Positions 1-64,000 of a DNA stretch of 64,000 bases are shown piece after piece. Location: positions 1,426,001 to 1,490,000 of the forward strand of contig NC_020156.1 of NCBI RefSeq assembly GCF_000332115.1, in the 5' to 3' direction. The stretch is from Nonlabens dokdonensis DSW-6 (GTDB lineage Bacteria > Bacteroidota > Bacteroidia > Flavobacteriales > Flavobacteriaceae). Position 1 is the first letter of the stretch. Each line of letters opens with the position of its first letter. A model generated the notes under the pieces. That model made no database searches, was not told where the DNA came from, and saw only the letters and a list, made by a program, of their open reading frames with translations. The position numbers were made by a program, and so were the translations under genes.

Positions 1-1187
1 TATAATAAAAACCCAATGACACCTGTCTCTGCAAGTTTTTCGAAGAGATCGTTATGAGCTCTTCTTGGGTTTTTGAAAACACCAACTCTAGCGCTTCTAT
101 AGTATTCTTTTTTAGCGGTAGCTTTATAATTTCCGTAACCTATTCCTAATAACGGATTGTGTTTAAAATTTCTATAAGCTAAGTTCCATAGTGAAATTCT
201 TGCTTCAGCGAAATTATTTGGTCGGCCTACACCTTCTAAATCGGCTACTAAATGACTAAGATTTTCATCATCTTCCTGAAGTTTAATTGAATCTTCATAA
301 TTTTCCTTTGATATTAAAATAAAAATATCAGTGAAACTATTAGAGCTATTGTTGTCAAGTCTATTGACATTTAAAACCATTATTAGTGATAAAATCGGTA
401 AAAGCAATAATAACAAAGCTTCTTTTTTTATACCTATTTTTAATTTTATTAAACCATGTAACGTAGTTATTATAAGAAATATGTATATGATAAATAATGA
501 TAAAAGAGCGGCTCTTGATCCAACAAAAATCAAAGCATATGTGGTTAAAAATAAGGAAACTATAGCCGCATATTTCCAAATTTTCTTAAAAAAGTATGAA
601 CCATATATTGCGAATGGTAATTGAATAACAATAAAAGCGGTGTATATATTACCGTTAGAAAAAGAATGAGGTAAAGCATTGATAAAATTTTGCGTTCTGG
701 GGCTTTCATAATTGCCAAGACTATAAGAAAAAGCTTTCCAACTATAGAACAGCAACAATAAAACAGTTATTTTACAAAAAAAATCAAAAAAGCCTTTAGG
801 GTTCAGTCTTATAAAAACATAAAGGCAGTACATAGCCACGATCATACTTACTAATCGAGCAAGTTGGACTAAACTTTCACTCACATTTATTGCAGTAATA
901 ATTGATAAGCAACTAATAAAGAAAAAACCTAGATAAACTAAAAAAAATATTTTTATATGCTTAGGAATAATAAATACTTTAAAGTCCTCCTTGTTTTTGA
1001 AAATAAAAACTAGCGATACTGCATTTAATAACGATACGTACAACCATTCTGGCGCATCATAATCTACTGCTCCGAATAAGGGTACAAAACTTACCAATAA
1101 ATAAAGTAAAACTAAAACATATGAAATAGTATGTGCAGAAGTCGTTGGTACTTTCAACTGAGAAGGCTTTTTATTCTTTTGCATCAT
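1..1187 (-). CDS. O-antigen ligase family membrane protein (partial, 3' end beyond left edge)
   Basis: Reading the minus strand from the ATG pair at 1187 gives about 395 open codons with no stop before the window edge, so the C-terminus is missing. The product is very hydrophobic, with roughly ten membrane spans. Near the edge it carries the Wzy_C-type pattern: RISLWNLAYRNF, then PLLGIGYGNYK, then HNDLFEKLAETGVIGF, in the spacing typical of O-antigen ligases and polymerases. Such proteins join or polymerise lipid-linked glycans on the periplasmic side of the inner membrane. It is divergent from sufS. Whether it acts as WaaL, Wzy or a protein glycan ligase cannot be told from sequence. The start is uncertain by one codon (ATG at 1187 or 1184). 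Confidence 0.82.
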   Translation of the reverse strand, partial: MMQKNKKPSQLKVPTTSAHTISYVLVLLYLLVSFVPLFGAVDYDAPEWLYVSLLNAVSLVFIFKNKEDFKVFIIPKHIKIFFLVYLGFFFISCLSIITAINVSESLVQLARLVSMIVAMYCLYVFIRLNPKGFFDFFCKITVLLLLFYSWKAFSYSLGNYESPRTQNFINALPHSFSNGNIYTAFIVIQLPFAIYGSYFFKKIWKYAAIVSLFLTTYALIFVGSRAALLSLFIIYIFLIITTLHGLIKLKIGIKKEALLLLLLPILSLIMVLNVNRLDNNSSNSFTDIFILISKENYEDSIKLQEDDENLSHLVADLEGVGRPNNFAEARISLWNLAYRNFKHNPLLGIGYGNYKATAKKEYYRSARVGVFKNPRRAHNDLFEKLAETGVIGFLL

Positions 1188-1379
1188 TAAGTAATTTGGA
1201 GATGTTGTATTTTATATGAAGCAAATTAAGTGAAAATCTTGGAATCAGTAATTTAGTTTGAAAAAATAGTTTTTATCATTTTAAAGACAGCATATATTGA
1301 ATTAGCTAGTTGATTTTTTGAATTATAATTCTATAAGAATATCTAGCAACACTTTAACAATGTCTTCACGCCTAGATCG

Positions 1380-1387
1380 TACCTTTG
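1380..1387 (+). promoter_or_regulatory. Bacteroidetes -7 box TACCTTTG for sufS
   Basis: TACCTTTG matches the Bacteroidetes -7 consensus TAnnTTTG and ends five bases before the ATG at 1393. This suggests a leaderless or nearly leaderless sufS mRNA and argues against the upstream TTG (1318) and ATG (1360) starts. No clear -33 TTG was found. Confidence 0.55.
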
Positions 1388-1392
1388 CAAGT

Positions 1393-2607
1393 ATGCTAGA
1401 CATCAAGAAAATAAGAGCAGATTTCCCGATTCTCAATAGAGAGGTAAATGGTCGTCCATTGATCTATTTTGATAATGCAGCCACTTCTCAAAAGCCTATT
1501 CAGGTAATTGATAAGATCGTGGAGTATTACACTATGTACAATGCAAATATTCATCGTGGAGTACATGCTTTAAGTCAGGAGGCAACAGATCTTTTTGAAC
1601 AATCTCGTGGAAAAATTAGAGCCTTTTTTAATATTCCATTAGCAAAACAAGTCATCTTCACTTCTGGAAACACTCACTCTATAAATGCCGTCGCAAGTGG
1701 CGCACATGTTTTTGTAAAAAAAGGTGATGAAGTAATAGTGAGCGCTGTAGAACATCATTCTAATATCGTTCCATGGCAAATGCTTTGCGAGCGAGTAGGT
1801 GCCACACTTAAAGTCATTCCTGTTCTAGATAACGGTCAATTGGATATGGAGGCATATCATAAATTGCTTAATGATAAAACAGCTTTTGTAGTAGTAAATC
1901 ATGTTTCTAACGCACTAGGAGTTACTAATCCTGTTAAAGAAATAATTGACGCTGCTCATGAGTTTGATGCCATGACACTTATAGATGGTGCACAATCTTG
2001 TGGACACATGAAGTTAGATCTTCAAGCACTCAATGCCGATTTCTACACCATGTCTGGACATAAAATGTGCGGTCCTACAGGTATAGGAGTATTATATGGG
2101 AAAGAAGAAGCCTTGAACGCTTTGCCTCCATATCAAGGTGGTGGCGAGATGATAGATCAAGTGACTTTTGAAAAAACAACTTACGCAGGTTTACCACATA
2201 AATTTGAAGCGGGAACACCTAACATTGCTGGTGGGATCGCTCTAGGTGCTGCCGTAGATTACCTTAATCACGTCGGTATGGATAACATCGCAGCTTATGA
2301 ACATGAGTTGCTGGTTTATGGAACAGAGCAAATAAAAACTATTCCCGGCGCAACTATTTATGGAGATGTAACTGACAAAGCTGCGGTAATTAGTTTTAAT
2401 GTAGCAAGCTTACATCCTTATGATATAGGAACTATTGTAGATAAGCTAGGAGTTGCAGTAAGAACTGGACACCACTGTGCGCAACCAGTTATGGAGCGGT
2501 TTGAAATCCCTGGAACGATAAGAGCTAGTTTTGCATTTTACAATACAAAAGAAGAAATTGATGTTATGGTACAAGCTTTGCAACGTGCTGTAAATATGTT
2601 ATCTTAA
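1393..2607 (+). CDS. sufS: cysteine desulfurase SufS
   Basis: PLP-dependent group II cysteine desulfurase that takes sulfur from cysteine for Fe-S cluster assembly. From ATG 1393 the protein is 404 residues, the usual SufS length, and begins MLDIKKIRADFPILNREVNG. The PLP lysine is Lys224 in SGHKMCGPTG and the persulfide cysteine is Cys362 in RTGHHCAQPVM. The frame stays open upstream to a TTG at 1318, but those extra residues are unlike SufS and contain the -7 promoter box. It heads a co-oriented group with a META-domain gene, sufE, sufT and a DUF2480 gene. The scaffold genes sufB, sufC and sufD are not next to it; the upstream neighbour is a divergent O-antigen ligase gene. Confidence 0.95.
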   Translation: MLDIKKIRADFPILNREVNGRPLIYFDNAATSQKPIQVIDKIVEYYTMYNANIHRGVHALSQEATDLFEQSRGKIRAFFNIPLAKQVIFTSGNTHSINAVASGAHVFVKKGDEVIVSAVEHHSNIVPWQMLCERVGATLKVIPVLDNGQLDMEAYHKLLNDKTAFVVVNHVSNALGVTNPVKEIIDAAHEFDAMTLIDGAQSCGHMKLDLQALNADFYTMSGHKMCGPTGIGVLYGKEEALNALPPYQGGGEMIDQVTFEKTTYAGLPHKFEAGTPNIAGGIALGAAVDYLNHVGMDNIAAYEHELLVYGTEQIKTIPGATIYGDVTDKAAVISFNVASLHPYDIGTIVDKLGVAVRTGHHCAQPVMERFEIPGTIRASFAFYNTKEEIDVMVQALQRAVNMLS

Positions 2608-2632
2608 CATATAAATCCTTAAACCGACTATT

Positions 2633-3073
2633 ATGAAATTAGTTACTATATTTTTCAGCTTATTACTACTTACTGCCACTAAAGAATGTGGTTCTGATAA
2701 AACAGCTGATGCAAGCGAAATGAAAAAAGAAATTACCGAAAACATGAATGGAAGCTATGATGTTACAATGGTAGGTGATAATGACTACTCTGAATACGAT
2801 ATTACTATGAACATAGACATGGGTAAAGAGAATAAAATTTCTGGGAAGTCTGCTTGTAACAACTACTCTGGAAGTTTTAAAAATCCAAAAGAGAATCAAG
2901 TAGAAATGGGTATGATGATGAGTACAAAAATGTACTGTAAAGAAACCTCTCAAATAGAAAGCGACTACTTAGGCCATCTTTCAAAAGTTGCTTCTGTAAA
3001 TCCTACTAAGAATGGAATGGAACTTATGAATAAAGAAGGTGAAGTAATCATAGTCGCTATAAAACAAAAATAA
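2633..3073 (+). CDS. META-domain (HslJ-like) exported protein
   Basis: A 146-residue protein with an N-terminal hydrophobic signal. After it comes one compact domain with the META/DUF306 signature: ISGKSACNNYSGSF, then a stretch ending MMMSTKMYC. The cysteines in SACNN and MYCKE are those usually seen in this fold. A lipobox is not convincing (the first cysteine is preceded by TKE), so lipidation is uncertain. It lies 25 bases after sufS and its stop is immediately before sufE, so it is probably co-transcribed with the Fe-S genes. Its role there is unknown; META proteins are sometimes linked to stress or antibiotic tolerance. Confidence 0.75.
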   Translation: MKLVTIFFSLLLLTATKECGSDKTADASEMKKEITENMNGSYDVTMVGDNDYSEYDITMNIDMGKENKISGKSACNNYSGSFKNPKENQVEMGMMMSTKMYCKETSQIESDYLGHLSKVASVNPTKNGMELMNKEGEVIIVAIKQK

Positions 3074-3075
3074 CA

Positions 3076-3501
3076 ATGGCAAGTATTCAAGAAATACAAG
3101 AAGAAATAGTGGAAGAGTTTTCCATGTTTGACGACTGGATGCAACGTTATGAATACATGATCGATTTAGGTAAAAGTTTACCTCTTATTGATGAAGAATT
3201 AAAGACAGAAGATCGCATCATTAAAGGTTGCCAGTCTAAAGTATGGGTAAACGCAGCGCTAGAAAGTGATAAAATTGCTTTCACTGCAGACAGTGATGCT
3301 ATCATTACAAAAGGAATTATCGCAATTCTAATTAGAGCATGGTCTGGACAGAAACCAGCAGATATTATCGCTGCAAATACTGATTTTATAGACGAGATAG
3401 GACTTAAAGAGCATCTTTCCCCTACTCGTGCAAATGGACTCGTTTCCATGATCAAACAATTAAAAATGTATGCAGTGGCATATCAAACTCAATTAAACTA
3501 A
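3076..3501 (+). CDS. sufE: SufE-like sulfur acceptor
   Basis: SufE accepts the persulfide sulfur from SufS and passes it to the SufBCD scaffold. The 141-residue protein has the full family pattern: FDDWMQRYEYMIDLG near residue 20 and the acceptor cysteine Cys52 in IIKGCQSKVWV, which aligns with Cys51 of Escherichia coli SufE. It starts two bases after the META-domain gene and one base separates its stop from the next ATG, indicating a tightly packed operon. Confidence 0.95.
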   Translation: MASIQEIQEEIVEEFSMFDDWMQRYEYMIDLGKSLPLIDEELKTEDRIIKGCQSKVWVNAALESDKIAFTADSDAIITKGIIAILIRAWSGQKPADIIAANTDFIDEIGLKEHLSPTRANGLVSMIKQLKMYAVAYQTQLN

Positions 3502-3502
3502 G

Positions 3503-3823
3503 ATGGACGAAATCAACGGTCAAGAAATAGGAGAAAAAGTAGTAAGAGTTCTTAAAACCATCTACGATCCAGAAATTCCAGTAGATATCTACGAGCTAGG
3601 ACTTATTTATGATGTAATGGTAAGCAGCGATGCAGATGTGAAAATTCTCATGACACTTACCTCGCCTAATTGCCCTGTTGCCGAAACGTTACCTGTGGAA
3701 GTAGAGGAAAAAGTAAAGACACTCAAAGAAGTAAATGATGCAGAGGTTGAGATAACTTTTGATCCACCATGGAATAAAGATTTGATGAGTGAAGAGGCAA
3801 AACTAGAACTAGGAATGCTATAA
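3503..3823 (+). CDS. sufT: SufT/MIP18-family Fe-S assembly factor (DUF59)
   Basis: This 106-residue single-domain protein belongs to the DUF59/MIP18 family that helps mature Fe-S proteins. Visible hallmarks are DPEIPVDIYELGLIY (residues about 22-36), LTSPNCPVAETLP with the conserved cysteine, and the C-terminal DPPWNKDLMS. The context, directly after sufE in the same operon, fits the SUF-associated subgroup (YitW/SufT) better than PaaD, although the folds are the same. No extra domain is fused. Confidence 0.9.
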   Translation: MDEINGQEIGEKVVRVLKTIYDPEIPVDIYELGLIYDVMVSSDADVKILMTLTSPNCPVAETLPVEVEEKVKTLKEVNDAEVEITFDPPWNKDLMSEEAKLELGML

Positions 3824-3825
3824 AA

Positions 3826-4344
3826 ATGGCTGAAGAAATTATCAATCGAGTTGCAAACTCTAAGTTAAAAACTTTTGACTTAGAAGATTTTTACGTGCCA
3901 GGACCACGCACCTCGATAGACATATCTAAGTGGTTGCTAGAAGGTATTGTGCTGGTAGAATCCCGCTTTCGCGAAAGCTTAAAAACAACAGACTTCTCGA
4001 TTTATAAAGATCATTATGTAGTTATAAATTGTAGCACAGACGCTATCATACCGCAATGGGCGTGGATGCTTGTGCAAAGTCAGCTTCATGGAATTGCTAA
4101 AAAAGTTGTGGTAGGCACTCAAGAGCAACTAGAAACAGAATTGTACAGAGAAGTTATTTCTAACTTAGATGTAAGTGAATTCAAAGACATTCCGATGATT
4201 GTAAAAGGTTGTTCTAATAAACCAGTTCCTGTCGCTGCATATGCGATGATAACAGATAAGCTTCAAAGCGTTGCAAAGTCTATTATGTATGGTGAAGCAT
4301 GCTCTGCCGTTCCTGTATTTAAGAAGAAAAAGCAACTTTCTTAG
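3826..4344 (+). CDS. DUF2480 family protein
   Basis: A 172-residue protein resembling the Bacteroidetes DUF2480 family, commonly found at the end of sufE/sufT operons as it is here (two bases after sufT). Conserved-looking segments are FDLEDFYVPGPR near the start and a middle stretch with NCSTDAIIPQWAWML. The role is unknown; the context implies Fe-S metabolism. The codons at 3965-3978 are a copy of the iterated palindrome and encode RFRES in the segment VESRFRESLKTTD, which looks like an in-frame insertion in a variable loop. Confidence 0.8.
   Translation: MAEEIINRVANSKLKTFDLEDFYVPGPRTSIDISKWLLEGIVLVESRFRESLKTTDFSIYKDHYVVINCSTDAIIPQWAWMLVQSQLHGIAKKVVVGTQEQLETELYREVISNLDVSEFKDIPMIVKGCSNKPVPVAAYAMITDKLQSVAKSIMYGEACSAVPVFKKKKQLS
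3965..3978. repeat. iterated palindrome GCTTTCGCGAAAGC, copy 1
   Basis: Perfect 14-bp core; the outer right base is T instead of G, making this the only one of 15 copies without the full 16-bp form. It lies inside the DUF2480 gene and reads RFRES. Confidence 0.9.
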
Positions 4345-4445
4345 TCATTATGTCAGCTCAAATTACTGAAATTGCTGTGGCACATTCCTTGAAAACAATA
4401 TTTTATATTTCGAGAATGATCTCGTAATTACAAGCAACTCTATTT

Positions 4446-5162
4446 ATGTCATTTTTCGGCTATATCGCTATATTTTTTGTTCTTAGATGGATTTATAGCG
4501 CCTTCTTTAATGATAGCAATTCACAACAAAGAAGAACTTATTCTGGTGGAAGTCCTTATCAGCGCAGTACCAGCGTTAGTCCAGAAGACTTTGAACTACA
4601 CCTATTATCTCTGACCTCTTTAATTATAAAGGCAGATGGTAAAGTCACCCAAAGAGAACTAGACTATGTACGACAATATTTCGTTAGCTCTTATGGAAAA
4701 GAAAGAGCAAACGCCATATTTAAAGTTTTTAATGAAGTTGTTAAAAAGCGAGAAGTAAGTGCAGCACGTATCTGTAACTATCTTAACGCACGAACTCGTT
4801 ACGAGTCTCGATTGCAAATTCTTCATTTTCTATTTGGCATCGCTCAAGCAGATGGTCATGTTAGTGATCCTGAAGTTAGAATAATTCAGCAAATTGCAGG
4901 TTATTTGAGGCTTACAGAGCGAGATTTTATCTCTATAAAAGCAATGTTTGTAAAGGATCAAGATAATGCCTACAAGATCCTTGAAATTGATAAGTCTGTA
5001 CCAGATCATGAAGTAAAAAAGGCCTATCGAACTATGGCCAAAAAATACCATCCTGATAAACTTATGGACATGGATGAGGCGTACAGAAAAGGTGCTGAAG
5101 AGAAGTTTACAAAAGTCCAAGAAGCTTATGAAACAGTGCGCAAAGAGCGCGGAATGAGTTAG
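4446..5162 (+). CDS. TerB/DjlA-like co-chaperone with C-terminal J domain
   Basis: The 238-residue protein has an N-terminal membrane segment (residues about 3-18), a low-complexity Ser/Gln/Arg linker, a TerB-like helical domain (residues about 50-165, with IIKADGKVTQRELDYV and IAQADGHVSDPEVRII) and a C-terminal J domain with the HPD tripeptide in KKYHPDKLM. This is the DjlA architecture: a membrane-anchored J protein that stimulates DnaK. The 101 bases upstream contain a small hairpin (CGAGAATGATCTCG) and a weak promoter-like TATATTTCG. It is co-oriented with the suf genes but probably transcribed separately. Confidence 0.85.
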   Translation: MSFFGYIAIFFVLRWIYSAFFNDSNSQQRRTYSGGSPYQRSTSVSPEDFELHLLSLTSLIIKADGKVTQRELDYVRQYFVSSYGKERANAIFKVFNEVVKKREVSAARICNYLNARTRYESRLQILHFLFGIAQADGHVSDPEVRIIQQIAGYLRLTERDFISIKAMFVKDQDNAYKILEIDKSVPDHEVKKAYRTMAKKYHPDKLMDMDEAYRKGAEEKFTKVQEAYETVRKERGMS

Positions 5163-5200
5163 ATGATCTCACTTGAACGCTATTAGGTTTTTATAAATTG

Positions 5201-5208
5201 TATCTTTG
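5201..5208 (+). promoter_or_regulatory. -7 box TATCTTTG for the MNT/HEPN module
   Basis: TATCTTTG matches TAnnTTTG and ends four bases before the ATG of the nucleotidyltransferase gene at 5213, so the mRNA is probably leaderless. A possible upstream TTG (5173-5175) is 25 bases away, longer than usual. Confidence 0.5.
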
Positions 5209-5212
5209 ATAT

Positions 5213-5500
5213 ATGAAGTCTTCCATCAATAAAATTATCATAAAGGCATTGCAACCCTTTCACCCTAAAGAAATAGCAGTTTTTGGCTCCTATTCTCGTG
5301 GAACAAATTCTGCAACTAGCGATATAGATATTGTAGTGTCTTTTATGAACCGAATATCATTATTTGATATAGGTAAGATTTACGATGTTTTTGAAACTAA
5401 GTATAATTTGAAAATTGATCTCGTTCAAAAAGAAGCCATGAGTCCAGAGTTTGAAAAATCAATTTCTCAAGATCTAAAGTATATTTATAAAAGTGTCTAG
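5213..5500 (+). CDS. MntA-like nucleotidyltransferase antitoxin
   Basis: A minimal nucleotidyltransferase of 95 residues. The catalytic pattern GSX10DXD is exact: Gly25-Ser26 followed by ten residues, then Asp37-Ile-Asp39 (GSYSRGTNSATSDIDIVV). In characterised MNT/HEPN systems this antitoxin transfers AMP to a tyrosine of the HEPN ribonuclease and silences it. The gene overlaps the HEPN gene by eight bases, the expected antitoxin-first order. Nothing appears truncated, so it is probably active. Confidence 0.88.
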   Translation: MKSSINKIIIKALQPFHPKEIAVFGSYSRGTNSATSDIDIVVSFMNRISLFDIGKIYDVFETKYNLKIDLVQKEAMSPEFEKSISQDLKYIYKSV

Positions 5501-5840
5501 CGATTTTCACAAATTACAAAGTGCTCTCAAATCAATTCTCAAAATTGAATACTATACTAAAGATGTCACTTTTGAAGAATTCATTGATAATGAAGAAAAA
5601 GCAGACGCTACCTTAATTCATTTTGTAAATTTAGGCGAGCGTCTTTCTAGTCTATCAGAAGGTTTTCAAAAGCAACATGAGCAATTACCCTATTCAGAGT
5701 CTAGACAAATGAGAAATTTCATCGCTCATCAATACGATGCCATCCATAAAGTAACTATTTGGGAAACCATACAGAATGAACTACCGAAACTTAAAAATGA
5801 AATTCAAAAACTTCTTCAAGAAATAAATGAATCAAAGTAG
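5493..5840 (+). CDS. HepT-like HEPN ribonuclease toxin
   Basis: A 115-residue, all-helical HEPN (DUF86) protein starting at GTG 5493. The active-site motif RX4HXY is intact: Arg74 and His79 in RNFIAHQY, with Tyr81 the residue that the partner nucleotidyltransferase is expected to AMPylate. The toxin family cleaves RNA, including tRNA 3' ends. Its stop codon lies inside the 5' end of truB (14-base overlap), so toxin, antitoxin and a tRNA-modifying enzyme appear to be on one transcript. Confidence 0.87.
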   Translation: MSSDFHKLQSALKSILKIEYYTKDVTFEEFIDNEEKADATLIHFVNLGERLSSLSEGFQKQHEQLPYSESRQMRNFIAHQYDAIHKVTIWETIQNELPKLKNEIQKLLQEINESK

Positions 5841-6543
5841 CCTAGAAAACCCATACCTAAAAGGACAAGTACTTCTCATAGATAAACCACTGGAATGGTC
5901 TTCCTTCCAAGTCGTAAATAAACTGCGCTGGTTGATTAGAAAAGAATATAAAATAAAAAAGATTAAGGTAGGGCATGCAGGCACTTTAGATCCTTTGGCA
6001 AGCGGTTTATTAATTATTTGTACCGGTAAGGAAACAAAAAATATTACCACCTATCAAGCTCAAGAAAAAGAATATACCGGAACTATAACTCTAGGAGCAA
6101 CAACACCTAGTTATGATCTAGAAACAGAGGTAGATCGTACTTTCCCGCTAGATGACTTAACGGAAGATTTGATACGTAAAACAACTACACAGTTTACTGG
6201 AGAAATACAGCAAAAGCCACCTATTTTCTCAGCAATTAAAAAAGATGGTAAAAGACTCTATGAGCTAGCAAGAGCCGGAGAAACTACTGAAATAAAATCT
6301 CGCACAGTCACTATTCATGATTTTGAAATTACAAGGATAGAACTTCCAGAAGTAGATTTTAAGATCTCGTGTAGCAAAGGAACTTACATAAGATCCATTG
6401 CGCATGATTTTGGTGCTGCATTGAACAACGGAGGTCATTTAACCGCTTTGAGAAGAACTGCAATCGGTAATTATCGAGTAGAAAATGCAATGAGTATTAA
6501 AAGCTTTGAAGAGTTAGTAAAATCAGACTCTAAAAAAGTATAG
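5827..6543 (+). CDS. truB: tRNA pseudouridine(55) synthase TruB
   Basis: TruB makes pseudouridine 55 in the T-loop of tRNAs. The 238-residue protein has LIDKPLEWSSFQVVNKLR near residue 17 and the catalytic aspartate Asp55 in GHAGTLDPLASG, followed by the YTGTITLG and KGTYIRSIAHDFG motifs of the family. The ATG at 5827 overlaps the end of the HEPN gene, and no other in-frame ATG precedes the conserved region, so the overlap is probably real and implies translational coupling. It converges with the lipoprotein gene that ends at 6549. Confidence 0.95.
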   Translation: MNQSSLENPYLKGQVLLIDKPLEWSSFQVVNKLRWLIRKEYKIKKIKVGHAGTLDPLASGLLIICTGKETKNITTYQAQEKEYTGTITLGATTPSYDLETEVDRTFPLDDLTEDLIRKTTTQFTGEIQQKPPIFSAIKKDGKRLYELARAGETTEIKSRTVTIHDFEITRIELPEVDFKISCSKGTYIRSIAHDFGAALNNGGHLTALRRTAIGNYRVENAMSIKSFEELVKSDSKKV

Positions 6544-6548
6544 TTTAA

Positions 6549-7022
6549 TTAGAAATTAAATTTTACAGGGATACTTAAACTATCTACCACAGGAACGGTA
6601 AAGTTAATCGCTCCTTTACCTACATTTATAGAACCATCATATTTTACATCTACTTTCTGACTGGCTAGAATTTGTAAAGCGGCTCCTAAAACACCTTTTC
6701 CCTTCTCACCATAAATGTCCTTAGGATTTACAGAAGCTCTGATAGGAAAATCAAATTCAGAATTTGCAGGCATTTCCACATTTTCATTTTGATCAATAAT
6801 AGCCGATTTCTTCCCATTCAGATAAACGTCAAAGTCTGCTTCTTTTAAATTAAGACCAACACTATTTGGGTTATAAAGTACACAAGTAGCTGCTATTTCT
6901 AGCTTTGTGGCCGAAACTTTCTCCAGATTTGCATCCTTGATTTCTACAAAAACAATATCATCATAAGGATTTTCACATGCTGAGAAACCGATTAAAACAA
7001 GCAGTAGAAGAAGCTTTTTCAT
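6549..7022 (-). CDS. LEA type 2 / WHy-domain lipoprotein
   Basis: A predicted lipoprotein of 157 residues. The start was placed at ATG 7022 because it gives a clean lipoprotein signal, MKKLLLLLVLIGFSACENP, with lipobox FSAC. The rest resembles a single LEA-2 (water stress and hypersensitive response) beta domain: TCVLYNPNSVGLNLKEADFD, then NGKKSAIID, and FDFPIRASVNP. These domains are common in Bacteroidetes lipoproteins of unknown role. It lies 34 bases downstream of an ABC ATPase gene on the same strand. Confidence 0.75.
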   Translation of the reverse strand: MKKLLLLLVLIGFSACENPYDDIVFVEIKDANLEKVSATKLEIAATCVLYNPNSVGLNLKEADFDVYLNGKKSAIIDQNENVEMPANSEFDFPIRASVNPKDIYGEKGKGVLGAALQILASQKVDVKYDGSINVGKGAINFTVPVVDSLSIPVKFNF

Positions 7023-7056
7023 GAAAAATGGTTTCAGCAAATATAAAATCTTCTGC

Positions 7057-7986
7057 TTAAGAAACTAGGTTTAGTGTAACTGTAGTTCCCACTTCAACAG
7101 CTTTATTTGATTTAAAAAACACCTCTTTTCCATCCTTTAATCCTAAAATTAAAAAATCCTTTCCTTGATAAAAGGACTGCTTTACCTCAACATCAAATCC
7201 AGATGTAGCTCGCTCTAACTGATGCGGATAAAGAATCAAATCATGTTCTTTCCCCAGCCACTCTTTTGGAATGTCATTTACCTCATCAAACAGCGATGCT
7301 GTGTATAAACTCTTAGGCTTAGAATAAACTTTATTTGTAGCTCTATAATCAACTATTTCACCCTTTCTCATGATGATCGTGTTATGACAAAATGATAATA
7401 CATCATCACGATCATGTGTAGCAACTAGACAGCTTATATTATTCTTAGTGAGATAATCAAAAAGTCTTCTACGTAAAGCGTTTTTTCTAAAATTATCAAT
7501 ATGGGAAAAAGGCTCATCAAGAAGTAATAGTTTTGGTTCCTGTGCCAGCGCTTTTGCGATAGCTACACGTTGTTTTTGACCACCAGAAAGCGTTTTTACT
7601 TTTCTTTCCTTAAAATCACTCATGTCCACTACATCTAGCAACTCTTCAATACGCTTTGTACGATCGTCTATTTGAATAGAAAGATGTTCTCCCACGTTTT
7701 CAAAAACTGTGGTAAAAGGCATTAAATCAAATTCCTGCGGCACGTATTTCATCATGGGGTGCCCAGGCACTAAATGATGATCAGCTCCTAGCAATTCTTC
7801 ATCTTCCCATTTTACACTGCCCTTTTGTGATTGTAATAAACCATAAATAACGTCTAGCAATGTGCTTTTCCCGCAGCCGCTTTCTCCTATCACAGCAGCG
7901 TGTGTGCCCTGCTCTAGTTTTAAAGAAATATTTTTTAAGGTTTCCGCTTTCGCGAAAGCGAAACTAATATCAAGCAACTCTAACAT
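7057..7986 (-). CDS. ABC transporter ATP-binding protein
   Basis: A 309-residue ATPase with Walker A GESGCGKST (residues 34-42), Q-loop VPQEFD, signature LSGGQKQRVAIAKAL (from residue 133), Walker B LLLLDEP and switch ATHDRDD. About 70 C-terminal residues form a TOBE-like regulatory domain (LYPHQLERATSGFDVEVKQS), as in PotA/FbpC-type importers. No permease gene is adjacent, so the transported substrate is unknown. Residues 10-14 (AFAKA, in SFAFAKAETLKN) are encoded by the iterated palindrome, placed in the second strand of the domain. Confidence 0.88.
   Translation of the reverse strand: MLELLDISFAFAKAETLKNISLKLEQGTHAAVIGESGCGKSTLLDVIYGLLQSQKGSVKWEDEELLGADHHLVPGHPMMKYVPQEFDLMPFTTVFENVGEHLSIQIDDRTKRIEELLDVVDMSDFKERKVKTLSGGQKQRVAIAKALAQEPKLLLLDEPFSHIDNFRKNALRRRLFDYLTKNNISCLVATHDRDDVLSFCHNTIIMRKGEIVDYRATNKVYSKPKSLYTASLFDEVNDIPKEWLGKEHDLILYPHQLERATSGFDVEVKQSFYQGKDFLILGLKDGKEVFFKSNKAVEVGTTVTLNLVS
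7946..7959. repeat. iterated palindrome, copy 2
   Basis: Full 16-bp form spans 7945-7960. It lies in the 5' part of the ABC ATPase gene and reads AFAKA on the minus strand. Confidence 0.9.
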
Positions 7987-7990
7987 AATA

Positions 7991-7998
7991 CAAAGGTA
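7991..7998 (-). promoter_or_regulatory. -7 box TACCTTTG for the ABC ATPase gene
   Basis: Plus-strand CAAAGGTA is TACCTTTG on the minus strand and ends four bases before the ATG at 7986, again consistent with a leaderless transcript. Confidence 0.55.
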
Positions 7999-8050
7999 GC
8001 GAGTGAAAGACTTGTGTATCCTTAAAATGTTACGAAATTATGTCTACTAA

Positions 8051-8078
8051 AAAACCCATGCCGTAAGACATGGGTTTT
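8051..8078 (-). terminator. rho-independent terminator of the prolyl oligopeptidase gene
   Basis: A perfect 10-bp stem (AAAACCCATG / CATGGGTTTT) with an 8-base loop, followed on the minus strand by a T run. It lies 20 bases beyond the stop codon at 8098. Confidence 0.85.
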
Positions 8079-8097
8079 AATAAGCTATGGAGGTATT

Positions 8098-10260
8098 TTA
8101 CATCTTTACTTTAGCACTTGCTTCTGGAAGTTGCTCGTAGCCCATATTATATAGGCCAAATCCATAAATGTCTGTCCATTCCTGGATCTGTTGCTCTGTA
8201 GATTTACCAGCGCCGTGACCAGCGTCGGTTTCTATTCTGATTAAAGTAGGAGCGTCACCAGCTTGTTTTTCTTGCAACTCTGCAGCAAACTTGAAAGAAT
8301 GAGCAGGAACAACTCTGTCATCATGATCTCCAGTAGTTACCATCGTTGCTGGATAAGAAACACCTTCTTCAATGTTGTGTAGCGGAGAATACCCTTTAAG
8401 GTATTCAAACATTTCTGGACTATCCTCTGCAGTTCCGTAATCGTAAGACCATCCTGCACCTGAGGTAAATTTGTTATAACGCAGCATGTCTAAAACACCT
8501 ACCGCTGGAAACGCCACTCCTGCAAGATCAGGACGTTGTGTCATTGTTGCTCCCACGAGTAGTCCACCATTTGAGCCTCCTTGAATGGCAAGGTGCTTTG
8601 TATCTGTATACTTATTTTCTTTAAGCCATTCTCCTGCTGCAATAAAGTCATCAAATACGTTTTGTTTTTGCATTTTAGTACCTGCATCATGCCATTTTTT
8701 ACCATATTCACCACCACCGCGTAGGTTTGCAACAGCATAAACGCCGCCCATTTCCATCCATGCAGCTCTTGTAACAGAAAAACCTGGATTTAATGAGATG
8801 TTAAAACCTCCGTAACCATAAAGTATGGTTGGGTTTTTACCATTAAGAGCAATTCCTTTTTTATAAGAAATGATCATTGGGATTTGAGTACCATCTTTTG
8901 AAGTATAAAAAACTTGTTTGCTTTCATAGTCTTCACTATTGAACTTGATATTAGGCTTGCGGTACAGCTCTGAAGTTCCTTCTTTGATATTATATAAATA
9001 AGTACTTCCTGGAGTCGTATAGTTTGTAAAGCTGTAGTATAAAGTTTCATCTTCTTCTTTTGCTCCAAAACCTCCTACATTACCTATTCCTGGTAGTTTT
9101 ACTTCTCTTACTAATTCACCATTATAATCATATTGTTTCACTTGAGAAACGGCATCTACCATGTACTCCGTAAAAATGTATCCGCCACCAGTGGAAGGCG
9201 AAAGAACGTGCTCGGTCTCTGGAATAACATCTTTCCAAGTGTCTTGGGCTGGGTTAGAGAAGTCAGTTGTTATAATGCGTCTATTAGGTGCGTTATAATC
9301 TGTAACTAACCACAATTTACTGCCTTCATTGTGAATAAGATAGGTATTGGTATCAAAGTTATCTACTACCGCTACTAATGGTGCGTTTTTGACATTTAAT
9401 TCTTTCATCCACAATTTACCGCCATTTGTAGCTGTACTACCAGAAATAACAAGGTACTTTTGATCATCTGTTACTCCACCGCCTACATATCTATATTTCT
9501 CATTTGGGTTATCACCAAAAATAACTTCATCCTCACTTTGCGGTGTTCCTAATTTATGATAGTATAATTTGTGCCTGTCAGTCATTGCGCTTAACTCGCT
9601 TCCATCAGGTTTATCATAGCTAGAATAATAAAACCCTTCATTTCCTTTCCATGACATTCCTGAGAATTTTACATCTACAATAGTATCGCCTACCTGCTTC
9701 ATAGAGTTGACATCTAGAACAATGATCTTGCGCCAGTCGCTTCCTCCTTCACTTATAGAATAAGCAAATAGAGAACCATCTTTAGTAAAACTAGTTCCTC
9801 CTAAAGAAGTTGTACCTTCTTTACTAAAAGTATTCGGATCAAGAAAAACTTCAGCTGTTTCTGGATCGCTATCTTTCAAATATCTATAAATGACATATTG
9901 ATTTTGCAGCCCGTTATTTTTATAAAAATAGGCGTAATCTCCTTCAATAAAAGGTGCACCTACTTTCTCATAATTCCATAAATTAGTAAGTCTATCTTTG
10001 ATCTCGTCCCTGTATGAAATTTGAGAAAGGAATTCTTGCGTTGTTTTATTTTGACTTTTAACCCATTCACCAGTTTCCTCGCTACGATCATCTTCTAGCC
10101 ATCGATAAGGATCTGCTACTTCTACTCCATGATACACATCTACGGTATCCACTTTTTTAGTTTGCGGATAAGTCATCGCCATATTAACTTGTTTTTTTTC
10201 ATCTTCTTTACAAGAAATCAATACTAATAGAGCTGCTGCTCCGTAAAATAATTTTTTCAT
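8098..10260 (-). CDS. prolyl oligopeptidase family (S9A) lipoprotein
   Basis: The 720-residue protein opens with a lipoprotein signal (MKKLFYGAAALLVLISCKED, lipobox LISC), so it is a lipid-anchored periplasmic or surface serine peptidase that cleaves short peptides after proline. An N-terminal seven-bladed propeller (about residues 60-440) is followed by an alpha/beta hydrolase domain. The nucleophile is Ser563 in GGSNGG, the Asp is in TGDHDDRVVPAHS and the His in DAGHGAGKST. The substrate-binding GYGGFN is present. It starts two bases after the T9SS protein gene ends, so the two are likely co-transcribed. Confidence 0.93.
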   Translation of the reverse strand: MKKLFYGAAALLVLISCKEDEKKQVNMAMTYPQTKKVDTVDVYHGVEVADPYRWLEDDRSEETGEWVKSQNKTTQEFLSQISYRDEIKDRLTNLWNYEKVGAPFIEGDYAYFYKNNGLQNQYVIYRYLKDSDPETAEVFLDPNTFSKEGTTSLGGTSFTKDGSLFAYSISEGGSDWRKIIVLDVNSMKQVGDTIVDVKFSGMSWKGNEGFYYSSYDKPDGSELSAMTDRHKLYYHKLGTPQSEDEVIFGDNPNEKYRYVGGGVTDDQKYLVISGSTATNGGKLWMKELNVKNAPLVAVVDNFDTNTYLIHNEGSKLWLVTDYNAPNRRIITTDFSNPAQDTWKDVIPETEHVLSPSTGGGYIFTEYMVDAVSQVKQYDYNGELVREVKLPGIGNVGGFGAKEEDETLYYSFTNYTTPGSTYLYNIKEGTSELYRKPNIKFNSEDYESKQVFYTSKDGTQIPMIISYKKGIALNGKNPTILYGYGGFNISLNPGFSVTRAAWMEMGGVYAVANLRGGGEYGKKWHDAGTKMQKQNVFDDFIAAGEWLKENKYTDTKHLAIQGGSNGGLLVGATMTQRPDLAGVAFPAVGVLDMLRYNKFTSGAGWSYDYGTAEDSPEMFEYLKGYSPLHNIEEGVSYPATMVTTGDHDDRVVPAHSFKFAAELQEKQAGDAPTLIRIETDAGHGAGKSTEQQIQEWTDIYGFGLYNMGYEQLPEASAKVKM

Positions 10261-10262
10261 AA

Positions 10263-11567
10263 TTATCGTTTTAGAAATTTGGAGTTTACCTGACCTTTAT
10301 CGGTTTTAATCTGAGCAATATAAATTCCCGACTTGAACTTATAAGTAGAGATATTAGATTCTTTGCTATTTAACACCATACGTCCTTGAAGATCATAAAT
10401 TGTTACAGATTCCAGCAATAAGTCTGTTTGAACTTCTAATACTTCAGTGAGATTGTTATGAAATAATTGAACCTGTAGTTGCTCTTCGATTGTTATTTCA
10501 CTTAAAACGGTATCTGTATATCTAAATACACCAAGATTATTAAACGAATCACTAAAACTACCGCTATAACCTACCCTATCATTAAAAAAAGCACAATCTA
10601 CATGTTGATCAGTATCTATATTTATCCAGGTCACTCCATCATCTAAGGAATATGAACTTCCTGCAAGATTGACGTCACCACCAGTACTTACCATGTGAAA
10701 CGTATTAGGTATGTAAGAAATAGCACCTCCATAAGGTGTTCCTGTTCCTGAAAACACCACTCCATTCCAAGTTTGACCACTGTCAGTAGATTTGTAAATA
10801 TTTCCTGCGTTATCTTGTATTACTCCACGATCTGACGTTGCAAAAGAAATATCACCAAAAATAGTTGTGCCTCCAAAATCGCTTAAAGGTGACTGGTATG
10901 CATTCCAGGTCATACCTCTATTTGCTGAATGTATGATACGTCCAGCACTTGTAGTAAACCAAATATTATCACCTAAATGAGCAAATTGAGCTAGGTAACC
11001 AAATTCATTTGCTAGCGGTGCTGGCAAGCTTGCTGATGGAATTCTTGTGTAAGTTGCGCCGCCATCATTGGAGCTATAAATCTCCCAATATCCATTGGCT
11101 GGATCTCCTATAGCTAGACCGTTGTTAGCGTCAAAATAATGAACAATATTTGGGAAGCTTGTTGCATTATTAAATGAAGCACCGGTTTGCTGGGTCCAGG
11201 TCATACCAGCATCTGTTGTTTTCCAGATCCCACCTTGTTGTCCAGCAAGTCTAGGGTAAGCAGCTACAAATGCTGTATTAGAATCAATTCCACTGACATC
11301 TGCAATTCCTAAGTCTGGATCTCCTAGAGCAAATGAGCCGGCAGTCCATGTCAATCCAGCGTCATCAGTTTTAGAAAAAATTTGTACATTATTTGCTGTA
11401 TTGATACCATCATAACCTATAGCCCAAGCAACGTTTGCATCGACTACGTGAAACTTACTTAGACCAGTTTGTCCTGCAGTAAAGCCAGAATAAGTTTCTG
11501 TCCAAAACTGAGCATTACAAAAGACACTAAAGGATATAAATAAACTAATGAGTATATTTTTAATCAT
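10263..11567 (-). CDS. T9SS-secreted beta-propeller (Ycf48/sialidase-like) protein
   Basis: Start chosen at ATG 11567 because it gives a normal signal peptide (MIKNILISLFISFSVFCNAQ); an upstream in-frame extension to 11606 is unlikely. The mature 434-residue protein holds repeated Asp-box-like turns such as SKTDDAGLTWTAG, KTTDAGMTWTQQ, SNDGGATYTRI and KSTDSGQTWNGV, typical of the BNR/Ycf48 propeller fold. The last about 75 residues form a type A T9SS sorting domain (SVTIYDLQGRMV ... KSGIYIAQIKT ... SKFLKR). It is therefore exported by the gliding/T9SS machinery. The ligand is unknown. Confidence 0.85.
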   Translation of the reverse strand: MIKNILISLFISFSVFCNAQFWTETYSGFTAGQTGLSKFHVVDANVAWAIGYDGINTANNVQIFSKTDDAGLTWTAGSFALGDPDLGIADVSGIDSNTAFVAAYPRLAGQQGGIWKTTDAGMTWTQQTGASFNNATSFPNIVHYFDANNGLAIGDPANGYWEIYSSNDGGATYTRIPSASLPAPLANEFGYLAQFAHLGDNIWFTTSAGRIIHSANRGMTWNAYQSPLSDFGGTTIFGDISFATSDRGVIQDNAGNIYKSTDSGQTWNGVVFSGTGTPYGGAISYIPNTFHMVSTGGDVNLAGSSYSLDDGVTWINIDTDQHVDCAFFNDRVGYSGSFSDSFNNLGVFRYTDTVLSEITIEEQLQVQLFHNNLTEVLEVQTDLLLESVTIYDLQGRMVLNSKESNISTYKFKSGIYIAQIKTDKGQVNSKFLKR

Positions 11568-11629
11568 AACATAGCATTTGGCTTGTAAAGTTATGTAAAA
11601 ATACACACTGGTATGTTAAGGAAAACTTT

Positions 11630-12619
11630 TTAAACGAGTTCCTTATCGATCAAATATTCAGCTATTTGAACCGCATTTGTAGCTGCTCCTTTTCTCAAGT
11701 TATCAGATACTATCCACATATTTAATGTGTTCTCTTGGGAATGATCTCTTCTTATGCGTCCTACAAAAACGTCGTCCCTTCCATGAGCAAGTAAGGGCAT
11801 AGGATAGACATTTACATCAACGTTATCTTGAACTGTAATTCCAGACGTTTCAGATAACAACCTTCTTATGTCGGATACATCAAATTCATTTCTAAACTCC
11901 ACATTTACACTTTCAGAATGTCCTCCTACCACTGGTATACGTACTGCTGTTGCGGTTACCGCGATGGTTCTATCATTCAAGATTTTTTGTGTCTCGCGTA
12001 CTAGCTTCATTTCTTCCTTTGTGTAACCATTATCTTCAAAAACATCACAATGAGGAATAGCGTTTTTGTGTATCTGGTAAGGATATGCCATAGCTCCTTT
12101 CTTACCAGCATACTCATTTTCTAGCTGCTCAACGGCTTTTACACCTGTTCCTGTAATAGATTGATAAGTGGAGATTACTAATCGTTTAACAGCATACTTC
12201 TGGTGCAAAGGAGCAAGTGTAGCCACCATTTGAATAGTGGAACAATTAGGGTTTGCAATTATTTTATCCTCTTTTGTCAACTCTCCAGCATTAATTTCTG
12301 GAACGATAAGTTTCTTATCAGCATCCATTCTAAAGGCGCTGGAATTATCAATAACAGTAGTCCCAACGGCTGCAAACTGTGGAGCAAACTCTAGACTTAC
12401 AGATCCACCGGCAGAGAATAATGCAATGTCTGGTTTCATTTCTATAGCTTGTTTCATGCTCACTACCTTAAAATGTTTCCCTTTAAAAGTCACCTCATTA
12501 CCTACAGATTTTTCTGAGGCAACAGGAATTAATGTGGAAACATTAAGATTGCGTTCTTCTAAGACTTTCAGCATGACCTGTCCTACCATACCGGTAACAC
12601 CTACAACAGCTATTTTCAT
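11630..12619 (-). CDS. asd: aspartate-semialdehyde dehydrogenase
   Basis: This enzyme reduces aspartyl phosphate to the semialdehyde, the branch point to lysine/diaminopimelate, threonine and methionine. The 329-residue protein has the NADP-binding GVTGMVGQ at residues 7-14, the catalytic Cys126 in NPNCSTIQ and the substrate-binding GGHSESVNVEF, all at the expected spacing and full length. A short gap of 182 bases separates it from mscL, whose terminator lies in that gap, so it is probably transcribed from its own promoter. Confidence 0.96.
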   Translation of the reverse strand: MKIAVVGVTGMVGQVMLKVLEERNLNVSTLIPVASEKSVGNEVTFKGKHFKVVSMKQAIEMKPDIALFSAGGSVSLEFAPQFAAVGTTVIDNSSAFRMDADKKLIVPEINAGELTKEDKIIANPNCSTIQMVATLAPLHQKYAVKRLVISTYQSITGTGVKAVEQLENEYAGKKGAMAYPYQIHKNAIPHCDVFEDNGYTKEEMKLVRETQKILNDRTIAVTATAVRIPVVGGHSESVNVEFRNEFDVSDIRRLLSETSGITVQDNVDVNVYPMPLLAHGRDDVFVGRIRRDHSQENTLNMWIVSDNLRKGAATNAVQIAEYLIDKELV

Positions 12620-12748
12620 GATTTAAATTTTTAAAACGTAAAAGTATTATCTACAACTTTCATAAAATGCTTTTTTAACAATATTTTCCCTAGAGTCTTA
12701 TAGGATAAAAATAGCTTTTACAAAATACGTGTAAGTTGAAAACAAAAA

Positions 12749-12776
12749 AACCGCCTTGTTTAAAAACAAAGCGGTT
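12749..12776 (-). terminator. rho-independent terminator of mscL
   Basis: An 11-12 bp stem with one mismatch (AACCGC.. / ..GCGGTT) and a short A-rich loop, followed on the minus strand by seven T residues, 26 bases after the mscL stop. Confidence 0.85.
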
Positions 12777-12801
12777 GGAATCAGTTGGTTGAAACTGTTC
12801 T

Positions 12802-13212
12802 TTATTTTTGCGCTCTTAAAGCATCGCGTATTTCTGTAAGAAGAACTTCTTCTTTTGAAGGTCCTGCTGGTGCTGGAGCCTCTTTAGGTTTTCTAGCTTT
12901 GTTATAAGCTTTAACAATCATAAATAATACGAAACCGATAATTATTAAAGAGATTATTGTGTTCACCCATTCTCCGTACATGATCGCGTTTTCTGGTTTT
13001 GTAACAACACCATCTGCTCCTACCACGGCATCAGACAAAATAATTTTAAGGTCTTTAAAATCTACTCCACCTGCAAAGTGACCGATGATAGGCATCATGA
13101 TCATACTCACAAATCCTTTCACCACAGCACTTACTGCTCCAGCAAGTATAACGGCTACTGCAAGGTCTATGACATTTCCTGTCATAATAAAATTCTTAAA
13201 TTCTTTAAGCAT
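12802..13212 (-). CDS. mscL: large-conductance mechanosensitive channel MscL
   Basis: MscL opens under membrane tension to release solutes on osmotic downshock. The 136-residue protein has the N-terminal amphipathic helix and TM1 (EFKNFIMTGNVIDLAVAVIL), MMPIIG at the end of TM1, a periplasmic loop, TM2 near residues 85-103 and a charged C-terminal helix bundle segment. TM1 reads VILAGAVSAVVKG, an Ala-rich variant of the usual VIIGAAFGKIV gate, which might alter gating threshold. Length is normal. Confidence 0.94.
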   Translation of the reverse strand: MLKEFKNFIMTGNVIDLAVAVILAGAVSAVVKGFVSMIMMPIIGHFAGGVDFKDLKIILSDAVVGADGVVTKPENAIMYGEWVNTIISLIIIGFVLFMIVKAYNKARKPKEAPAPAGPSKEEVLLTEIRDALRAQK

Positions 13213-13240
13213 AATAATATTTGTTAGGTTAATTGTGCTG

Positions 13241-13248
13241 CAAATTTA
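13241..13248 (-). promoter_or_regulatory. -7 box TAAATTTG for mscL
   Basis: Plus-strand CAAATTTA reads TAAATTTG on the minus strand, 28 bases before the mscL start. It matches TAnnTTTG; no convincing -33 box was seen. Confidence 0.45.
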
Positions 13249-13324
13249 ATCTAACTAATTTCATTAACATAAAATTAAGAGCGTTTTGCTCAAAAATTCA
13301 AAAAGCTATCGTTTAAAGGATTAT

Positions 13325-14443
13325 TTACTTAGATAAAGTGTCAATATAAACACGTCTTACTCGTTTTTGGATTCCGGTAAGTAATTCATAAGAAATAGTT
13401 CCGGCATCTTCGGCCATTTGCCTAGAGGTGTGAACTGTCTGGTCAAAAATCACGACTTCATCACCTACTTTTGCCGCTATTCCTGTAATATTTACCATGA
13501 ACATGTCCATACAAATAATTCCTAAAGTAGGAGCCGGTTTTCCATTTATAGAAACTTTGAGATTTCCATAACCATAAATACGATTAATTCCATCGCCATG
13601 ACCTAAAGGTATAACCGCATAAGTCGTTGGATCTTTTGCCACAAATTTACGGTTGTAACTTACCGTTTCTCCTGGTTCAATACTGCGTATTTGTGAAATG
13701 TTAGACTTTAAAGAACTGATAGGCTTCAACTGCGCATCATGCTTTGCATCATTACCAAAACCGTACAACCCAATTCCAGAACGTACCATTGTGTAATGCG
13801 CATTATTGTAGTTAAGAATACCACTGGTATTAGCTTCATGAAGTAAAAATTCATAATCCAGCTCTTTCTTTAAAATAGCTGCTATCGTTTCAAATTTGGT
13901 AATCTGTTGTTGGGTAAACTCTTCTTCATTTAAATCTTCACTAGCTGCAAGATGCGACTGCAGCCCGCGCACTTTTACTTCTGGACTGGATTTTACTATT
14001 CTTATAACTTCTTGAATGTCTTCTGGATCGATACCTATACGGTTTAAACCTGTATTAAATTCTAAATGTATAGGATAGGATTGTTGTTGTTTCGCTTTCG
14101 CGAAAGCGATAAAAGCATCCAGCATTTCCATACTATATATCACTGGTTCTAGACAACGATCTATGCAAATATCTAGATTGTGCTGTTGCGCGTGTAAAAT
14201 GAGAATAGGAGTAATTATACCGTTTTCTCTCAGTTCTTCACCTTCTTCTGTATATGCGGTGGCAAAATAATCGGTTCCTAAATCTTGTAATTTTTGTGCC
14301 ACTTTAACTATTCCATGACCATAGGCATTTGCTTTAACTACAGCCATAAATTTTGTAGTGTCGCTTATCCTGCTTTTAAGATAATGATAGTTGTGTGCAA
14401 GAGCATCTAAATTTACTTCAAGTCTAGTGCCTTTATGTTGCAT
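13325..14443 (-). CDS. alr: alanine racemase
   Basis: PLP enzyme supplying D-alanine for peptidoglycan. The 372-residue protein has the PLP lysine Lys37 in VVKANAYGHG, the PLP-contacting RSGIGLYGFG and the C-terminal domain residues GDGINR and ICMDMFMV with the conserved pattern around the second catalytic tyrosine. The iterated palindrome at 14094-14107 encodes AFAKA within LDAFIAFAKAKQQQSYP, a surface helix before the conserved HLEFNTGLNR strand. The gene starts one base after tdk ends and is presumably co-transcribed with it. Confidence 0.95.
   Translation of the reverse strand: MQHKGTRLEVNLDALAHNYHYLKSRISDTTKFMAVVKANAYGHGIVKVAQKLQDLGTDYFATAYTEEGEELRENGIITPILILHAQQHNLDICIDRCLEPVIYSMEMLDAFIAFAKAKQQQSYPIHLEFNTGLNRIGIDPEDIQEVIRIVKSSPEVKVRGLQSHLAASEDLNEEEFTQQQITKFETIAAILKKELDYEFLLHEANTSGILNYNNAHYTMVRSGIGLYGFGNDAKHDAQLKPISSLKSNISQIRSIEPGETVSYNRKFVAKDPTTYAVIPLGHGDGINRIYGYGNLKVSINGKPAPTLGIICMDMFMVNITGIAAKVGDEVVIFDQTVHTSRQMAEDAGTISYELLTGIQKRVRRVYIDTLSK
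14094..14107. repeat. iterated palindrome, copy 3
   Basis: Full 16-bp form at 14093-14108, inside alr, reading AFAKA on the minus strand. Confidence 0.9.
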
Positions 14444-14444
14444 T

Positions 14445-15080
14445 TTACGATTCTTTTTTTTGTTCTATTTCTTCTGCCTCTACATCTATATCTTTCACTT
14501 TGTGAGAAAGCATGGCCTTATAATAAGCTGCACGACTCAATGGTTCATATTCTTGTTGTTCTCCTAGTAAAACAACGTCCTCATTTGCTGTCTTACGGTA
14601 AGAATACTGAGCAAGATTTCCTGTTCTAGTGCAAACTGCGTGAACTTTAGTCACATACTCTGCAGTAGCCATAAGTGCAGGCATCGGGCCGAATGGGTTT
14701 CCTTTAAAATCCATATCTAATCCTGCGACGATCACTCTTATACCACGATTTGCAAGTGCATTGCACACGGCAACAATTTCGTCATCAAAGAATTGAGCCT
14801 CGTCTATTCCTACTACTTGACAGTCGCTTGCTAGCAAAGGAATGTTTGCTGCAGCAGGAACTGGTGTGCTAGGAATTTCATTTGCATCGTGCGAGACCAC
14901 CATTTCTTCATCATAACGTGTATCGATGGCAGGTTTGAAAATTTCTACTTTTTGCTGTGCAAATTGCGCTCGTTTTAAGCGTCTTATCAACTCTTCTGTC
15001 TTACCAGAAAACATAGAACCACAAATTACCTCGATCCAGCCGAATTGCTCTTTGTGATTAACGGTATTTTCTAGAAACAT
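14445..15080 (-). CDS. tdk: thymidine kinase
   Basis: Type II thymidine kinase for nucleoside salvage. The 211-residue protein has the P-loop GSMFSGKT at residues 21-28, the Walker B-like DEAQFF and the lasso region [15 protein letters not shown]. The lasso carries one cysteine where zinc-binding homologues have the CxxC pair, as is common in Bacteroidetes. The C-terminus is a Glu/Lys-rich tail. It is divergent from the gene at 15169 and one base upstream of alr. Confidence 0.94.
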
Positions 15081-15132
15081 TTTGTAATTTACAGGCGTTA
15101 ATAAATGAGGGCTTTTTCCTCATTCTAGAATT

Positions 15133-15140
15133 CAAAAATA
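15133..15140 (-). promoter_or_regulatory. -7 box TATTTTTG for tdk-alr
   Basis: Plus-strand CAAAAATA is TATTTTTG on the minus strand, 52 bases upstream of the tdk start. A CAA (minus-strand TTG) at 15156-15158 is 15 bases further upstream, slightly short for a -33 box. Confidence 0.45.
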
Positions 15141-15168
15141 CAAATAAACGAGCGGCAATAATCCCATT

Positions 15169-16065
15169 ATGAAAAAGAAAATAGCAGCAGATCTTACCAG
15201 CCTAGCACACCGCATCCTACAACTTAAAAATAAAGAAGATGTTAACGAGTTACAGGTCATCGCAAAAGAACTGTATGAGAAACTAACTGTTCTTTCCTTT
15301 ACTGAAAAACATTTTGCTGATATTAAACCTACCGCTGGAGATGCCGAGGTAGAGCGTAGACTTTCTCAAGCTTTTACTGAAGCTCAGGAAGATGTTAACA
15401 GCATTACTGGTGAAGTAGATCAAGCAATGGAACAAACCCAAGAGGATGTTGCTGAAGCTTTTGCAAATAATGACTTGAGTGATCTTTTTATGCCTGCCGA
15501 TGAGGATACAAGAGAAGAAATGGAGCTACCAGGAATTTCTACCATCAGTAAAATGGTAGAAGAAATGCCAGATGAAGTTCCAGAAACCAGTGCAAAAATT
15601 GATATGAGTGATGAGGAAACTCCAAATCCTATTCCTACTGAGATAAAAATGCCAGAGTTTGAAAAAAAGGAAACAGTGGAAGAAAAATTGCCTCCTATAG
15701 AAATTCCCGACCATAAAAAATACACTAAAAACGATCTAGAAGACATCACTGCAGACTTTCAAACTATGCCTGTTTTTGAACGTAAAATTAACGATGCAAA
15801 AGCAGACGAGAAACCGCTTTCCCTTAACGACCGATTGAACAAAGGATTAAAGTTTGGTATGAATGATCGCTTAGGCTTTATCAAACACCTTTTTAACGGT
15901 AGCGATCAAGATTTTAATCGCGTGATCTCACAGCTCAATACGAGAAATACCTATGAAGATGCTCAGAGTTTCATAAATAACATGGTAAAACCAGATTACA
16001 ACAATTGGGAAGGAAAAGAAACCTATGCTAACCGTTTTATGGAACTAGTGGAAAGGAATTACTAA
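15169..16065 (+). CDS. conserved acidic cytoplasmic protein of unknown function
   Basis: No family with a known function is recognised. The 298-residue product is soluble. Its N-terminus (residues 1-45) is helical (LAHRILQLKNKEDVNELQVI), the middle (about 60-190) is very acidic and Pro/Glu-rich and probably disordered, and the C-terminal 85 residues are the conserved-looking folded part (NDRLNKGLKFGMNDRLGFI, then HLFNGSDQDFNRVISQL and a final NWEGKETYANRFMELV). It lies divergent from tdk. Similar N- and C-terminal patterns occur in uncharacterised flavobacterial proteins, but no role can be assigned. Confidence 0.75.
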   Translation: MKKKIAADLTSLAHRILQLKNKEDVNELQVIAKELYEKLTVLSFTEKHFADIKPTAGDAEVERRLSQAFTEAQEDVNSITGEVDQAMEQTQEDVAEAFANNDLSDLFMPADEDTREEMELPGISTISKMVEEMPDEVPETSAKIDMSDEETPNPIPTEIKMPEFEKKETVEEKLPPIEIPDHKKYTKNDLEDITADFQTMPVFERKINDAKADEKPLSLNDRLNKGLKFGMNDRLGFIKHLFNGSDQDFNRVISQLNTRNTYEDAQSFINNMVKPDYNNWEGKETYANRFMELVERNY

Positions 16066-16150
16066 AACTTCTATTTAATTTTAGTTTGATGAAGAGCCTT
16101 GTTGTGCTTACAGAGTGTAATCGAGGTACGCAATGTTAACGCTTTTGTTT

Positions 16151-16678
16151 TTATTGAGTAAAAATGGCATCAAAGCGACCGTTAGTAATATTGTAGAGAG
16201 TTCCAGTATTAGGATCTATTACGGAAAATTCGAATGTTGCTGATACAACATTTGAGTTTGCGATAAATTCAGTAATGGTGATTGCACCTGTGGTGCTTGA
16301 ACTTGAATCAAAAAAACGCAAACCATCATCATCAACAGCTATACTTGCAAAAAAATTTCCTACGTCGTTTGACTCGATATCAAGATATTGATTAATCCCT
16401 ATTTCTTTTTGGTTAGTACGCAAGCATATATCGGATACGATACCGGTTTCATCCAGCCCACATATGTTAAAAAAATACTCTCCATCCACCAACTGATAAA
16501 AACAGTTAAAACTACCACTATTATCTACAAAAGGCTCTCCATTAACTAGGCAGCCAAAAGTACCGGCGCCTGTTTGTGTTATAGGTGGTAGGCAGTCTAT
16601 TCCTTGACAATCGTTATCGTCGCTATCGCAGGAATTTAAAAAAACGATAATTGAAATCAGTAGGATTATATTTTTCAT
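16151..16678 (-). CDS. DUF6252-like lipoprotein, copy B
   Basis: Start set at ATG 16678, giving a 175-residue lipoprotein with signal MKNIILLISIIVFLNSC (lipobox LNSC) followed by CDSDDND, the acidic tether often seen in surface lipoproteins of this phylum. The domain begins TQTGAGTFGCLVNGEPFV and ends ITNGRFDAIFTQ, matching the DUF6252 pattern of a small beta sandwich. It is the tandem paralogue of the gene at 16686, seven bases away. Extra cysteines (CQGIDC, FNCFYQL, FNICGL) may form disulfides. Function unknown. Confidence 0.7.
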   Translation of the reverse strand: MKNIILLISIIVFLNSCDSDDNDCQGIDCLPPITQTGAGTFGCLVNGEPFVDNSGSFNCFYQLVDGEYFFNICGLDETGIVSDICLRTNQKEIGINQYLDIESNDVGNFFASIAVDDDGLRFFDSSSSTTGAITITEFIANSNVVSATFEFSVIDPNTGTLYNITNGRFDAIFTQ

Positions 16679-16685
16679 AATTTTC

Positions 16686-17276
16686 TTATTGAGTAAACCG
16701 CATATCAAAGCGACCGTTGCGTATTTCTCTTAGATTGCCCTCAAAGTCAATAATATCAAATGAAAACGTTCCTGAGACGATTTGAGCATTCAAATCAAGC
16801 TTAGTAATTCTAAGCACTCCTGAACTGGATTGATTTGTAAAGGTCGCATTTGTACTAAAACTATATCTAGCAAAGGCATTACCTACTGAATTATCGATAA
16901 GTTGATAAGCCTCGCCTTCTTCTAATTCTTTAGCGTTTGTAGAGAGTGAGAGCCTTATCAAATTAAAATTTTCATTTCTCTTGTTTCCTTGCAAATTAAA
17001 GAACCGTTCTCCATTAATCAGCTGATAGACACAGTCCAGTGGATTAGTACCACCACTAGGAATAAAAGGCTCACCATCCAGCAGTGCGCCAAAGGTGTTT
17101 GCGCCAGTCATAGTCTCAGGTGGTAATTGAGAAACTGGGTCTTGTGGATTGTCGTCGTCGCTATCGCAGGAAGATATACTAAACAAGATTGCGATTAAGA
17201 TCAAGGAGATTCCGTATCTCGCTCGTGCCTCACTTGCACGGAATGACAGGTAATCAAATAAGTATTTCATAATCAT
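16686..17276 (-). CDS. DUF6252-like lipoprotein, copy A, with repeat-derived signal peptide
   Basis: The 196-residue product resembles its downstream neighbour (MTGANTFGALLDGEPFI at the start of the domain, IRNGRFDMRFTQ at the end, lipobox SISSC followed by DSDDD). Its signal peptide is abnormal: residues about 8-22 (FDYLSFRASEARARYGIS) are charged and come from an interspersed repeat at 17205-17249 read in frame. The paralogue has a plain 17-residue signal instead. If the long form is translated, the n-region is unusually long; a downstream TTG would leave too little. Whether export still works is unclear. Confidence 0.65.
   Translation of the reverse strand: MIMKYLFDYLSFRASEARARYGISLILIAILFSISSCDSDDDNPQDPVSQLPPETMTGANTFGALLDGEPFIPSGGTNPLDCVYQLINGERFFNLQGNKRNENFNLIRLSLSTNAKELEEGEAYQLIDNSVGNAFARYSFSTNATFTNQSSSGVLRITKLDLNAQIVSGTFSFDIIDFEGNLREIRNGRFDMRFTQ
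17205..17249 (-). repeat. interspersed repeat inserted in the signal peptide of a DUF6252 lipoprotein
   Basis: About 45 bases with internal inverted ends (GATTCCGT and ACGGAATGA) that translate to SFRASEARARYGIS on the minus strand. The paralogous gene lacks it. It resembles the short ATTCCG...CGGAAT repeats scattered through Bacteroidetes genomes, but only this copy is in the window. Confidence 0.6.
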
Positions 17277-17409
17277 TGCTTTGATTCTCTAAATCTAGTG
17301 AGATGATTTTCTTTTACTATTTCTTTAATGACAATTAACAAAGGTTTATAAAGTTCTACTCTTTCCCGAAAGCGAGATCAAAACAAATACTTTTATTAGT
17401 AATAAACTT

Positions 17410-17973
17410 TTAGTTGCTGATTTCTTCCTGCAGTTGTTCTAGCGTTTTACGTTCTTTTTTAATATGGTACGCTATAAAAAGCACCATTACAATTGCAATA
17501 GGAATACTTGAGATCCAAACATAATTGAACCAAAATATGCTTAAATTCTCCCTTAATGCAGGTAATAACATTACAAAACCTATCCAGTAAGCTATGAGTA
17601 TAATTGGTGTGATCCACTGATGTAACACCAACCTAGATGTATAATAAGACTTCAAGCGGTCTTGATGTGTATAAAAAGAATGATCCTTGGGAATCTTTGA
17701 TAATTTATGAATCGATAGCTGCTCTAAAACGATTCTAATGAATAATGAAGTGATCATTATTCCTAGACCTGCAATAAAGAGCAATGGCGCATCCTTTCCT
17801 ATCCAAAATAGATAAATGAGCAGAATGATAGCTGTGATTCCTAAAACTAGCATGGTAATGCGCTTTTTAGCATTTATTTTCTTTATAGTGCCTGAAAGTT
17901 GATTCAAGAAGCTTTCGTCTATTTCTAGATCATTGCTATTCCATGCATTTTGTAATTCTTCAAATGTTTTCAT
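17410..17973 (-). CDS. four-span membrane protein downstream of an ECF sigma factor
   Basis: No named family is recognised. From ATG 17973 (a GTG at 17982 is also possible) the product is 187 residues: a 40-residue cytoplasmic N-terminus (FEELQNAWNSNDLEIDESFL), two membrane spans near residues 45-85, a loop with SFYTHQDRLKSYYTSR and two further spans before a basic tail ending in LEQLQEEIS. It overlaps the sigma factor gene by about 14 bases and is the last gene of that operon, so an anti-sigma role is plausible, but it lacks a recognisable anti-sigma domain. Confidence 0.7.
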   Translation of the reverse strand: MKTFEELQNAWNSNDLEIDESFLNQLSGTIKKINAKKRITMLVLGITAIILLIYLFWIGKDAPLLFIAGLGIMITSLFIRIVLEQLSIHKLSKIPKDHSFYTHQDRLKSYYTSRLVLHQWITPIILIAYWIGFVMLLPALRENLSIFWFNYVWISSIPIAIVMVLFIAYHIKKERKTLEQLQEEISN

Positions 17974-18463
17974 TATTAACACATTTAGTTAATGTTGATT
18001 TGATACGATTGAGCCTTGTCCTTAGGGCATTGTGTTTAATGCCTATGATTTGGGCGATTTCTTCTTGTGGGATTTGCTCTAATTCTAACAAAAGAATCGT
18101 TTGGTTTTCTTTATTGAGCTTACTCATACAAGCGTAAAGTTGAGAAAACTGCTTTTCTTTTTTTACGCTGGTTTCTTCTCTAGCCTCATAATTTTTCAAG
18201 GTTTCCTCAGGCGCTTTTTTATATTTTTTATGCATTCTTAATTCTTGTAAACAAGTATTTACAGTAATGCGATACAACCATGTGGATCTATTAGATGTTC
18301 CTCTAAAGCTATCCCAATGTTCCCAGACTTTGAGAAACGATTCTTGCAATAAGTCTTGAGCGAGATCTTTATCTCCTGATACGTAACCTAAGCACAATCG
18401 CAGTACCTTTTGATAATGTTGCCGGTAAAGGATTTCAAATTCCTTACTTATACCTTTTTTCAT
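17960..18463 (-). CDS. ECF RNA polymerase sigma factor
   Basis: Sigma-70 family ECF regulator. The 167-residue protein has region 2 (FEILYRQHYQKVLRLCLGYV, then DLAQDLLQESFLKVWEHWDSF and the -10 element helix NRSTWLYRITVNTC) and region 4 (LLLELEQIPQEEIAQIIGI with KHNALRTRLNRIK). The start at 18463 was chosen because it forms an ATGA overlap with the stop of the preceding hydrolase gene; a longer frame to 18499 exists but adds residues not seen in ECF proteins. The downstream gene encodes a membrane protein that may sense the signal. Confidence 0.92.
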   Translation of the reverse strand: MKKGISKEFEILYRQHYQKVLRLCLGYVSGDKDLAQDLLQESFLKVWEHWDSFRGTSNRSTWLYRITVNTCLQELRMHKKYKKAPEETLKNYEAREETSVKKEKQFSQLYACMSKLNKENQTILLLELEQIPQEEIAQIIGIKHNALRTRLNRIKSTLTKCVNNENI

Positions 18464-19305
18464 TTGACTAAAATAGGAATAAGCTGTTGCTCTAACCATG
18501 ATGGAGCGTCCATCATAATAAAATGTTTTGAGTTTTCATTAATCAATAACTTATAGTCTGGGAGCTGAGCGTATTGTTTTTCATAGGTTTGCTGTGCCAT
18601 TTCTTTTCCATAAGGTTTCCCTGCGCCTAGAATAATTACTGGTACTTTTATTTGAGATAAAAATGGTCTCACGTCTAATTTCAAATAATCCGTATAACCG
18701 TAGACGTAGGTTTTACGATCTGTTTTGAGAATATGATCTTTAATTTGTTTTTGATGATCAGTATTAGTTGCCATCCCTGAAGCCATTCCAGCTGCCATTT
18801 GTTCAAAAGCTTTATCGTCCATTTTTAATAATTGATTATTATAAGGACTTTCATAGGCGAGATTATCTGGTGAAAAATCGGGCATCATGAGCGCTCCAGT
18901 ACATGGTAATCCATCTATTACCACTATCTCTTTTATCTTAAGATCTGGTTGCGCTGCGAGCCATGTAGCTATTGTGCCGCCCATGCTGTGACCTACAATA
19001 ACAAGATTGGGATTATCTAAGGTTTTTATATACGTCTTAAGGTCCTCTAGAATAGTTGGCAACCAAGGGAATTCTATAGGAGCTACTTTTCCAAATCCAG
19101 CATAATCAATTGTGTGGCATTGATTTGTAGAGGAGAATTTTTCAATAGTCGTTTCCCATACAGATGCATCGCTGGCAAATCCAGGAAGAAATAATACAGG
19201 ATCACCATATCCCATTACTGAAGTGCTTATACTTTTACTCTGTGCATGCAATTGTAACTGAACAAATAAGAAGAGAAACAATGTAAATTGAAGGGTAGTT
19301 TTCAT
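18460..19305 (-). CDS. secreted alpha/beta hydrolase
   Basis: A 281-residue hydrolase with signal peptide (MKTTLQFTLFLFLFVQLQLHAQ). The oxyanion region is LFLPGFASD, the nucleophile elbow VGHSMGG, and the C-terminal His is in NSKHFIMMDAP. These are the classic features of the alpha/beta hydrolase fold, often esterases or lactonases; the substrate is unknown. Its stop overlaps the start of the ECF sigma gene (ATGA), which is unusual because sigma operons usually start with the sigma gene. It may be a cell-envelope enzyme tied to that regulon. Confidence 0.88.
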   Translation of the reverse strand: MKTTLQFTLFLFLFVQLQLHAQSKSISTSVMGYGDPVLFLPGFASDASVWETTIEKFSSTNQCHTIDYAGFGKVAPIEFPWLPTILEDLKTYIKTLDNPNLVIVGHSMGGTIATWLAAQPDLKIKEIVVIDGLPCTGALMMPDFSPDNLAYESPYNNQLLKMDDKAFEQMAAGMASGMATNTDHQKQIKDHILKTDRKTYVYGYTDYLKLDVRPFLSQIKVPVIILGAGKPYGKEMAQQTYEKQYAQLPDYKLLINENSKHFIMMDAPSWLEQQLIPILVK

Positions 19306-19378
19306 GTTTTTTATTTTAATGATTTATCCTTTAGATACAAAAGCATTAAAATGTTACATGAGAAATCGCAATAAATAT

Positions 19379-19407
19379 AAAACCCAACTATTTCTAGCTG
19401 GGCTTTT
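19379..19407 (-). terminator. likely terminator of the large T9SS gene
   Basis: Imperfect hairpin with CCCA/TGGG and flanking A and T runs (AAAACCCA ... TGGGCTTTT), 22 bases after the stop codon at 19430. Confidence 0.6.
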
Positions 19408-19429
19408 CAATAAAGGTTGTTCTTATTTT

Positions 19430-22400
19430 TTAATTTACTAGAAGTTTCAAAGTTGTTTCTTCGCCATCATGAAGAACGGTAATAAGATATAAAGCCTTTG
19501 ACAAGTCGCTCATATCAAGTTCTAACTCTCCAGACTCCAAGGTAGTAAATTGATTTATTTTTTGACCTTGTAGATTTGATAATACAATTGTTTTTTCACC
19601 TATTCTACCACCTAGATCGATATAAATTTTATCTCCTATAACTGGATTAGGGTAAAGCTGTATCGCTTTCGCGAAAGCGAGATCATCACCTACACTCAAA
19701 GTACTGTTTCTAAACACAAGTTTGAAACGGTCGCTGGCCGTACTAGTCGAGTTGCTATCTACAGAAAATTGATAAGTGGTTGATTGATTGCTATCTAAAG
19801 CAGTAAGTGTATTAGTATAATTATCTTGCAAATAGGCCATTACACCGTTTAAATCTGTTGGCCTTACCACAATGGTATAGTTGCTATGCCTGAAGTTATT
19901 AATAAAGAGTTCAAGCTCCTCATTATTAGTTGGTAATGCACGTTGTTCTACGATAAATCTTTCTCCTGCTTTATTTCTCGCTATATTTTCATCTAAGTTG
20001 TATAGCTTTTTTGCATCTGCTGTTGTTGTGGAATTATCACCGTTTTGATCAAAACTTACTAAAAGTCCGTCGAGAGATTCCTGCCCATGGTTGTATGCAT
20101 TCTGTTCGTATAATTGTAGGTCGATATTTCCTAAACTGGAATTACTGACTATTGAAGGGCCAGAAGGTCGTAGAGCTGTGTTAGAATCCCTTCTTAAGAT
20201 AGCGTTACCATTTGTAACTCCAGATGCAACTAAGAATACTGCTTGACCTGGCTTTATAATTCCTGGAACATAATCGCTTCCAGCAACACTAGCACCAATA
20301 AGAGTATTGAGCGACCTACTATAAGTTCTGTATGAGCCACGGCTGTTTCCCATAGGGTCCCATATATAATAAAAGTCAGGATTTAAAGCCGTTAAATCAG
20401 TACTGGTTGCGTTGAACAAAGCATTAAGTTCACTTGCTATATCGAGATTACTCTGGTAGGGATTTGTCACAATAGTGTACTCACCACTATTAGCAGCTAC
20501 AGTAGGTAAAGTGAAATCAGAATTGAGCAAGGCTCCTTTCATGCGCAAAGTTGTAGAAGATGAGCTGGCATTACTACTAAGATCTATTGTTCTATCACCT
20601 CTTATCATTAACCTAAAATAATCTCCTGCAGTCAATACATCTGCAGATAAGTTAGTAGAGGATTGGGAAGTCCACATTTGATTTAGATTTGACCAACTAA
20701 ACATAGAAAGGTTGTTAGTGGCAGTTGGATCAAAACCATTTGCTGGCGCACTTGGTCCAGTTATATGAGTACCATAACCACTTTCAAAGCCTGCATCACC
20801 TGGATTCAATCCACCTTGTTGTAGATTGTCGAATATGGTCGTAGAAGTGGTTACTGGAATACTTAGGAATCTATAAGCCCTGCGGTTTTGATAATATCGC
20901 TCTACGGTTACATCGCCCTGAATGACAATCTGCCCACCTTCTATAACTGCGGTACCACTAACATCACTTTTAAAGGTCAGGTCAGCATTGGTAAGGTCGA
21001 GCGTGGAGCTGCTCACATTATCGTCATTAGTGATGGCCTTGGTAATGTTAAGTGTACCGTTTAAATTAATCCCGGCATTTTCAGGTTGAAATGTACCTAA
21101 TGTACCATCAAGGTTCCAGCTATTTGCAGGGATTTGTCCGATCGCTATAATCTTTGCATCACTTGCGTCTAAATCAAGGTCACAGTTATTATATATCTCA
21201 ATTTGGCTACCAGCGGTCAAGCTCAATGTCGCATTATTTTCAACGGTCAGATCATATGCGCTAAAACTTCCATTCACCGCCACATTTTCTCTTATGATGA
21301 CCGTATCACCTGATCCAGATGGATTAACAGAGTCAGTAGGATCATTAGGTGTCCACGTACTGTTCTCATAAACAAAATTTTGTGGTATAGTGACTTGTAC
21401 TGCCACTCTATTGCTCGTTGAGCCCAGGTTTAATTTTTTCAATTGAGAATCATTAACAAAGTATATCTCACCATTGTCGGTTACTGTAATGTCCCTTGCA
21501 ACTTCATTAATGAGCGTTCTATTATTGGTCCCATCTGGGTTCATAATACCAATTGAGGCTCCAGCGCTATATAGCAACTGGCCTGAGTTATCAAATTCAA
21601 TATTTCGTGCAGGGATCAAGGCAATGTCCACAAGGTTGTTGCCCTGAGGATCCATTTTTTGAAGGATATTCATGTCTTGCGAGGTAATAAAAATATCACC
21701 ATCGGGAGCGACAGCAACTCTTCGTGGATTGTAGGGAAGCGTGGCTAACGTAGCTGTTACTGTGCCGTTTGGAGCCATCTTTATTATTGAAGAATTGAAT
21801 GTGTCAGCAATTATAAAGTCTCCATTACCATCAATTGCAATTCCTAAACCAAAGAAATTTTGGGAACCAAGGACTATTTCGTTCATTCCGTTAGAATCAA
21901 TCCTTAAAACTCCGGATTCTCTAGTTGGCATATAGATAAAACCAGCAGCATCAACAGCTGCGTCATTAAAACCTACATAATCTACGTCGTCATCAATAAA
22001 TAACAATGTTGTATTCCCAAGTGCATCTACACGATATACTTCAGCCCCTAAATCCCAACAAGGCACTATAAAGTTACCTTGATTGTCTTCAGCAAGACCT
22101 TGAATGTTTTGAGGAACGGCAGCAATAACCGAAGAAGTAGTTGTGGTACCTTGCTGCACATAGTAAGTTCCAGAAGTTAAAAGATCTGTATCAGGTAATG
22201 CTGTACCACCAGATGTCATATCGTACCAAGTTGCAGTTGCACCTGCTGTAGGTGTAGCTATTAAATCAACCACCGTATCTCCGTGCGCAGCGATTTGGTT
22301 TGCATTTGCTATTTCATTTACTGGTATTGCTAAGCGGTCTGTACTTTCAACACCATTAGAGACCTGAGCCGCAAAAACAGTAGTGCCTGTGGTAAATGTG

Positions 22401-23641
22401 GTGGTGATTTCGTTACCTCCGGTAGCATTGTCATAAAATTTAAAAGTTGCGCCAGGCTCACCACTAAGTAAATTAATGAGTCCTGATATCTGGTTATTTC
22501 CAGATGTAAATATGTAATTGTCAAACTCATAAGTAGGTGCTGCAACCTCAGCAGTGACATTTACCAATGCTCGATTGCTCGTTTCAGTTCCCATGGTTCC
22601 TGTAAACTCTTGTTCTACAAAATAGGAGCCTGTGGACAACACATCGGTTAACATCAGCGAGGTGCCACCTGAAGCTACATTGTACCAGTTGACTTGATGA
22701 CCTGAAGTGGGCGTGGTAAGAAGATTTGCAACAGTTGACAATGCTGGCAATGTTTGTATAGCTTCTGATATTTGCTGGACTGAAATAGCAAGCCGATTTG
22801 TGCTTGCCACTGACTGAATGGTTTGTGAGGCATAAACAGTTGTTCCACTCACTAAACTAGCAGATATTACATTACCTCCGGTGAGAGCATCGTATAATGT
22901 AATGGTACCACTAGGTTCTGTATTGATCAAACCGATTAATGTAGCCACTTGCCCGTTGCCAGTAGTGAACACATAATTATCAAATGCATAAGTAGGTGTC
23001 GGTACCTGATTAATTGTAAGGTCTTTATTTGCCCCTAAACTTGCAAGAGCACCTGGCGCAGGTAACGTTAAATTTGCTGGGTTCCCACCACCATCATTAA
23101 TAAAAGCACTATTTATGACTAAAGCGCCGGTCGAAGTATAATCCAAGTCTGAGCTCCTGTGACTAGGTTGTATAAGATAATTGAAATTTAAAGTGCTAGT
23201 TCCAGAACCACTGCTATATTCAACAAAGGTATCTACAGTACCAGTTTCTATATGTAACAATGGTGCTTCTTGCAAAACTGGGTGAATAAAAACATTTACA
23301 GGAGCAGTAAACTCGACAACCAAAGTAATTATCTGTCCTTGAAAATAATCCCCATCCGTTGCTGTAGATGTGACATTAATTACAGAAGCAGGCATTACAA
23401 CTGCATTAGGATTTGTTTCTGGACAATCTATGGCAAGTTTTGAATGACTTGTTTTACTATTGCTGGAGAATAAAACTTCGCTCACAATTTCCTCTATTAA
23501 GTGGTCTTTATCTTCATGAAAATTCGAGATCTCTAGCTCCCCTAAATTATTTGAAAACGCCTCCATTTGTTGAATTGGAAATATAAAAAAGCTGAAAGCC
23601 ATTACTAGTGTGGCGTTCATAAATAGTAAACATCGTTTCAT
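19430..23641 (-). CDS. large T9SS-secreted protein with Ig-like and NHL-type propeller regions
   Basis: The 1403-residue protein has a signal peptide, then a calx/Ig-like start (VNVTSTATDGDYFQGQIITL). Two tandem repeats follow (TYAFDNYVFTTGNGQVATL at about 210 and TYEFDNYIFTSGNNQISGL at about 360), each ending with an Ig-like GTYYVQQ segment. A central NHL/SMP-30-like propeller (about 500-750; AEDNQGNFIVP, AIDGNGDFIIA, AVAPDGDIFIT) precedes a large beta region and a C-terminal type A sorting domain (LYPNPVIGDKIYIDLGG ... LYLITVLHDG). Just before that domain lies AFAKA from the iterated palindrome. It is probably an adhesin or surface protein; the ligand is unknown. Confidence 0.82.
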   Translation of the reverse strand: MKRCLLFMNATLVMAFSFFIFPIQQMEAFSNNLGELEISNFHEDKDHLIEEIVSEVLFSSNSKTSHSKLAIDCPETNPNAVVMPASVINVTSTATDGDYFQGQIITLVVEFTAPVNVFIHPVLQEAPLLHIETGTVDTFVEYSSGSGTSTLNFNYLIQPSHRSSDLDYTSTGALVINSAFINDGGGNPANLTLPAPGALASLGANKDLTINQVPTPTYAFDNYVFTTGNGQVATLIGLINTEPSGTITLYDALTGGNVISASLVSGTTVYASQTIQSVASTNRLAISVQQISEAIQTLPALSTVANLLTTPTSGHQVNWYNVASGGTSLMLTDVLSTGSYFVEQEFTGTMGTETSNRALVNVTAEVAAPTYEFDNYIFTSGNNQISGLINLLSGEPGATFKFYDNATGGNEITTTFTTGTTVFAAQVSNGVESTDRLAIPVNEIANANQIAAHGDTVVDLIATPTAGATATWYDMTSGGTALPDTDLLTSGTYYVQQGTTTTSSVIAAVPQNIQGLAEDNQGNFIVPCWDLGAEVYRVDALGNTTLLFIDDDVDYVGFNDAAVDAAGFIYMPTRESGVLRIDSNGMNEIVLGSQNFFGLGIAIDGNGDFIIADTFNSSIIKMAPNGTVTATLATLPYNPRRVAVAPDGDIFITSQDMNILQKMDPQGNNLVDIALIPARNIEFDNSGQLLYSAGASIGIMNPDGTNNRTLINEVARDITVTDNGEIYFVNDSQLKKLNLGSTSNRVAVQVTIPQNFVYENSTWTPNDPTDSVNPSGSGDTVIIRENVAVNGSFSAYDLTVENNATLSLTAGSQIEIYNNCDLDLDASDAKIIAIGQIPANSWNLDGTLGTFQPENAGINLNGTLNITKAITNDDNVSSSTLDLTNADLTFKSDVSGTAVIEGGQIVIQGDVTVERYYQNRRAYRFLSIPVTTSTTIFDNLQQGGLNPGDAGFESGYGTHITGPSAPANGFDPTATNNLSMFSWSNLNQMWTSQSSTNLSADVLTAGDYFRLMIRGDRTIDLSSNASSSSTTLRMKGALLNSDFTLPTVAANSGEYTIVTNPYQSNLDIASELNALFNATSTDLTALNPDFYYIWDPMGNSRGSYRTYSRSLNTLIGASVAGSDYVPGIIKPGQAVFLVASGVTNGNAILRRDSNTALRPSGPSIVSNSSLGNIDLQLYEQNAYNHGQESLDGLLVSFDQNGDNSTTTADAKKLYNLDENIARNKAGERFIVEQRALPTNNEELELFINNFRHSNYTIVVRPTDLNGVMAYLQDNYTNTLTALDSNQSTTYQFSVDSNSTSTASDRFKLVFRNSTLSVGDDLAFAKAIQLYPNPVIGDKIYIDLGGRIGEKTIVLSNLQGQKINQFTTLESGELELDMSDLSKALYLITVLHDGEETTLKLLVN
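19665..19678. repeat. iterated palindrome, copy 4
   Basis: Full 16-bp form at 19664-19679. It encodes AFAKA in the linker just upstream of the T9SS sorting domain (DDLAFAKAIQLYPNP). Confidence 0.9.
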
Positions 23642-24128
23642 ATTTAAGTATTTAGTGAGGTTTGTAAAATTATAAAGACAATAGTTCCATCTAAATTTAC
23701 AAATTAATTTGAAATTAATAAATATTTGCTAGTGCAATTAATTACGACAATTCTGCTCAAAAGTTATTGTTGCAACAATGACTTCCAAATAGATAATAAT
23801 CAGATCTTAAAAAGATATCCTATCCTATCTGACAAACAGTATATATGTTGGTAATATTAAAGGATAAGATTAGAACTAACTTTTTTAATAAATAGCATTG
23901 ATTGATTTAAAGAATACTACCAAATCATTACGAGAATGAATAAAACAGTTTAAACAATGAATCTATTATGTTTATTAACGCATTGCTTTTAAAAGTTTCA
24001 TTAATCTTGTTGCAATCAAATCGAATTTTTCAAATTTCTCTATTATGCATAAGTAGTAATAATTATTCAGCTATATAATTTGTAGAGCAACATGAATACT
24101 TGATCAAGATCATTACTATGCAAAACAA

Positions 24129-24160
24129 AAATCCCTTCCAGTATTACTGAAAGGGATTTA
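24129..24160 (-). terminator. terminator of the ATP synthase operon
   Basis: Strong hairpin: AAATCCCTT pairing with AAGGGATTT, with an internal CAGT/ACTG extension, followed on the minus strand by TTTTTGTTTTG. It lies about 50 bases after the atpG stop. Confidence 0.8.
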
Positions 24161-24186
24161 TATGTAATGCGATAATTTCAAAAAGA

Positions 24187-24204
24187 TTTCCGCCTGCGCG
24201 GAAA
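24187..24204. repeat. short palindrome TTTCCGC...GCGGAAA
   Basis: Seven-base perfect stem with a CTGC loop immediately after atpG. It resembles the short CG-rich palindromes found repeatedly in flavobacterial intergenic DNA; only one copy is here. Confidence 0.5.
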
Positions 24205-24211
24205 TGGTCGG

Positions 24212-25087
24212 TTAGTTATTCAAAGCTTCTGCTCCACCTACGATCTCAAGAATCTCGTTTGTAATGGCAGCTTGACGTGCTTTGTTATAAGTAAGTTTCA
24301 ATTGATCTCTTAATTCAGTAGCGTTGTCAGTTGCTTTATGCATAGCAGTCATACGTGCACCGTGCTCACTAGCCCATGAATCGCGCACGCCTTTGTACAA
24401 TTGCATTTTTAATGACTTAGGAATAAGCTGCTCGATGATTTCTTCTTTAGAAGGCTCAAATATGTAATCCAGTTCCTTTTGCTCTTGTAATGCATTTTCA
24501 TCTTTAGCAACTGCCTTCAGAGGTAAAAAGTCTTCAGTCATCACAATTTGTGTAGCAGCGTTCTTAAAGCTATTGTACACAATTACTATCTTATCAAATT
24601 GCTCTGTAATAAACAATTCCATCAACTCCTCAGCAATAACTGCAACATTGTCGTAGGAAATGTTCTCAAAAAGATCGCTTTTATTAGACTGGACCTCGGA
24701 GTCTTTACTCACAAAATCATTTGCTTTTTTACCTATAGTCATATAAGAAACAGCAACTCCTTTAAGCTCTTCTTGATTCAAACGAACCAATTCTTTGATA
24801 ATATTTGAATTAAATGCTCCTGCAAGACCTCTATTTGAGGTAATTGCCACAACGAGTGCTTTATTCACCTCACGCTGTTCAGCAAATTTACTACCTGCAT
24901 CACCTTCCATTGTTGCACTAAGACTTTGAAGAATCTCAGTTAATTTATCAGAATAAGGTCGCATAGCTGTAATAGCATCTTGTGCTTTTTTCAACTTTGC
25001 CGCGCTCACCATTTTCATTGCAGAAGTAATCTGCATTGTAGATGATACTGACGATATTCTGTTTCTTATTTCCTTTAAATTGGCCAT
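24212..25087 (-). CDS. atpG: F1F0 ATP synthase gamma subunit
   Basis: Central rotor stalk of F1. The 291-residue protein has the N-terminal coiled-coil (MANLKEIRNRISSVSSTMQI, TSAMKMVSAAKL), the mid-domain VAITSNRGLAGAFNSN and the C-terminal helix ending ARQAAITNEILEIVGGAEAL, all typical of AtpG. It is the last gene of the operon and is separated from atpA by an inserted S23 gene instead of the short gap usual in related genomes. Confidence 0.96.
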   Translation of the reverse strand: MANLKEIRNRISSVSSTMQITSAMKMVSAAKLKKAQDAITAMRPYSDKLTEILQSLSATMEGDAGSKFAEQREVNKALVVAITSNRGLAGAFNSNIIKELVRLNQEELKGVAVSYMTIGKKANDFVSKDSEVQSNKSDLFENISYDNVAVIAEELMELFITEQFDKIVIVYNSFKNAATQIVMTEDFLPLKAVAKDENALQEQKELDYIFEPSKEEIIEQLIPKSLKMQLYKGVRDSWASEHGARMTAMHKATDNATELRDQLKLTYNKARQAAITNEILEIVGGAEALNN

Positions 25088-25132
25088 TCTATTTACTTAT
25101 GACTTATGACTTATGACTTCAGAAGTTTTAAG
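25088..25132 (-). repeat. left array of 7-bp units flanking the S23 gene in the atp operon
   Basis: Holds three and a half ACTTATG units in tandem (25094-25118), then ACTTCAGAAG and AGTTATGAG. The same units occur inverted on the other side of the S23 gene. Confidence 0.75.
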
Positions 25133-25468
25133 TTATGAGTTTTTGATTATGGTAACCAGCATTCTCATTATTTCATCTACTTCCTTTAAGAGTTCTTCTG
25201 GAACTTTTTTAATCTCTAAGTCTATTATTTGTAACCAATACTCGGTTTCATCAGCTTCTTTAAGCGAGATTCCAAGTTTATTTTTAAAATCCTTTGTACT
25301 TACTCCACGTTGTGCTTCTCTTACATTAGCACCTATAGATGTACCACTTTTAAGTAGTTGTCTAGCGATTTCATAATGTCTTTCTCCTTTTAAAACTGTT
25401 GTAAACCTAACTATGGCACGAGCAAATTCAAAAGTCCTTTTTCTTATTATGCTATCATCTAGTCCCAT
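25133..25468 (-). CDS. S23 (23S rRNA intervening-sequence type) four-helix-bundle protein, copy 1
   Basis: A 111-residue protein of the TIGR02436 S23 family, helical throughout. The core reads HYEIARQLLKSGTSIGANVR, then KDFKNKLGISLKEADETEYW, the diagnostic family pattern. The family was first noticed in intervening sequences of 23S rRNA genes and is related to the Avd accessory protein of diversity-generating retroelements; its biochemical role is not settled. The gene lies between atpA and atpG in the same orientation and fills almost all of a 453-bp gap, with inverted short-unit arrays on both sides. It may be a mobile passenger using the operon promoter. Confidence 0.88.
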   Translation of the reverse strand: MGLDDSIIRKRTFEFARAIVRFTTVLKGERHYEIARQLLKSGTSIGANVREAQRGVSTKDFKNKLGISLKEADETEYWLQIIDLEIKKVPEELLKEVDEIMRMLVTIIKNS

Positions 25469-25540
25469 CTAACGAACAATTCATAAGTCTGAAGTCATAA
25501 GTCTTAACTAGAAACTCATAACTCTGAACTCATAACTTTA
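25469..25540 (-). repeat. right array flanking the S23 gene, inverted relative to the left array
   Basis: Contains CATAAGTCTGAAGTCATAAGT and ACTCATAACTCTGAACTCATA. Read on the minus strand these give ACTTATGACTTCAGA and AGTTATGAGTTCAGA, the same units as on the left side but in opposite orientation. Confidence 0.75.
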
Positions 25541-27115
25541 TTAGTAACGGCTAGAAAGATCCTTTGCCACTGCAGTAAGAGTATCTATTACTTCATCAGT
25601 AAGCTTTCCAGCTTTAAGAGTATCCATGATACCTCTATGCTTTGCATTAAGAAGCTCAATGTAATCTCTTTCAAATTCTTTTACTTTCTCTATAGGCACA
25701 TTTCTCAACAAGTTTTTAGAACCTGCGTAGATAATTGCAATTTGATTTTCTACTGGATAAGGGTTGTTTTGTCCTTGTTTAAGGATTTCAACGTTTCTTT
25801 TTCCTTTCTCAATAACGCTTAAAGTAGCTGCATCTAGGTCAGAACCAAATTTTGCAAATGCTTCTAATTCACGATAAGCCGCTTGATCTAATTTTAAAGT
25901 ACCAGATACCTTTTTCATAGACTTAATCTGCGCATTACCACCTACACGAGATACTGAGATACCTACGTTAATTGCTGGACGTACACCAGAGTTAAATAAA
26001 TCTCCATCAAGGAAGATCTGTCCATCTGTAATCGAGATCACGTTTGTAGGGATATATGCAGATACATCACCAGCTTGTGTCTCAATAATAGGAAGAGCAG
26101 TTAAAGAACCACCACCTTTAACGATAGGCTTTAAACTATCTGGTAAATCGTTCATTGTTGCAGCGATCTCGTCATTATTAATAACTTTTGCTGCACGCTC
26201 TAGTAATCTTGAGTGTAAGAAGAATACATCTCCAGGATACGCCTCACGTCCTGGTGGACGACGTAATAAAAGAGATACTTCACGATAAGCAACTGCTTGC
26301 TTAGATAAATCATCATAAATAATAAGTGCCGGACGACCAGTATCACGGAAGTACTCACCTATCGCTGCACCAGCAAATGGTGCATATACTTGCATAGGAG
26401 CAGGATCTGATGCGTTTGCCGCTACAATCGTAGTATAAGCAAGTGCTCCAGCTTCTTCAAGTACTTTAGATATTAAAGCTACGTTTGAGGCCTTTTGCCC
26501 TATCGCAACATATATACAATAAACTGGCTCACCAGCATCGTAGAATTCTTTTTGATTGATAATAGTATCAATACAAACGGTAGATTTACCAGTCTGACGG
26601 TCACCGATTACAAGCTCACGCTGTCCACGACCTACAGGAATCATCGCGTCAATGGACTTGATACCAGTTTGCATAGGCTCAGTTACCGGCTCACGATAGA
26701 TTACTCCAGGAGCTTTACGCTCTAATGGCATCTCGTAAAGATCACCTTCAATAGCGCCTTTACCATCTATAGGCTCACCAAGTGTGTTAACTACACGACC
26801 TACAATTCCTTCTCCTACTTTAAGGGAAGCAATACGCTCAGTACGCTTTACAGTATCACCTTCTTTGATCTGAGTAGATTTACCTAGAAGTACAACACCT
26901 ACGTTATCTTCTTCAAGGTTAAGAACGATTCCTTCTAGACCGCTTTCAAAAGAAACTAGTTCTCCATATTGTGCGTTAGAAAGACCGTAAACACGTGCGA
27001 TACCATCACCTACGGTAAGTACGGTTCCCACTTCATCAAGAGATGCGGTTGCATCAAAACCTGATAATTGTTGCTTAAGTATTGCAGATACTTCTGCTGG
27101 ATTTACTTCTGCCAT
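25541..27115 (-). CDS. atpA: F1F0 ATP synthase alpha subunit
   Basis: Non-catalytic nucleotide-binding subunit of F1. The 524-residue protein has the Walker A motif GDRQTGKST at residues 171-179, the [16 protein letters not shown] strand, [16 protein letters not shown] and the C-terminal [12 protein letters not shown]. Length and motifs are standard. Downstream the S23 cassette separates it from atpG; upstream 97 bases separate it from atpH, a gap that holds a copy of the iterated palindrome. Confidence 0.97.
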
Positions 27116-27177
27116 GTTCTTATTTTTATACTTGTTTCAATGATCTTTTTATAGATCGTATTGTTTATAATTACACC

Positions 27178-27191
27178 GCTTTCGCGAAAGC
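27178..27191. repeat. iterated palindrome, copy 5
   Basis: Full 16-bp form at 27177-27192, in the gap between atpH and atpA. It could form a cruciform or an intercistronic hairpin in the operon mRNA. Confidence 0.9.
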
Positions 27192-27212
27192 GGAACACTT
27201 AAAAATTAATTA

Positions 27213-27749
27213 CTAATTACTAGCAAATGTTCTTTTAAGCTCACCTAATTTATTGTTTACACTAGCGTTTATCTCTTTGTCACCTACTCTAAGAACAAAA
27301 CCTCCTAAAATACTTGGGTCAACGATTTTCTCTAATGTTACTTCTTTACCTGCTAGCTCCTTTGCTCTAGCTAAGACTTTCATCTCAAGATCTGCCGAGA
27401 TGGCAACCGCAGTAGTTACTGTCGCAATCTCGCGTTTATTCATATCTTCAAAAAGAACGATATAGCTCGTTGCAACATCTAATAGGATATCAGTACGCTT
27501 ATTATCTACTAACAAATCAAATGTTTTCATCGTTACATCACCTGCATCTTTGAAAATTTGACGCAAACCACCTCTTTTTTGCTCCTCCTTAACAAGTGGG
27601 CTTGAAAGAAAATTACGCAATTCTTTATTATTAGAAATCGTCACAAGGATGTTTTTCATATCCTCATTAACCGCAAGCGCTTTATTCTCATCTATTGCTA
27701 GAGAAAGAATAGCTTTTGCATAACGAGAAGAGGCTCTTGATAATTTCAT
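27213..27749 (-). CDS. atpH: F1F0 ATP synthase delta subunit
   Basis: Connects the top of F1 to the peripheral stalk. The 178-residue protein starts SRASSRYAKAILSLAIDE and ends VDPSILGGFVLRVGDKEINASVNNKLGELK, the typical N-terminal helix bundle and C-terminal OSCP segment. It starts four bases after atpF ends. Confidence 0.95.
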   Translation of the reverse strand: MKLSRASSRYAKAILSLAIDENKALAVNEDMKNILVTISNNKELRNFLSSPLVKEEQKRGGLRQIFKDAGDVTMKTFDLLVDNKRTDILLDVATSYIVLFEDMNKREIATVTTAVAISADLEMKVLARAKELAGKEVTLEKIVDPSILGGFVLRVGDKEINASVNNKLGELKRTFASN

Positions 27750-27753
27750 AATA

Positions 27754-28251
27754 TTAAATATTTGCTTCGGCTAGTAATTGCTCAATAAGTTTGTGCTGAG
27801 CATCTTTTTCTGAAAGCTCTTTGCGAGTTACTTTCTCTGCAATATCAACGGAAAGGTTTGCTACTTGTGATTTAATATCAGCAAGAGCTGCTTTCTTTTC
27901 AGAAGCGATTGCATCCTGTGCTTGAGCAATAATTTTGTCTGCTTTTTCTTGTGCTTGACCAGCAGCATCTGCGATCATTTTTTCTTTGATCTCACGTGCT
28001 TCTTTAATCATCTCGTCTCTTTGAGCGCGAGCCTCTTGAGCAGCAGCTTGATTAGACGCTTCAAGTTTAGCCATTTCTACTTTTGCATTCTCTGCAGAAG
28101 CAAGAGCATCAGCAATTCCTTGTTCACGATTATCTAAACTACTTAAGATAGGTTTCCAAGCAAACTTTGCCATAAGGAAAATCAATCCTACAAAAATAAC
28201 AAGTTGCCAAAAGAAAAGGCCTAGCGAAAAATCATTAATTAATTGATCCAT
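27754..28251 (-). CDS. atpF: F1F0 ATP synthase b subunit
   Basis: Peripheral stalk subunit. It has one N-terminal membrane span (LGLFFWQLVIFVGLIFLMAK) and a long charged Ala/Glu/Lys helix to residue 165, the normal b-subunit layout. A strong hairpin lies between this gene and atpE upstream. Confidence 0.95.
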   Translation of the reverse strand: MDQLINDFSLGLFFWQLVIFVGLIFLMAKFAWKPILSSLDNREQGIADALASAENAKVEMAKLEASNQAAAQEARAQRDEMIKEAREIKEKMIADAAGQAQEKADKIIAQAQDAIASEKKAALADIKSQVANLSVDIAEKVTRKELSEKDAQHKLIEQLLAEANI

Positions 28252-28291
28252 GATCTATATGTAATGTAAATGTTTTAATCTTTAATTTTAT

Positions 28292-28331
28292 AAATCACTA
28301 CCTATAACCAACCGTTATAGGTAAGTGATTT
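28292..28331 (-). promoter_or_regulatory. long intercistronic hairpin between atpE and atpF
   Basis: Stem of about 17 bp with one bulge: AAATCAC and ACCTATAAC pair with GTTATAGGT and GTGATTT around a five-base loop. Downstream genes follow on the same strand with only a weak T run, so it is more likely an mRNA-processing or stabilising element, or a leaky attenuator, than a full terminator. Confidence 0.55.
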
Positions 28332-28351
28332 ATGTGGTTGTTTTACTGTGC

Positions 28352-28555
<204 letters not shown>

Positions 28556-28562
28556 TTAAAAA

Positions 28563-29765
28563 TTAAACAAAACGTTCTCTAACATCTTCTACATCTGCCT
28601 CTACATCTTCCGGCTCCTCTTCATGATGGTGATCATGATCTGCAACAGCCATTCCTATGAATAGTGCTGATAGAAGGGTAAATATATATGCTTGTAGAAA
28701 TGCTACTAATAATTCAATCAATGTGATGAAACATGCTAAAATAAAATAGAATATTCCATAACCTATACTTGCACCTGTCGCAACATCCATATCGGTTTTT
28801 GCTACAGTAATGGCTCCTAATAAAGTAAATAATACCACGTGACCAGCTGTAATGTTTGCGTATAAACGAACTAACAATGCAAATGGCTTAGTTAATGTTC
28901 CTAATAATTCAATAGGGATAAAGAAAATCTTCATTATTGGGTGCACACCTGGCATCCAGAATATGTGTTTCCAGTAATCTTTATTAGCACTAAATGTTGT
29001 GATCAAATAAGTAAGTAAAGCAAGACCTACCGTAACTGCAATGTTACCTGTAAGGTTAGTACCTAGTGGTGTTAATCCTAAAAGGTTTGCAATCCAGATA
29101 AAAAAGAATACAGTTAAAAGGAAGCCCATGAATTTGCGGTACTTCTTTTCACCTACATTAGGCTTTGCAATCTCATCTCTTACGTAAATTACTAATGGCT
29201 CAAGGACACGACCTATACCTTTAGGAATAGAACGAGTTTTATATTGTTTAGCTAGACTTCTAAATAACAAAAACATTATAAGTCCAACTAGTAATGCTAC
29301 TACCACGTTTTTAGTAATAGAAAAATCAAAAGGCTTTGTTTGTGTAGGGTGATCATGGTCATCTAATGTGATAGTACCAGCGGCATCTGTCTTATAGATT
29401 TTACCATGATACATTTTATAATAATTACCATTATGCTCAGCAATAGTTTCATCATGATGAAACTTTGAAGCCATAAACATTTGCACACCGTCATCCCAAA
29501 GTAAAACTGGTAACGGCAAACTAACAAAAAAGTGATCTTCTGCCTTTTCAAAAAGCGTGAAATAATGTGAATCTTGTAAGTGATGGTCTATAAAAGCAGC
29601 AACCTCATCTTTTGTATTAACAGCATCTCCTTCTCCATAATGAGCATCATCTACACCTGTTGTACTATGATTTGAATGATCGTTTGCTTGTTCTTGAGCA
29701 GTTGCTGTTGCAAATGCTGTAAAAACCAAAGCAAAAAACGCTGTCTTTAAATAAGCTTTAAACAT
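28563..29765 (-). CDS. atpB: F1F0 ATP synthase a subunit with secreted N-terminal extension
   Basis: Proton half-channel subunit. Start set at ATG 29765 (an upstream GTG at 29774 is possible). The 400-residue protein has a cleavable signal peptide (FKAYLKTAFFALVFTAFATA) and a His/Asp-rich periplasmic segment of about 110 residues, a Bacteroidetes feature. The membrane domain follows with the conserved arginine in FALLVRLYANITAGH and the partner helix ELLVAFLQAYIFTLLSALFI. The C-terminal tail is His/Glu-rich (DHDHHHEEEPED). Confidence 0.95.
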   Translation of the reverse strand: MFKAYLKTAFFALVFTAFATATAQEQANDHSNHSTTGVDDAHYGEGDAVNTKDEVAAFIDHHLQDSHYFTLFEKAEDHFFVSLPLPVLLWDDGVQMFMASKFHHDETIAEHNGNYYKMYHGKIYKTDAAGTITLDDHDHPTQTKPFDFSITKNVVVALLVGLIMFLLFRSLAKQYKTRSIPKGIGRVLEPLVIYVRDEIAKPNVGEKKYRKFMGFLLTVFFFIWIANLLGLTPLGTNLTGNIAVTVGLALLTYLITTFSANKDYWKHIFWMPGVHPIMKIFFIPIELLGTLTKPFALLVRLYANITAGHVVLFTLLGAITVAKTDMDVATGASIGYGIFYFILACFITLIELLVAFLQAYIFTLLSALFIGMAVADHDHHHEEEPEDVEADVEDVRERFV

Positions 29766-29868
29766 GTAATACACCTTAAAAAGTTAGGTTCTTTAATTCG
29801 CGTGCAAATGTACGACAAAAAAGAATCTAAAAAACAGCCTTTTTCTTGTATTTTTTTTTGAGGTAATT

Positions 29869-30255
29869 TTAATCCTTTGGAGCTTCTAAAGGAGTATCAT
29901 TGAGCCACTTGATAACCATAAATGCCTCAACCGCTAAAAAGATAAAATACGGAATAAGAAAAGAAAGGATTTGTGTTTTACTCAAGGAAGGCTCATCACT
30001 CAATAATTGTGGAAATAAAATGAGCGCTACACCAAATTTAACAAACACCGTTACAAGAAAGGCGTATCCCAATTGATTAGGTACTAAGTCATACAAATAG
30101 TACATCGCGCAAACTGATAATAACGTGGCTACTCCTAGAAAGCTGTATAGTTTTATTAAATTAAAAGCAGGCGATTGCTCAGCAAAAGTGTGAATTCCAA
30201 AACTTAGAAGTGACATGGCCAGAATAAGTACAAAAGCTTTAAGGTAAAAGTTCAT
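29869..30255 (-). CDS. DUF6168 family membrane protein
   Basis: A 128-residue protein with four membrane spans, resembling DUF6168, which is commonly located upstream of atpB in flavobacteria and replaces or accompanies AtpI. A role in ATP synthase assembly is inferred only from position and topology. It lies between the bactofilin gene and atpB; the small AtpZ-type gene often found here is absent. Confidence 0.7.
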   Translation of the reverse strand: MNFYLKAFVLILAMSLLSFGIHTFAEQSPAFNLIKLYSFLGVATLLSVCAMYYLYDLVPNQLGYAFLVTVFVKFGVALILFPQLLSDEPSLSKTQILSFLIPYFIFLAVEAFMVIKWLNDTPLEAPKD

Positions 30256-30299
30256 ATAATAAGTAAAGGTGAATATTTAAAAAGACCTAAATCTAGCTA

Positions 30300-30701
30300 T
30301 TAAGCCGTTTTACCTTTTTTACCTGTGCTTAAGGATTTCACACCAGATTCCATTTTACAAGTAGCATTAAATGTTGCACCAGGATCAACTGCTAGTTTTT
30401 GTGTAATGACCTCGCCATTAATTTTTGCAGTAGATTTAAGAGTCAATAAACCTTCCACAATTAATTTACCTGAAACTTCACCTTCAACATCGGCATTATT
30501 GCATTCTAAAGTACCTTCTAGTGTGCCTTCTTTACCTATAACAACTTTTGCGGCTGTTTTAAGTGTTCCATTTATGGTACCGTCTATTCTAAAACCTCCA
30601 TTACTTTCTATATCACCAGTAATAACGGTTCCATGGCTTATCCTATTTTGTGATTTACCTGATTCCATAATTGACTTACTTTTCTTTTTATCGTTAAACA
30701 T
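30300..30701 (-). CDS. bactofilin (polymer-forming cytoskeletal protein)
   Basis: The 133-residue protein has the repetitive beta-helix of PF04519: ISHGTVITGDIESNGGFRID, then GTLKTAAKVVIGKEGTLEG, ADVEGEVSGKLIVEG and LKSTAKINGEV. Bactofilins self-assemble into cytoplasmic filaments that help cell shape or localise envelope machinery. It follows the SprE/PorW gene by nine bases, a pairing frequent in gliding Bacteroidetes, and precedes the ATP synthase genes. Confidence 0.92.
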   Translation of the reverse strand: MFNDKKKSKSIMESGKSQNRISHGTVITGDIESNGGFRIDGTINGTLKTAAKVVIGKEGTLEGTLECNNADVEGEVSGKLIVEGLLTLKSTAKINGEVITQKLAVDPGATFNATCKMESGVKSLSTGKKGKTA

Positions 30702-30710
30702 AGGAGCGCT

Positions 30711-33329
30711 TTAAAGCATTTCTTTCTCGTACTTATCTAGGTTCTTATGTACTTGTATAATTTTATAATTCTCTGCAGCAATTGCTATAAAAGGTCTTGA
30801 AACCTTGAAATTGTGCTCTGGTGCTGCCATCAAATCACCTAGACCTTGAGCACCTAACTTAGAGCTTAGTCCATGAACCACTACGAGCCTTTCATTTTTA
30901 TTGTAAACATCGTTTGAGACATTAAAAGAAAAGTTCTCTTTTTTAATAGCCTCATTTAGGTTACCTACTAAATCATCCATCGCAGCCGTCTCAGAATTAT
31001 TGAACCTGTAAACCAATTTATAATCTGTAAGGCCGTTTTCTGGCAAGAACACTTCTGGAATCTTAAGTGCTTCAGCATCCGTTACTAATTTTTGAGCGCT
31101 TTTACCTACTTCTGTATTTGGAAAGTTTAAAGCGACGTAATCGATGCCTTTCTTATATTCTTTAAAACCATACAATCTTCCTGCAGCAAAGGCTTTCAAT
31201 AATTCTAATCTAGGTACAATAGCATCACCGCTAAACTGATTTGAATATTTTTCGGCACTCGTAATTACGAGGTCGTAATTTTCTTTCTCATACTCTTTGT
31301 AAAGTCTGTTATAAACAGCCAGCGGACTTGCGCTATCGTCTAATTTTGAATTAGGATTTCTCAAGATTTGCGCATAACGCGTGTCCGGATATTCACTAAT
31401 GATTCTGTTTTTTAATTGTTCCGCTTTCGCGAAAGCGTCACTATCACTATTCTCTTTATAAATTAGATACAAGTTATATAAAGCTGGCAACAAAAGTTTT
31501 TCGGCTGGGTTGTGAGTCAATAACGTATCAAATCGATTAATTGCCAGATCGTTGCGTTTAAACTTTTCTTTATAAATAACACCAAGTTGATAGTAAGCAA
31601 AATTTCTAGACTTAGCGATACTGTCTAATACGAACTTACCTTCTGGTAATGTGCTAGTATAAAACTCTGTAGTAAATTCTGGACGTACCTCTACCTCTTC
31701 CACCACATCTTCAGTGACAGTTGCCGTTTCTAGTTCTTCCTTTTTATCCTTGCGCCTCCAGTTGTCTTTAAGATCTCTTTTACCCCATTTTTTTCTAAAA
31801 TCTATCTTGCCACGAGCAACTGTTTGCTGATTAAAAAAGTAGAAGGTACTTGCGCTGGTAGAGCCACCAGTACGCACATTTGATCCTGGCGCGCCAAAAG
31901 AAGGTCCCGTTTTACCACGTCTAGTAACTTTATTGTTATTGATTTTTGAAAACGCCGTTTGATCTTGAGCGGCTTTTGCTGCTTCAATCTCTGCTTCTTC
32001 TGCGATGCGCTCCTCTTCGGCCTTAAGGCTATCTATATAATCTTGATAGTATTGCTCTTGTTGTTTAGGAGACATGGCAAGAACTTTAAAAATACTATCG
32101 GCGCTACGGCGATGCCCTTCATAAAAAATCACATCTTCAAGATTATTTCTCTTTTTACTCACCAGACGGTGTTCTTTTGTGCGTGGTGTATAATTTGCAA
32201 TAGCACTATCATAATACTTACCTGCATTGACAAACTTAGACTGGTCAAAACTAATTTTTCCTAAAGCAGAATAATTATTACCCCTTAAATACAAGTCCTT
32301 TCCGCCCTTTGCTCTCAAAGATTTATTGTAATAATCCTTTGCCAGCTCAACACTATCTTCTTTTTCATAATAGATCGCTTTACGAGAATAAATAGCATCT
32401 AGCCATGGTCTGTTTTCACGATTTTCTTCTAACTCAATAATTGTAGCAAGCAGCTCTTCTTTACTATCTAGTGCAGGATCAAAGTTTTTAATCTTTTCTA
32501 TAAAAGCATTTAAATAATAACGTCTCGGTATTTTACGATGCATTTCAATAATCTCATCGTAATGTGCAAAAGCGCTATCTCTTTGTCCAGTTTTGGCAAA
32601 AAGCTGTGCCGTTATAAATTTGTATCTGGCTTGAGTTTCACGATTTTCAGTCTGATTTTCTGCACGATTCATGTAAATTAAAGCACTGTCTACCTCTTCT
32701 AGATTAAGAAATGCTTGAGATAAAGTTGCATTTGCAATAGATAAATCTTCTGTTTCTATGGACTCTACCTCTTCTTTGAGGAGTTTTGTTAAGTTTCTAA
32801 TCGCAGTCTCATTATTATCCAGTCTCATATTAGTGCGCTCACGCCATACTTTTGCCTGATTGATCTGGTCGCTTTCAGGCATGAATTGAAGGATGTAATT
32901 AAATGCCTCTAAAGCAGGGATGAAACGCTGGTCGTAATATCTGGCCTTACCTAATAACATGTAAGCCTCATCAATTTGCGGATTATACTCCGTTTCATTG
33001 ATGAGCATAGAATGTTTTTGAACCGCTTTTACAGCTTTTTCCTCTGCACGTTCAAAATTAGGATCTGGAGCTTTCTCGCCTGGAAGAAACACTTCTTTTT
33101 TAATTTGCATGCGCTCCACTGGTAGAATATCCCAGTAGTTATCTAGATAAGTTTGCTCCAGACCGTCAAGTCCAGCTTGTAATGCAAGGTTACCGTTGTA
33201 AAGGACATTGTACTCTGTACCTACGGCATGCAGATTGCGACTTATAAAAGAGTTTTTTTTCCTACTACAACCAGTTAGGATTGCTATAAGTAAAAAGGTG
33301 ATAGAAATATTATAAAAAAACTGTTTCAA
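30711..33329 (-). CDS. sprE: gliding motility/T9SS lipoprotein SprE (PorW)
   Basis: The 872-residue protein has a lipoprotein signal (lipobox LTGC followed by SRKK) and the conserved opening NSFISRNLHAVGTEYNVLYN. TPR repeats fill the first half (for example YMLLGKARYYDQRFIPALEA). A charged low-complexity middle and a second TPR-like block follow. SprE/PorW is a periplasmic lipoprotein needed for type IX secretion and gliding. The palindrome at 31423-31436 encodes AFAKA in NSDSDAFAKAEQLKNR, between TPR helices. A terminal cysteine is presumably lipidated. Confidence 0.88.
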   Translation of the reverse strand: MKQFFYNISITFLLIAILTGCSRKKNSFISRNLHAVGTEYNVLYNGNLALQAGLDGLEQTYLDNYWDILPVERMQIKKEVFLPGEKAPDPNFERAEEKAVKAVQKHSMLINETEYNPQIDEAYMLLGKARYYDQRFIPALEAFNYILQFMPESDQINQAKVWRERTNMRLDNNETAIRNLTKLLKEEVESIETEDLSIANATLSQAFLNLEEVDSALIYMNRAENQTENRETQARYKFITAQLFAKTGQRDSAFAHYDEIIEMHRKIPRRYYLNAFIEKIKNFDPALDSKEELLATIIELEENRENRPWLDAIYSRKAIYYEKEDSVELAKDYYNKSLRAKGGKDLYLRGNNYSALGKISFDQSKFVNAGKYYDSAIANYTPRTKEHRLVSKKRNNLEDVIFYEGHRRSADSIFKVLAMSPKQQEQYYQDYIDSLKAEEERIAEEAEIEAAKAAQDQTAFSKINNNKVTRRGKTGPSFGAPGSNVRTGGSTSASTFYFFNQQTVARGKIDFRKKWGKRDLKDNWRRKDKKEELETATVTEDVVEEVEVRPEFTTEFYTSTLPEGKFVLDSIAKSRNFAYYQLGVIYKEKFKRNDLAINRFDTLLTHNPAEKLLLPALYNLYLIYKENSDSDAFAKAEQLKNRIISEYPDTRYAQILRNPNSKLDDSASPLAVYNRLYKEYEKENYDLVITSAEKYSNQFSGDAIVPRLELLKAFAAGRLYGFKEYKKGIDYVALNFPNTEVGKSAQKLVTDAEALKIPEVFLPENGLTDYKLVYRFNNSETAAMDDLVGNLNEAIKKENFSFNVSNDVYNKNERLVVVHGLSSKLGAQGLGDLMAAPEHNFKVSRPFIAIAAENYKIIQVHKNLDKYEKEML
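31423..31436. repeat. iterated palindrome, copy 6
   Basis: Full 16-bp form at 31422-31437, inside the SprE gene, reading AFAKA on the minus strand. Confidence 0.9.
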
Positions 33330-33564
33330 AAAGTAGGGTTTAGACTAAAGTGTATAACTCTTAATACCGCATTAATATTGTAAAAGTTGGTAAAAATAAG
33401 AATTTTTTATTTTCAAGACTGTCTTATAAGTAACTCATGACTTATTTAGCTAGCAATATAGAATAATAACAGACCGTTAAACATTTGAATAGGAATAATC
33501 TTTGAACTATTTTACACAACTGTTACACATCGTTTTTGATGTATTTTCTATCTTAATTTCATAT

Positions 33565-36500
33565 ATGAAGTACTTTTTTACAATACTAACTGGTCTATTT
33601 TTTTTACAACTTACTAATTCACAAACAGATAACAGTCTCCTGTGGGAAATTACTGGAAACGGCTTAGAAGAACCTTCCTATTTATATGGTACTATGCATG
33701 TAAGCAGCAAAGTTGCCTTTAGGTTAGATGATGTGTTCTTTGAATCGTTAAAAAAAGTAGATGCAGTAGCATTAGAAAGTGATCCTACACAATGGATGGA
33801 CGAATATTATAGCGAGCAAATCTTATCTGTTCAGAATATGTCTGGATCCTACCGTTCTTCTTTTTATGAAGATTTATTCAAGTTAGAACATCCGCCACTT
33901 CAAATGGTACGTTCAAGCATAAGAATGAATGATATGGCATTAAACGGTTATTTATATCGTAAAAATGGCGCCTCTGATAATTTTGAAGAAGAGACCTATC
34001 TAGACATGTTTATTTTTCAAGCCGGAAAAAAAGCTGGTAAACCCATCATAAGTCTAGAAGACTTTAATGAATCTCAATACCTTACATCAAAAGCAGCTAC
34101 AAACCCATCTAAAAAAGAGATTGATCAATGGCTGGAAGAGCGGCTAGAAAAAGAAAATAGGTACACGATTCAAGAAAATGTCTATAGAGATCGCAATATT
34201 TCTTTGCTAGACTCTATAGGAGCTGCAACAAATACGGAGTACTTTAGAAAAAACATGTTGTACGATCGCAATGAGAATATGGTGGTTGTAATGGACTCTG
34301 TTATGAAAACTCAGACCATATTTGCTGGAGTAGGCGCTGCACACTTACCTGGCGAGCAAGGAATGATACAAATGCTGCAAGACAAAGGTTACACCGTAAA
34401 AGCGCTAACATCTGAGCAAACAGAGCTTGCTAAAAAAGAAAAAAAGAATTTAGACGAGAGTTTTGTGGCTCCTACGCTTTCGCGAAAGCGTACACCTGAT
34501 CAATTTCTTTCCCTTAAAACTTTTGACAACCTAAGAGAATTTAGCATGGGGAATCAGTCTTTCTATATGATTCCCGAAATGACTAATGGTGCTTATTTAA
34601 CCATTTCTAGAATTAACACGCTAGATTACCTTCCTACCGAAAAGAAAAAAATAGATCTGGATTTTGTCGATAATATTTTATTTGAAGATATTCCTGGAGA
34701 AATTATAGAAAAAATAGAATTGACCGCACCATATCCTGGCTATTCTATTTTGAACAAAACAAAAAAGAGAGATTATCAAAAATATCATATTTATAAAACA
34801 CCTCTTGAGTTAGTGATCATCAAATTTGGAGGAAAGTTAGATTTTGTAAAGCAATACGAGCAAGAGATTTTTAGCTCCATAGAGTTTTTACCTAACAGTG
34901 AAAAGTTGAGCACCTTTAAAGCGCCTTATAATAAATACAGCATGTTATTTCCAGAACATGCAGTAGCAAATAACCTTGAAAATCCTGGTAAAACTCTACT
35001 ACAAGGAACTGATGGTACTTCTTTTTACTTTTTCCAAGAAGCTCCCATTTTTGACACAGAGTATGTAGAGGAAGATAAATTTGAAGCTCAGTTTATAGTG
35101 GAAGAGTTTGTAAATGAACTGGAATATGAGATAGAAAAAGGAGCTGTAAAAAAACAACCTTATTACAGTTACCGAGCTACTGTAATCATGGATAGTGTGC
35201 TTAAAACTCAGTTAGAACTCAAGTCTATAGTAAAGGATGGTAGTTATTATTTAATGGGTTACACTGGTGACAATCAAGAAAAAGCTGACGCCTATTTTAA
35301 TTCTATAAAGTTCAATACCATTGCATACGATGATTTTAAAACGGTGCAGGATACTGCGATGTTTTTTAATGTTAAAAGTCCAGTAAAGGCTCCTATGTCT
35401 AGAAGGAGATTTTCACGAGATGATCAGAAGGATTATGAAGAGAAAGAAAAGTATTCTTTCTATACCACTCCATCAAACGAGCAAATTGAAGTAAAAATGA
35501 CCAAGTTTCATGACCTTCAAATGTTTCACAAACCAGAAGATTTATGGGAACATGTGGATGATAATGACTGGTCTGACATGAAATTGTACCGTAGCAACCT
35601 AAGAGCAAAAGACAAAGAAAAAGAGCAAAAAGGAGCGATTTATACCTATAATAGAACATTTAAAGATAGCCTTAGTTCCAAGCATATTCTTGCAAAAGAT
35701 GTGTACTATAAAGGCAGGTTGTACCATCTCAAAACGGTTATTGATAGCACAAAACAACCGTCTAAATTTGTTGAAGAATTTTATGCTAGTTTTTCTCCTC
35801 AGGATACTATGGTAGGTAAAGATGTATTTGAAGATAAAACAGCTCTTTTCTTTGAAGGAGTAAAAGAAAAAGATACACTAGTCTTTGAAGCAAATGATAA
35901 GGTGAAGTTTAAAACTAAGGATATATCTCAAATGATAGACCTTATAAACACTGTAGATTCAGATGATGCCTCTCTCAAAGATGTGAGAGAATATACTTTA
36001 GAAGAGTTGATAGATTTAAAGGATAACCGAGTGCTTCCTTTTATAACAAGCCTTTATGAATCGTCCTATAACGATCCAGATGTGCAGCTGGTCATACTGA
36101 GAAAGTTGCTTCGTAAAAAAACTACAAGTACTCATGAAAAAGTATTGGATCTGTTAGAAAAAGATTTGCCTTTAAAAAAGTCTGGAATTTCTAATGCACT
36201 TAATAGTTATGGTGATTCTTTACGATTATCTGCAAAATTATTTCCTGACTTGCTTACTTATGCTTCCATAAGCGAATACAAATCTCCTGTTTATGAACTA
36301 CTTGCAAAAGTTAAAGATTCTGGATTTGTAAAGAAAAAAGTGTACAAAAAGTACCGTAAGCAAATCATCACCGACGGAAAGATCGAAATTAAAAGAACGC
36401 TAAGTGCGAGAAAAACAAGTTATAACAATAATAGTAATGATCTTTTAAGTGATTATGTAAAACTCATATTTCCATTCCGTAAGGATAGAAGCGCTCAAGA

Positions 36501-37023
36501 CTTCTTTGAAAAACTTTTAGATAGTGGTAAAAATGATGCTATTGCCGTATACTTTACTTTACTCATGAAAAATAAAGAGTCTATCCCTGATATACTGCTG
36601 GAAGAAATGGAAGAAGACATCGTTCTAAAATCAGAAATCGTTATCCATACGGCAAAAAATGATTTAAAACTATCTCCAGAAATTACTCAAAAAGAACTGG
36701 CTAAAAGTATCGTGCTGACCTCTAGATCATTTGATAAAAATGAAGATGAGATCACCTTTATAGAAGAGAAACTTATCACGACAGATAAAGATGAAAAAGT
36801 AGCTCTTTACCTTTATCACTATAAGAATAAAGATAGCTACAAAGATCAAGATTACATACGTTATGCTGCTTTTGAAATAAAAGATGATAAAACACTACAA
36901 TCAAAGCCTTACTCGAAGTCCTACGGAAACGGCAAACGTTATGACACCGATAAAGAAAAAGAAGATGCTATTGAAGAAATAATTAAAAACATTAAACACA
37001 AAAACCGCTGGAGAGTGAAATAG
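33565..37023 (+). CDS. giant TraB/GumN-domain secreted protein
   Basis: Start chosen at ATG 33565, which begins a signal peptide (MKYFFTILTGLFFLQLTNSQ); a TTG at 33502 would add an unlikely leader. The 1152-residue protein has an N-terminal TraB/PrgY/GumN domain (about residues 25-300): LEEPSYLYGTMHVSSKVAF, DAVALESDP and the terminal VGAAHLPGEQGMIQML. The remaining 850 residues are not recognised; they contain repeated beta/alpha segments and a C-terminal helical repeat region. Known GumN proteins are about 300 residues, so this is a large fusion. The palindrome at 34476-34489 gives TLSRKRT at the edge of the GumN domain. Confidence 0.78.
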   Translation: MKYFFTILTGLFFLQLTNSQTDNSLLWEITGNGLEEPSYLYGTMHVSSKVAFRLDDVFFESLKKVDAVALESDPTQWMDEYYSEQILSVQNMSGSYRSSFYEDLFKLEHPPLQMVRSSIRMNDMALNGYLYRKNGASDNFEEETYLDMFIFQAGKKAGKPIISLEDFNESQYLTSKAATNPSKKEIDQWLEERLEKENRYTIQENVYRDRNISLLDSIGAATNTEYFRKNMLYDRNENMVVVMDSVMKTQTIFAGVGAAHLPGEQGMIQMLQDKGYTVKALTSEQTELAKKEKKNLDESFVAPTLSRKRTPDQFLSLKTFDNLREFSMGNQSFYMIPEMTNGAYLTISRINTLDYLPTEKKKIDLDFVDNILFEDIPGEIIEKIELTAPYPGYSILNKTKKRDYQKYHIYKTPLELVIIKFGGKLDFVKQYEQEIFSSIEFLPNSEKLSTFKAPYNKYSMLFPEHAVANNLENPGKTLLQGTDGTSFYFFQEAPIFDTEYVEEDKFEAQFIVEEFVNELEYEIEKGAVKKQPYYSYRATVIMDSVLKTQLELKSIVKDGSYYLMGYTGDNQEKADAYFNSIKFNTIAYDDFKTVQDTAMFFNVKSPVKAPMSRRRFSRDDQKDYEEKEKYSFYTTPSNEQIEVKMTKFHDLQMFHKPEDLWEHVDDNDWSDMKLYRSNLRAKDKEKEQKGAIYTYNRTFKDSLSSKHILAKDVYYKGRLYHLKTVIDSTKQPSKFVEEFYASFSPQDTMVGKDVFEDKTALFFEGVKEKDTLVFEANDKVKFKTKDISQMIDLINTVDSDDASLKDVREYTLEELIDLKDNRVLPFITSLYESSYNDPDVQLVILRKLLRKKTTSTHEKVLDLLEKDLPLKKSGISNALNSYGDSLRLSAKLFPDLLTYASISEYKSPVYELLAKVKDSGFVKKKVYKKYRKQIITDGKIEIKRTLSARKTSYNNNSNDLLSDYVKLIFPFRKDRSAQDFFEKLLDSGKNDAIAVYFTLLMKNKESIPDILLEEMEEDIVLKSEIVIHTAKNDLKLSPEITQKELAKSIVLTSRSFDKNEDEITFIEEKLITTDKDEKVALYLYHYKNKDSYKDQDYIRYAAFEIKDDKTLQSKPYSKSYGNGKRYDTDKEKEDAIEEIIKNIKHKNRWRVK
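34476..34489. repeat. iterated palindrome, copy 7
   Basis: Full 16-bp form at 34475-34490, in the TraB/GumN gene, reading LSRKR on the plus strand. Confidence 0.9.
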
Positions 37024-37056
37024 TTTTTGAAACAAATAGTAAAGAAGTTCAACGAT

Positions 37057-37094
37057 AAAGACCTAAGAAAAATAATTCTTAGGTCTTTGTTTTT
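37057..37094 (+). terminator. terminator of the TraB/GumN gene
   Basis: Perfect 13-bp stem (AAAGACCTAAGAA / TTCTTAGGTCTTT) with a six-base loop, then GTTTTT, 33 bases after the stop at 37023. Confidence 0.92.
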
Positions 37095-37140
37095 AATGAA
37101 ATCCTTAATCAAATTCTCTTCAAATGGATCGTGGTATCAT

Positions 37141-37368
37141 TTAAAACTTAAAAGGCTTACTAGAAAAGATAGATTTAAGACTGTATTCACGACCGTTTTC
37201 GGTTTCCTCGATGTGAGGTTTAGGAGAAAATATCATAGCTATACCTATAGGTACAAACGTAGTCCAGACTCCTTGCTCAATGAACTGTAATAAAACAAAT
37301 CTCGTTATCAAAAATAGCGCTGTAAAGCAAACACCGTAAATAAGGAAAACTCTAATTTTAGGACTCAT
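37141..37368 (-). CDS. small two-span membrane protein, tandem copy 2
   Basis: A 75-residue protein with two membrane segments (VFLIYGVCFTALFLITRFVL and FVPIGIAMIFSPKP) and a basic tail. It is clearly similar to its upstream neighbour: both share LFLxTRxxxxQF, xxxVPxxxAxxxSPxPHxxxxxxGxEYxLKxxFS spacing. The conserved SPKPHIEE/GREYSLKSIFS region suggests function rather than chance. It belongs to a cluster behind an ABC ATPase. The role is unknown. Confidence 0.7.
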   Translation of the reverse strand: MSPKIRVFLIYGVCFTALFLITRFVLLQFIEQGVWTTFVPIGIAMIFSPKPHIEETENGREYSLKSIFSSKPFKF

Positions 37369-37390
37369 TATAGATTTTTTTCAAAGGTAA

Positions 37391-37624
37391 TTACATCTTA
37401 TAAACCTTCTTACTAAAAAGAAACTTTAAACCATATTCCTTACCTGATTGCATTTGTACCACATGCGGTCTTGGAGATATAACCCATGCAAGAACCGCAG
37501 GTACCAGAGTAAGCCATGTGTTACTAGGTGTAACCATAAATTGCATCATAAGATATCTTGTTAGTAAAAAGACTCCCAAAAAGATCACTACATGAATGCC
37601 TAACATTTTATATCTAGGGTGCAT
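37391..37624 (-). CDS. small two-span membrane protein, tandem copy 1
   Basis: A 77-residue paralogue of the next gene, with spans at about residues 6-28 and 36-50 and the shared LTRYLMMQF, WVISPRPHVV and GKEYGLKFLFSKKV motifs. It lies one base after the ABC ATPase gene, so all three genes are likely on one transcript with the DUF5687 permease. These small proteins may be accessory to the exporter. Confidence 0.72.
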   Translation of the reverse strand: MHPRYKMLGIHVVIFLGVFLLTRYLMMQFMVTPSNTWLTLVPAVLAWVISPRPHVVQMQSGKEYGLKFLFSKKVYKM

Positions 37625-37625
37625 A

Positions 37626-38363
37626 TTATTCCTCTTCTAAAACAGGAACAGGAGCATAGCTCTCAGAAATTCCTTTAAAATAGTTCTCTAACTCTGCAAA
37701 AGTGCCTGCTGTTTTTTCCTTGTCCATGACCACTTTCCCTTTTTCTAATAACACAACACGCTGCGTTACTTCAGTAACATGTTGTAAATCGTGTGATGAA
37801 ACTAGAACAGTAGTATTAGGATCATCAGCCAGTTCTTTGATTATTTTCTTAAGCCTGATTTGAGTTGAAGGGTCTAGATTTGCAAAAGGCTCATCTAGAA
37901 TTACGACTTCTGGATTGCCTATTAATGCGGCAACTATTCCTACCTTTTTTTGATTTCCTTTAGATAAATCACGCAAGTATTTTTTCTGACCTATGGCTTC
38001 ACCATTGAAAAAATCAGAATAAGAAGCCATGAGCGCGTCTATATCTGCTTTATTCTGACCTCTTAATTCACCTATGAAATAAAAATATTCTTCTGGTGTT
38101 AAATAACCTATTAAGAAACTCTCATCTACAAAAGCGCTGGTAAAAGGTTTCCAGTCTTCGCTCTCGCTTACTTTAATATCATTACTCAAAATATAACCAC
38201 TCGTAGGCTGTATCAAGTCCAGCAATAGAGAAAATAAGGTTGTTTTTCCAGCACCGTTATTTCCTACAAGACCTATGGCTTGCCCTTTATGAATCTTTAA
38301 TTCGTCTATATCTAGTACAGAAACGCCGTTGTATACTTTTGAAAGGTTTGTTATTGAAATCAT
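37626..38363 (-). CDS. ABC transporter ATP-binding protein (exporter type)
   Basis: A 245-residue ATPase with Walker A GNNGAGKTT, signature LSKGNQKKVGIVAAL, Walker B VVILDEPFANLD and switch SSHDLQHV. The order and the adjacent DUF5687 gene upstream indicate the ATPase of a two-gene exporter. The substrate is unknown. A 137-base gap with two different palindromes separates it from the permease gene. Confidence 0.9.
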   Translation of the reverse strand: MISITNLSKVYNGVSVLDIDELKIHKGQAIGLVGNNGAGKTTLFSLLLDLIQPTSGYILSNDIKVSESEDWKPFTSAFVDESFLIGYLTPEEYFYFIGELRGQNKADIDALMASYSDFFNGEAIGQKKYLRDLSKGNQKKVGIVAALIGNPEVVILDEPFANLDPSTQIRLKKIIKELADDPNTTVLVSSHDLQHVTEVTQRVVLLEKGKVVMDKEKTAGTFAELENYFKGISESYAPVPVLEEE

Positions 38364-38406
38364 AATTATAAATGTCTTATTAGTTAGTTGTTGTTCCGCT
38401 TTGGTA

Positions 38407-38421
38407 CCGCATCAAGTGCGG
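38407..38421. repeat. short palindrome CCGCATCAAGTGCGG
   Basis: Five-base stem around TCAAG in the gap between the ABC genes, 22 bases from a copy of the iterated palindrome. It resembles short hairpins seen interspersed in Bacteroidetes; only one copy is in this window. Confidence 0.5.
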
Positions 38422-38442
38422 CATGAACTTCTTTTTGATTCC

Positions 38443-38456
38443 GCTTTCGCGAAAGC
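38443..38456. repeat. iterated palindrome, copy 8
   Basis: Full 16-bp form at 38442-38457, between the DUF5687 permease gene and its ATPase gene. Confidence 0.9.
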
Positions 38457-38500
38457 GAAACTAAAAAGAAAGCGAGATCATTAAAATCTTTATTTAACTG

Positions 38501-39970
38501 TTAATCCTTTTGAGCATAGGCAGCAATCGTATCGTACTTCTCCTTTTTATAAACACGCTCGATAAGGTCAAATATCTTATTCCTGAATAAAAGCCCTAAA
38601 ACTCCTGTAACTGCAATGGCGATAAATCCAGCCGACTCATTTATAGTCAATGCAAAAGCATAATAAATAAGTACCGGTAAGAATAGTTTAGGAATTACTA
38701 GAAGTAAGGTTTTGGCATTAAAAGCTTTAGAATCTCCAAAAGCTTTCTTAGAACTCATCAAGTCTATAGGTGTTTTTACATAAGCACCGCCTAAAAGTAC
38801 TACCGAACTATTAAAACCTATGTTGTAAATAGCACCTGCAATCATAGCAAACCACCAGTCCCAACCAAAGTAAAGGTACAAAGTACATAGCAACGTGCTC
38901 ACTACGGTAGAAACGATCATTAACCACCATTTGCTCAATAAAAAGTCACGGTAAGGAATGTTTTGCGACATCATGAGTTTGTAATAACTACTGTCCCAAG
39001 ATGGCACCAGTCCACCGAACATAAATAAGAATCCACCAGTACAAAACAGTCCGGCAAAAACTTTCATTCCATTAATACTATCATAGATTTCATTCATGAA
39101 AAAGAAACCATAAAACACAAATAAGAAACCTACTAGAAATGTGGTACGCGCTCTTTTATTACGTTTTATAAGTTTAATATCGTTCTTTAAATAAGTAGAT
39201 ACTTTACCGAATCGGTCTAAGAAACTTAAGTCTTCTGTACTCGCCTCTTTCACCTCAGTCTTTAAACCAGCGTCTAGATACAATTGGTTTTTGAAGTAGT
39301 TAAAAGCAAAGTAAGCACTAGAAATTGCCAGAGCAAGCGGAATGATAAAACCAAAAGCGTTATCATAAAAGAAATCAAATACTGGTGCTGAATAGTTTGT
39401 TATATCAAAAATGCCGTAATACTGTAAGATCCCACTCGCCGCAATTAAGCCTATTACTGGATAGAAAACGCTATCCATATTATTCATGAATACATTTAGA
39501 TAATTAATCGTGTAAGTAATACAAATCATAGCAAGATGCCAGCCTAATACATTTATAAAAGCGGCATCTCCTTTTACTAATAATACAATACTAAAAGGAA
39601 TAAAAAAGAAGGCATGCGCTATATTAAAGAATGAAATGCTGGTTTTACCCAATGCATATTTTACAATATTAGATCGCGTAATAGGAAGATAAAGCAACGG
39701 TTTGATATTAGTCACCGGCATTTTTTGAAGCATGTAGCGCATCGCTAGATCAAAAAAGAAATAGTAAATCAAATATTGGTTCACTACGCGAATGGGTTCA
39801 CCTAGCTCTAATTCTTCAATAATAAAGTAGGACCCAAATCCTAAACCTCCCAAAACCGCTAACATATATATAGCTCCAAAAATCATCAGGATTTTAAAAG
39901 CTAAGTTTTGTTTAAACGCAGCGCTTCTTATGAAGCTCTTCCATTCCAGATTAATAAATTTTTTGATCAT
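38501..39970 (-). CDS. DUF5687 family ABC permease
   Basis: A 489-residue integral membrane protein with about twelve spans, matching DUF5687, the permease partner of the neighbouring ATPase in Bacteroidetes. The cytoplasmic N-terminus reads KFINLEWKSFIRSAAFKQNL. The rest alternates hydrophobic helices with short loops (SWDSSYYKLMMSQNIPYRDFL). No ATPase domain is fused. The substrate is unknown. Confidence 0.82.
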   Translation of the reverse strand: MIKKFINLEWKSFIRSAAFKQNLAFKILMIFGAIYMLAVLGGLGFGSYFIIEELELGEPIRVVNQYLIYYFFFDLAMRYMLQKMPVTNIKPLLYLPITRSNIVKYALGKTSISFFNIAHAFFFIPFSIVLLVKGDAAFINVLGWHLAMICITYTINYLNVFMNNMDSVFYPVIGLIAASGILQYYGIFDITNYSAPVFDFFYDNAFGFIIPLALAISSAYFAFNYFKNQLYLDAGLKTEVKEASTEDLSFLDRFGKVSTYLKNDIKLIKRNKRARTTFLVGFLFVFYGFFFMNEIYDSINGMKVFAGLFCTGGFLFMFGGLVPSWDSSYYKLMMSQNIPYRDFLLSKWWLMIVSTVVSTLLCTLYLYFGWDWWFAMIAGAIYNIGFNSSVVLLGGAYVKTPIDLMSSKKAFGDSKAFNAKTLLLVIPKLFLPVLIYYAFALTINESAGFIAIAVTGVLGLLFRNKIFDLIERVYKKEKYDTIAAYAQKD

Positions 39971-40036
39971 TTTCGGTTTGATTTGCTTAGTTAGTTACAA
40001 AAACTATAAAAATGTTACAGCTTGGATTTCAATTAT

Positions 40037-40044
40037 TACTTTTG
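40037..40044 (+). promoter_or_regulatory. -7 box TACTTTTG for the PaaE-like gene
   Basis: TACTTTTG matches TAnnTTTG and lies 18 bases upstream of the ATG at 40063. Confidence 0.5.
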
Positions 40045-40062
40045 CAGCTTTAAAAATACGAC

Positions 40063-41106
40063 ATGATTTTTCATCATCTTACTATAAAACAAGTTACTAA
40101 AGTTACTTCTCAAGCGGTAGAAGTGGTTTTTGAGATTCCAGAAAACCTATCTGCAGAGTTTACTTATCAAGCTGGACAGTACTTAACTCTTAAAGCCACT
40201 ATTAATGAAGAAGAGGTGCGTCGCGCCTATTCTCTTTCTAGTGCACCGCATGAAACCGATTTAAAAGTAGTTATTAAAGCGGTGGAAAAAGGTGTTTTTT
40301 CTAATTATGCGATGACCTTACGAGCTGGAGATCAATTAGAAGTTGCTGCTCCAGACGGGCTTTTTATCCATGAGAAAAGCGATACTGCTCAAAATTATTT
40401 AATGGTTGCAGCAGGAAGTGGTATCACTCCTATTACTTCTATCATAAAAGACGTGCTTACTAATGAGTCCGACAGTAAAGTGGCTTTGATCTATGGAAAT
40501 CAATCGGTAGCACAAACCATTTACCACGAGCAGTTTAATGATCTAAAAGATCAATATGGTGACCGTTTTATACTGCAATATTGTTTCTCCCGTGAAGAGC
40601 GCGATGAGGCACTTTTTGGTCGTGTGAGTAAGTCCAACCTCAACTATTTCTTGAAACAGAAAGTTAGTGATCTCGCTTTCGCGAAAGCGTACTTATGTGG
40701 ACCTGAAGAAATGATTACGATGGCAACAGACAATCTTGTTGAAAAGGAAGTTCTTGCTAAAGAAGACGTAAAATTTGAGCTTTTCACAGCCAAAGAAAAT
40801 GAGATCGAGATCACTGAAGACAGTCACCTTACCGAGCTTACTGTCATTCTTGATGACGAAAAACACACACTTACAGTAAAGCGTACCGATAATTTACTAG
40901 ACGTGATGCTTAAAAATGACATCGACGCACCGTACAGTTGTCAAGGCGGTATTTGTAGTTCTTGTATTTGCCAGATAGAAGAAGGAACGGCACAAATGGC
41001 AAAAAACGCCATCTTAACCGATAGTGAAATCGCTGACGGACTTTCTCTTGCCTGTCAAGCTTATGCCACCAGTGCAAAAGTTGTGGTGAATTTTGATGAG
41101 GTGTAG
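40063..41106 (+). CDS. PaaE-like flavin/2Fe-2S oxidoreductase
   Basis: The 347-residue protein carries three modules: an FAD-binding barrel with RAYSLSSAP (residues about 56-64), an NAD(P)-binding domain with AAGSGITPI and YLCGPEEM, and a C-terminal plant-type 2Fe-2S ferredoxin with cysteines in SCQGGICSSCICQ and LACQA. This is the PaaE/Hcr layout, the electron-donating reductase of a diiron oxygenase or similar. The usual paaABCD genes are not adjacent, so the partner is unknown. The palindrome at 40675 encodes AFAKA in DLAFAKAYLCGP, just before the conserved GPE. Confidence 0.9.
   Translation: MIFHHLTIKQVTKVTSQAVEVVFEIPENLSAEFTYQAGQYLTLKATINEEEVRRAYSLSSAPHETDLKVVIKAVEKGVFSNYAMTLRAGDQLEVAAPDGLFIHEKSDTAQNYLMVAAGSGITPITSIIKDVLTNESDSKVALIYGNQSVAQTIYHEQFNDLKDQYGDRFILQYCFSREERDEALFGRVSKSNLNYFLKQKVSDLAFAKAYLCGPEEMITMATDNLVEKEVLAKEDVKFELFTAKENEIEITEDSHLTELTVILDDEKHTLTVKRTDNLLDVMLKNDIDAPYSCQGGICSSCICQIEEGTAQMAKNAILTDSEIADGLSLACQAYATSAKVVVNFDEV
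40675..40688. repeat. iterated palindrome, copy 9
   Basis: Full 16-bp form at 40674-40689, in the PaaE-like gene, reading AFAKA on the plus strand. Confidence 0.9.
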
Positions 41107-41193
41107 AAGAATTCGAACTTGAAATTGAAATTGAATTTTGAAAAGGACAACAAACAGATCTTTTCAAATCCAACATCTTAACTATATTAATGC

Positions 41194-41230
41194 TTTCCAA
41201 AGGATAGAATTAATTCTGCCCTTTGGGAAA
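41194..41230. repeat. 37-bp hairpin repeat, copy 1
   Basis: Near-perfect inverted repeat: TTTCC...GGAAA ends around a central AGAATTAATTCT. Two more copies occur at 42181-42217 and 61832-61867. It lies between the PaaE-like gene and a convergent small gene, so it may also end transcription. Confidence 0.8.
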
Positions 41231-41276
41231 TCTTGTAGGTCAACTTAAAAAGTTGTAGACAATTGCGCAACATGAT

Positions 41277-41666
41277 CTATTTTTCACTATTGATCTTAGC
41301 CTCTTTATGCATGATAAGCATTTCATATAAAGATATATGTTCCACTAAAGCATATTCAGATAACTTTGCTACAGCGCCTCTCAACTGATCTGTATTAATT
41401 GGCTTAATATAAATAAAATCACTTTTTCCATAAAGACCGTATCTTCCTCTTTTTTTTACTTCTAATGCGCGATCTAGATTTGAAATAAGTAGAAGTTCTT
41501 TATCTACATCATAGTATACTTTCAAACTTTGATCGTAATCTTTTTCAAAATCTATTTCTACGTTTGGGTTTGAAATTACAATGCGTTCAACCTCTATTTG
41601 TCGTCTTTGATTTACAATGGCAATAAAAGTCAAAGACATCAGAACACTACTAAAAATTTTAATCAT
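41277..41666 (-). CDS. small exported protein of unknown function
   Basis: A 129-residue protein with a hydrophobic N-terminus (IFSSVLMSLTFIAIVNQ), then a charged domain with YDQSLKVYYDVDKELLLISN and GRYGLYGKSDFIYIKPIN. No family is recognised. It overlaps the upstream lipoprotein gene by eight bases, and the two are probably co-transcribed. Confidence 0.6.
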   Translation of the reverse strand: MIKIFSSVLMSLTFIAIVNQRRQIEVERIVISNPNVEIDFEKDYDQSLKVYYDVDKELLLISNLDRALEVKKRGRYGLYGKSDFIYIKPINTDQLRGAVAKLSEYALVEHISLYEMLIMHKEAKINSEK

Positions 41667-42036
41667 TTAAATAATCTGTTAAAAAGGATTCATTTGCAGC
41701 GTAAAATATATCTATATTACTTTTTCTAGCAAGAGCAATAATTTCATTCACTTCTTCAAAACTTACTTTCCATTTGATTAAATTAAAACTATTATCTTCT
41801 AAATTCTTGTTGTCAATTAGCAAGTAATTCTCTGAAAAAAACAATAATTCCGTTGACATATAATCATATGTAATAAGTACATGTGGCTCTTCACATACCT
41901 TTTGTGTACATCTCAAATCAAATGCATAATCTTTATATTCAAATGATTGTTCTGAATTAAGATCCTTTTTTACGTCAGATTTACACGATATTCCTAAGAA
42001 TAAAATAATTAAACTTATAACATGTATTGGTTTCAT
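41659..42036 (-). CDS. small lipoprotein of unknown function
   Basis: A 125-residue predicted lipoprotein (signal MKPIHVISLIILFLGISCKS, lipobox GISC). The mature part is acidic with two cysteines in LRCTQKVCEEPHVLIT. No family is recognised. It overlaps the next gene and looks like the first of a two-gene unit. Confidence 0.62.
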   Translation of the reverse strand: MKPIHVISLIILFLGISCKSDVKKDLNSEQSFEYKDYAFDLRCTQKVCEEPHVLITYDYMSTELLFFSENYLLIDNKNLEDNSFNLIKWKVSFEEVNEIIALARKSNIDIFYAANESFLTDYLND

Positions 42037-42136
42037 TTGAATTAAATTTAATCAGGTTAAAACTAAGAGTGGTGAAATTAAAAAAACTTGTTAAAACTTA
42101 TTTTATAACTCTGAAATAACTTCAACTATTCTTGAA

Positions 42137-42163
42137 ACATGCCAAGACAAATACTTGGCATGT
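42137..42163 (-). terminator. perfect 10-bp hairpin downstream of scoB
   Basis: ACATGCCAAG and CTTGGCATGT pair around a seven-base loop. The T run that follows on the minus strand is weak, and it is 222 bases after scoB, so assignment as its terminator is tentative. Confidence 0.45.
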
Positions 42164-42180
42164 TGGCTTCTAAAAAGCTA

Positions 42181-42217
42181 TTTCCCTAAGGGCAGAATTA
42201 ATTATACTATTTGGAAA
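42181..42217. repeat. 37-bp hairpin repeat, copy 2
   Basis: Same size and layout as the copy at 41194, more diverged in its right arm (central AGAATTAATTAT). Confidence 0.75.
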
Positions 42218-42248
42218 TGGAAAAAAGTTATTTTAATGTTATCGATTT

Positions 42249-42329
42249 GTCAGTCTGAGCTACAGTCGAATACGTTTTTCTATACGTAGAGATTGTGCTA
42301 AGCAAATAGGTTTCGACTATCGCTCAACC
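42249..42329. repeat. imperfect inverted repeat of the CAGTCTGAGC...GTCGAA type
   Basis: CTGAGCTACAGTCGAA at 42255-42270 is matched by an inverted TTCGACTATCGCTCAA at 42312-42327. A partial relative, CTTCGACAAGCTCAGACTGA, occurs at 61784. These resemble long inverted repeats widespread in Bacteroidetes. Confidence 0.6.
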
Positions 42330-42351
42330 AAACATTGTAGATTCTTTTTCT

Positions 42352-42381
42352 CGGTCGTCAATCGTCAGTAAGTCGGTTGTC
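42352..42381. repeat. short-unit array next to scoB
   Basis: Units GTCGTCA, ATCGTCA, GTAAGTCG and GTTGTC follow one another directly after the scoB stop. The pattern recalls the heptad arrays beside the S23 genes and may be a scar, but no S23 gene is here. Confidence 0.35.
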
Positions 42382-42384
42382 TTG

Positions 42385-43038
42385 TTAAATACTCATCTCA
42401 GGAATCTCTCCATCTATAATCAAAGTTCCGTCTGTAGCGTTTTGAATTTCTTCTACACTTACTCCAGGTGCACGTTCTAAAAGTTTAAAACCTTTATCCG
42501 TAACTTCAAGCACGGCTAGGTTTGTTACTATTTTATTGATACAATTCACTCCAGTAAGTGGTAGTGAGCATTTTTTAAGCAGTTTTGATGCTCCAGCTCG
42601 ATTGGTATGCATCATCGCTACGATTATATTCTCTGCACTGGCAACGAGATCCATGGCGCCACCCATTCCTTTTACCATTTTACCTGGTATTTTCCAGTTG
42701 GCGATATCGCCGTTTTCAGCAACTTCCATTGCTCCTAGAATAGTCAGATCTACGTGCTGCCCACGTATCATCCCAAAACTAGTGGCGCTATCAAAAAAAC
42801 TGGCGCCAGGCATGGTCGTAATGGTTTGTTTACCAGCATTTATAACGTCGGCATCTTCTTCTCCTTCAAATGGAAAAGGTCCCATACCTAAAACTCCATT
42901 CTCTGACTGGAATTCTACATCTATTCCTTCAGGAACATAGTTAGCCACTAAGGTTGGTATTCCTATTCCTAGATTCACGTAGTAACCGTTTTTTACTTCT
43001 TGTGCAATTCTTTTTGCAATTCCTATTTTGTCTAACAT
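42385..43038 (-). CDS. scoB: 3-oxoacid CoA-transferase subunit B
   Basis: Catalytic subunit of succinyl-CoA:3-ketoacid (or acetoacetate) CoA-transferase. The 217-residue protein has the active-site glutamate in FQSENGVLGMGPFP, the GIGIPTLVANYVP start and PGKMVKGMGGAMDLVA. It pairs with subunit A at 43482-44183; an S23 gene separates the two, where related operons have a gap of a few bases. Confidence 0.94.
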   Translation of the reverse strand: MLDKIGIAKRIAQEVKNGYYVNLGIGIPTLVANYVPEGIDVEFQSENGVLGMGPFPFEGEEDADVINAGKQTITTMPGASFFDSATSFGMIRGQHVDLTILGAMEVAENGDIANWKIPGKMVKGMGGAMDLVASAENIIVAMMHTNRAGASKLLKKCSLPLTGVNCINKIVTNLAVLEVTDKGFKLLERAPGVSVEEIQNATDGTLIIDGEIPEMSI

Positions 43039-43083
43039 ATTTATCTAATGTGCTAATTAATTGATGTGCTAATGTGCTAATTT
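43039..43083 (-). repeat. left array of short units flanking the second S23 gene
   Basis: Contains three copies of a unit TAATGTGCTAAT or ATGTGCTAA with TTAATTGATGTGC between them. Related units occur inverted on the other side of the S23 gene. Confidence 0.72.
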
Positions 43084-43431
43084 TCACATTCTGCTTTTTG
43101 TGGTAGAGATTATTTTTGATAATAATTTCTCTATACTTTCTAGTTGATTGAACAATTCTTGTTTTGGAGAAGGCAAGCTGTCTGATTTTGTGCATAAGAA
43201 CAGCCAGTATCTCGTTTCAGAAGCTTCCTTCGCCGCAATCTTTAATTTGTGTATAAAATCTTTCCTGCTTTCAGCGTGTTGAGATTCATTAATATTTGCT
43301 CCTATACTAGTTCCGCTCCTAAACAATTGGCTGGAAATTTCGTAGTGCTTTTCTTTTTTCAAAAAGGAAGTGAAATCAATAATTTCAAGAGCAAATTCAG
43401 TTGATTTCTCAACTATAATATTTTTCTGCAT
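43084..43431 (-). CDS. S23 four-helix-bundle protein, copy 2
   Basis: A 115-residue helical protein of the same S23 family as the gene at 25133. The shared core is HYEISSQLFRSGTSIGANIN and KDFIHKLKIAAKEASETRYW; overall it is diverged from copy 1, so the two are not a recent duplication. It lies between scoA and scoB in the same orientation and fills a 443-bp gap. Inverted short-unit arrays surround it as at the atp locus. It may be transcribed from the host operon, since no promoter box was seen. Confidence 0.87.
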   Translation of the reverse strand: MQKNIIVEKSTEFALEIIDFTSFLKKEKHYEISSQLFRSGTSIGANINESQHAESRKDFIHKLKIAAKEASETRYWLFLCTKSDSLPSPKQELFNQLESIEKLLSKIISTTKSRM

Positions 43432-43481
43432 ATCAAATTATTTTATTCATCAGCACACTAGCACATCAGCAAATTAATTAA
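43432..43481 (-). repeat. right array flanking the second S23 gene, inverted
   Basis: CATCAGCACACTAGCACATCAGC on the plus strand reads GCTGATGTGCTAGTGTGCTG on the minus strand, mirroring the left-side ATGTGCTAATGTGCTAAT units; TTAATTAAT also recurs. Confidence 0.7.
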
Positions 43482-44183
43482 TCAATCACGAGTCCTTACA
43501 GTCCTCTGCTCAATTCTCTTCTCATACTTAGCTCCTTGAAAAATGCGTTTTACAAAGATGCCTGGGATATGGATCTCATTAGGATCTAGTTGTCCTGCTG
43601 GAACAAGTTCCTCAACCTCAGCGACAGTAATTGTTGCAGCGCCAGCCATAACTGGATTAAAGTTTCTAGCGGTTCCTTTGAATATTAAATTCCCTGCTTC
43701 ATCACCTTTCCATGCTTTTACAAAAGCAAAATCTGCTTTAAAGGCGCGTTCTAGAATATGAGGTTTTCCATTAAAATCGCGTACTTCTTTACCTTCGGCC
43801 ACTTCAGTACCATAGCCTGCTGGTGTGAAAAATGCTGGTATTCCTGCTTGAGCGGCACGACATCTTTCGGCAAGAGTTCCTTGTGGTATCAGATCTACTT
43901 CTAATTCACCACTCAACATTTGTCTTTCAAACTCATCATTTTCTCCTACATAAGAAGAAATCATTTTCTTGATTTGTTTGCCTTGTAATAACAAACCTAA
44001 TCCAAAATCGTCTACCCCTGCATTATTAGAAATACAAGTAAGATTTTTAGCTCCAGTTTTTACAAGTTGCGCGATACTATTTTCAGGAATTCCAGAAAGG
44101 CCAAAACCACCTACCATAAAAGTCATATCGCTTGTAACGCCTTCCAGCGCTTCTTCTACGCCTTTTACCGTTCTATTGATCAT
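43482..44183 (-). CDS. scoA: 3-oxoacid CoA-transferase subunit A
   Basis: Partner of subunit B in ketone-body/acetoacetate activation. The 233-residue protein has the family start [31 protein letters not shown] and [16 protein letters not shown]. It is full length. The two genes form one operon in which the S23 cassette has been inserted. Confidence 0.94.
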
Positions 44184-44332
44184 AATTACATTTATTTGGT
44201 TTAAAAATACGGAATTTACCGAGTATTTTAAAGGCTTATCGATAACTAAAAGCTAGTTATTTTACTAAATTGCTATTTCATATAGATTCAAGACCGTCGC
44301 ACTGAATGATTCAAGAATCAAGATTACTTATC

Positions 44333-44968
44333 ATGGCTTTTAAACACCTTATTGATCCCAAATTCAGTAAAAACAATTACTTCCCTATTGACTTATCAAT
44401 TAAGAACCCTTTTTGGGATGATAATGACGTGAGTGATATCGACATTTTTGAAAAATATTTAGATAACCAGCGGTCCAAAACCGGCAAATATATCGCTCAT
44501 GGCGGTTATTTAGAACAGCGTGCTTTGTATAGAAAATCGGCTAGGTTCCAGGCTGGACTGGTGCGCGATGTTCATATGGGAATAGATCTTTGGGCGCCAG
44601 CTGGTACAAGCGTTCATGCATTTATGGATGGTGTAGTACATAGTTTTGCAAACAACGATGACGATGGGAATTATGGACCTACCTTGATCTTAGAACATGA
44701 TTTCAACGGTAAACAACTCTATACACTTTACGGTCATCTCGCAATTAGTGATATGGAAAACTGGTCTGTTGGTTCTCGCTTTCGCGAAAGCGACATCATA
44801 GCAACCTTAGGAAAACCAGAAGAAAACGGAGGATACAGCCCACATCTTCATTTTCAAATAATGACTAATATTGGGGAATATAAAGGCGATTATCCAGGTG
44901 TTGCTGCACAAGAAGAGTTGCAGGATTATGAAGGATTGATTTTGAATCCCAATTCTTTAATTTTTTAG
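44333..44968 (+). CDS. M23 (LytM-type) metallopeptidase domain protein without signal peptide
   Basis: Start at ATG 44333 (44306 also possible). The 211-residue protein has the zinc-binding pattern of M23 peptidases: first His/Asp in VRDVHMGIDLWAPAG, then LYTLYGHLA and HLHFQ. No signal peptide or membrane segment is visible, which is odd for a peptidoglycan hydrolase; it may act in the cytoplasm, on another substrate, or by unusual export. The palindrome at 44778-44791 encodes RFRES in VGSRFRESDIIATLG, between the LYGH and HLHF motifs. Confidence 0.82.
   Translation: MAFKHLIDPKFSKNNYFPIDLSIKNPFWDDNDVSDIDIFEKYLDNQRSKTGKYIAHGGYLEQRALYRKSARFQAGLVRDVHMGIDLWAPAGTSVHAFMDGVVHSFANNDDDGNYGPTLILEHDFNGKQLYTLYGHLAISDMENWSVGSRFRESDIIATLGKPEENGGYSPHLHFQIMTNIGEYKGDYPGVAAQEELQDYEGLILNPNSLIF
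44778..44791. repeat. iterated palindrome, copy 10
   Basis: Full 16-bp form at 44777-44792, in the M23 gene, reading RFRES on the plus strand. Confidence 0.9.
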
Positions 44969-45071
44969 AATAAGCTGTTTTTAGAAAACCATTTTAAGGT
45001 TTCGCAAGAAATCCTCCAGAGTACGCTTTCAATTTTCCTATATTTACCGCCCGATTCAACCCATAATCTAT

Positions 45072-46061
45072 ATGAAAAAAAGAGTTCTTATTACCGGTGC
45101 CGCTGGATTTTTAGGTTCACATCTCTGTGACCGTTTTATCAAAGAAGGTTATTGTGTAGTAGCGATGGATAACCTTATCACCGGTGATCTTAAAAATATA
45201 GAGCATCTTTTCCCTCTTGAAGATTTTGAGTTTTATCATCAAGATGTATCAAATTATGTGCATGTTGCTGGAGAATTAGATTATGTTTTACATTTTGCTA
45301 GTCCTGCCAGTCCTATAGATTATCTCAAAATCCCTATTCAGACGTTGAAAGTAGGTTCTTTAGGAACGCATAATTTACTCGGCCTTGCGATGGCAAAAAA
45401 AGCAAGATTACTTATTGCATCTACCAGTGAGATTTATGGAGACCCATTAGTACATCCTCAAGACGAGTCTTACTACGGAAATGTGAATACTATAGGACCT
45501 CGTGGAGTTTATGATGAGGCAAAACGTTTTCAAGAATCCATGACGATGGCTTACCATAGGTTTCATGGTCTAGAAACTAGAATTGTACGTATTTTTAATA
45601 CTTATGGCCCTAGAATGCGATTGAATGACGGTCGTGTGATTCCTGCCTTTATGGGACAAGCTTTGAGAGGTGAAGATATTACCGTCTTCGGTGATGGAAC
45701 ACAAACGCGATCATTTTGCTATGTAGATGATCAAGTAGAAGGAATTTACAGGTTGCTGTTGAGCGATTACTCAGATCCCGTGAACATCGGTAATCCTAAT
45801 GAAATCACGATAGGTGATTTTGCTGAAGAAATCATAGCACTTACAGGAACAGATCAAAAAGTAGTTTATAAAGATTTACCACAGGATGACCCCTTAAAAA
45901 GACGTCCCGATATAAGCCTAGCAAAAGAAGTCCTAGATTGGGAACCTAAAGTAGGCCGTGAAGAAGGAATGAGAATAACTTTTGAGTATTTCAAATCATT
46001 GTCAAAAGAAGAATTAAACAAACGTGACCACAAAGACTTTACCAAACATATCCGCAGATAG
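45072..46061 (+). CDS. UDP-glucuronate decarboxylase-like NAD-dependent epimerase
   Basis: A 329-residue short-chain dehydrogenase of the UDP-xylose synthase group. It has the Rossmann motif [10 protein letters not shown] (residues about 9-18), [12 protein letters not shown], the catalytic Ser in STSEIYGDP and the YxxxK in [12 protein letters not shown], then [10 protein letters not shown] and RSFCYVDD. These fit UXS, which forms UDP-xylose from UDP-glucuronate. It overlaps the next gene by 38 bases, so it starts a sugar/exopolysaccharide operon. Confidence 0.9.
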
Positions 46062-47415
46062 TATTGCCTATCGCAACGGCCGTTTTTCTGGTTTTATTAC
46101 ACCTATTTCCTATATTCTGGATTTGGGAATAATTATTCTTGCTGCGTCTTATTTTTTTGTGGAAAGCTTTGATTTACTTACCTATAGTATTTTTATAGGT
46201 ATTTGTTGGGTTATCATTTCCATGCAATTAGACTTTTACAAAATCCGTAGGAATACAAAGTTTACTACTTTATTGATGCGACTTGCAAGGCAATCTGTAT
46301 TTTTTGCTTTTGTAGTATTTGCGTTTTTTGGTTACTACTACGAGCTGAGTAGAGAGTCCACCTATATTTTTAATTACTTAGCAACTACTATAGGAGGAAT
46401 ATCATTAGTAAAAATTGGTTTATTCTTTATTCTAAAGAATTATAGAAGCACACTAGGCGGAAACTTTAGAAACGTGGCTATTCTAGGTGTTAATGAAGAA
46501 ACAGAGCAACTTTATCAATTTTTTGAAACACATACAGACTATGGCTATCGATCTAAAAAAGTGATCGATGTCCATACCGCAAGTTTCACTCTAGCCGATT
46601 TTCAAAAATGGGTAATCGATAATAAAATTGATGAGATTTTTTGCTCTGTAAAAGAACTGGACAATGATCAATTAGTAGAACTAACTGATTTTGCAGATAA
46701 CAATTTGAGAACGCTCAAATTCATACCAGATACAGAGGCTGTACTTTCACAGCAGGTGCATTGTGATTATTACGGCCTTACTCCTGTATTATCATTGAGA
46801 GAAATACCTCTTGATGATCTTGCAAATAAAATTACCAAAAGAGCTTTTGACATCGTATTTTCCTTATTTGTAATTATAGGTGTTATGTCATGGCTCACAC
46901 CTTTAGTGGCCATAATAATTAAACTGGAGTCTAAAGGACCTGTTTTCTTTAAACAAGCTCGCAACGGTTTAGATTACAAAGAATTTACTTGTTTTAAATT
47001 CCGTTCAATGGTGCCTAATAAAACTGCCCATTTACATCAAGTAAAACGTGGTGACCATAGAATTACTAAAATAGGTAAGTTTTTACGCAAGACCAGTATC
47101 GACGAGTTACCACAATTCTTCAATGTACTTTTAGGAGATATGAGTGTTGTAGGTCCACGACCTCACATGGTAAGTCACACACATATGTATGCAGAACGTA
47201 TTGATAAATTCATGGTGCGCCATTTTGTAAAACCTGGTATTACAGGACTAGCTCAAGTAAGCGGTTATCGAGGCGAGGTAGAAACTGAAGAGGACATCAA
47301 AGGACGTGTGCGCAATGATATTTATTACATAGAAAACTGGAATATCGCTCAAGACATTGTCATCATTTTTAAAACGATTGCCAACGTATTTCAAGGTGAA
47401 GAAAAAGCATACTAA
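46024..47415 (+). CDS. exopolysaccharide biosynthesis polyprenyl glycosylphosphotransferase (WcaJ-like)
   Basis: The 463-residue protein begins at GTG 46024, overlapping the previous gene by 38 bases. Four N-terminal membrane spans are followed by a cytoplasmic PglD/CoA-like part and a C-terminal sugar-transferase domain (PF02397) with [51 protein letters not shown] and [14 protein letters not shown]. It transfers the first sugar phosphate to undecaprenyl phosphate, initiating capsule or O-antigen repeat units. Confidence 0.92.
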
Positions 47416-48188
47416 TGGAGCTTGTTTCTATCATAATGCCTACTTACAACAGCGTTGCAACGGTTAAGGAGTCACTTGATAGTATTTTATCTCAAACTTA
47501 TAGACCTCTAGAAATTATAATTATTGACGATTGTAGTGAAGATGAAAGTCTCGCTTTCGCGAAAGCGTACGCATCAAATAACGCTTCTAGTGAAGTAAGT
47601 TTTATCACTTTAAAAAACTCCTCAAACGCCGGTGCAGGAATTACTCGCAACAAAGGAGTAGAAGCCGCAACAGGAACCTACATAGCCTTCCTAGATGCAG
47701 ATGATCTATGGAAGCCTAAAAAGCTAGAAATACAAATTGAGGCTATGAAATCACAAAATGCAGTGGCTTGTTATGGAGCTTATGAGATATTTTCAACATC
47801 GCCAGAACATCCAGAACAGATCCATCATGTTTTTGAAAAGCTTACTTTCAAAAGACTTTTAAAGGCTAATTACCTAGGCAACCTTACGGGAATTTATAAC
47901 GCTCAAAAATTAGGCAAATTTTACATGCCTGCTTTGCGTAAAAGGCAAGACTGGGCAATGTGGCTAGATGTTTTAAAAAAAGCAGATTATGCCATAGGTA
48001 TTCAAGAGCCGATCGCAAGTTACCGTTTAAGTGAAGGACTTTCTGCAAACAAGTTTGATTTGATTAAGTATAATTATGCTGTTTATAGAACTCATTTAGG
48101 ATATTCTGCAATAAAAAGTACGGTTTTGATGGTGCGCTTTTTTTATGAGCAGTTTTTAGTAAAAAATAGATTGAAAGTAAATGTTTAA
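47415..48188 (+). CDS. family 2 glycosyltransferase
   Basis: A 257-residue GT-A enzyme starting in a TAATG overlap with the previous gene. It has VSIIMPTYNSVATVKESLDS, IIIIDDCSEDES, GAGITRNKGVEAATG and the DAD motif in FLDADDLWKPKKLE. It probably adds a sugar to the lipid-linked chain begun by the upstream phosphotransferase. The palindrome at 47553-47566 encodes AFAKA in SLAFAKAYASNN, just after the nucleotide-binding DD. Confidence 0.92.
   Translation: MELVSIIMPTYNSVATVKESLDSILSQTYRPLEIIIIDDCSEDESLAFAKAYASNNASSEVSFITLKNSSNAGAGITRNKGVEAATGTYIAFLDADDLWKPKKLEIQIEAMKSQNAVACYGAYEIFSTSPEHPEQIHHVFEKLTFKRLLKANYLGNLTGIYNAQKLGKFYMPALRKRQDWAMWLDVLKKADYAIGIQEPIASYRLSEGLSANKFDLIKYNYAVYRTHLGYSAIKSTVLMVRFFYEQFLVKNRLKVNV
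47553..47566. repeat. iterated palindrome, copy 11
   Basis: Full 16-bp form at 47552-47567, in the family 2 glycosyltransferase gene, reading AFAKA on the plus strand. Confidence 0.9.
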
Positions 48189-48209
48189 TTAATGAGATTA
48201 ATAGCAAGT

Positions 48210-49499
48210 TTATTTCACCTCACTCATAAACTGTTTTAACTTCCCGCGTTTACTTCTATCGAGAACTGCTAACCTTGTAAATTTTACTTTAAGTCCAGGT
48301 TCTAGATATTCGTCCATTGCCTTTTGAATATCAATTTTTAGGCGTTCATCCATATCGGTACTACTCACATACTGAATCTCAAAAAGAGAAGGTTTTTTCT
48401 GGATCACTACAAATTCTAAAATCTCTATTTCGTCTTTTATAATCTTTTTGGTTACGTAGTAAAAAGTTAATCCAGGAATTACCTTACCACTAGGTAAACG
48501 AGCAATATCACTGGTGCGGCCTTGAAGTTCTTTTAGAATTCTAGTGCCGTTTTCTAAGGTTTCTAGACTTCCTAAATCACCTATTTCATAACGTATCATA
48601 GGATGCGCTTTATTAAATAAATCGGTAATTAGAATGCGACCTACTACTCCATCTTGAAGCGGTTGATTATTCTCGTCTACAATCTCAACGAAAAGGTTTT
48701 GCTGATTCACTTCAAAATCACCTTTACTATTTTGCATGGCAATCAGTCCTATCTCACTAGCTCCATATTCATTTACAACAGGAATTCCTAGCCATTCTTC
48801 AAGTAGTAATCTATCGTCTGGAAAAAGCATCTCACTAGTTACGATACAAATTTTAAGGGATGGACAAACACCCTTTAAAATCAAATTTTTACGTTTACAA
48901 TAGTTGGCCAGCAAGACTATGCTGCTGGTGTAACCATTGATATAATCAAATTTGGTTTTTGTAAATTGGTTGACAAAGCGCTCTAAAACTTCATCATTCA
49001 TATTAAAAATAGGAAAACGCTTGCGGTAACTGATAAAATCCTTTATCAATTCCAGATACCTTCCTTTACCACTTAAGGGTATTCCATAAAATCGCGCTTG
49101 CAATGAAGTATTTAGATTAATGCCATGTTGCATATAAGCCTCATGAAAAGCTGCCCAAGTCATGGCGTGAGCATATTTATCTTTTGCAAACATAAATGGA
49201 TGCCCACTAGAACCGCTGGTTTTGCCTTTAAAAACATTTTTTAAAGTAAATCCTTTGCTTAATCGTTTGTACAAAGGTTGTTGGAAATCCTTCTTTGACA
49301 AAACTGGTAATTCATTCCAGTTTGCCTTTTTGTTTGTTACTAATGAATTATAAAAATGGTTGCTGGTAAAATGGTGTTTTAAAATTTTCTGTTTACGTTT
49401 CTCTATATCATGAATAGAAATAGCGGTAAACTCATTACGAGCTTGGTCGATCTTAAAACCCTGTAGTTTTAATGTTTTATGGAAGAGTTGGAGTGGCAC
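48210..49499 (-). CDS. phenylacetate-CoA ligase-like (CapK family) adenylating enzyme
   Basis: A 429-residue AMP-forming ligase with the phosphate-binding GKTSGSSGHPFMFAKD, the EYGASEIGLIA motif and MIRYEIGDLG. The C-terminal small domain ends in SKRGKLKQFM. Relatives (CapK, coenzyme F390 synthetase type) are often located in capsule and exopolysaccharide clusters, as here, where it converges with the glycosyltransferase operon. The substrate is not known. Confidence 0.85.
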   Translation of the reverse strand: MPLQLFHKTLKLQGFKIDQARNEFTAISIHDIEKRKQKILKHHFTSNHFYNSLVTNKKANWNELPVLSKKDFQQPLYKRLSKGFTLKNVFKGKTSGSSGHPFMFAKDKYAHAMTWAAFHEAYMQHGINLNTSLQARFYGIPLSGKGRYLELIKDFISYRKRFPIFNMNDEVLERFVNQFTKTKFDYINGYTSSIVLLANYCKRKNLILKGVCPSLKICIVTSEMLFPDDRLLLEEWLGIPVVNEYGASEIGLIAMQNSKGDFEVNQQNLFVEIVDENNQPLQDGVVGRILITDLFNKAHPMIRYEIGDLGSLETLENGTRILKELQGRTSDIARLPSGKVIPGLTFYYVTKKIIKDEIEILEFVVIQKKPSLFEIQYVSSTDMDERLKIDIQKAMDEYLEPGLKVKFTRLAVLDRSKRGKLKQFMSEVK

Positions 49500-49502
49500 T
49501 GA

Positions 49503-49805
49503 TTATAGTTTTCTAAGTCGTTTACCTAAATCTCTTGCACCATGGTGGATGAAAAGAATATCGATGCGCTCTTCATTTATAATTTCATAAATAATTCTGT
49601 AATTGCCAGCAACAAGTTCTCTTAGACTAAAACTTTCTTTAGTAAAAACAACTTTCCCTAATACAGGTTGCAATTGGAGTGAACTTGCCGCAACATAAAT
49701 TTTATTAATTTCCCGGTGTGCATAATAAGTCGAATTTTTTGCTATAAAATTAAAGATGGAATTCAAATCTTCGTCTGCTGTATGTGTCCAATTTAATGAG
49801 ACCAA
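49503..49805 (-). CDS. RelE/ParE-type toxin
   Basis: A 100-residue toxin of the RelE/ParE superfamily: WTHTADEDLNSIFNFIA, then LRELVAGNYRIIYEI and ILFIHHGARD near the end. The start is a TTG at 49805, overlapping the antitoxin gene by 13 bases; no ATG is available. ParE targets gyrase, RelE cuts mRNA at the ribosome; the GNYRIIYEI pattern fits ParE better. It follows the antitoxin gene as usual. Confidence 0.8.
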   Translation of the reverse strand: MVSLNWTHTADEDLNSIFNFIAKNSTYYAHREINKIYVAASSLQLQPVLGKVVFTKESFSLRELVAGNYRIIYEIINEERIDILFIHHGARDLGKRLRKL

Positions 49806-49975
49806 GACTTTATACGTTTTTGCATCTCTGCATGAGTGTATACCTGGCCATTTTTAGATTGTTCGCGCGCTTTTTCTATCTTTTCTATTAAGTATAACTC
49901 TTCAAGAAAATCATCTAGTTCAAATTTATCTGGCAAATTTTCCAAACTTTCTAGTATTTTTTCCTTTGTCAACAT
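49793..49975 (-). CDS. addiction-module antitoxin
   Basis: A 60-residue acidic helical protein (LTKEKILESLENLPDKFELD, later YTHAEMQKRIKSW) resembling small antitoxins that precede ParE-like toxins. It overlaps the toxin gene and starts the pair. The DNA-binding fold is not obvious. Confidence 0.7.
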   Translation of the reverse strand: MLTKEKILESLENLPDKFELDDFLEELYLIEKIEKAREQSKNGQVYTHAEMQKRIKSWSH

Positions 49976-50105
49976 CGTTTTTATTTGAATACAAGTTACA
50001 AAATAAAATAATATAGAAACTCGAGTTTATTAAACTATCAACAATTGTATTGAATATCTTAACTAAACTAATTCTAATCACTTTCTCTCAATCTTAGCAA
50101 AAACT

Positions 50106-50113
50106 TATTTTTG
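50106..50113 (+). promoter_or_regulatory. -7 box TATTTTTG for purD
   Basis: TATTTTTG matches TAnnTTTG, 19 bases upstream of the purD ATG at 50133. Confidence 0.5.
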
Positions 50114-50132
50114 CATTCCATAAACACAACGC

Positions 50133-51401
50133 ATGAATGTTCTTATTTTAGGAAGCGGTGGCCGTGAGCACGCTTTTGCACACTCAATTATTAAAAGTTC
50201 CCTACTGTCTAAGTTATTTGTTGCTCCAGGAAATGCTGGGACTGATCAAATAGCTACTAATGTAAATCTAGGAATAACTGATTTTGCTGCCATAAAAACA
50301 TTTGTATTAGAGAATGATATTGAAATGCTTATCGTAGGTCCAGAAGCGCCGCTTGTGGATGGTATTTATGACTTTTTTCAAAGCGATGACTTAAAACATG
50401 TTAATGTCATAGGCCCGTCAAAAGAAGGTGCTGTTCTTGAAGGTTCTAAAGAGTTTGCTAAAGAGTTTATGCAACGCAATAACGTGCCTACTGCGGCTTA
50501 CAAAAGCTTCACAAAAGAAACCCTTAAGGAAGGAATGGCCTTTATAGATACCTTAAAACCGCCGTTTGTACTCAAAGCAGATGGACTTGCAGGAGGAAAA
50601 GGAGTTCTTATCATTCCAGATGCCAAAGAAGCTAAGGAGTCTCTTGAAGAAATGTTAGTAGGTGGCAAATTTGGTGCAGCATCAAATAAGGTAGTGATAG
50701 AAGAGTTTTTATCTGGAATAGAGATGAGCGTTTTTGTGATGACAGACGGTAATTCTTATAAAGTGATGCCTACCGCAAAAGATTACAAACGCATAGGAGA
50801 AGGCGATACTGGATTAAACACTGGCGGAATGGGCGCCGTGTCACCGGTTCCGTTTGCAGATGATCTTCTAATGCAAAAAATTGAAGATCGAGTTATAAAA
50901 CCTACCATTGAAGGTTTCAAAAAGGAGAACATCGTCTATAAGGGCTTTGTATTCATAGGCCTCATGATTGTGGATGGTGAGCCAGAAGTGATCGAGTATA
51001 ACGTAAGAATGGGCGATCCAGAGACTGAAGTTGTATTGCCTCGTATTTCTAGCGATTTGTTGAGTCATTTGCACGCTTTCGCGAAAGCGGAACTACACAA
51101 AGAACATCTCAACATAGATTCTAGATACGCCACAACTGTAATGTGTGTTGCAGGCGGTTATCCAGAAGCTTATGAAAAAGGTATGGAAATTATAGGTTTA
51201 GAAAATGTAGTAGACAGCATTGTTTTTCATGCTGGTACTGCAATAAAAGAAGGGAAGATTGTGACTAATGGAGGACGTGTTATGGCTGTAACCAGTTATG
51301 GAACTGATTTCAAACAGGCACTAAAAAAATCTTATCAAAATGTAGAAAAACTACAATTTGATAAGATGTATTATAGAACTGATATAGGTTTTGACCTATA
51401 A
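50133..51401 (+). CDS. purD: phosphoribosylamine-glycine ligase
   Basis: Second step of purine synthesis (ATP-grasp). The 422-residue protein has MNVLILGSGGREHAFAHSI, VAPGNAGTDQIA, FVLKADGLAGGKGVLI and EYNVRMGDPETE, and is full length. The palindrome at 51075-51088 encodes AFAKA in LHAFAKAEL, in the region after the DPETE motif, so it is tolerated in an essential enzyme. Confidence 0.97.
   Translation: MNVLILGSGGREHAFAHSIIKSSLLSKLFVAPGNAGTDQIATNVNLGITDFAAIKTFVLENDIEMLIVGPEAPLVDGIYDFFQSDDLKHVNVIGPSKEGAVLEGSKEFAKEFMQRNNVPTAAYKSFTKETLKEGMAFIDTLKPPFVLKADGLAGGKGVLIIPDAKEAKESLEEMLVGGKFGAASNKVVIEEFLSGIEMSVFVMTDGNSYKVMPTAKDYKRIGEGDTGLNTGGMGAVSPVPFADDLLMQKIEDRVIKPTIEGFKKENIVYKGFVFIGLMIVDGEPEVIEYNVRMGDPETEVVLPRISSDLLSHLHAFAKAELHKEHLNIDSRYATTVMCVAGGYPEAYEKGMEIIGLENVVDSIVFHAGTAIKEGKIVTNGGRVMAVTSYGTDFKQALKKSYQNVEKLQFDKMYYRTDIGFDL
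51075..51088. repeat. iterated palindrome, copy 12
   Basis: Full 16-bp form at 51074-51089, in purD, reading AFAKA on the plus strand. Confidence 0.9.
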
Positions 51402-51414
51402 AAAGCTAAAATTT

Positions 51415-51636
51415 TTAACCTAAGAAAGAATGACCAGTTTGAGTTTTATCCTCTTCCTTGTCATATTCTTTTAATTGCTTCATCCAGTAAACAAATGCTA
51501 CTACTAAAATAAGAATACATAGCCATGAGATGGCATTTGCTGCAAACCAGCTTGTATCTTCTAACTCTCTTAAGGCATCAAAAGGAGCTAAAATAATTTC
51601 AAATAAACCTACTATTGCGTCTAATAAACTTTCCAT
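51415..51636 (-). CDS. DUF6341-like small membrane protein
   Basis: A 73-residue protein with one membrane span (SWLCILILVVAFVYWMKQ) flanked by an amphipathic N-terminus and an acidic tail. It resembles the DUF6341 family next to purD in flavobacteria. It is convergent with purD and divergent from the DUF6427 gene. Function unknown. Confidence 0.7.
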   Translation of the reverse strand: MESLLDAIVGLFEIILAPFDALRELEDTSWFAANAISWLCILILVVAFVYWMKQLKEYDKEEDKTQTGHSFLG

Positions 51637-51661
51637 TTCTGTAAATTGCTTGTTACTGCTG

Positions 51662-51669
51662 CAAAAATA
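51662..51669 (-). promoter_or_regulatory. -7 box TATTTTTG for the DUF6341-like gene
   Basis: Plus-strand CAAAAATA reads TATTTTTG on the minus strand, 25 bases before the start at 51636. Confidence 0.45.
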
Positions 51670-51682
51670 GTTAAAAAATCGT

Positions 51683-52579
51683 ATGCTTTCTAGTTTTTTT
51701 AGAACGAGTAAACCTATTCATTTTATCATCACTTTTTTGATGGTACTATTTGCAACTGGTTATTATATTATTACTCATCCTTATTTAGGTTGGGGTTATG
51801 TTTGGATACCGATTACCGCAGGATTATCAATTGGGCTTTTTCATTTTATTGCAATTAAAAATGAATTTATTTCTAATAACTCTTATGGAATCTGGTTGTA
51901 CAGCTGCCTATTAATTCTCGTTATACTGTACTCTACAAGTGAATATTCTTTTCTTGCCTACCTCTTCTTGCTACTTGCATTGCGCAGAATACTAAGTATG
52001 CGTACAGGAAAACAAATGACAAGAAAAATATTTGACGCTTCCTTGTGGATTGCGGTTGCTTGTATTTTTTATTCTTGGAGCACTATTTTCTTTACAATTG
52101 TCTTTTTAAGTATCACGATTCACGCTTTTAAAAATTTAAAATATTGGGCAGTTCCGTTTGTTGCAATCAGTACCATCTTGATACTAACCTTTACTATAGA
52201 TCAATACTTTACAACTAATTTGTGGAGAGATTTCTTCAGTGAGTTGAATGACAACCTTGATTATACAAACATAAAGTTTTCAAGTGATCTAGTTTTTTAT
52301 AGTTCCTTAGCATTTTTATGTTTGATAGCTTCCGTTGCTATGCTTTTAAGTTTTCCTAATATTTCTTTAAGTGCTAGATCTCGATTTTCAGTTTTAGGGT
52401 TTACTGGTTTATGTGTCGTAGCAGAATTTATCTTGACTGGCACAGCTCTATTAACAATTCCAATTATTAGTATTTTCCTGACTCGTTTATTACAAGAACA
52501 GGAGCATAAAGTATTCAGGGAATCTGTTTTGTGGATTCCTTTAATAATTATAGTAGCTACGATTTTCTTTAGAATATAG
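51683..52579 (+). CDS. DUF6427-like membrane protein
   Basis: A 298-residue protein with about nine membrane spans (FIITFLMVLFATGYYII, LLILVILYSTSEYSFLAYLF, LIASVAMLLSFPN) and short loops. It resembles the flavobacterial DUF6427 family found in this purD neighbourhood. Its role is unknown; the operon includes DUF4254 and a glycosyltransferase, so a link to envelope glycan synthesis is possible. Confidence 0.72.
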   Translation: MLSSFFRTSKPIHFIITFLMVLFATGYYIITHPYLGWGYVWIPITAGLSIGLFHFIAIKNEFISNNSYGIWLYSCLLILVILYSTSEYSFLAYLFLLLALRRILSMRTGKQMTRKIFDASLWIAVACIFYSWSTIFFTIVFLSITIHAFKNLKYWAVPFVAISTILILTFTIDQYFTTNLWRDFFSELNDNLDYTNIKFSSDLVFYSSLAFLCLIASVAMLLSFPNISLSARSRFSVLGFTGLCVVAEFILTGTALLTIPIISIFLTRLLQEQEHKVFRESVLWIPLIIIVATIFFRI

Positions 52580-52595
52580 AGCACTGATAAATCTT

Positions 52596-52603
52596 TATAT
52601 TTG
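52596..52603 (+). promoter_or_regulatory. -7 box TATATTTG for the DUF4254 gene
   Basis: TATATTTG matches TAnnTTTG, 18 bases before the ATG at 52622. Confidence 0.45.
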
Positions 52604-52621
52604 CATTTCTAAATCAAGTTT

Positions 52622-53230
52622 ATGTTCTCAGATAAAGCCAATAAAATTTTTCAAACAGTAATTGATCAATACCATGTCATCAACACGGTAGATCAGGAAT
52701 TTGAAAATCCGTACGATCGCAATTCACACCTTATTGAGCATTTATTATATCGCAAGTGCTGGATTGATACGGTACAATGGCATTATGAAGACATTATTAG
52801 AGACCCACAAATTGATCCTATTGCAGCACTTACTCTAAAGCGTAAAATCGATGCTAGCAATCAAGATCGTACCGATATGGTAGAATTTGTGGACAGCTAT
52901 TTTCTTGACAAATACAGCGATGTATCTATTAAAAATGGCGCAAGAATTAATACAGAAAGTCCTGCATGGGCAATCGACCGCTTGTCTATTCTTGCATTGA
53001 AAATTTACCATATGAATGAAGAAGCAACTCGTACAGACGCTTCTCAAGATCATATCAACGCCTGCCAAAAGAAACTTGATATTCTTTTAGAGCAGCGTGT
53101 GGATTTATCAACTGCTTTAGATCAATTATTAGAAGATATTTCTAATGGAGATAAGTACATGAAAGTATATAAGCAAATGAAAATGTACAATGACGACGAG
53201 CTTAATCCTGTGCTAAGAGCACTTAAATAA
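52622..53230 (+). CDS. DUF4254 family protein
   Basis: A 202-residue helical cytoplasmic protein with the family core LIEHLLYRKCWIDTVQWHYE, RDPQIDP, then ALTLKRKIDASNQDRTDMVE and SPAWAIDRLSILALKIYHM. DUF4254 is found beside glycosyltransferases in Bacteroidetes, and here it is three bases from a family 9 gene. Its activity is unknown. Confidence 0.85.
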   Translation: MFSDKANKIFQTVIDQYHVINTVDQEFENPYDRNSHLIEHLLYRKCWIDTVQWHYEDIIRDPQIDPIAALTLKRKIDASNQDRTDMVEFVDSYFLDKYSDVSIKNGARINTESPAWAIDRLSILALKIYHMNEEATRTDASQDHINACQKKLDILLEQRVDLSTALDQLLEDISNGDKYMKVYKQMKMYNDDELNPVLRALK

Positions 53231-53233
53231 TAC

Positions 53234-54265
53234 ATGCCACTTCCTAAACGCATTCTCGTCATTAGACTAAGCGCTATGGGCGATGTTACCATGTGCGTGC
53301 CCGTTTTACTGGCTTTAAAAAGAGACTATCCTGAGGTGGAAATAGTTGCGCTTTCGCGAAAGCGATTCCAATCCATTCTAGAATACATTCCTGACATTAG
53401 GTTTATAGAAGCAGATGTAGATGCAAAACACAAAGGAATCTCTGGTCTCTACCGACTTTCAAAAGAGATAAAGGCTCAAGAAATTGATGCAGTAGCTGAC
53501 TTTCACAATGTCTTACGCAGTAAGATTCTAAGAACATTTTTAACAGGAATTCCTAAAGCTAAAATAGATAAAGGAAGATCAGACAAAAAGCGCCTCGTAA
53601 ATGATCCAAACTTTTTTCAACCCTTAAAACATAGTACAGAACGCTATGCAGATGTTTTGCGAGAATTAGGTTTTAAGATCGAATTAAAAGGAAATGAATT
53701 TTTATCAAAAGAGGCTGTTTTACCTCAAATTCATGATAAAATAGGCCGAAAAACATCAAAATGGGTAGGTTTTGCTCCATTTGCTGCTCATAAGACAAAA
53801 GCGCTCACAGTTAAAAAAGCTAAGAAAATAGTACAAGCCATTGCAAAAAATGAGCAGGTAACTATTATCCTTTTTGGTGGTGGGAAAAAAGAAGAAAAAC
53901 AATTGCAAATAGTTGCTGGTACTACAACAAATGTGATCAATCTAGCTGGACTAACCAGTTTTGAAAATGAGCTGACGATTATGTCTCAATTAGATGCAAT
54001 GATAGCAATGGATAGCGGTAATGGCCATCTTGCGGCATTGTATGGTGTTCCAGTAATTACATTATGGGGAAATACGCATCCTTACGCTGGTTTTGCTCCT
54101 TACGGTCAACCAAAGGAAAATCAATTGACCGTAGATAGGAAGAAATATCCATTAGTTCCTACTTCTATTTTTGGGAATAAAGTAGTGAAAGGTTACAAGA
54201 AAGCGACGAGTTCTATCAAAGTGAAAGCTGTTGTTGATAGGTTAAATGAGGTGTTGAAGTCTTAG
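53234..54265 (+). CDS. family 9 glycosyltransferase (heptosyltransferase-like)
   Basis: A 343-residue GT-B enzyme with ILVIRLSAMGDVTMCVPVLL at the start, GFAPFAAHKTKALT in the middle and AMDSGNGHLAALYGVPVITLWG near the end, the family 9 acceptor and donor motifs. It probably transfers heptose or another sugar to lipopolysaccharide core. The palindrome at 53350-53363 encodes LSRKR in VALSRKRFQSIL, in the segment after the first beta strand. Confidence 0.92.
   Translation: MPLPKRILVIRLSAMGDVTMCVPVLLALKRDYPEVEIVALSRKRFQSILEYIPDIRFIEADVDAKHKGISGLYRLSKEIKAQEIDAVADFHNVLRSKILRTFLTGIPKAKIDKGRSDKKRLVNDPNFFQPLKHSTERYADVLRELGFKIELKGNEFLSKEAVLPQIHDKIGRKTSKWVGFAPFAAHKTKALTVKKAKKIVQAIAKNEQVTIILFGGGKKEEKQLQIVAGTTTNVINLAGLTSFENELTIMSQLDAMIAMDSGNGHLAALYGVPVITLWGNTHPYAGFAPYGQPKENQLTVDRKKYPLVPTSIFGNKVVKGYKKATSSIKVKAVVDRLNEVLKS
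53350..53363. repeat. iterated palindrome, copy 13
   Basis: Full 16-bp form at 53349-53364, in the family 9 glycosyltransferase gene, reading LSRKR on the plus strand. Confidence 0.9.
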
Positions 54266-54294
54266 CTCTTAATCGCTTCAAAAATGTTTCTTAG

Positions 54295-54407
54295 GGATTC
54301 CGCTCTTCAGAGGTATGCTGCGCGCTGATTATCTTTCTGGAGAAGCGCTCGCAAAGACTGTTGTGATAAGTCATTGCGAGGAGTGCAACGACGAAGTAAT
54401 CCGCTGG
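54295..54407. repeat. 100-bp palindromic repeat, left copy
   Basis: Shares with the right copy CGCGCTGA, AGCGCTCGCAA, GACTGTT, TCATTGCGAG, GTGCA, ACGAAG and AATCCGCTGG in the same order and orientation. It is slightly more diverged (GCAAAGAC for GCAATGAC). The pair brackets the GIY-YIG gene. Confidence 0.8.
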
Positions 54408-54502
54408 AAATGGAAATAAATTACGATCTTCAACAGTTGAATAAGCTGTGATTACAATTTCCAAAGTTCTAAACTGCAAATAATTACGATTCAAAATTAG
54501 GT

Positions 54503-54510
54503 TACATTTG
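54503..54510 (+). promoter_or_regulatory. -7 box TACATTTG for the GIY-YIG gene
   Basis: TACATTTG matches TAnnTTTG and ends five bases before the ATG at 54516. It lies inside the repeat-bounded segment, so the gene would carry its own promoter when moved. Confidence 0.55.
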
Positions 54511-54515
54511 TTTAT

Positions 54516-54812
54516 ATGATACCTGGATATGTTTATATCATAACTAATAAAAATAACACCACTTTATATGTAGGTGTTACTTCTAATCTTGAGCAACGCA
54601 TCAAGCGACATAAGACTAAGTTTTATCCTAAATCATTTTCTGCTCGGTACAATCTCCACAAACTGGTTTATCATGAATCGTTTCAACTGATAGGCGATGC
54701 TATAGCACGAGAAAAACAATTAAAAGCTGGTAATCGTAAAAGAAAAGTTGCACTGATCGAATCAATGAATCCAGATTGGAAGGATTTATTTGAAAAGCTA
54801 CTAGATGAGTGA
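54516..54812 (+). CDS. GIY-YIG endonuclease-like protein
   Basis: A 98-residue, single-domain GIY-YIG nuclease of the small YhbQ/UvrC-N type. The family motifs are YVYIITNKNNTTLYVGVTSN, the catalytic arginine in LEQRIKRHK and the C-terminal glutamate region AREKQLKAGNRKRKVALIE. Proteins of this group are common in Bacteroidetes; the cellular role is unsettled. No DNA-binding domain is fused. The gene lies between two direct copies of a 100-bp palindromic repeat and has its own promoter. Confidence 0.9.
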   Translation: MIPGYVYIITNKNNTTLYVGVTSNLEQRIKRHKTKFYPKSFSARYNLHKLVYHESFQLIGDAIAREKQLKAGNRKRKVALIESMNPDWKDLFEKLLDE

Positions 54813-54837
54813 ATAGTACGAGCATCTTTGCAAATTT

Positions 54838-54938
54838 CCAGCAGATTGCGTCGCGCTGACCATCACTTTGGAAAAGCGCTCGCAATGACTGTTTTAAGGA
54901 GTCATTGCGAGGGGTGCAGCAACGAAGCAATCCGCTGG
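54838..54938. repeat. 100-bp palindromic repeat, right copy
   Basis: Long imperfect palindrome: outer CCAGCAGATTGC pairs with GCAATCCGCTGG, inner CTCGCAATGAC with GTCATTGCGAG around TGTTTTAAGGA. It lies 25 bases after the GIY-YIG stop. The sequence type is widespread in Bacteroidetes. Confidence 0.85.
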
Positions 54939-54958
54939 ATATGAAACTGATACTTGTT

Positions 54959-57900
54959 TTACCTCACCACCTCAATCCACTGTCCTTTATTACGCACAAT
55001 ATAATCTGCGTCATACATGGCTTCACATTGTATGCCCGGTAGGTAATACCTTCCTAGATAACTGGCATTGATCGTTGTTTTAAAAGTGAGTGTTTCTCTA
55101 GCTTTTAAATCAAAATAGTAGTTGACACGATCATCTTTTATATCGGTGTATTCGATGCTGGTATTTGCTTCTTCAGCGCCGTAATCTGTGAATCTAGTAT
55201 TGACTATTTCCCAACCAGAAGGCAAGATTTGAGTCAGTGCGACATCTTCTATTCTAGAACCAGTGGTATTTGTAATCGTAGTGATCGCAGTAAGTTCTGT
55301 TCCTTGATTTACTTTACTCACGTTGACTGTTTTTCCTTCTTTGTCTACATAAGTGATCGTGGCATTCAATTTACTCTGAGCTGTTTTTTCATTTCCAACA
55401 GGCAATTTACCAGTCATTGCATTGGTTATAAAAATCATGTTATCACCTGTGTTCGTTACCGTAAAAGAAGTAGCTTTTTCATCAATATCCAGATCGCGGT
55501 TTGCCAAACTTTTAGCACTGGAAACAGTAGTTGTTTTACCATTAAAAGTATAGCTCACGTTGACTCCTTTTCCTCCTACATGATTTGCATATTTGCTGAT
55601 GGCAATAAAACTATAAGCCAGTGCTTGCGTATTGTAATAACGATCAGAATCTAGGTTTTTTGCTAATTCTTCCATGATTTGTCTCGCACGCTCATCCTTT
55701 TTCATGATCGTGTAGGTTTCTAATGCCATCGCACGATTACGTTGTGGAGAACCATAAGTTCTATAGTCATAACGATTAGGTTGGAAATCTATATTACTCT
55801 TTGATAGAAGTTCTTCTGCCGCCTTGTTCTGTCCTACTAATGCATAGGCCGCAGCTAGTCTTAACTTACTATCGTTAGATAGGTTTGCGTTTTCGCGTAA
55901 ACGGTTCATAGAAGATAAATCTGGAGCTCCTGCCACTGCTAGAGAATACAATCTGTAGGCTTGATATAAATCATTGCGATCATTATAACGCCATTGTTTT
56001 GCCACTCTTTTTTGATAAGCGATCCAGTTAGACTTGAATGAAATAGGAACGGTATAACCTGCAGTTTCTGCCTCGATCATAAAGTGACCAGCATAAGTTG
56101 TTCCCCAATCGTTCACACTACCGCTGCCCGGCCAGTAAGAGAAACCACCATTTGCTTTCTGATAATAACCCAACTTATTGATCGCCGCTTTAATATTGTG
56201 ACTAATTTGCTTTTGCTGATTGCTATTTAAATCTACCACGCTAGCAAGATGCAGTTGTGGAAAAGCCGCACTAGCCGTTTGCTCTACACAACCATGCGGA
56301 TAACGAATCAAATAGTTCAATCTACGCCCTAAATCCATAGGTGGCAAACTAGAAAAAGTCACGGTAGATGAATTAGTTCCTTTAGTTCCAAAAGGATTGA
56401 TTGAAATAGTCGCTGTCTCGCCAGGTTTTACGATAGCTTTTTCAGAAATCGTACTATACGGATTAGGATTTACTAAATCAATTTCTGTCTCATAAGCAGC
56501 TGCTTCTCCGTTTCCTTTTGCAGAAAGTTTCAGTTGTGCAATTCCAGTTGCTTCCTTGACTTTTACATCAAAGTAGGCAATCTGATCGCCAGTTTCTGTG
56601 AACTTTAAATCTTGAGTATTACCATTCAATAATTCAAAGAACGGTGAGTTTTCCAGAGTCACTTTTACGTCCTTTACCTTATCATCCATTGCAAAAACAG
56701 TTACCGGTAATTTTACTGTTTCTCCAGGAGACAGCTTTCGCGGAAGCGAGGCAAGCATCATGAGCGGCTTTTTTACTGGAGTCGCAATTTCGGCACTACC
56801 GTAAGCTTCAGAGCGATCATTACCAGCTACTACCATCGTACGTACAGAACCAACATATTGCGGAATGTCTATCGTATGTGTTTTGCTCTCACCTGCTTTT
56901 AAAGTAAATGGACCTAAATGAATGACCATAGGTTTGAAACGGTTGGCTTTTTTGGCTTTAGAAGCTGCTGCGCTTCCATCACCACCTATCGCAAAAGCGG
57001 CGTCAATTCGACCACCATATGCACCGATCACATCATCAAAAATATCCCAAGTTTTTACTCCTAAAGCTTCACGAGCAAAGAACGTATCCCAGGCATCAGG
57101 CGTTTTGAAATTAGTGAGGTCCAGCAAACCTTCATCTACAACAGCTAGTGTGTAGGTCATGGCTTTGTTGTTTTTCTCACTTACTGTAATCTTTGCACTG
57201 GTTTTAGGTGCGAGTTCTTTAGGCATCTTAATTTCTGGCTCAAGATGTGTTGCCTCATTCTCTACTAATAATGGTATCACACCATACATTCTCAACGGTA
57301 AATCGTTTGCTGTTTGTGCATGTTTTTGTAGATAGGTAATATGTACATAAACATTAGGAACGTAGAGGTTATTGAGCGGTATGGTTACTTGAGTTTGCTT
57401 ATCTGTAGTTTCTGCCCATTGTGCATCAAGAACTTCAGTACCATTTTCTACAGTAATCAACGCACGTCCACCAGCACTAGATGGGAATGTAATTTTTGCG
57501 TTTTCTCCTACCTTGTAGGTTTTCTTATCAGCATTGAAAATGAGCATAGAAGCCATTTCTGGATCTACTTTACGGCTTTTTCCTGCCCATCCTGGCCAGT
57601 CTACATAAATAATTTTCCCAGTAGAATGTCCTGATTCAGGATCATAAACGCGTACCAGATATCTTCCCCATTCTGGATATTTAAGTGAGAATTTAAAATT
57701 CCCTTTTCCGTTAGAATTGGTATTTATAGTATTGCTATACACTTGCTGACGGTATTCTCTGGCTTCATATCTAGAAAGGCTTCCAGACTGTGATTGCCAC
57801 CACCATCTCCAGTTCACCTTATAGACTTTTACTTCTAGCTCTTTAGTTGCTTTAGGATTACCATTTTGATCTAAAGTTACCACGTCAAAATTATGGTCCG

Positions 57901-60481
57901 TGTCTGTTAATAACATGCCACGTTGCTTATCTCCTGGTGGCACGTCTATACCTACATAAGTATCATATGGAGAATAGGTCTTAGTTGTTACATTAGTACT
58001 GAAATCGCCTCCGTTTTCATACACTTTAGTTAGGAAACTGGCTTTTAACATTCCAGGAGCTTCAGAATCCATATTGGGTTCAAAATTGAATGTAGCGTCG
58101 CCACTTTGATCTAGGTTTCCATCAAAAACTTCGGATTCTTGAAGATCAAAAAATCTAGAAGGATCGTCAAAAACATAGCTGTCGTATTTCTTGAATTTAG
58201 TGGTCGTTGCATAATACTTTGCAGTAACGTTTGCTTTAAGACCTTTGGCAGTTGCGCCGTGCAACCACATCGCATTTAAAGAACCTTTTACGTTCTGTCC
58301 AGATTTGATAATCTCTTCATCAAAATCTAGTTTTACTTTTAAGCGATTAGGTTTAATAGTTTCAATCTTCAATGTTTTATTAAAAGTAACGCCACCTACT
58401 TCTACTTTAGCGTTCCAATTTCCTGTAGGTGCATTATCATCTGTTTTCAGATCAAATTGATAGAAATTATTCAACCCATTTTTTTGAACTTCTTTATGAG
58501 TAATTTTTCCATTAGCGTTTCTTAATTCTAACTTGATAGGATGACCGTTAGGTAATTTATTATCGGCATCGTTGAGCATGAAAGTTAGATAAATATGATC
58601 TCCAGGACGCCACACGCCACGCTCGCCATAGATATAGCCTTTGATTCCTTTCTTCAGTCGTTTTCCAGAAGTATCGAACTTACTTACTGAAAGTGCATTA
58701 CCATCATCTAATCGTACATATCCATGCTGATTGTTATAAGTAACCTTTGCAAAAAATGCTGGATTATCTAATTTGATATCTAATAGACCTTGATTATTAG
58801 TACGCGAACTAGCTATTTCTTGTTGTTGAAAATTGAATAGTGTTGCTTGAGCGCCACCTAAAGGTTTTGTCGTAATGATATTATTAACCGCAATTAAATA
58901 ACCGTTTCCTTCACCTCTTTTTACTGTTATTCCTAAATCACTAGCAAGCACATTTGTACTTACTTTTTTATTTCTATAAAAAGAATGAGTACATGGATCT
59001 TCGCGATCTCTCCAGTTGTAATCATAATAACCGTACTCATCATCATAATAGTAATTTTGAGCGCCATCCCAATTACTAGCTTCAAAAGAATCGTCAAAAT
59101 CTACTTCTTCAATCTCTGGTTGATTTTCTGGAGTGTACTCACATTTGTAAGCACTGTAAGCTAATTTGTACTTGAATTCTACTCTATAAATAGCACCAGG
59201 ATCTGTGGCGATGACTTCATTTAAATCAACAGAATAGGTATTCCATCTGTTGACATCATTTCCTGTAGCTTTAAGATCCACCACTTTACGAGCAACTGGT
59301 CTTCCTACGTTTCTCATGCGTCCAGAAGAATCTAAATTATTGTTCTGCAAAAACTGTAAGACATTATTGCTATAAATTTTATAAACCCAAACATCAACAG
59401 CATTAAGATTAACCGCTTTAAAATTGATTTTAGAATTTTGAGAAGATGGTAATATAGTACCAGATCTCACTAGTTTCACTTCTGGATTAACTTGCTCAAA
59501 AGCTATATAACTAGAGAATCCATTTTTTAACTTATAGCCATCTATACTGGTGATTCCCGTAAATACCTCCACTTTTTTAGATCCAGTGACCGTTTTTGAT
59601 GGATATACTTTTAACTCATTTCCTTTACTTTCAAATTTCATTTTATCAACACCTTCTATCTGGATCATTCCATCCAGGTTTTGAGACGTTTTTAATGGAT
59701 CTGAAAAGTTGATCAAGATATATTGTGCATCTCCATTTACTAATTCAATGTCCGTAACTGAAAAACTATTTTTACCTGGAAGTGTAATTGTATTATTTCC
59801 TTTGCTATCTACTCCTATGCTTTTACCGTTCCATGAAATCTCTACTTTTTCATCTTCTATAGGACGCTGGATACTATCGATTTTAAATTCAAAATACTTA
59901 CCTAAAGCAATTGAGCTTTCAAATTTTAGTGGCAGCTCTTTACCCTTTAATTTTGCTGTTACAATTTGCTTTGCATTTTCCAGCTCCATGATATCACTGG
60001 ATTTAATGGCTCCAGTAACGTATTGATAATCTCCTTCATAAGAACCTACAGGCTGCGTGCTCACAATATAATCTTGAGCAATCGTTTTGAATCTAAAAGT
60101 AAACTCCTCTAAATCCTTTTCTACCTTCTTAACTTTTGAAAGATTAAAACTTACCGAGTATTCAGCGTCTTGTTTCAGTGGTTTCTCAGGTAAAAAGGAA
60201 ACCGTTTGCGCATCTAAAGCAGTCAATTTTCCTGAAACATCAGGGCTCAGGCTTATTAAACTATTATCCAACTCTTTTCCTGTAGTCCAACCTTCAACAG
60301 GTTCTGTCAATTTGATAGTGATAGGTTCTCTAGTCGAGATCACATCATCAGAAACCTGACTAATATGTTCCCTAAATTTGAAAAATTCATTTTGGTGTTC
60401 TTGAAGTTTTTCTTCATTAGTTTTTGTGTTGCAGGAAGCTAGAACAACTAGCGAAAACATAAATAAAAGTGCTTTTTTCAT
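54959..60481 (-). CDS. bacterial alpha-2-macroglobulin
   Basis: Start at ATG 60481 (an in-frame TTG lies just before). The 1840-residue lipoprotein (signal MKKALLFMFSLVVLASC, lipobox LASC) is a periplasmic protease trap. It has an N-terminal Ig-like region, repeated macroglobulin domains (for example GYIYGERGVWRPGDHIYLTF), the bait region and a thioester motif CVEQ at Cys1398 (YPHGCVEQTASAAFPQ). The C-terminal receptor-type domain ends at the stop. The PBP1C gene often found next to it is absent. A degenerate palindrome at 56734 encodes LPRKL. Confidence 0.9.
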   Translation of the reverse strand: MKKALLFMFSLVVLASCNTKTNEEKLQEHQNEFFKFREHISQVSDDVISTREPITIKLTEPVEGWTTGKELDNSLISLSPDVSGKLTALDAQTVSFLPEKPLKQDAEYSVSFNLSKVKKVEKDLEEFTFRFKTIAQDYIVSTQPVGSYEGDYQYVTGAIKSSDIMELENAKQIVTAKLKGKELPLKFESSIALGKYFEFKIDSIQRPIEDEKVEISWNGKSIGVDSKGNNTITLPGKNSFSVTDIELVNGDAQYILINFSDPLKTSQNLDGMIQIEGVDKMKFESKGNELKVYPSKTVTGSKKVEVFTGITSIDGYKLKNGFSSYIAFEQVNPEVKLVRSGTILPSSQNSKINFKAVNLNAVDVWVYKIYSNNVLQFLQNNNLDSSGRMRNVGRPVARKVVDLKATGNDVNRWNTYSVDLNEVIATDPGAIYRVEFKYKLAYSAYKCEYTPENQPEIEEVDFDDSFEASNWDGAQNYYYDDEYGYYDYNWRDREDPCTHSFYRNKKVSTNVLASDLGITVKRGEGNGYLIAVNNIITTKPLGGAQATLFNFQQQEIASSRTNNQGLLDIKLDNPAFFAKVTYNNQHGYVRLDDGNALSVSKFDTSGKRLKKGIKGYIYGERGVWRPGDHIYLTFMLNDADNKLPNGHPIKLELRNANGKITHKEVQKNGLNNFYQFDLKTDDNAPTGNWNAKVEVGGVTFNKTLKIETIKPNRLKVKLDFDEEIIKSGQNVKGSLNAMWLHGATAKGLKANVTAKYYATTTKFKKYDSYVFDDPSRFFDLQESEVFDGNLDQSGDATFNFEPNMDSEAPGMLKASFLTKVYENGGDFSTNVTTKTYSPYDTYVGIDVPPGDKQRGMLLTDTDHNFDVVTLDQNGNPKATKELEVKVYKVNWRWWWQSQSGSLSRYEAREYRQQVYSNTINTNSNGKGNFKFSLKYPEWGRYLVRVYDPESGHSTGKIIYVDWPGWAGKSRKVDPEMASMLIFNADKKTYKVGENAKITFPSSAGGRALITVENGTEVLDAQWAETTDKQTQVTIPLNNLYVPNVYVHITYLQKHAQTANDLPLRMYGVIPLLVENEATHLEPEIKMPKELAPKTSAKITVSEKNNKAMTYTLAVVDEGLLDLTNFKTPDAWDTFFAREALGVKTWDIFDDVIGAYGGRIDAAFAIGGDGSAAASKAKKANRFKPMVIHLGPFTLKAGESKTHTIDIPQYVGSVRTMVVAGNDRSEAYGSAEIATPVKKPLMMLASLPRKLSPGETVKLPVTVFAMDDKVKDVKVTLENSPFFELLNGNTQDLKFTETGDQIAYFDVKVKEATGIAQLKLSAKGNGEAAAYETEIDLVNPNPYSTISEKAIVKPGETATISINPFGTKGTNSSTVTFSSLPPMDLGRRLNYLIRYPHGCVEQTASAAFPQLHLASVVDLNSNQQKQISHNIKAAINKLGYYQKANGGFSYWPGSGSVNDWGTTYAGHFMIEAETAGYTVPISFKSNWIAYQKRVAKQWRYNDRNDLYQAYRLYSLAVAGAPDLSSMNRLRENANLSNDSKLRLAAAYALVGQNKAAEELLSKSNIDFQPNRYDYRTYGSPQRNRAMALETYTIMKKDERARQIMEELAKNLDSDRYYNTQALAYSFIAISKYANHVGGKGVNVSYTFNGKTTTVSSAKSLANRDLDIDEKATSFTVTNTGDNMIFITNAMTGKLPVGNEKTAQSKLNATITYVDKEGKTVNVSKVNQGTELTAITTITNTTGSRIEDVALTQILPSGWEIVNTRFTDYGAEEANTSIEYTDIKDDRVNYYFDLKARETLTFKTTINASYLGRYYLPGIQCEAMYDADYIVRNKGQWIEVVR

Positions 60482-60610
60482 CAAAATAGAGCAGGAATTA
60501 ATGGTTAATAGGTAATTTCCTTAAAGTTATAGAAACTTGTTGAAGAACAATCTTATAACGTTAAATAATTTTAAAATATTTTGGAAAGAAAGTTTATGTT
60601 TGGTTTTTCC

Positions 60611-60624
60611 GCTTTCGCGAAAGC
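60611..60624. repeat. iterated palindrome, copy 14
   Basis: Full form with the outer CCGC/GCGG at 60609-60626, in the gap upstream of the macroglobulin gene and 62 bases before the promoter box at 60686. Confidence 0.9.
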
Positions 60625-60664
60625 GGAAAAGAATAAGTTTGATTACGAATTAAGTAATCTTTAA

Positions 60665-60693
60665 TTGTTAAGATTATGAAACAATTATCTTTG
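60665..60693 (+). promoter_or_regulatory. Bacteroidetes promoter (TTG, 18-base spacer, TATCTTTG)
   Basis: TTG at 60665-60667 and TATCTTTG at 60686-60693 give an 18-base spacer, within the usual 17-23. It is the best complete promoter in the window and drives the gene at 60717. Confidence 0.65.
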
Positions 60694-60716
60694 AAAGAAG
60701 TAAAAAGGCATTCTAA

Positions 60717-61391
60717 ATGTATCAAGAAAAAAACGACCGCCAATTATTAGATTTAGTTTCAATTCACAAAAAGCTAACCTATCGGGCTCAACTTAATTTA
60801 AAAGACGAAATAAGTAAGCGCAATTTAAATTACGATTTAAGTGAACTTAATGAATCTTTAAATAGCAAAAAGTCTAAAATCAATAACCTAGATTATCTCA
60901 AAAATATGGGTTTTGAGTTACATGATAATGGCGATTCAGTTGAAGTTAAAAGAACTTCAAACGCAGTGTGGATGGATATAGTTGCTATTGTTGTTGGTTT
61001 GTTGTTTATTATAATCAGTATAAATGGTATCGTAACTTTATTTGGTTCCCTGTACAGCGATCAGTCCTTTAGTATTTTTACTATTTTGTGGTGTATCGCC
61101 CAAGCATCATTAGGTATACTAGGTTTTCAATTCTTGAGCGGAATCAATAGATTAATTGATCATTCTGGCTTTCAATTATTGGGACTTGACCAAATGATTA
61201 CCTTAAGGAAGCGACTTGACTTGAAAAAAATAGAAATTCAAAAAGAACCTTCCTCCATACACATTTCAAACTCAGAAAAAAAAGTAACATTACAAATGGA
61301 AGAAGTAGATATAATCTCTACTTACAGTGATAATTATATTCATAAAATGACTCTTAAGAAATTGAAAGAGAAGTTGCATGAGGTTTCTTAA
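60717..61391 (+). CDS. two-span membrane protein of unknown function
   Basis: A 224-residue protein with a charged helical N-terminus (LDLVSIHKKLTYRAQLNLKD), two membrane segments (about residues 82-105 and 118-143) and a C-terminal cytoplasmic part with coiled-coil tendency. No family is recognised. A 67-residue gene follows after nine bases, so the two may work together. Confidence 0.65.
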   Translation: MYQEKNDRQLLDLVSIHKKLTYRAQLNLKDEISKRNLNYDLSELNESLNSKKSKINNLDYLKNMGFELHDNGDSVEVKRTSNAVWMDIVAIVVGLLFIIISINGIVTLFGSLYSDQSFSIFTILWCIAQASLGILGFQFLSGINRLIDHSGFQLLGLDQMITLRKRLDLKKIEIQKEPSSIHISNSEKKVTLQMEEVDIISTYSDNYIHKMTLKKLKEKLHEVS

Positions 61392-61400
61392 ATACAATCT

Positions 61401-61604
61401 ATGAATATTGAAGAAGTTTATAGAAAAGCTAATCAAATTGATTTGAAGAATAATGCCTTTACTGTAAATGAACATCTTTATCATTCTGGATTGATGCAAA
61501 CTTTTGAAAAGGCCTTAGTTAAAAATAAGCCGCTAGCATTTGAAATTTTGATAGCCTTGAAAGTTGATTCAAAATCGATAGAACGGATAGTTTTTTCTAA
61601 ATAA
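61401..61604 (+). CDS. small protein of unknown function
   Basis: A 67-residue soluble protein (MNIEEVYRKANQIDLKNNAF, later EILIALKVDSKSIERI). It starts nine bases after the previous gene, in the same operon. No family is recognised; the reading frame has normal codon use for the region. Confidence 0.5.
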   Translation: MNIEEVYRKANQIDLKNNAFTVNEHLYHSGLMQTFEKALVKNKPLAFEILIALKVDSKSIERIVFSK

Positions 61605-61783
61605 ACATGTTGTTTGTTGCTCTAAAACTAAATATAAAGTCCGCCATCAGCTTCAAAGAAAGTCAAGAAAAACACCTCACATATCAAGGCTTAGCATTTT
61701 CTCTTCCTTAAAACTTGCATCACATCCACCACTCCTGAATTTATCCCAGCTATCGCTGCAAGAGCTAAATATATAAATACCGT

Positions 61784-61805
61784 CTTCGACAAGCTCAGAC
61801 TGACA
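61784..61805. repeat. partial CTTCGACAAGCTCAGACTGA repeat
   Basis: Half of the long inverted repeat type seen at 42249, without a matching arm nearby. Confidence 0.5.
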
Positions 61806-61831
61806 TTTCTTTTTCAATTAAAAATTAAAAA

Positions 61832-61867
61832 TTTCCAAAAGGTAGAATTAATTCTACCCTTCGGAAA
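61832..61867. repeat. 37-bp hairpin repeat, copy 3
   Basis: Best conserved copy: GGTAGAATTAATTCTACC is a perfect central palindrome, with TTTCC/GGAAA ends. It follows the small gene pair and precedes the end of the TPR gene. Confidence 0.8.
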
Positions 61868-61892
61868 TCAAAATAAACATTTGAGAATCAGA

Positions 61893-62510
61893 TTATTCTC
61901 CACATTCCTTTTTGGCATCGAGAGCTCCTTTTTTGCCCCAGCGAGGTTGAAAACCTTCTACGGTTTCTTTTTCAAATAATGCGATGGCTTTATCAATCTC
62001 ACCGCAATATGGAGCGATATCTTTCCCAAAGAATTTTGCACTACCCATTAACCATCTTGCTCTGTTTGCTATGACTCTTGGGTTTTCTGGTGCGATTTGT
62101 ATCGCTTTTTCATATAGTGCGGTAGTCGGACCAGATAATTTCATTCCGTAAACGCGGCTGTCATAAGTGATCCAGCAAGTATTTAACATGCCTTGCAATA
62201 CCATTATTTCTGGATTGTTTTCTGATATTAACTCTGCATCATTAATAAATTCTTGAGCTTTGTTCATGTGTTGCAAGGTTTTTTCTTTAGGCAATTGTCC
62301 CCAGGAACTGTTCACGTTGCACAAGGCTGCATAATACGCTGGTAGCCAGTTTTCTTTTTCGGCTTTTGCAACACGTTCAAATTGTTGTGATGCGGCTTGT
62401 AAGTCAGTTTTCATTAGTTCTAGTCCTTTTTTCATGGCTTTTTCATAGCCCGATTGTGCCGTAAGACTTAGTGATAAAAGGAGTACAAAAGTGGTGATTA
62501 TAGTTTTCAT
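61893..62510 (-). CDS. TPR-like exported protein
   Basis: Start set at ATG 62510 for its signal peptide (MKTIITTFVLLLSLSLTAQ). The 205-residue protein has helical TPR-like pairs (LAxxxFERVAKAEKENWLPA, ALYEKAIQIAPENPRVIANR) and two conserved cysteines (PYCGEIDKAI, KKECGE). Function unknown. It follows a TonB-dependent receptor gene on the same strand with a palindrome in the gap. Confidence 0.75.
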   Translation of the reverse strand: MKTIITTFVLLLSLSLTAQSGYEKAMKKGLELMKTDLQAASQQFERVAKAEKENWLPAYYAALCNVNSSWGQLPKEKTLQHMNKAQEFINDAELISENNPEIMVLQGMLNTCWITYDSRVYGMKLSGPTTALYEKAIQIAPENPRVIANRARWLMGSAKFFGKDIAPYCGEIDKAIALFEKETVEGFQPRWGKKGALDAKKECGE

Positions 62511-62556
62511 GAGTAAGCGTTTAATTGATTTATGATACAATGATAGTGGCGATCTC

Positions 62557-62570
62557 GCTTTCGCGAAAGC
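62557..62570. repeat. iterated palindrome, copy 15
   Basis: Full 16-bp form at 62556-62571, between the receptor gene and the TPR gene. Confidence 0.9.
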
Positions 62571-62612
62571 GGAACCAACCCAACTGTAAAAACCAGTGAC
62601 TGAGTTGTAGAT

Positions 62613-64000
62613 TTATAAATTATCCAACTGGTTATCGCTGCCGCCGATGGTCCAAAAGAAGCCCACGAAGAAAAAACGATCTGCCGCCTGACCTATCTCG
62701 CGACGGTTGAACTGCCCTTGAACATCTGCTGTGTTGCTATATTGATAACCGAAAACATTATCTCTACCCAATACATTTGAAACCGAGAAGTACAAGATCT
62801 TTTGCTGGTCGATCAGGTAAGCCCAATTGAAATCCAGGCTTTGAAAAGAACTTGTTCTATCGTTTAAAAAACCGGTCTCATTTGCATTGGTAAAAGGACG
62901 ACCGCTAGAGTAATTGAAAGTAGCGCCTATTTGTGACTGCCAGTCTTCTATCCAATATTTAGTAACGAGGCTAAAATTATGGTCGGTAGCAAAATTAGGA
63001 GTCGCCTCCACAGGAAAATTACGAAACTGTCTTTTGGTATCCAGATAAGAATAACTCACCCAATAATCAAGGTTCTTAATCGAGGTCTCATCTCTCCAGA
63101 ACAAATCCAGTCCAGCTGCATAACCGCTACCATCATTACCGAGGTCACTATCAAATTGAACACGTTGCGTGTCATAAGTAAGTAACTGATCGTACTTTTT
63201 ATAATACGCCTCTGCTCGCAACATGCGATTGTTCTTTTTAAATAAGAAGTTGGCGATGTAATGTTGGGCGTTTTCAGGTTTTAGGTTTTCGTCGTATTGC
63301 TGTACGTTGTTTTGTGCACTTTGATAAAAATTACCATAAGCCAGAGAAAATTGAGATGCTGGATTGATACTTATAGCAGCACTTAATCGTGGTGATACTC
63401 TAAATTGATCGCTGGCTCCATAATAATCACCACGTATTCCAGCTTTAAATGCGAGATCTTTAGATGCAAAAACCTCAGCCTCTGTAAATGTTCCTGTGAT
63501 ACCGTGATTGATTCCTGTTTCAAAAGCTTCTGTTTCTAGCTGGATGTCTTCATTATAATTGATTACAAATTGCTCCACGCCCATGTTGAGTTTAAAGTAA
63601 TTGTTATAACGTTTTTGAAGTTTAAGTTTTGCATGTAATGCGTTTTCTACCGCTTTAATTTTTGTGGTTGCCACGTTAACGTCGTTATTATCGTGAGCGA
63701 GACTTACACCAGTTTCTATTTTCCAGCTGTCAGATAAATAACCATTATAATTTAAATTACCGTAATAATTTCTATTTCTTAAACCAAAATAGAATCCTTC
63801 TTCTACATCAATATCTTCTTGAATGATCGCAAAATCACTATAAGAATAGGCGCTATAAGCTTTAAATAGTCCTTTATCAAACTCGCGTCTGTAAACTGCT
63901 TCTCCATTAATGCTTTGGAAAGGTTTTTCAAAACGATTGTTTTGTGGGATCAACTCATTGTATGGCGCTAGATTGATGTATTGTGCATTCACACTCAAGC
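62613..64000 (-). CDS. TonB-dependent receptor (partial, 5' end beyond right edge)
   Basis: At least 462 codons of the C-terminal beta-barrel; the signal peptide and plug are outside the window. Barrel features include alternating aromatic strands (YSAYSYSDFAIIQE, LSAAISINPASQFSLAYGNF, NFLFKKNNRMLRAEAYYKKY, SSGRPFTNANETGFL) and a terminal strand RFFFVGFFWTIGG close to the C-terminus. The best match is a CirA/FecA-type receptor of unknown substrate. The gene precedes the small TPR protein gene. Confidence 0.85.
   Translation of the reverse strand, partial: LSVNAQYINLAPYNELIPQNNRFEKPFQSINGEAVYRREFDKGLFKAYSAYSYSDFAIIQEDIDVEEGFYFGLRNRNYYGNLNYNGYLSDSWKIETGVSLAHDNNDVNVATTKIKAVENALHAKLKLQKRYNNYFKLNMGVEQFVINYNEDIQLETEAFETGINHGITGTFTEAEVFASKDLAFKAGIRGDYYGASDQFRVSPRLSAAISINPASQFSLAYGNFYQSAQNNVQQYDENLKPENAQHYIANFLFKKNNRMLRAEAYYKKYDQLLTYDTQRVQFDSDLGNDGSGYAAGLDLFWRDETSIKNLDYWVSYSYLDTKRQFRNFPVEATPNFATDHNFSLVTKYWIEDWQSQIGATFNYSSGRPFTNANETGFLNDRTSSFQSLDFNWAYLIDQQKILYFSVSNVLGRDNVFGYQYSNTADVQGQFNRREIGQAADRFFFVGFFWTIGGSDNQLDNL

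Follow-up and report, generated by a model that had tools for sequence, protein, structure and literature searches.

The genome of Nonlabens dokdonensis DSW-6 carries 737 exact copies of a 16-bp palindrome, CGCTTTCGCGAAAGCG, which forms the centre of a dyad of about 50 bp. The copies are evenly spaced, arise by substitution rather than insertion, and hold conserved positions among related genomes, and the motif is concentrated in three of the sampled genera. Such a tag, unchanged amid drifting sequence, suggests a putative genome-wide reader protein, perhaps for recognising the cell's own DNA. The interpretation that we prefer, with confidence somewhat short of even, is that of a palindromic DNA-uptake (self-recognition) sequence.

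Copy number and distribution

The window (the whole 64-kb stretch of DNA analysed) contains 14 exact copies of CGCTTTCGCGAAAGCG and 15 copies of its 14-bp core (Table 1), each core lying exactly where the sequence-only reading had placed it; the remaining core, at 3964-3979, has T as an outer base and hence no full 16-mer. Allowing up to three mismatches brings the count in the window to 19, whereas 100 dinucleotide shuffles average 0.16. In a 464-kb host sample (20 stretches plus the window), 90 exact copies were observed, where a motif-masked third-order Markov model predicts 4e-6. Genome-wide, the inner 12-mer is present in 879 copies, while a reversed control sequence yields none. Single-mismatch copies are rare in the host (labelled G000 in comparisons of sampled stretches), numbering 5 versus 90 exact, outer base pair aside. 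Two degenerate copies had also been proposed in the window: the one at 17359 is probably a decayed site, as its right flank still scores 12.8 (left flank -2.9; random mean -7.0, 99th percentile 3.9), but the one at 56733 (-4.2 and -2.0 on the same scale) has no site-like flank on either side. Neither the Rfam scan nor the tRNA scan gave a match in the window.

Table 1. Sites of the palindrome in the window
Site	Position	Strand	Location and encoded peptide
14-bp core, outer T for G	3964..3979	.	ORF 3826-4344, RFRES
Exact 16-mer	7945..7960	.	ORF 7057-7986 (-), AFAKA
Exact 16-mer	14093..14108	.	Alanine racemase ORF 13325-14443 (-), AFAKA
Probable decayed site, 2 mismatches	17359..17374	.	Intergenic; right flank still site-like
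Exact 16-mer	19664..19679	.	ORF 19430-23641 (-), T9SS sorting domain protein, AFAKA
Exact 16-mer	27177..27192	.	Intergenic, near sprE
Exact 16-mer	31422..31437	.	sprE/porW ORF 30711-33329 (-), AFAKA
Exact 16-mer	34475..34490	.	ORF 33502-37023, LSRKR
Exact 16-mer	38442..38457	.	Intergenic
Exact 16-mer	40674..40689	.	PaaE-like oxidoreductase ORF 40063-41106, AFAKA
Exact 16-mer	44777..44792	.	ORF 44306-44968, RFRES
Exact 16-mer	47552..47567	.	Glycosyltransferase-like ORF 47415-48188, AFAKA
Exact 16-mer	51074..51089	.	purD ORF 50133-51401, AFAKA
Exact 16-mer	53349..53364	.	ORF 53234-54265, LSRKR
Exact 16-mer	60610..60625	.	Intergenic
Exact 16-mer	62556..62571	.	Intergenic

The copies are neither confined to the window nor close in number to the Markov expectation: they occur throughout the host genome and in every genome searched of Nonlabens (23) and Dokdonia (18), at 138-737 exact copies each, in agreement with the earlier description of the motif as an iterated genome signature. 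One genome of a third genus has 153 copies, and the remaining sampled Flavobacteriaceae have at most 13 each. In 20-40-kb stretches from nine site-poor genomes of eight genera, the motif's own 12-mer aside, no palindrome of that length was found three or more times.

No earlier description of the motif was found in the open-licence literature; most subscription papers lie outside that scope, and a prior description is possible. There the exact 16-mer had no match as a query, and, judging by titles and the beginnings of abstracts, the inner 10-mer gave only matches without a link to these bacteria, and none of the topical matches listed describes the motif. It goes unmentioned in the Dokdonia donghaensis genome announcement (PMC4974333).

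Anatomy, spacing and origin of the sites

The element is larger than first noted, its base preferences extending outwards from the centre for about 26 bp. Its flanks are A-rich, G-poor and symmetric, and their preferences are genus-specific, forming dialects. Codon wobble was rejected as the source of this pattern, as the main positions are equally strong or stronger at intergenic sites in the host and in Dokdonia (the comparison for the third genus comprises only 6 intergenic sites). Flanks, dialects, even spacing and positional conservation all extend beyond what the sequence-only reading had covered.

The left and right flanks do not covary, and there is no pairing excess beyond the core, indicating a site for a protein on double-stranded DNA rather than a hairpin. 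A function at the RNA level, as bidirectional terminators or hairpin processing signals, could draw on the ability of the core to pair with itself and on the enrichment of sites between genes (44 of 107, with about 10% of bases intergenic). However, no excess of pairing extends past the core, most sites are inside coding sequence (63 of the 107 sampled), and convergent-gene gaps hold no clear excess (9 of the 42 intergenic sites typed in the host versus 8,031 of 42,845 intergenic bases), and we regard such a function as very unlikely.

The 12-mer has a density of about one per 4.5 kb, and close pairs are scarce. Only 1 of 89 intervals in the host is shorter than 1 kb, whereas a null that preserves the coding or intergenic class of sites averages 21.1 such intervals and in 1000 runs never drops below 11; the corresponding values are 0 of 39 versus 9.4 (lowest 3) in Dokdonia and 0 of 25 versus 4.5 in the third genus, where the lowest null value is also 0 and the difference is not extreme. 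Gene layout was therefore rejected as the cause of even spacing, the class-keeping null giving far more close pairs in the host and Dokdonia.

Sites arise by substitution where codons tolerate change, and cores persist at orthologous places while the adjoining flanks diverge. Of 21 Nonlabens genomes, host included, 18 have the 14-bp core of sprE/porW at identical codons. The exact 16-mer at 27177..27192 recurs in 14 of the 21 (again counting the host), at much the same distance from sprE and with diverged flanks, and all five copies of the gene corresponding to ORF 33502-37023 that were found among 21 stretches, the host's among them, retain the core. In the PaaE-like gene the core is present in 9 of 20 copies, including that of the host, and 7 of the remaining 11 encode AFAKA via other codons.

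The site-free orthologues of sprE and the PaaE-like gene carry substitutions or synonymous codons at the place in question, and no empty insertion site, so that an origin by insertion was rejected on the codon alignments and the mobile palindrome suggested initially is not supported. A REP- or MITE-like palindrome that duplicates and is spread by a transposase would explain many identical copies within one genome, but it is scarcely credible given that no segment is missing at the core from the site-free orthologues, that the copies have only a statistical flank preference in common, and that so many of them lie in coding sequence. The motif resembles REP and BIME elements in being a short palindrome repeated through the genome; REPs, however, lie outside genes and owe their movement to RAYT transposases, while the present sites are mostly coding and bear no insertion signature.

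Known site systems and the candidate readers

HIP1 of cyanobacteria (GCGATCGC) is likewise a highly iterated perfect palindrome of a defined lineage. The present motif is neither GCGATCGC nor a cyanobacterial alternate, belongs to another phylum, and differs in that its unit is 14 bp long and has flank preferences extending some 26 bp either way from the centre. As HIP1 is tied to methyltransferases in the available text of PMC4390886, the element might owe its existence to an orphan DNA methyltransferase that acts on a sequence inside it and serves repair or replication. That explanation is improbable, and the earlier suggestion of a methylase site is thereby disfavoured: outside the 14-mer, TCGCGA occurs 30 times versus 37 expected and TTCGCGAA 5 times versus 4.8 expected, and no methylase of the two families searched is consistently present. 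Among 25 site-rich genomes, C5-methylases were found in 13 and N6/N4-methylases over the cut-off in 10, and neither family exceeded the cut-off in 7, including genomes with 680 and 711 copies.

The main rival to uptake, possible though in our view doubtful, is a site for a cytoplasmic protein of nucleoid organisation or segregation, evenly spread to anchor or space domains, with each copy kept by selection. A long perfect dyad is typical of an intracellular homodimer site, and the preferences over about 50 bp fit such a protein; even spacing against the class-keeping null in the host and Dokdonia, the very small number of degenerate copies, and the presence of sites with site-like flanks on certain phage contigs, one of which has an integrase, point the same way. 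The sites of Noc, SlmA and matS are similarly dyad-symmetric, dispersed over the chromosome and probably read by dimeric proteins, but these number tens of copies and are regionally biased, whereas the present ones number hundreds, are even, and, one gap apart, occur in the window as well as in all 20 sampled stretches. A ParB or Noc paralogue was rejected as the reader, since no such protein is peculiar to site-rich genomes: ParB_N matches are single in 8 of 9 of these and two in the ninth (G005), while counts of two or three also occur in 4 of 13 site-poor genomes. Selection would, moreover, be required at about 700 separate sites per genome.

For the uptake sequence that we prefer, the following course is envisaged. 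A two-fold symmetric protein, putatively a competence receptor, would bind the site on free double-stranded DNA, touching its 14-bp core and, for about 26 bp either side of the centre, its A-rich flanks, and would bend these flanks, promoting DNA entry; the DNA would then cross ComEC single-stranded and recombine. Site-bearing alleles, being taken up more often, would overwrite site-free ones, keeping the core exact at tolerated places, and a second site near an existing one would add little uptake per fragment, leaving about one site per 4-5 kb. We infer the protein, flank bending, uptake and biased recombination as the sustaining force from the density of sites and their concentration in one lineage, from symmetric flanks without covariation and with genus-specific preferences, and from even spacing, intergenic excess and substitution origin in tolerant codons. 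Also in favour of uptake, Nonlabens phages P12024S/L have no match within 3 mismatches, and the core is missing over some 91 kb that include NRPS/PKS genes. ComEC, found in 24 of 24 genomes tested, is consistent with it too, but is widespread (10 of 14 control genomes) and so necessary at most.

The motif is like the DUS of Neisseriaceae and the USS of Pasteurellaceae in its hundreds of copies within one lineage, dialects between relatives, non-coding excess with many ORF copies, and even spacing; USS flanks are A/T-rich, a further likeness. It differs in its perfect 14-16-bp palindrome, symmetric flanks, few mismatched copies and 12-mer density. Over-representation, comEC and an excess at non-coding or tolerant positions are shared, but the non-palindromic, oriented form is not, and because of the perfect dyad with symmetric flanks we describe the motif as DUS/USS-like without classing it as a member.

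According to the available text of PMC1939737, Haemophilus and Neisseria uptake sequences combine a non-coding excess with many copies within ORFs, and are evenly spaced (cited there from Karlin et al.). The same text gives known uptake sequences as non-palindromic and argues that they are less even than a compaction role needs; the present motif is palindromic and very even, and both points count against uptake. So does the scarcity of single-mismatch copies, perhaps too sharp to result from uptake drive by itself, and so do the sites on phage contigs and a transferred efflux gene (12 genomes), whose sites are retained about equally in recipient genera and hosts, the groups not being separated. 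A phage protein search led to two records of Cellulophaga phages, both distant, and one site region used as a query against plasmids gave no match. Within the same family, the sources as available report natural competence without a pilus in Riemerella anatipestifer (PMC8459023) and a preference for own DNA in R. columbina (PMC7965970); on the opposing side, Flavobacterium johnsoniae was non-competent under the conditions tested (PMC7965970), and the literature searched reports no competence in Nonlabens or Dokdonia.

Implications

We consider it rather probable that this marine Flavobacteriaceae lineage possesses an evenly spaced, genome-wide code of dyads of about 50 bp, with flank dialects at the genus level and a putative dimeric reader, representing either the first palindromic uptake code in Bacteroidota, served by pilus-free machinery, or a chromosome spacing system with several hundred anchors. 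Were the motif an uptake code, a sequence-specific receptor could be sought in the pilus-free competence machinery of Flavobacteriaceae, and gene flow among marine Bacteroidota could be traced by means of the tag; were it a chromosome-organising system, it would be denser and more regular than those familiar to us. Under either reading the site can be used directly as bait to isolate the putative DNA-binding protein, and the motif adds an independent case to the question of what maintains iterated genome motifs, drive or selection.

Copy number and taxonomic distribution

The sequence-only reading had placed 15 copies of a 14-bp palindromic core in the window, and its coordinates agree exactly with the sequence; the full 16-bp palindrome (the site) is present in 14 of them. 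In 464 kb, comprising the window and 20 stretches spread over the chromosome of N. dokdonensis DSW-6 (G000), all of which contain sites, we counted 90 exact copies versus 4e-6 expected from a third-order Markov model with the motif masked. The entire genome (3,914,632 bases, one contig) carries 737 exact 16-mers and 879 copies of the inner 12-mer CTTTCGCGAAAG, and the reversed control motif yielded 0 copies across it.

Within Flavobacteriaceae, Nonlabens has 180-737 exact copies per genome (n=23) and Dokdonia 138-711 (n=18). In a family draw of 397 genomes from 237 genera, 48 had any match, and beyond these two genera many copies were found only in G211 (153), the sole genome drawn from a third genus, with the remaining genera having 13 or fewer per genome. 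Counts of the 12-mer in 239 family genomes (235 genera) were 879 and 586 in Nonlabens, 917 in Dokdonia, 445 in G211 and no more than 19 elsewhere; at the class level (198 genomes), they did not exceed 10 outside G000. Of the 80 matches listed for named genome contigs, 67 come from Nonlabens, Dokdonia or Flavobacteria bacterium BBFL7; each of the remaining 13 has a single site. Iterated genome motifs are a known kind of feature, and, to our knowledge, the present form is undescribed in the open-licence literature searched.

Anatomy and placement of the element

Of 110 cores sampled in G000, 91% retain the outer base pair of the 16-mer. Their flanks are rich in A and poor in G, with A contents of 78, 74 and 61% at positions 4, 10 and 13 from the 14-mer, respectively, and this preference dies away some 26 bp from the centre. 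Left and right flanks of 118 sites exhibit the same preference and no covariation, and at the main flank positions intergenic sites are equally strong or stronger. Single mismatches outside the outer pair number 5 versus 90 exact copies in G000, 2 versus 38 in Dokdonia and 2 versus 11 in the third genus, in which changes of the outer pair are tolerated more. Outside the 14-mer, the inner hexamer TCGCGA and octamer TTCGCGAA occur at chance (30 vs 37 and 5 vs 4.8 expected), and the small-number enrichment of the longer words TTTCGCGAAA (5 vs 0.6), GCGAAAGC (11 vs 4.2) and CGAAAGCG (11 vs 2.8) is as expected from partly decayed sites. The preference next to the core is purine-A-A in G000 and T-A in Dokdonia G227. 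A flank profile trained on G000 sites scored above zero on both sides at 66% of 90 sites from other Nonlabens, at 9 of 10 from Dokdonia and at 2 of 9 from the third genus, where flanks are weaker. Symmetry without covariation, together with the flank preferences and conservation, makes a dyad protein site on double-stranded DNA a well-supported interpretation.

Simple ORF-based gene calls class 63 of the 107 sampled G000 cores as coding and 44 as intergenic, although predicted ORFs cover about 90% of bases. Of the coding cores, 34 are read in the frame that yields the peptide AFAKA. No interval shorter than 1 kb was found among 98 between the first 100 listed G000 sites (16 expected; one interval >20 kb left out), and 2 of 91 were found in G001, another Nonlabens genome (17 expected; two intervals left out). 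Under a null preserving coding/intergenic class, even spacing was confirmed for G000 and Dokdonia, and was not decisive for the third genus. The palindrome, its sharpness and its evenness fit the site of a nucleoid protein at least as well as DNA uptake, and we regard such a function as possible, though somewhat less likely than uptake. One stretch lacks the exact 16-mer over 94 kb; the core is absent over about 91 kb of it, since a near-copy (core with a single outer-base mismatch) sits some 3 kb in from one end. The annotated parts of this stretch carry NRPS and PKS genes near the middle, with other genes lying to one side.

Features discussed in the text
Feature	Sequence	Coordinates	Strand
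sprE ORF	window	30711-33329	-
Site in sprE	window	31422-31437	
PaaE-like ORF	window	40063-41106	
Site in PaaE-like ORF	window	40674-40689	
Gene resembling an exchanged allele	window	28563-29774	
94-kb stretch without exact sites (L201-L205)	G000 C1	131677-225871	
sprE match, split or with stop codons	G003 C1	~1227446-1230039	
sprE match, split or with stop codons	G020 C25	433814-436413	
DNA methyltransferase, P12024S	L240	32699-33376	
DNA methyltransferase, P12024L	L241	18039-18674	

Histories of individual sites and copies in other genera

Syntenic stretches from 20 further Nonlabens genomes were compared; the other two, G012 and G020, were left out for fragmentary matches. Counting G000, 18 of 21 genomes have the sprE core at identical codons, with protein identities to G000 of 53-90% among those compared; G015, G018 and G021 lack it through substitutions, the core itself showing no insertion, and G018 has a core at another place in the gene. 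The codons directly upstream vary in length. In the PaaE-like gene, where inserts in G002 and G011 open the alignment at the site, the core is present in 9 of 20 genomes, and 7 of the remaining 11 encode AFAKA by other codons. The site near window position 27177, its placement judged from distance rather than gene-by-gene alignment, is found as an exact 16-mer in 14 of 21 genomes, at a roughly constant distance from sprE, has one mismatch in three, two in one and three in one, and is absent in G016 and G013 (shorter stretch, different offset); its flanks differ widely between clades. A neighbouring gene (see table) is 87% identical to its G011 counterpart but only 56% to that of G004, a close relative in which the other seven genes compared are 86-100% identical, and it looks like an allele exchange. 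The sprE matches in two genomes are split or have stop codons.

Small clusters of copies in other genera recur with unchanged spacings and flanks, and at the two annotated loci they lie inside or adjoining efflux genes, in the neighbourhood of genes for multicopper oxidase or cation transport. A search of 19 Nonlabens genomes with the G165 efflux protein gave 81-86% identity in several, only a weak match in G001 and none in three; identity to the Dokdonia G227 protein is 83%. In efflux-type stretches from other genera, 25 of 27 sites have site-like flanks on both sides. Of the 13 other listed loci, 12 (all but L064) hold 13 sites, and only 2 of these have such flanks; one of the two lies in an Aquimarina locus that shares the efflux flank sequences. 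These data suggest inter-genus transfers, with the direction taken from the genera in which sites are common. Loci L206-L216, from other Flavobacteriaceae genera, contain efflux genes with a few tags in genera otherwise having few or none.

Candidate readers, phages and function

No reader protein emerged from searches of the ParB_N, ComEC and methylase families. ParB_N was found in all 22 genomes tested, as a single match in 8 of 9 site-rich genomes (two in G005) and as two or three in 4 of 13 site-poor ones, and ComEC in all 24. Of 25 genomes, 13 have C5-methylases, 10 have N6/N4-methylases over the cut-off, and 7 have neither over it.

Phages P12024S and P12024L (35.7 kb each), isolated on Persicivirga sp. 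IMCC12024, listed as Nonlabens phages and having no annotated integrase, gave 0 matches within 3 mismatches. Both carry an annotated DNA methyltransferase, in different places. On viral contigs, 29 of 62 sites (duplicates included) have site-like flanks on both sides; one contig carries an integrase and another baseplate and tail-type matches. Since this search returned motif-bearing contigs only, it gives no frequency of such phages. L165, L197 and other IMG/VR phage contigs, with matches to integrase, baseplate or tail proteins, have several sites each, some with site-like flanks.

In the same family, Riemerella anatipestifer reportedly has pilus-free natural competence (PMC8459023), and R. 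columbina a preference for its own DNA (PMC7965970). These reports, together with lineage-restricted occurrence, flank dialects, placement at tolerant positions, regular spacing, the two site-free phages and the long core-free stretch, fit a reading of the element as a DNA-uptake sequence; the role of the protein is one that we infer, and we put this reading, tentatively, at a little short of an even chance.
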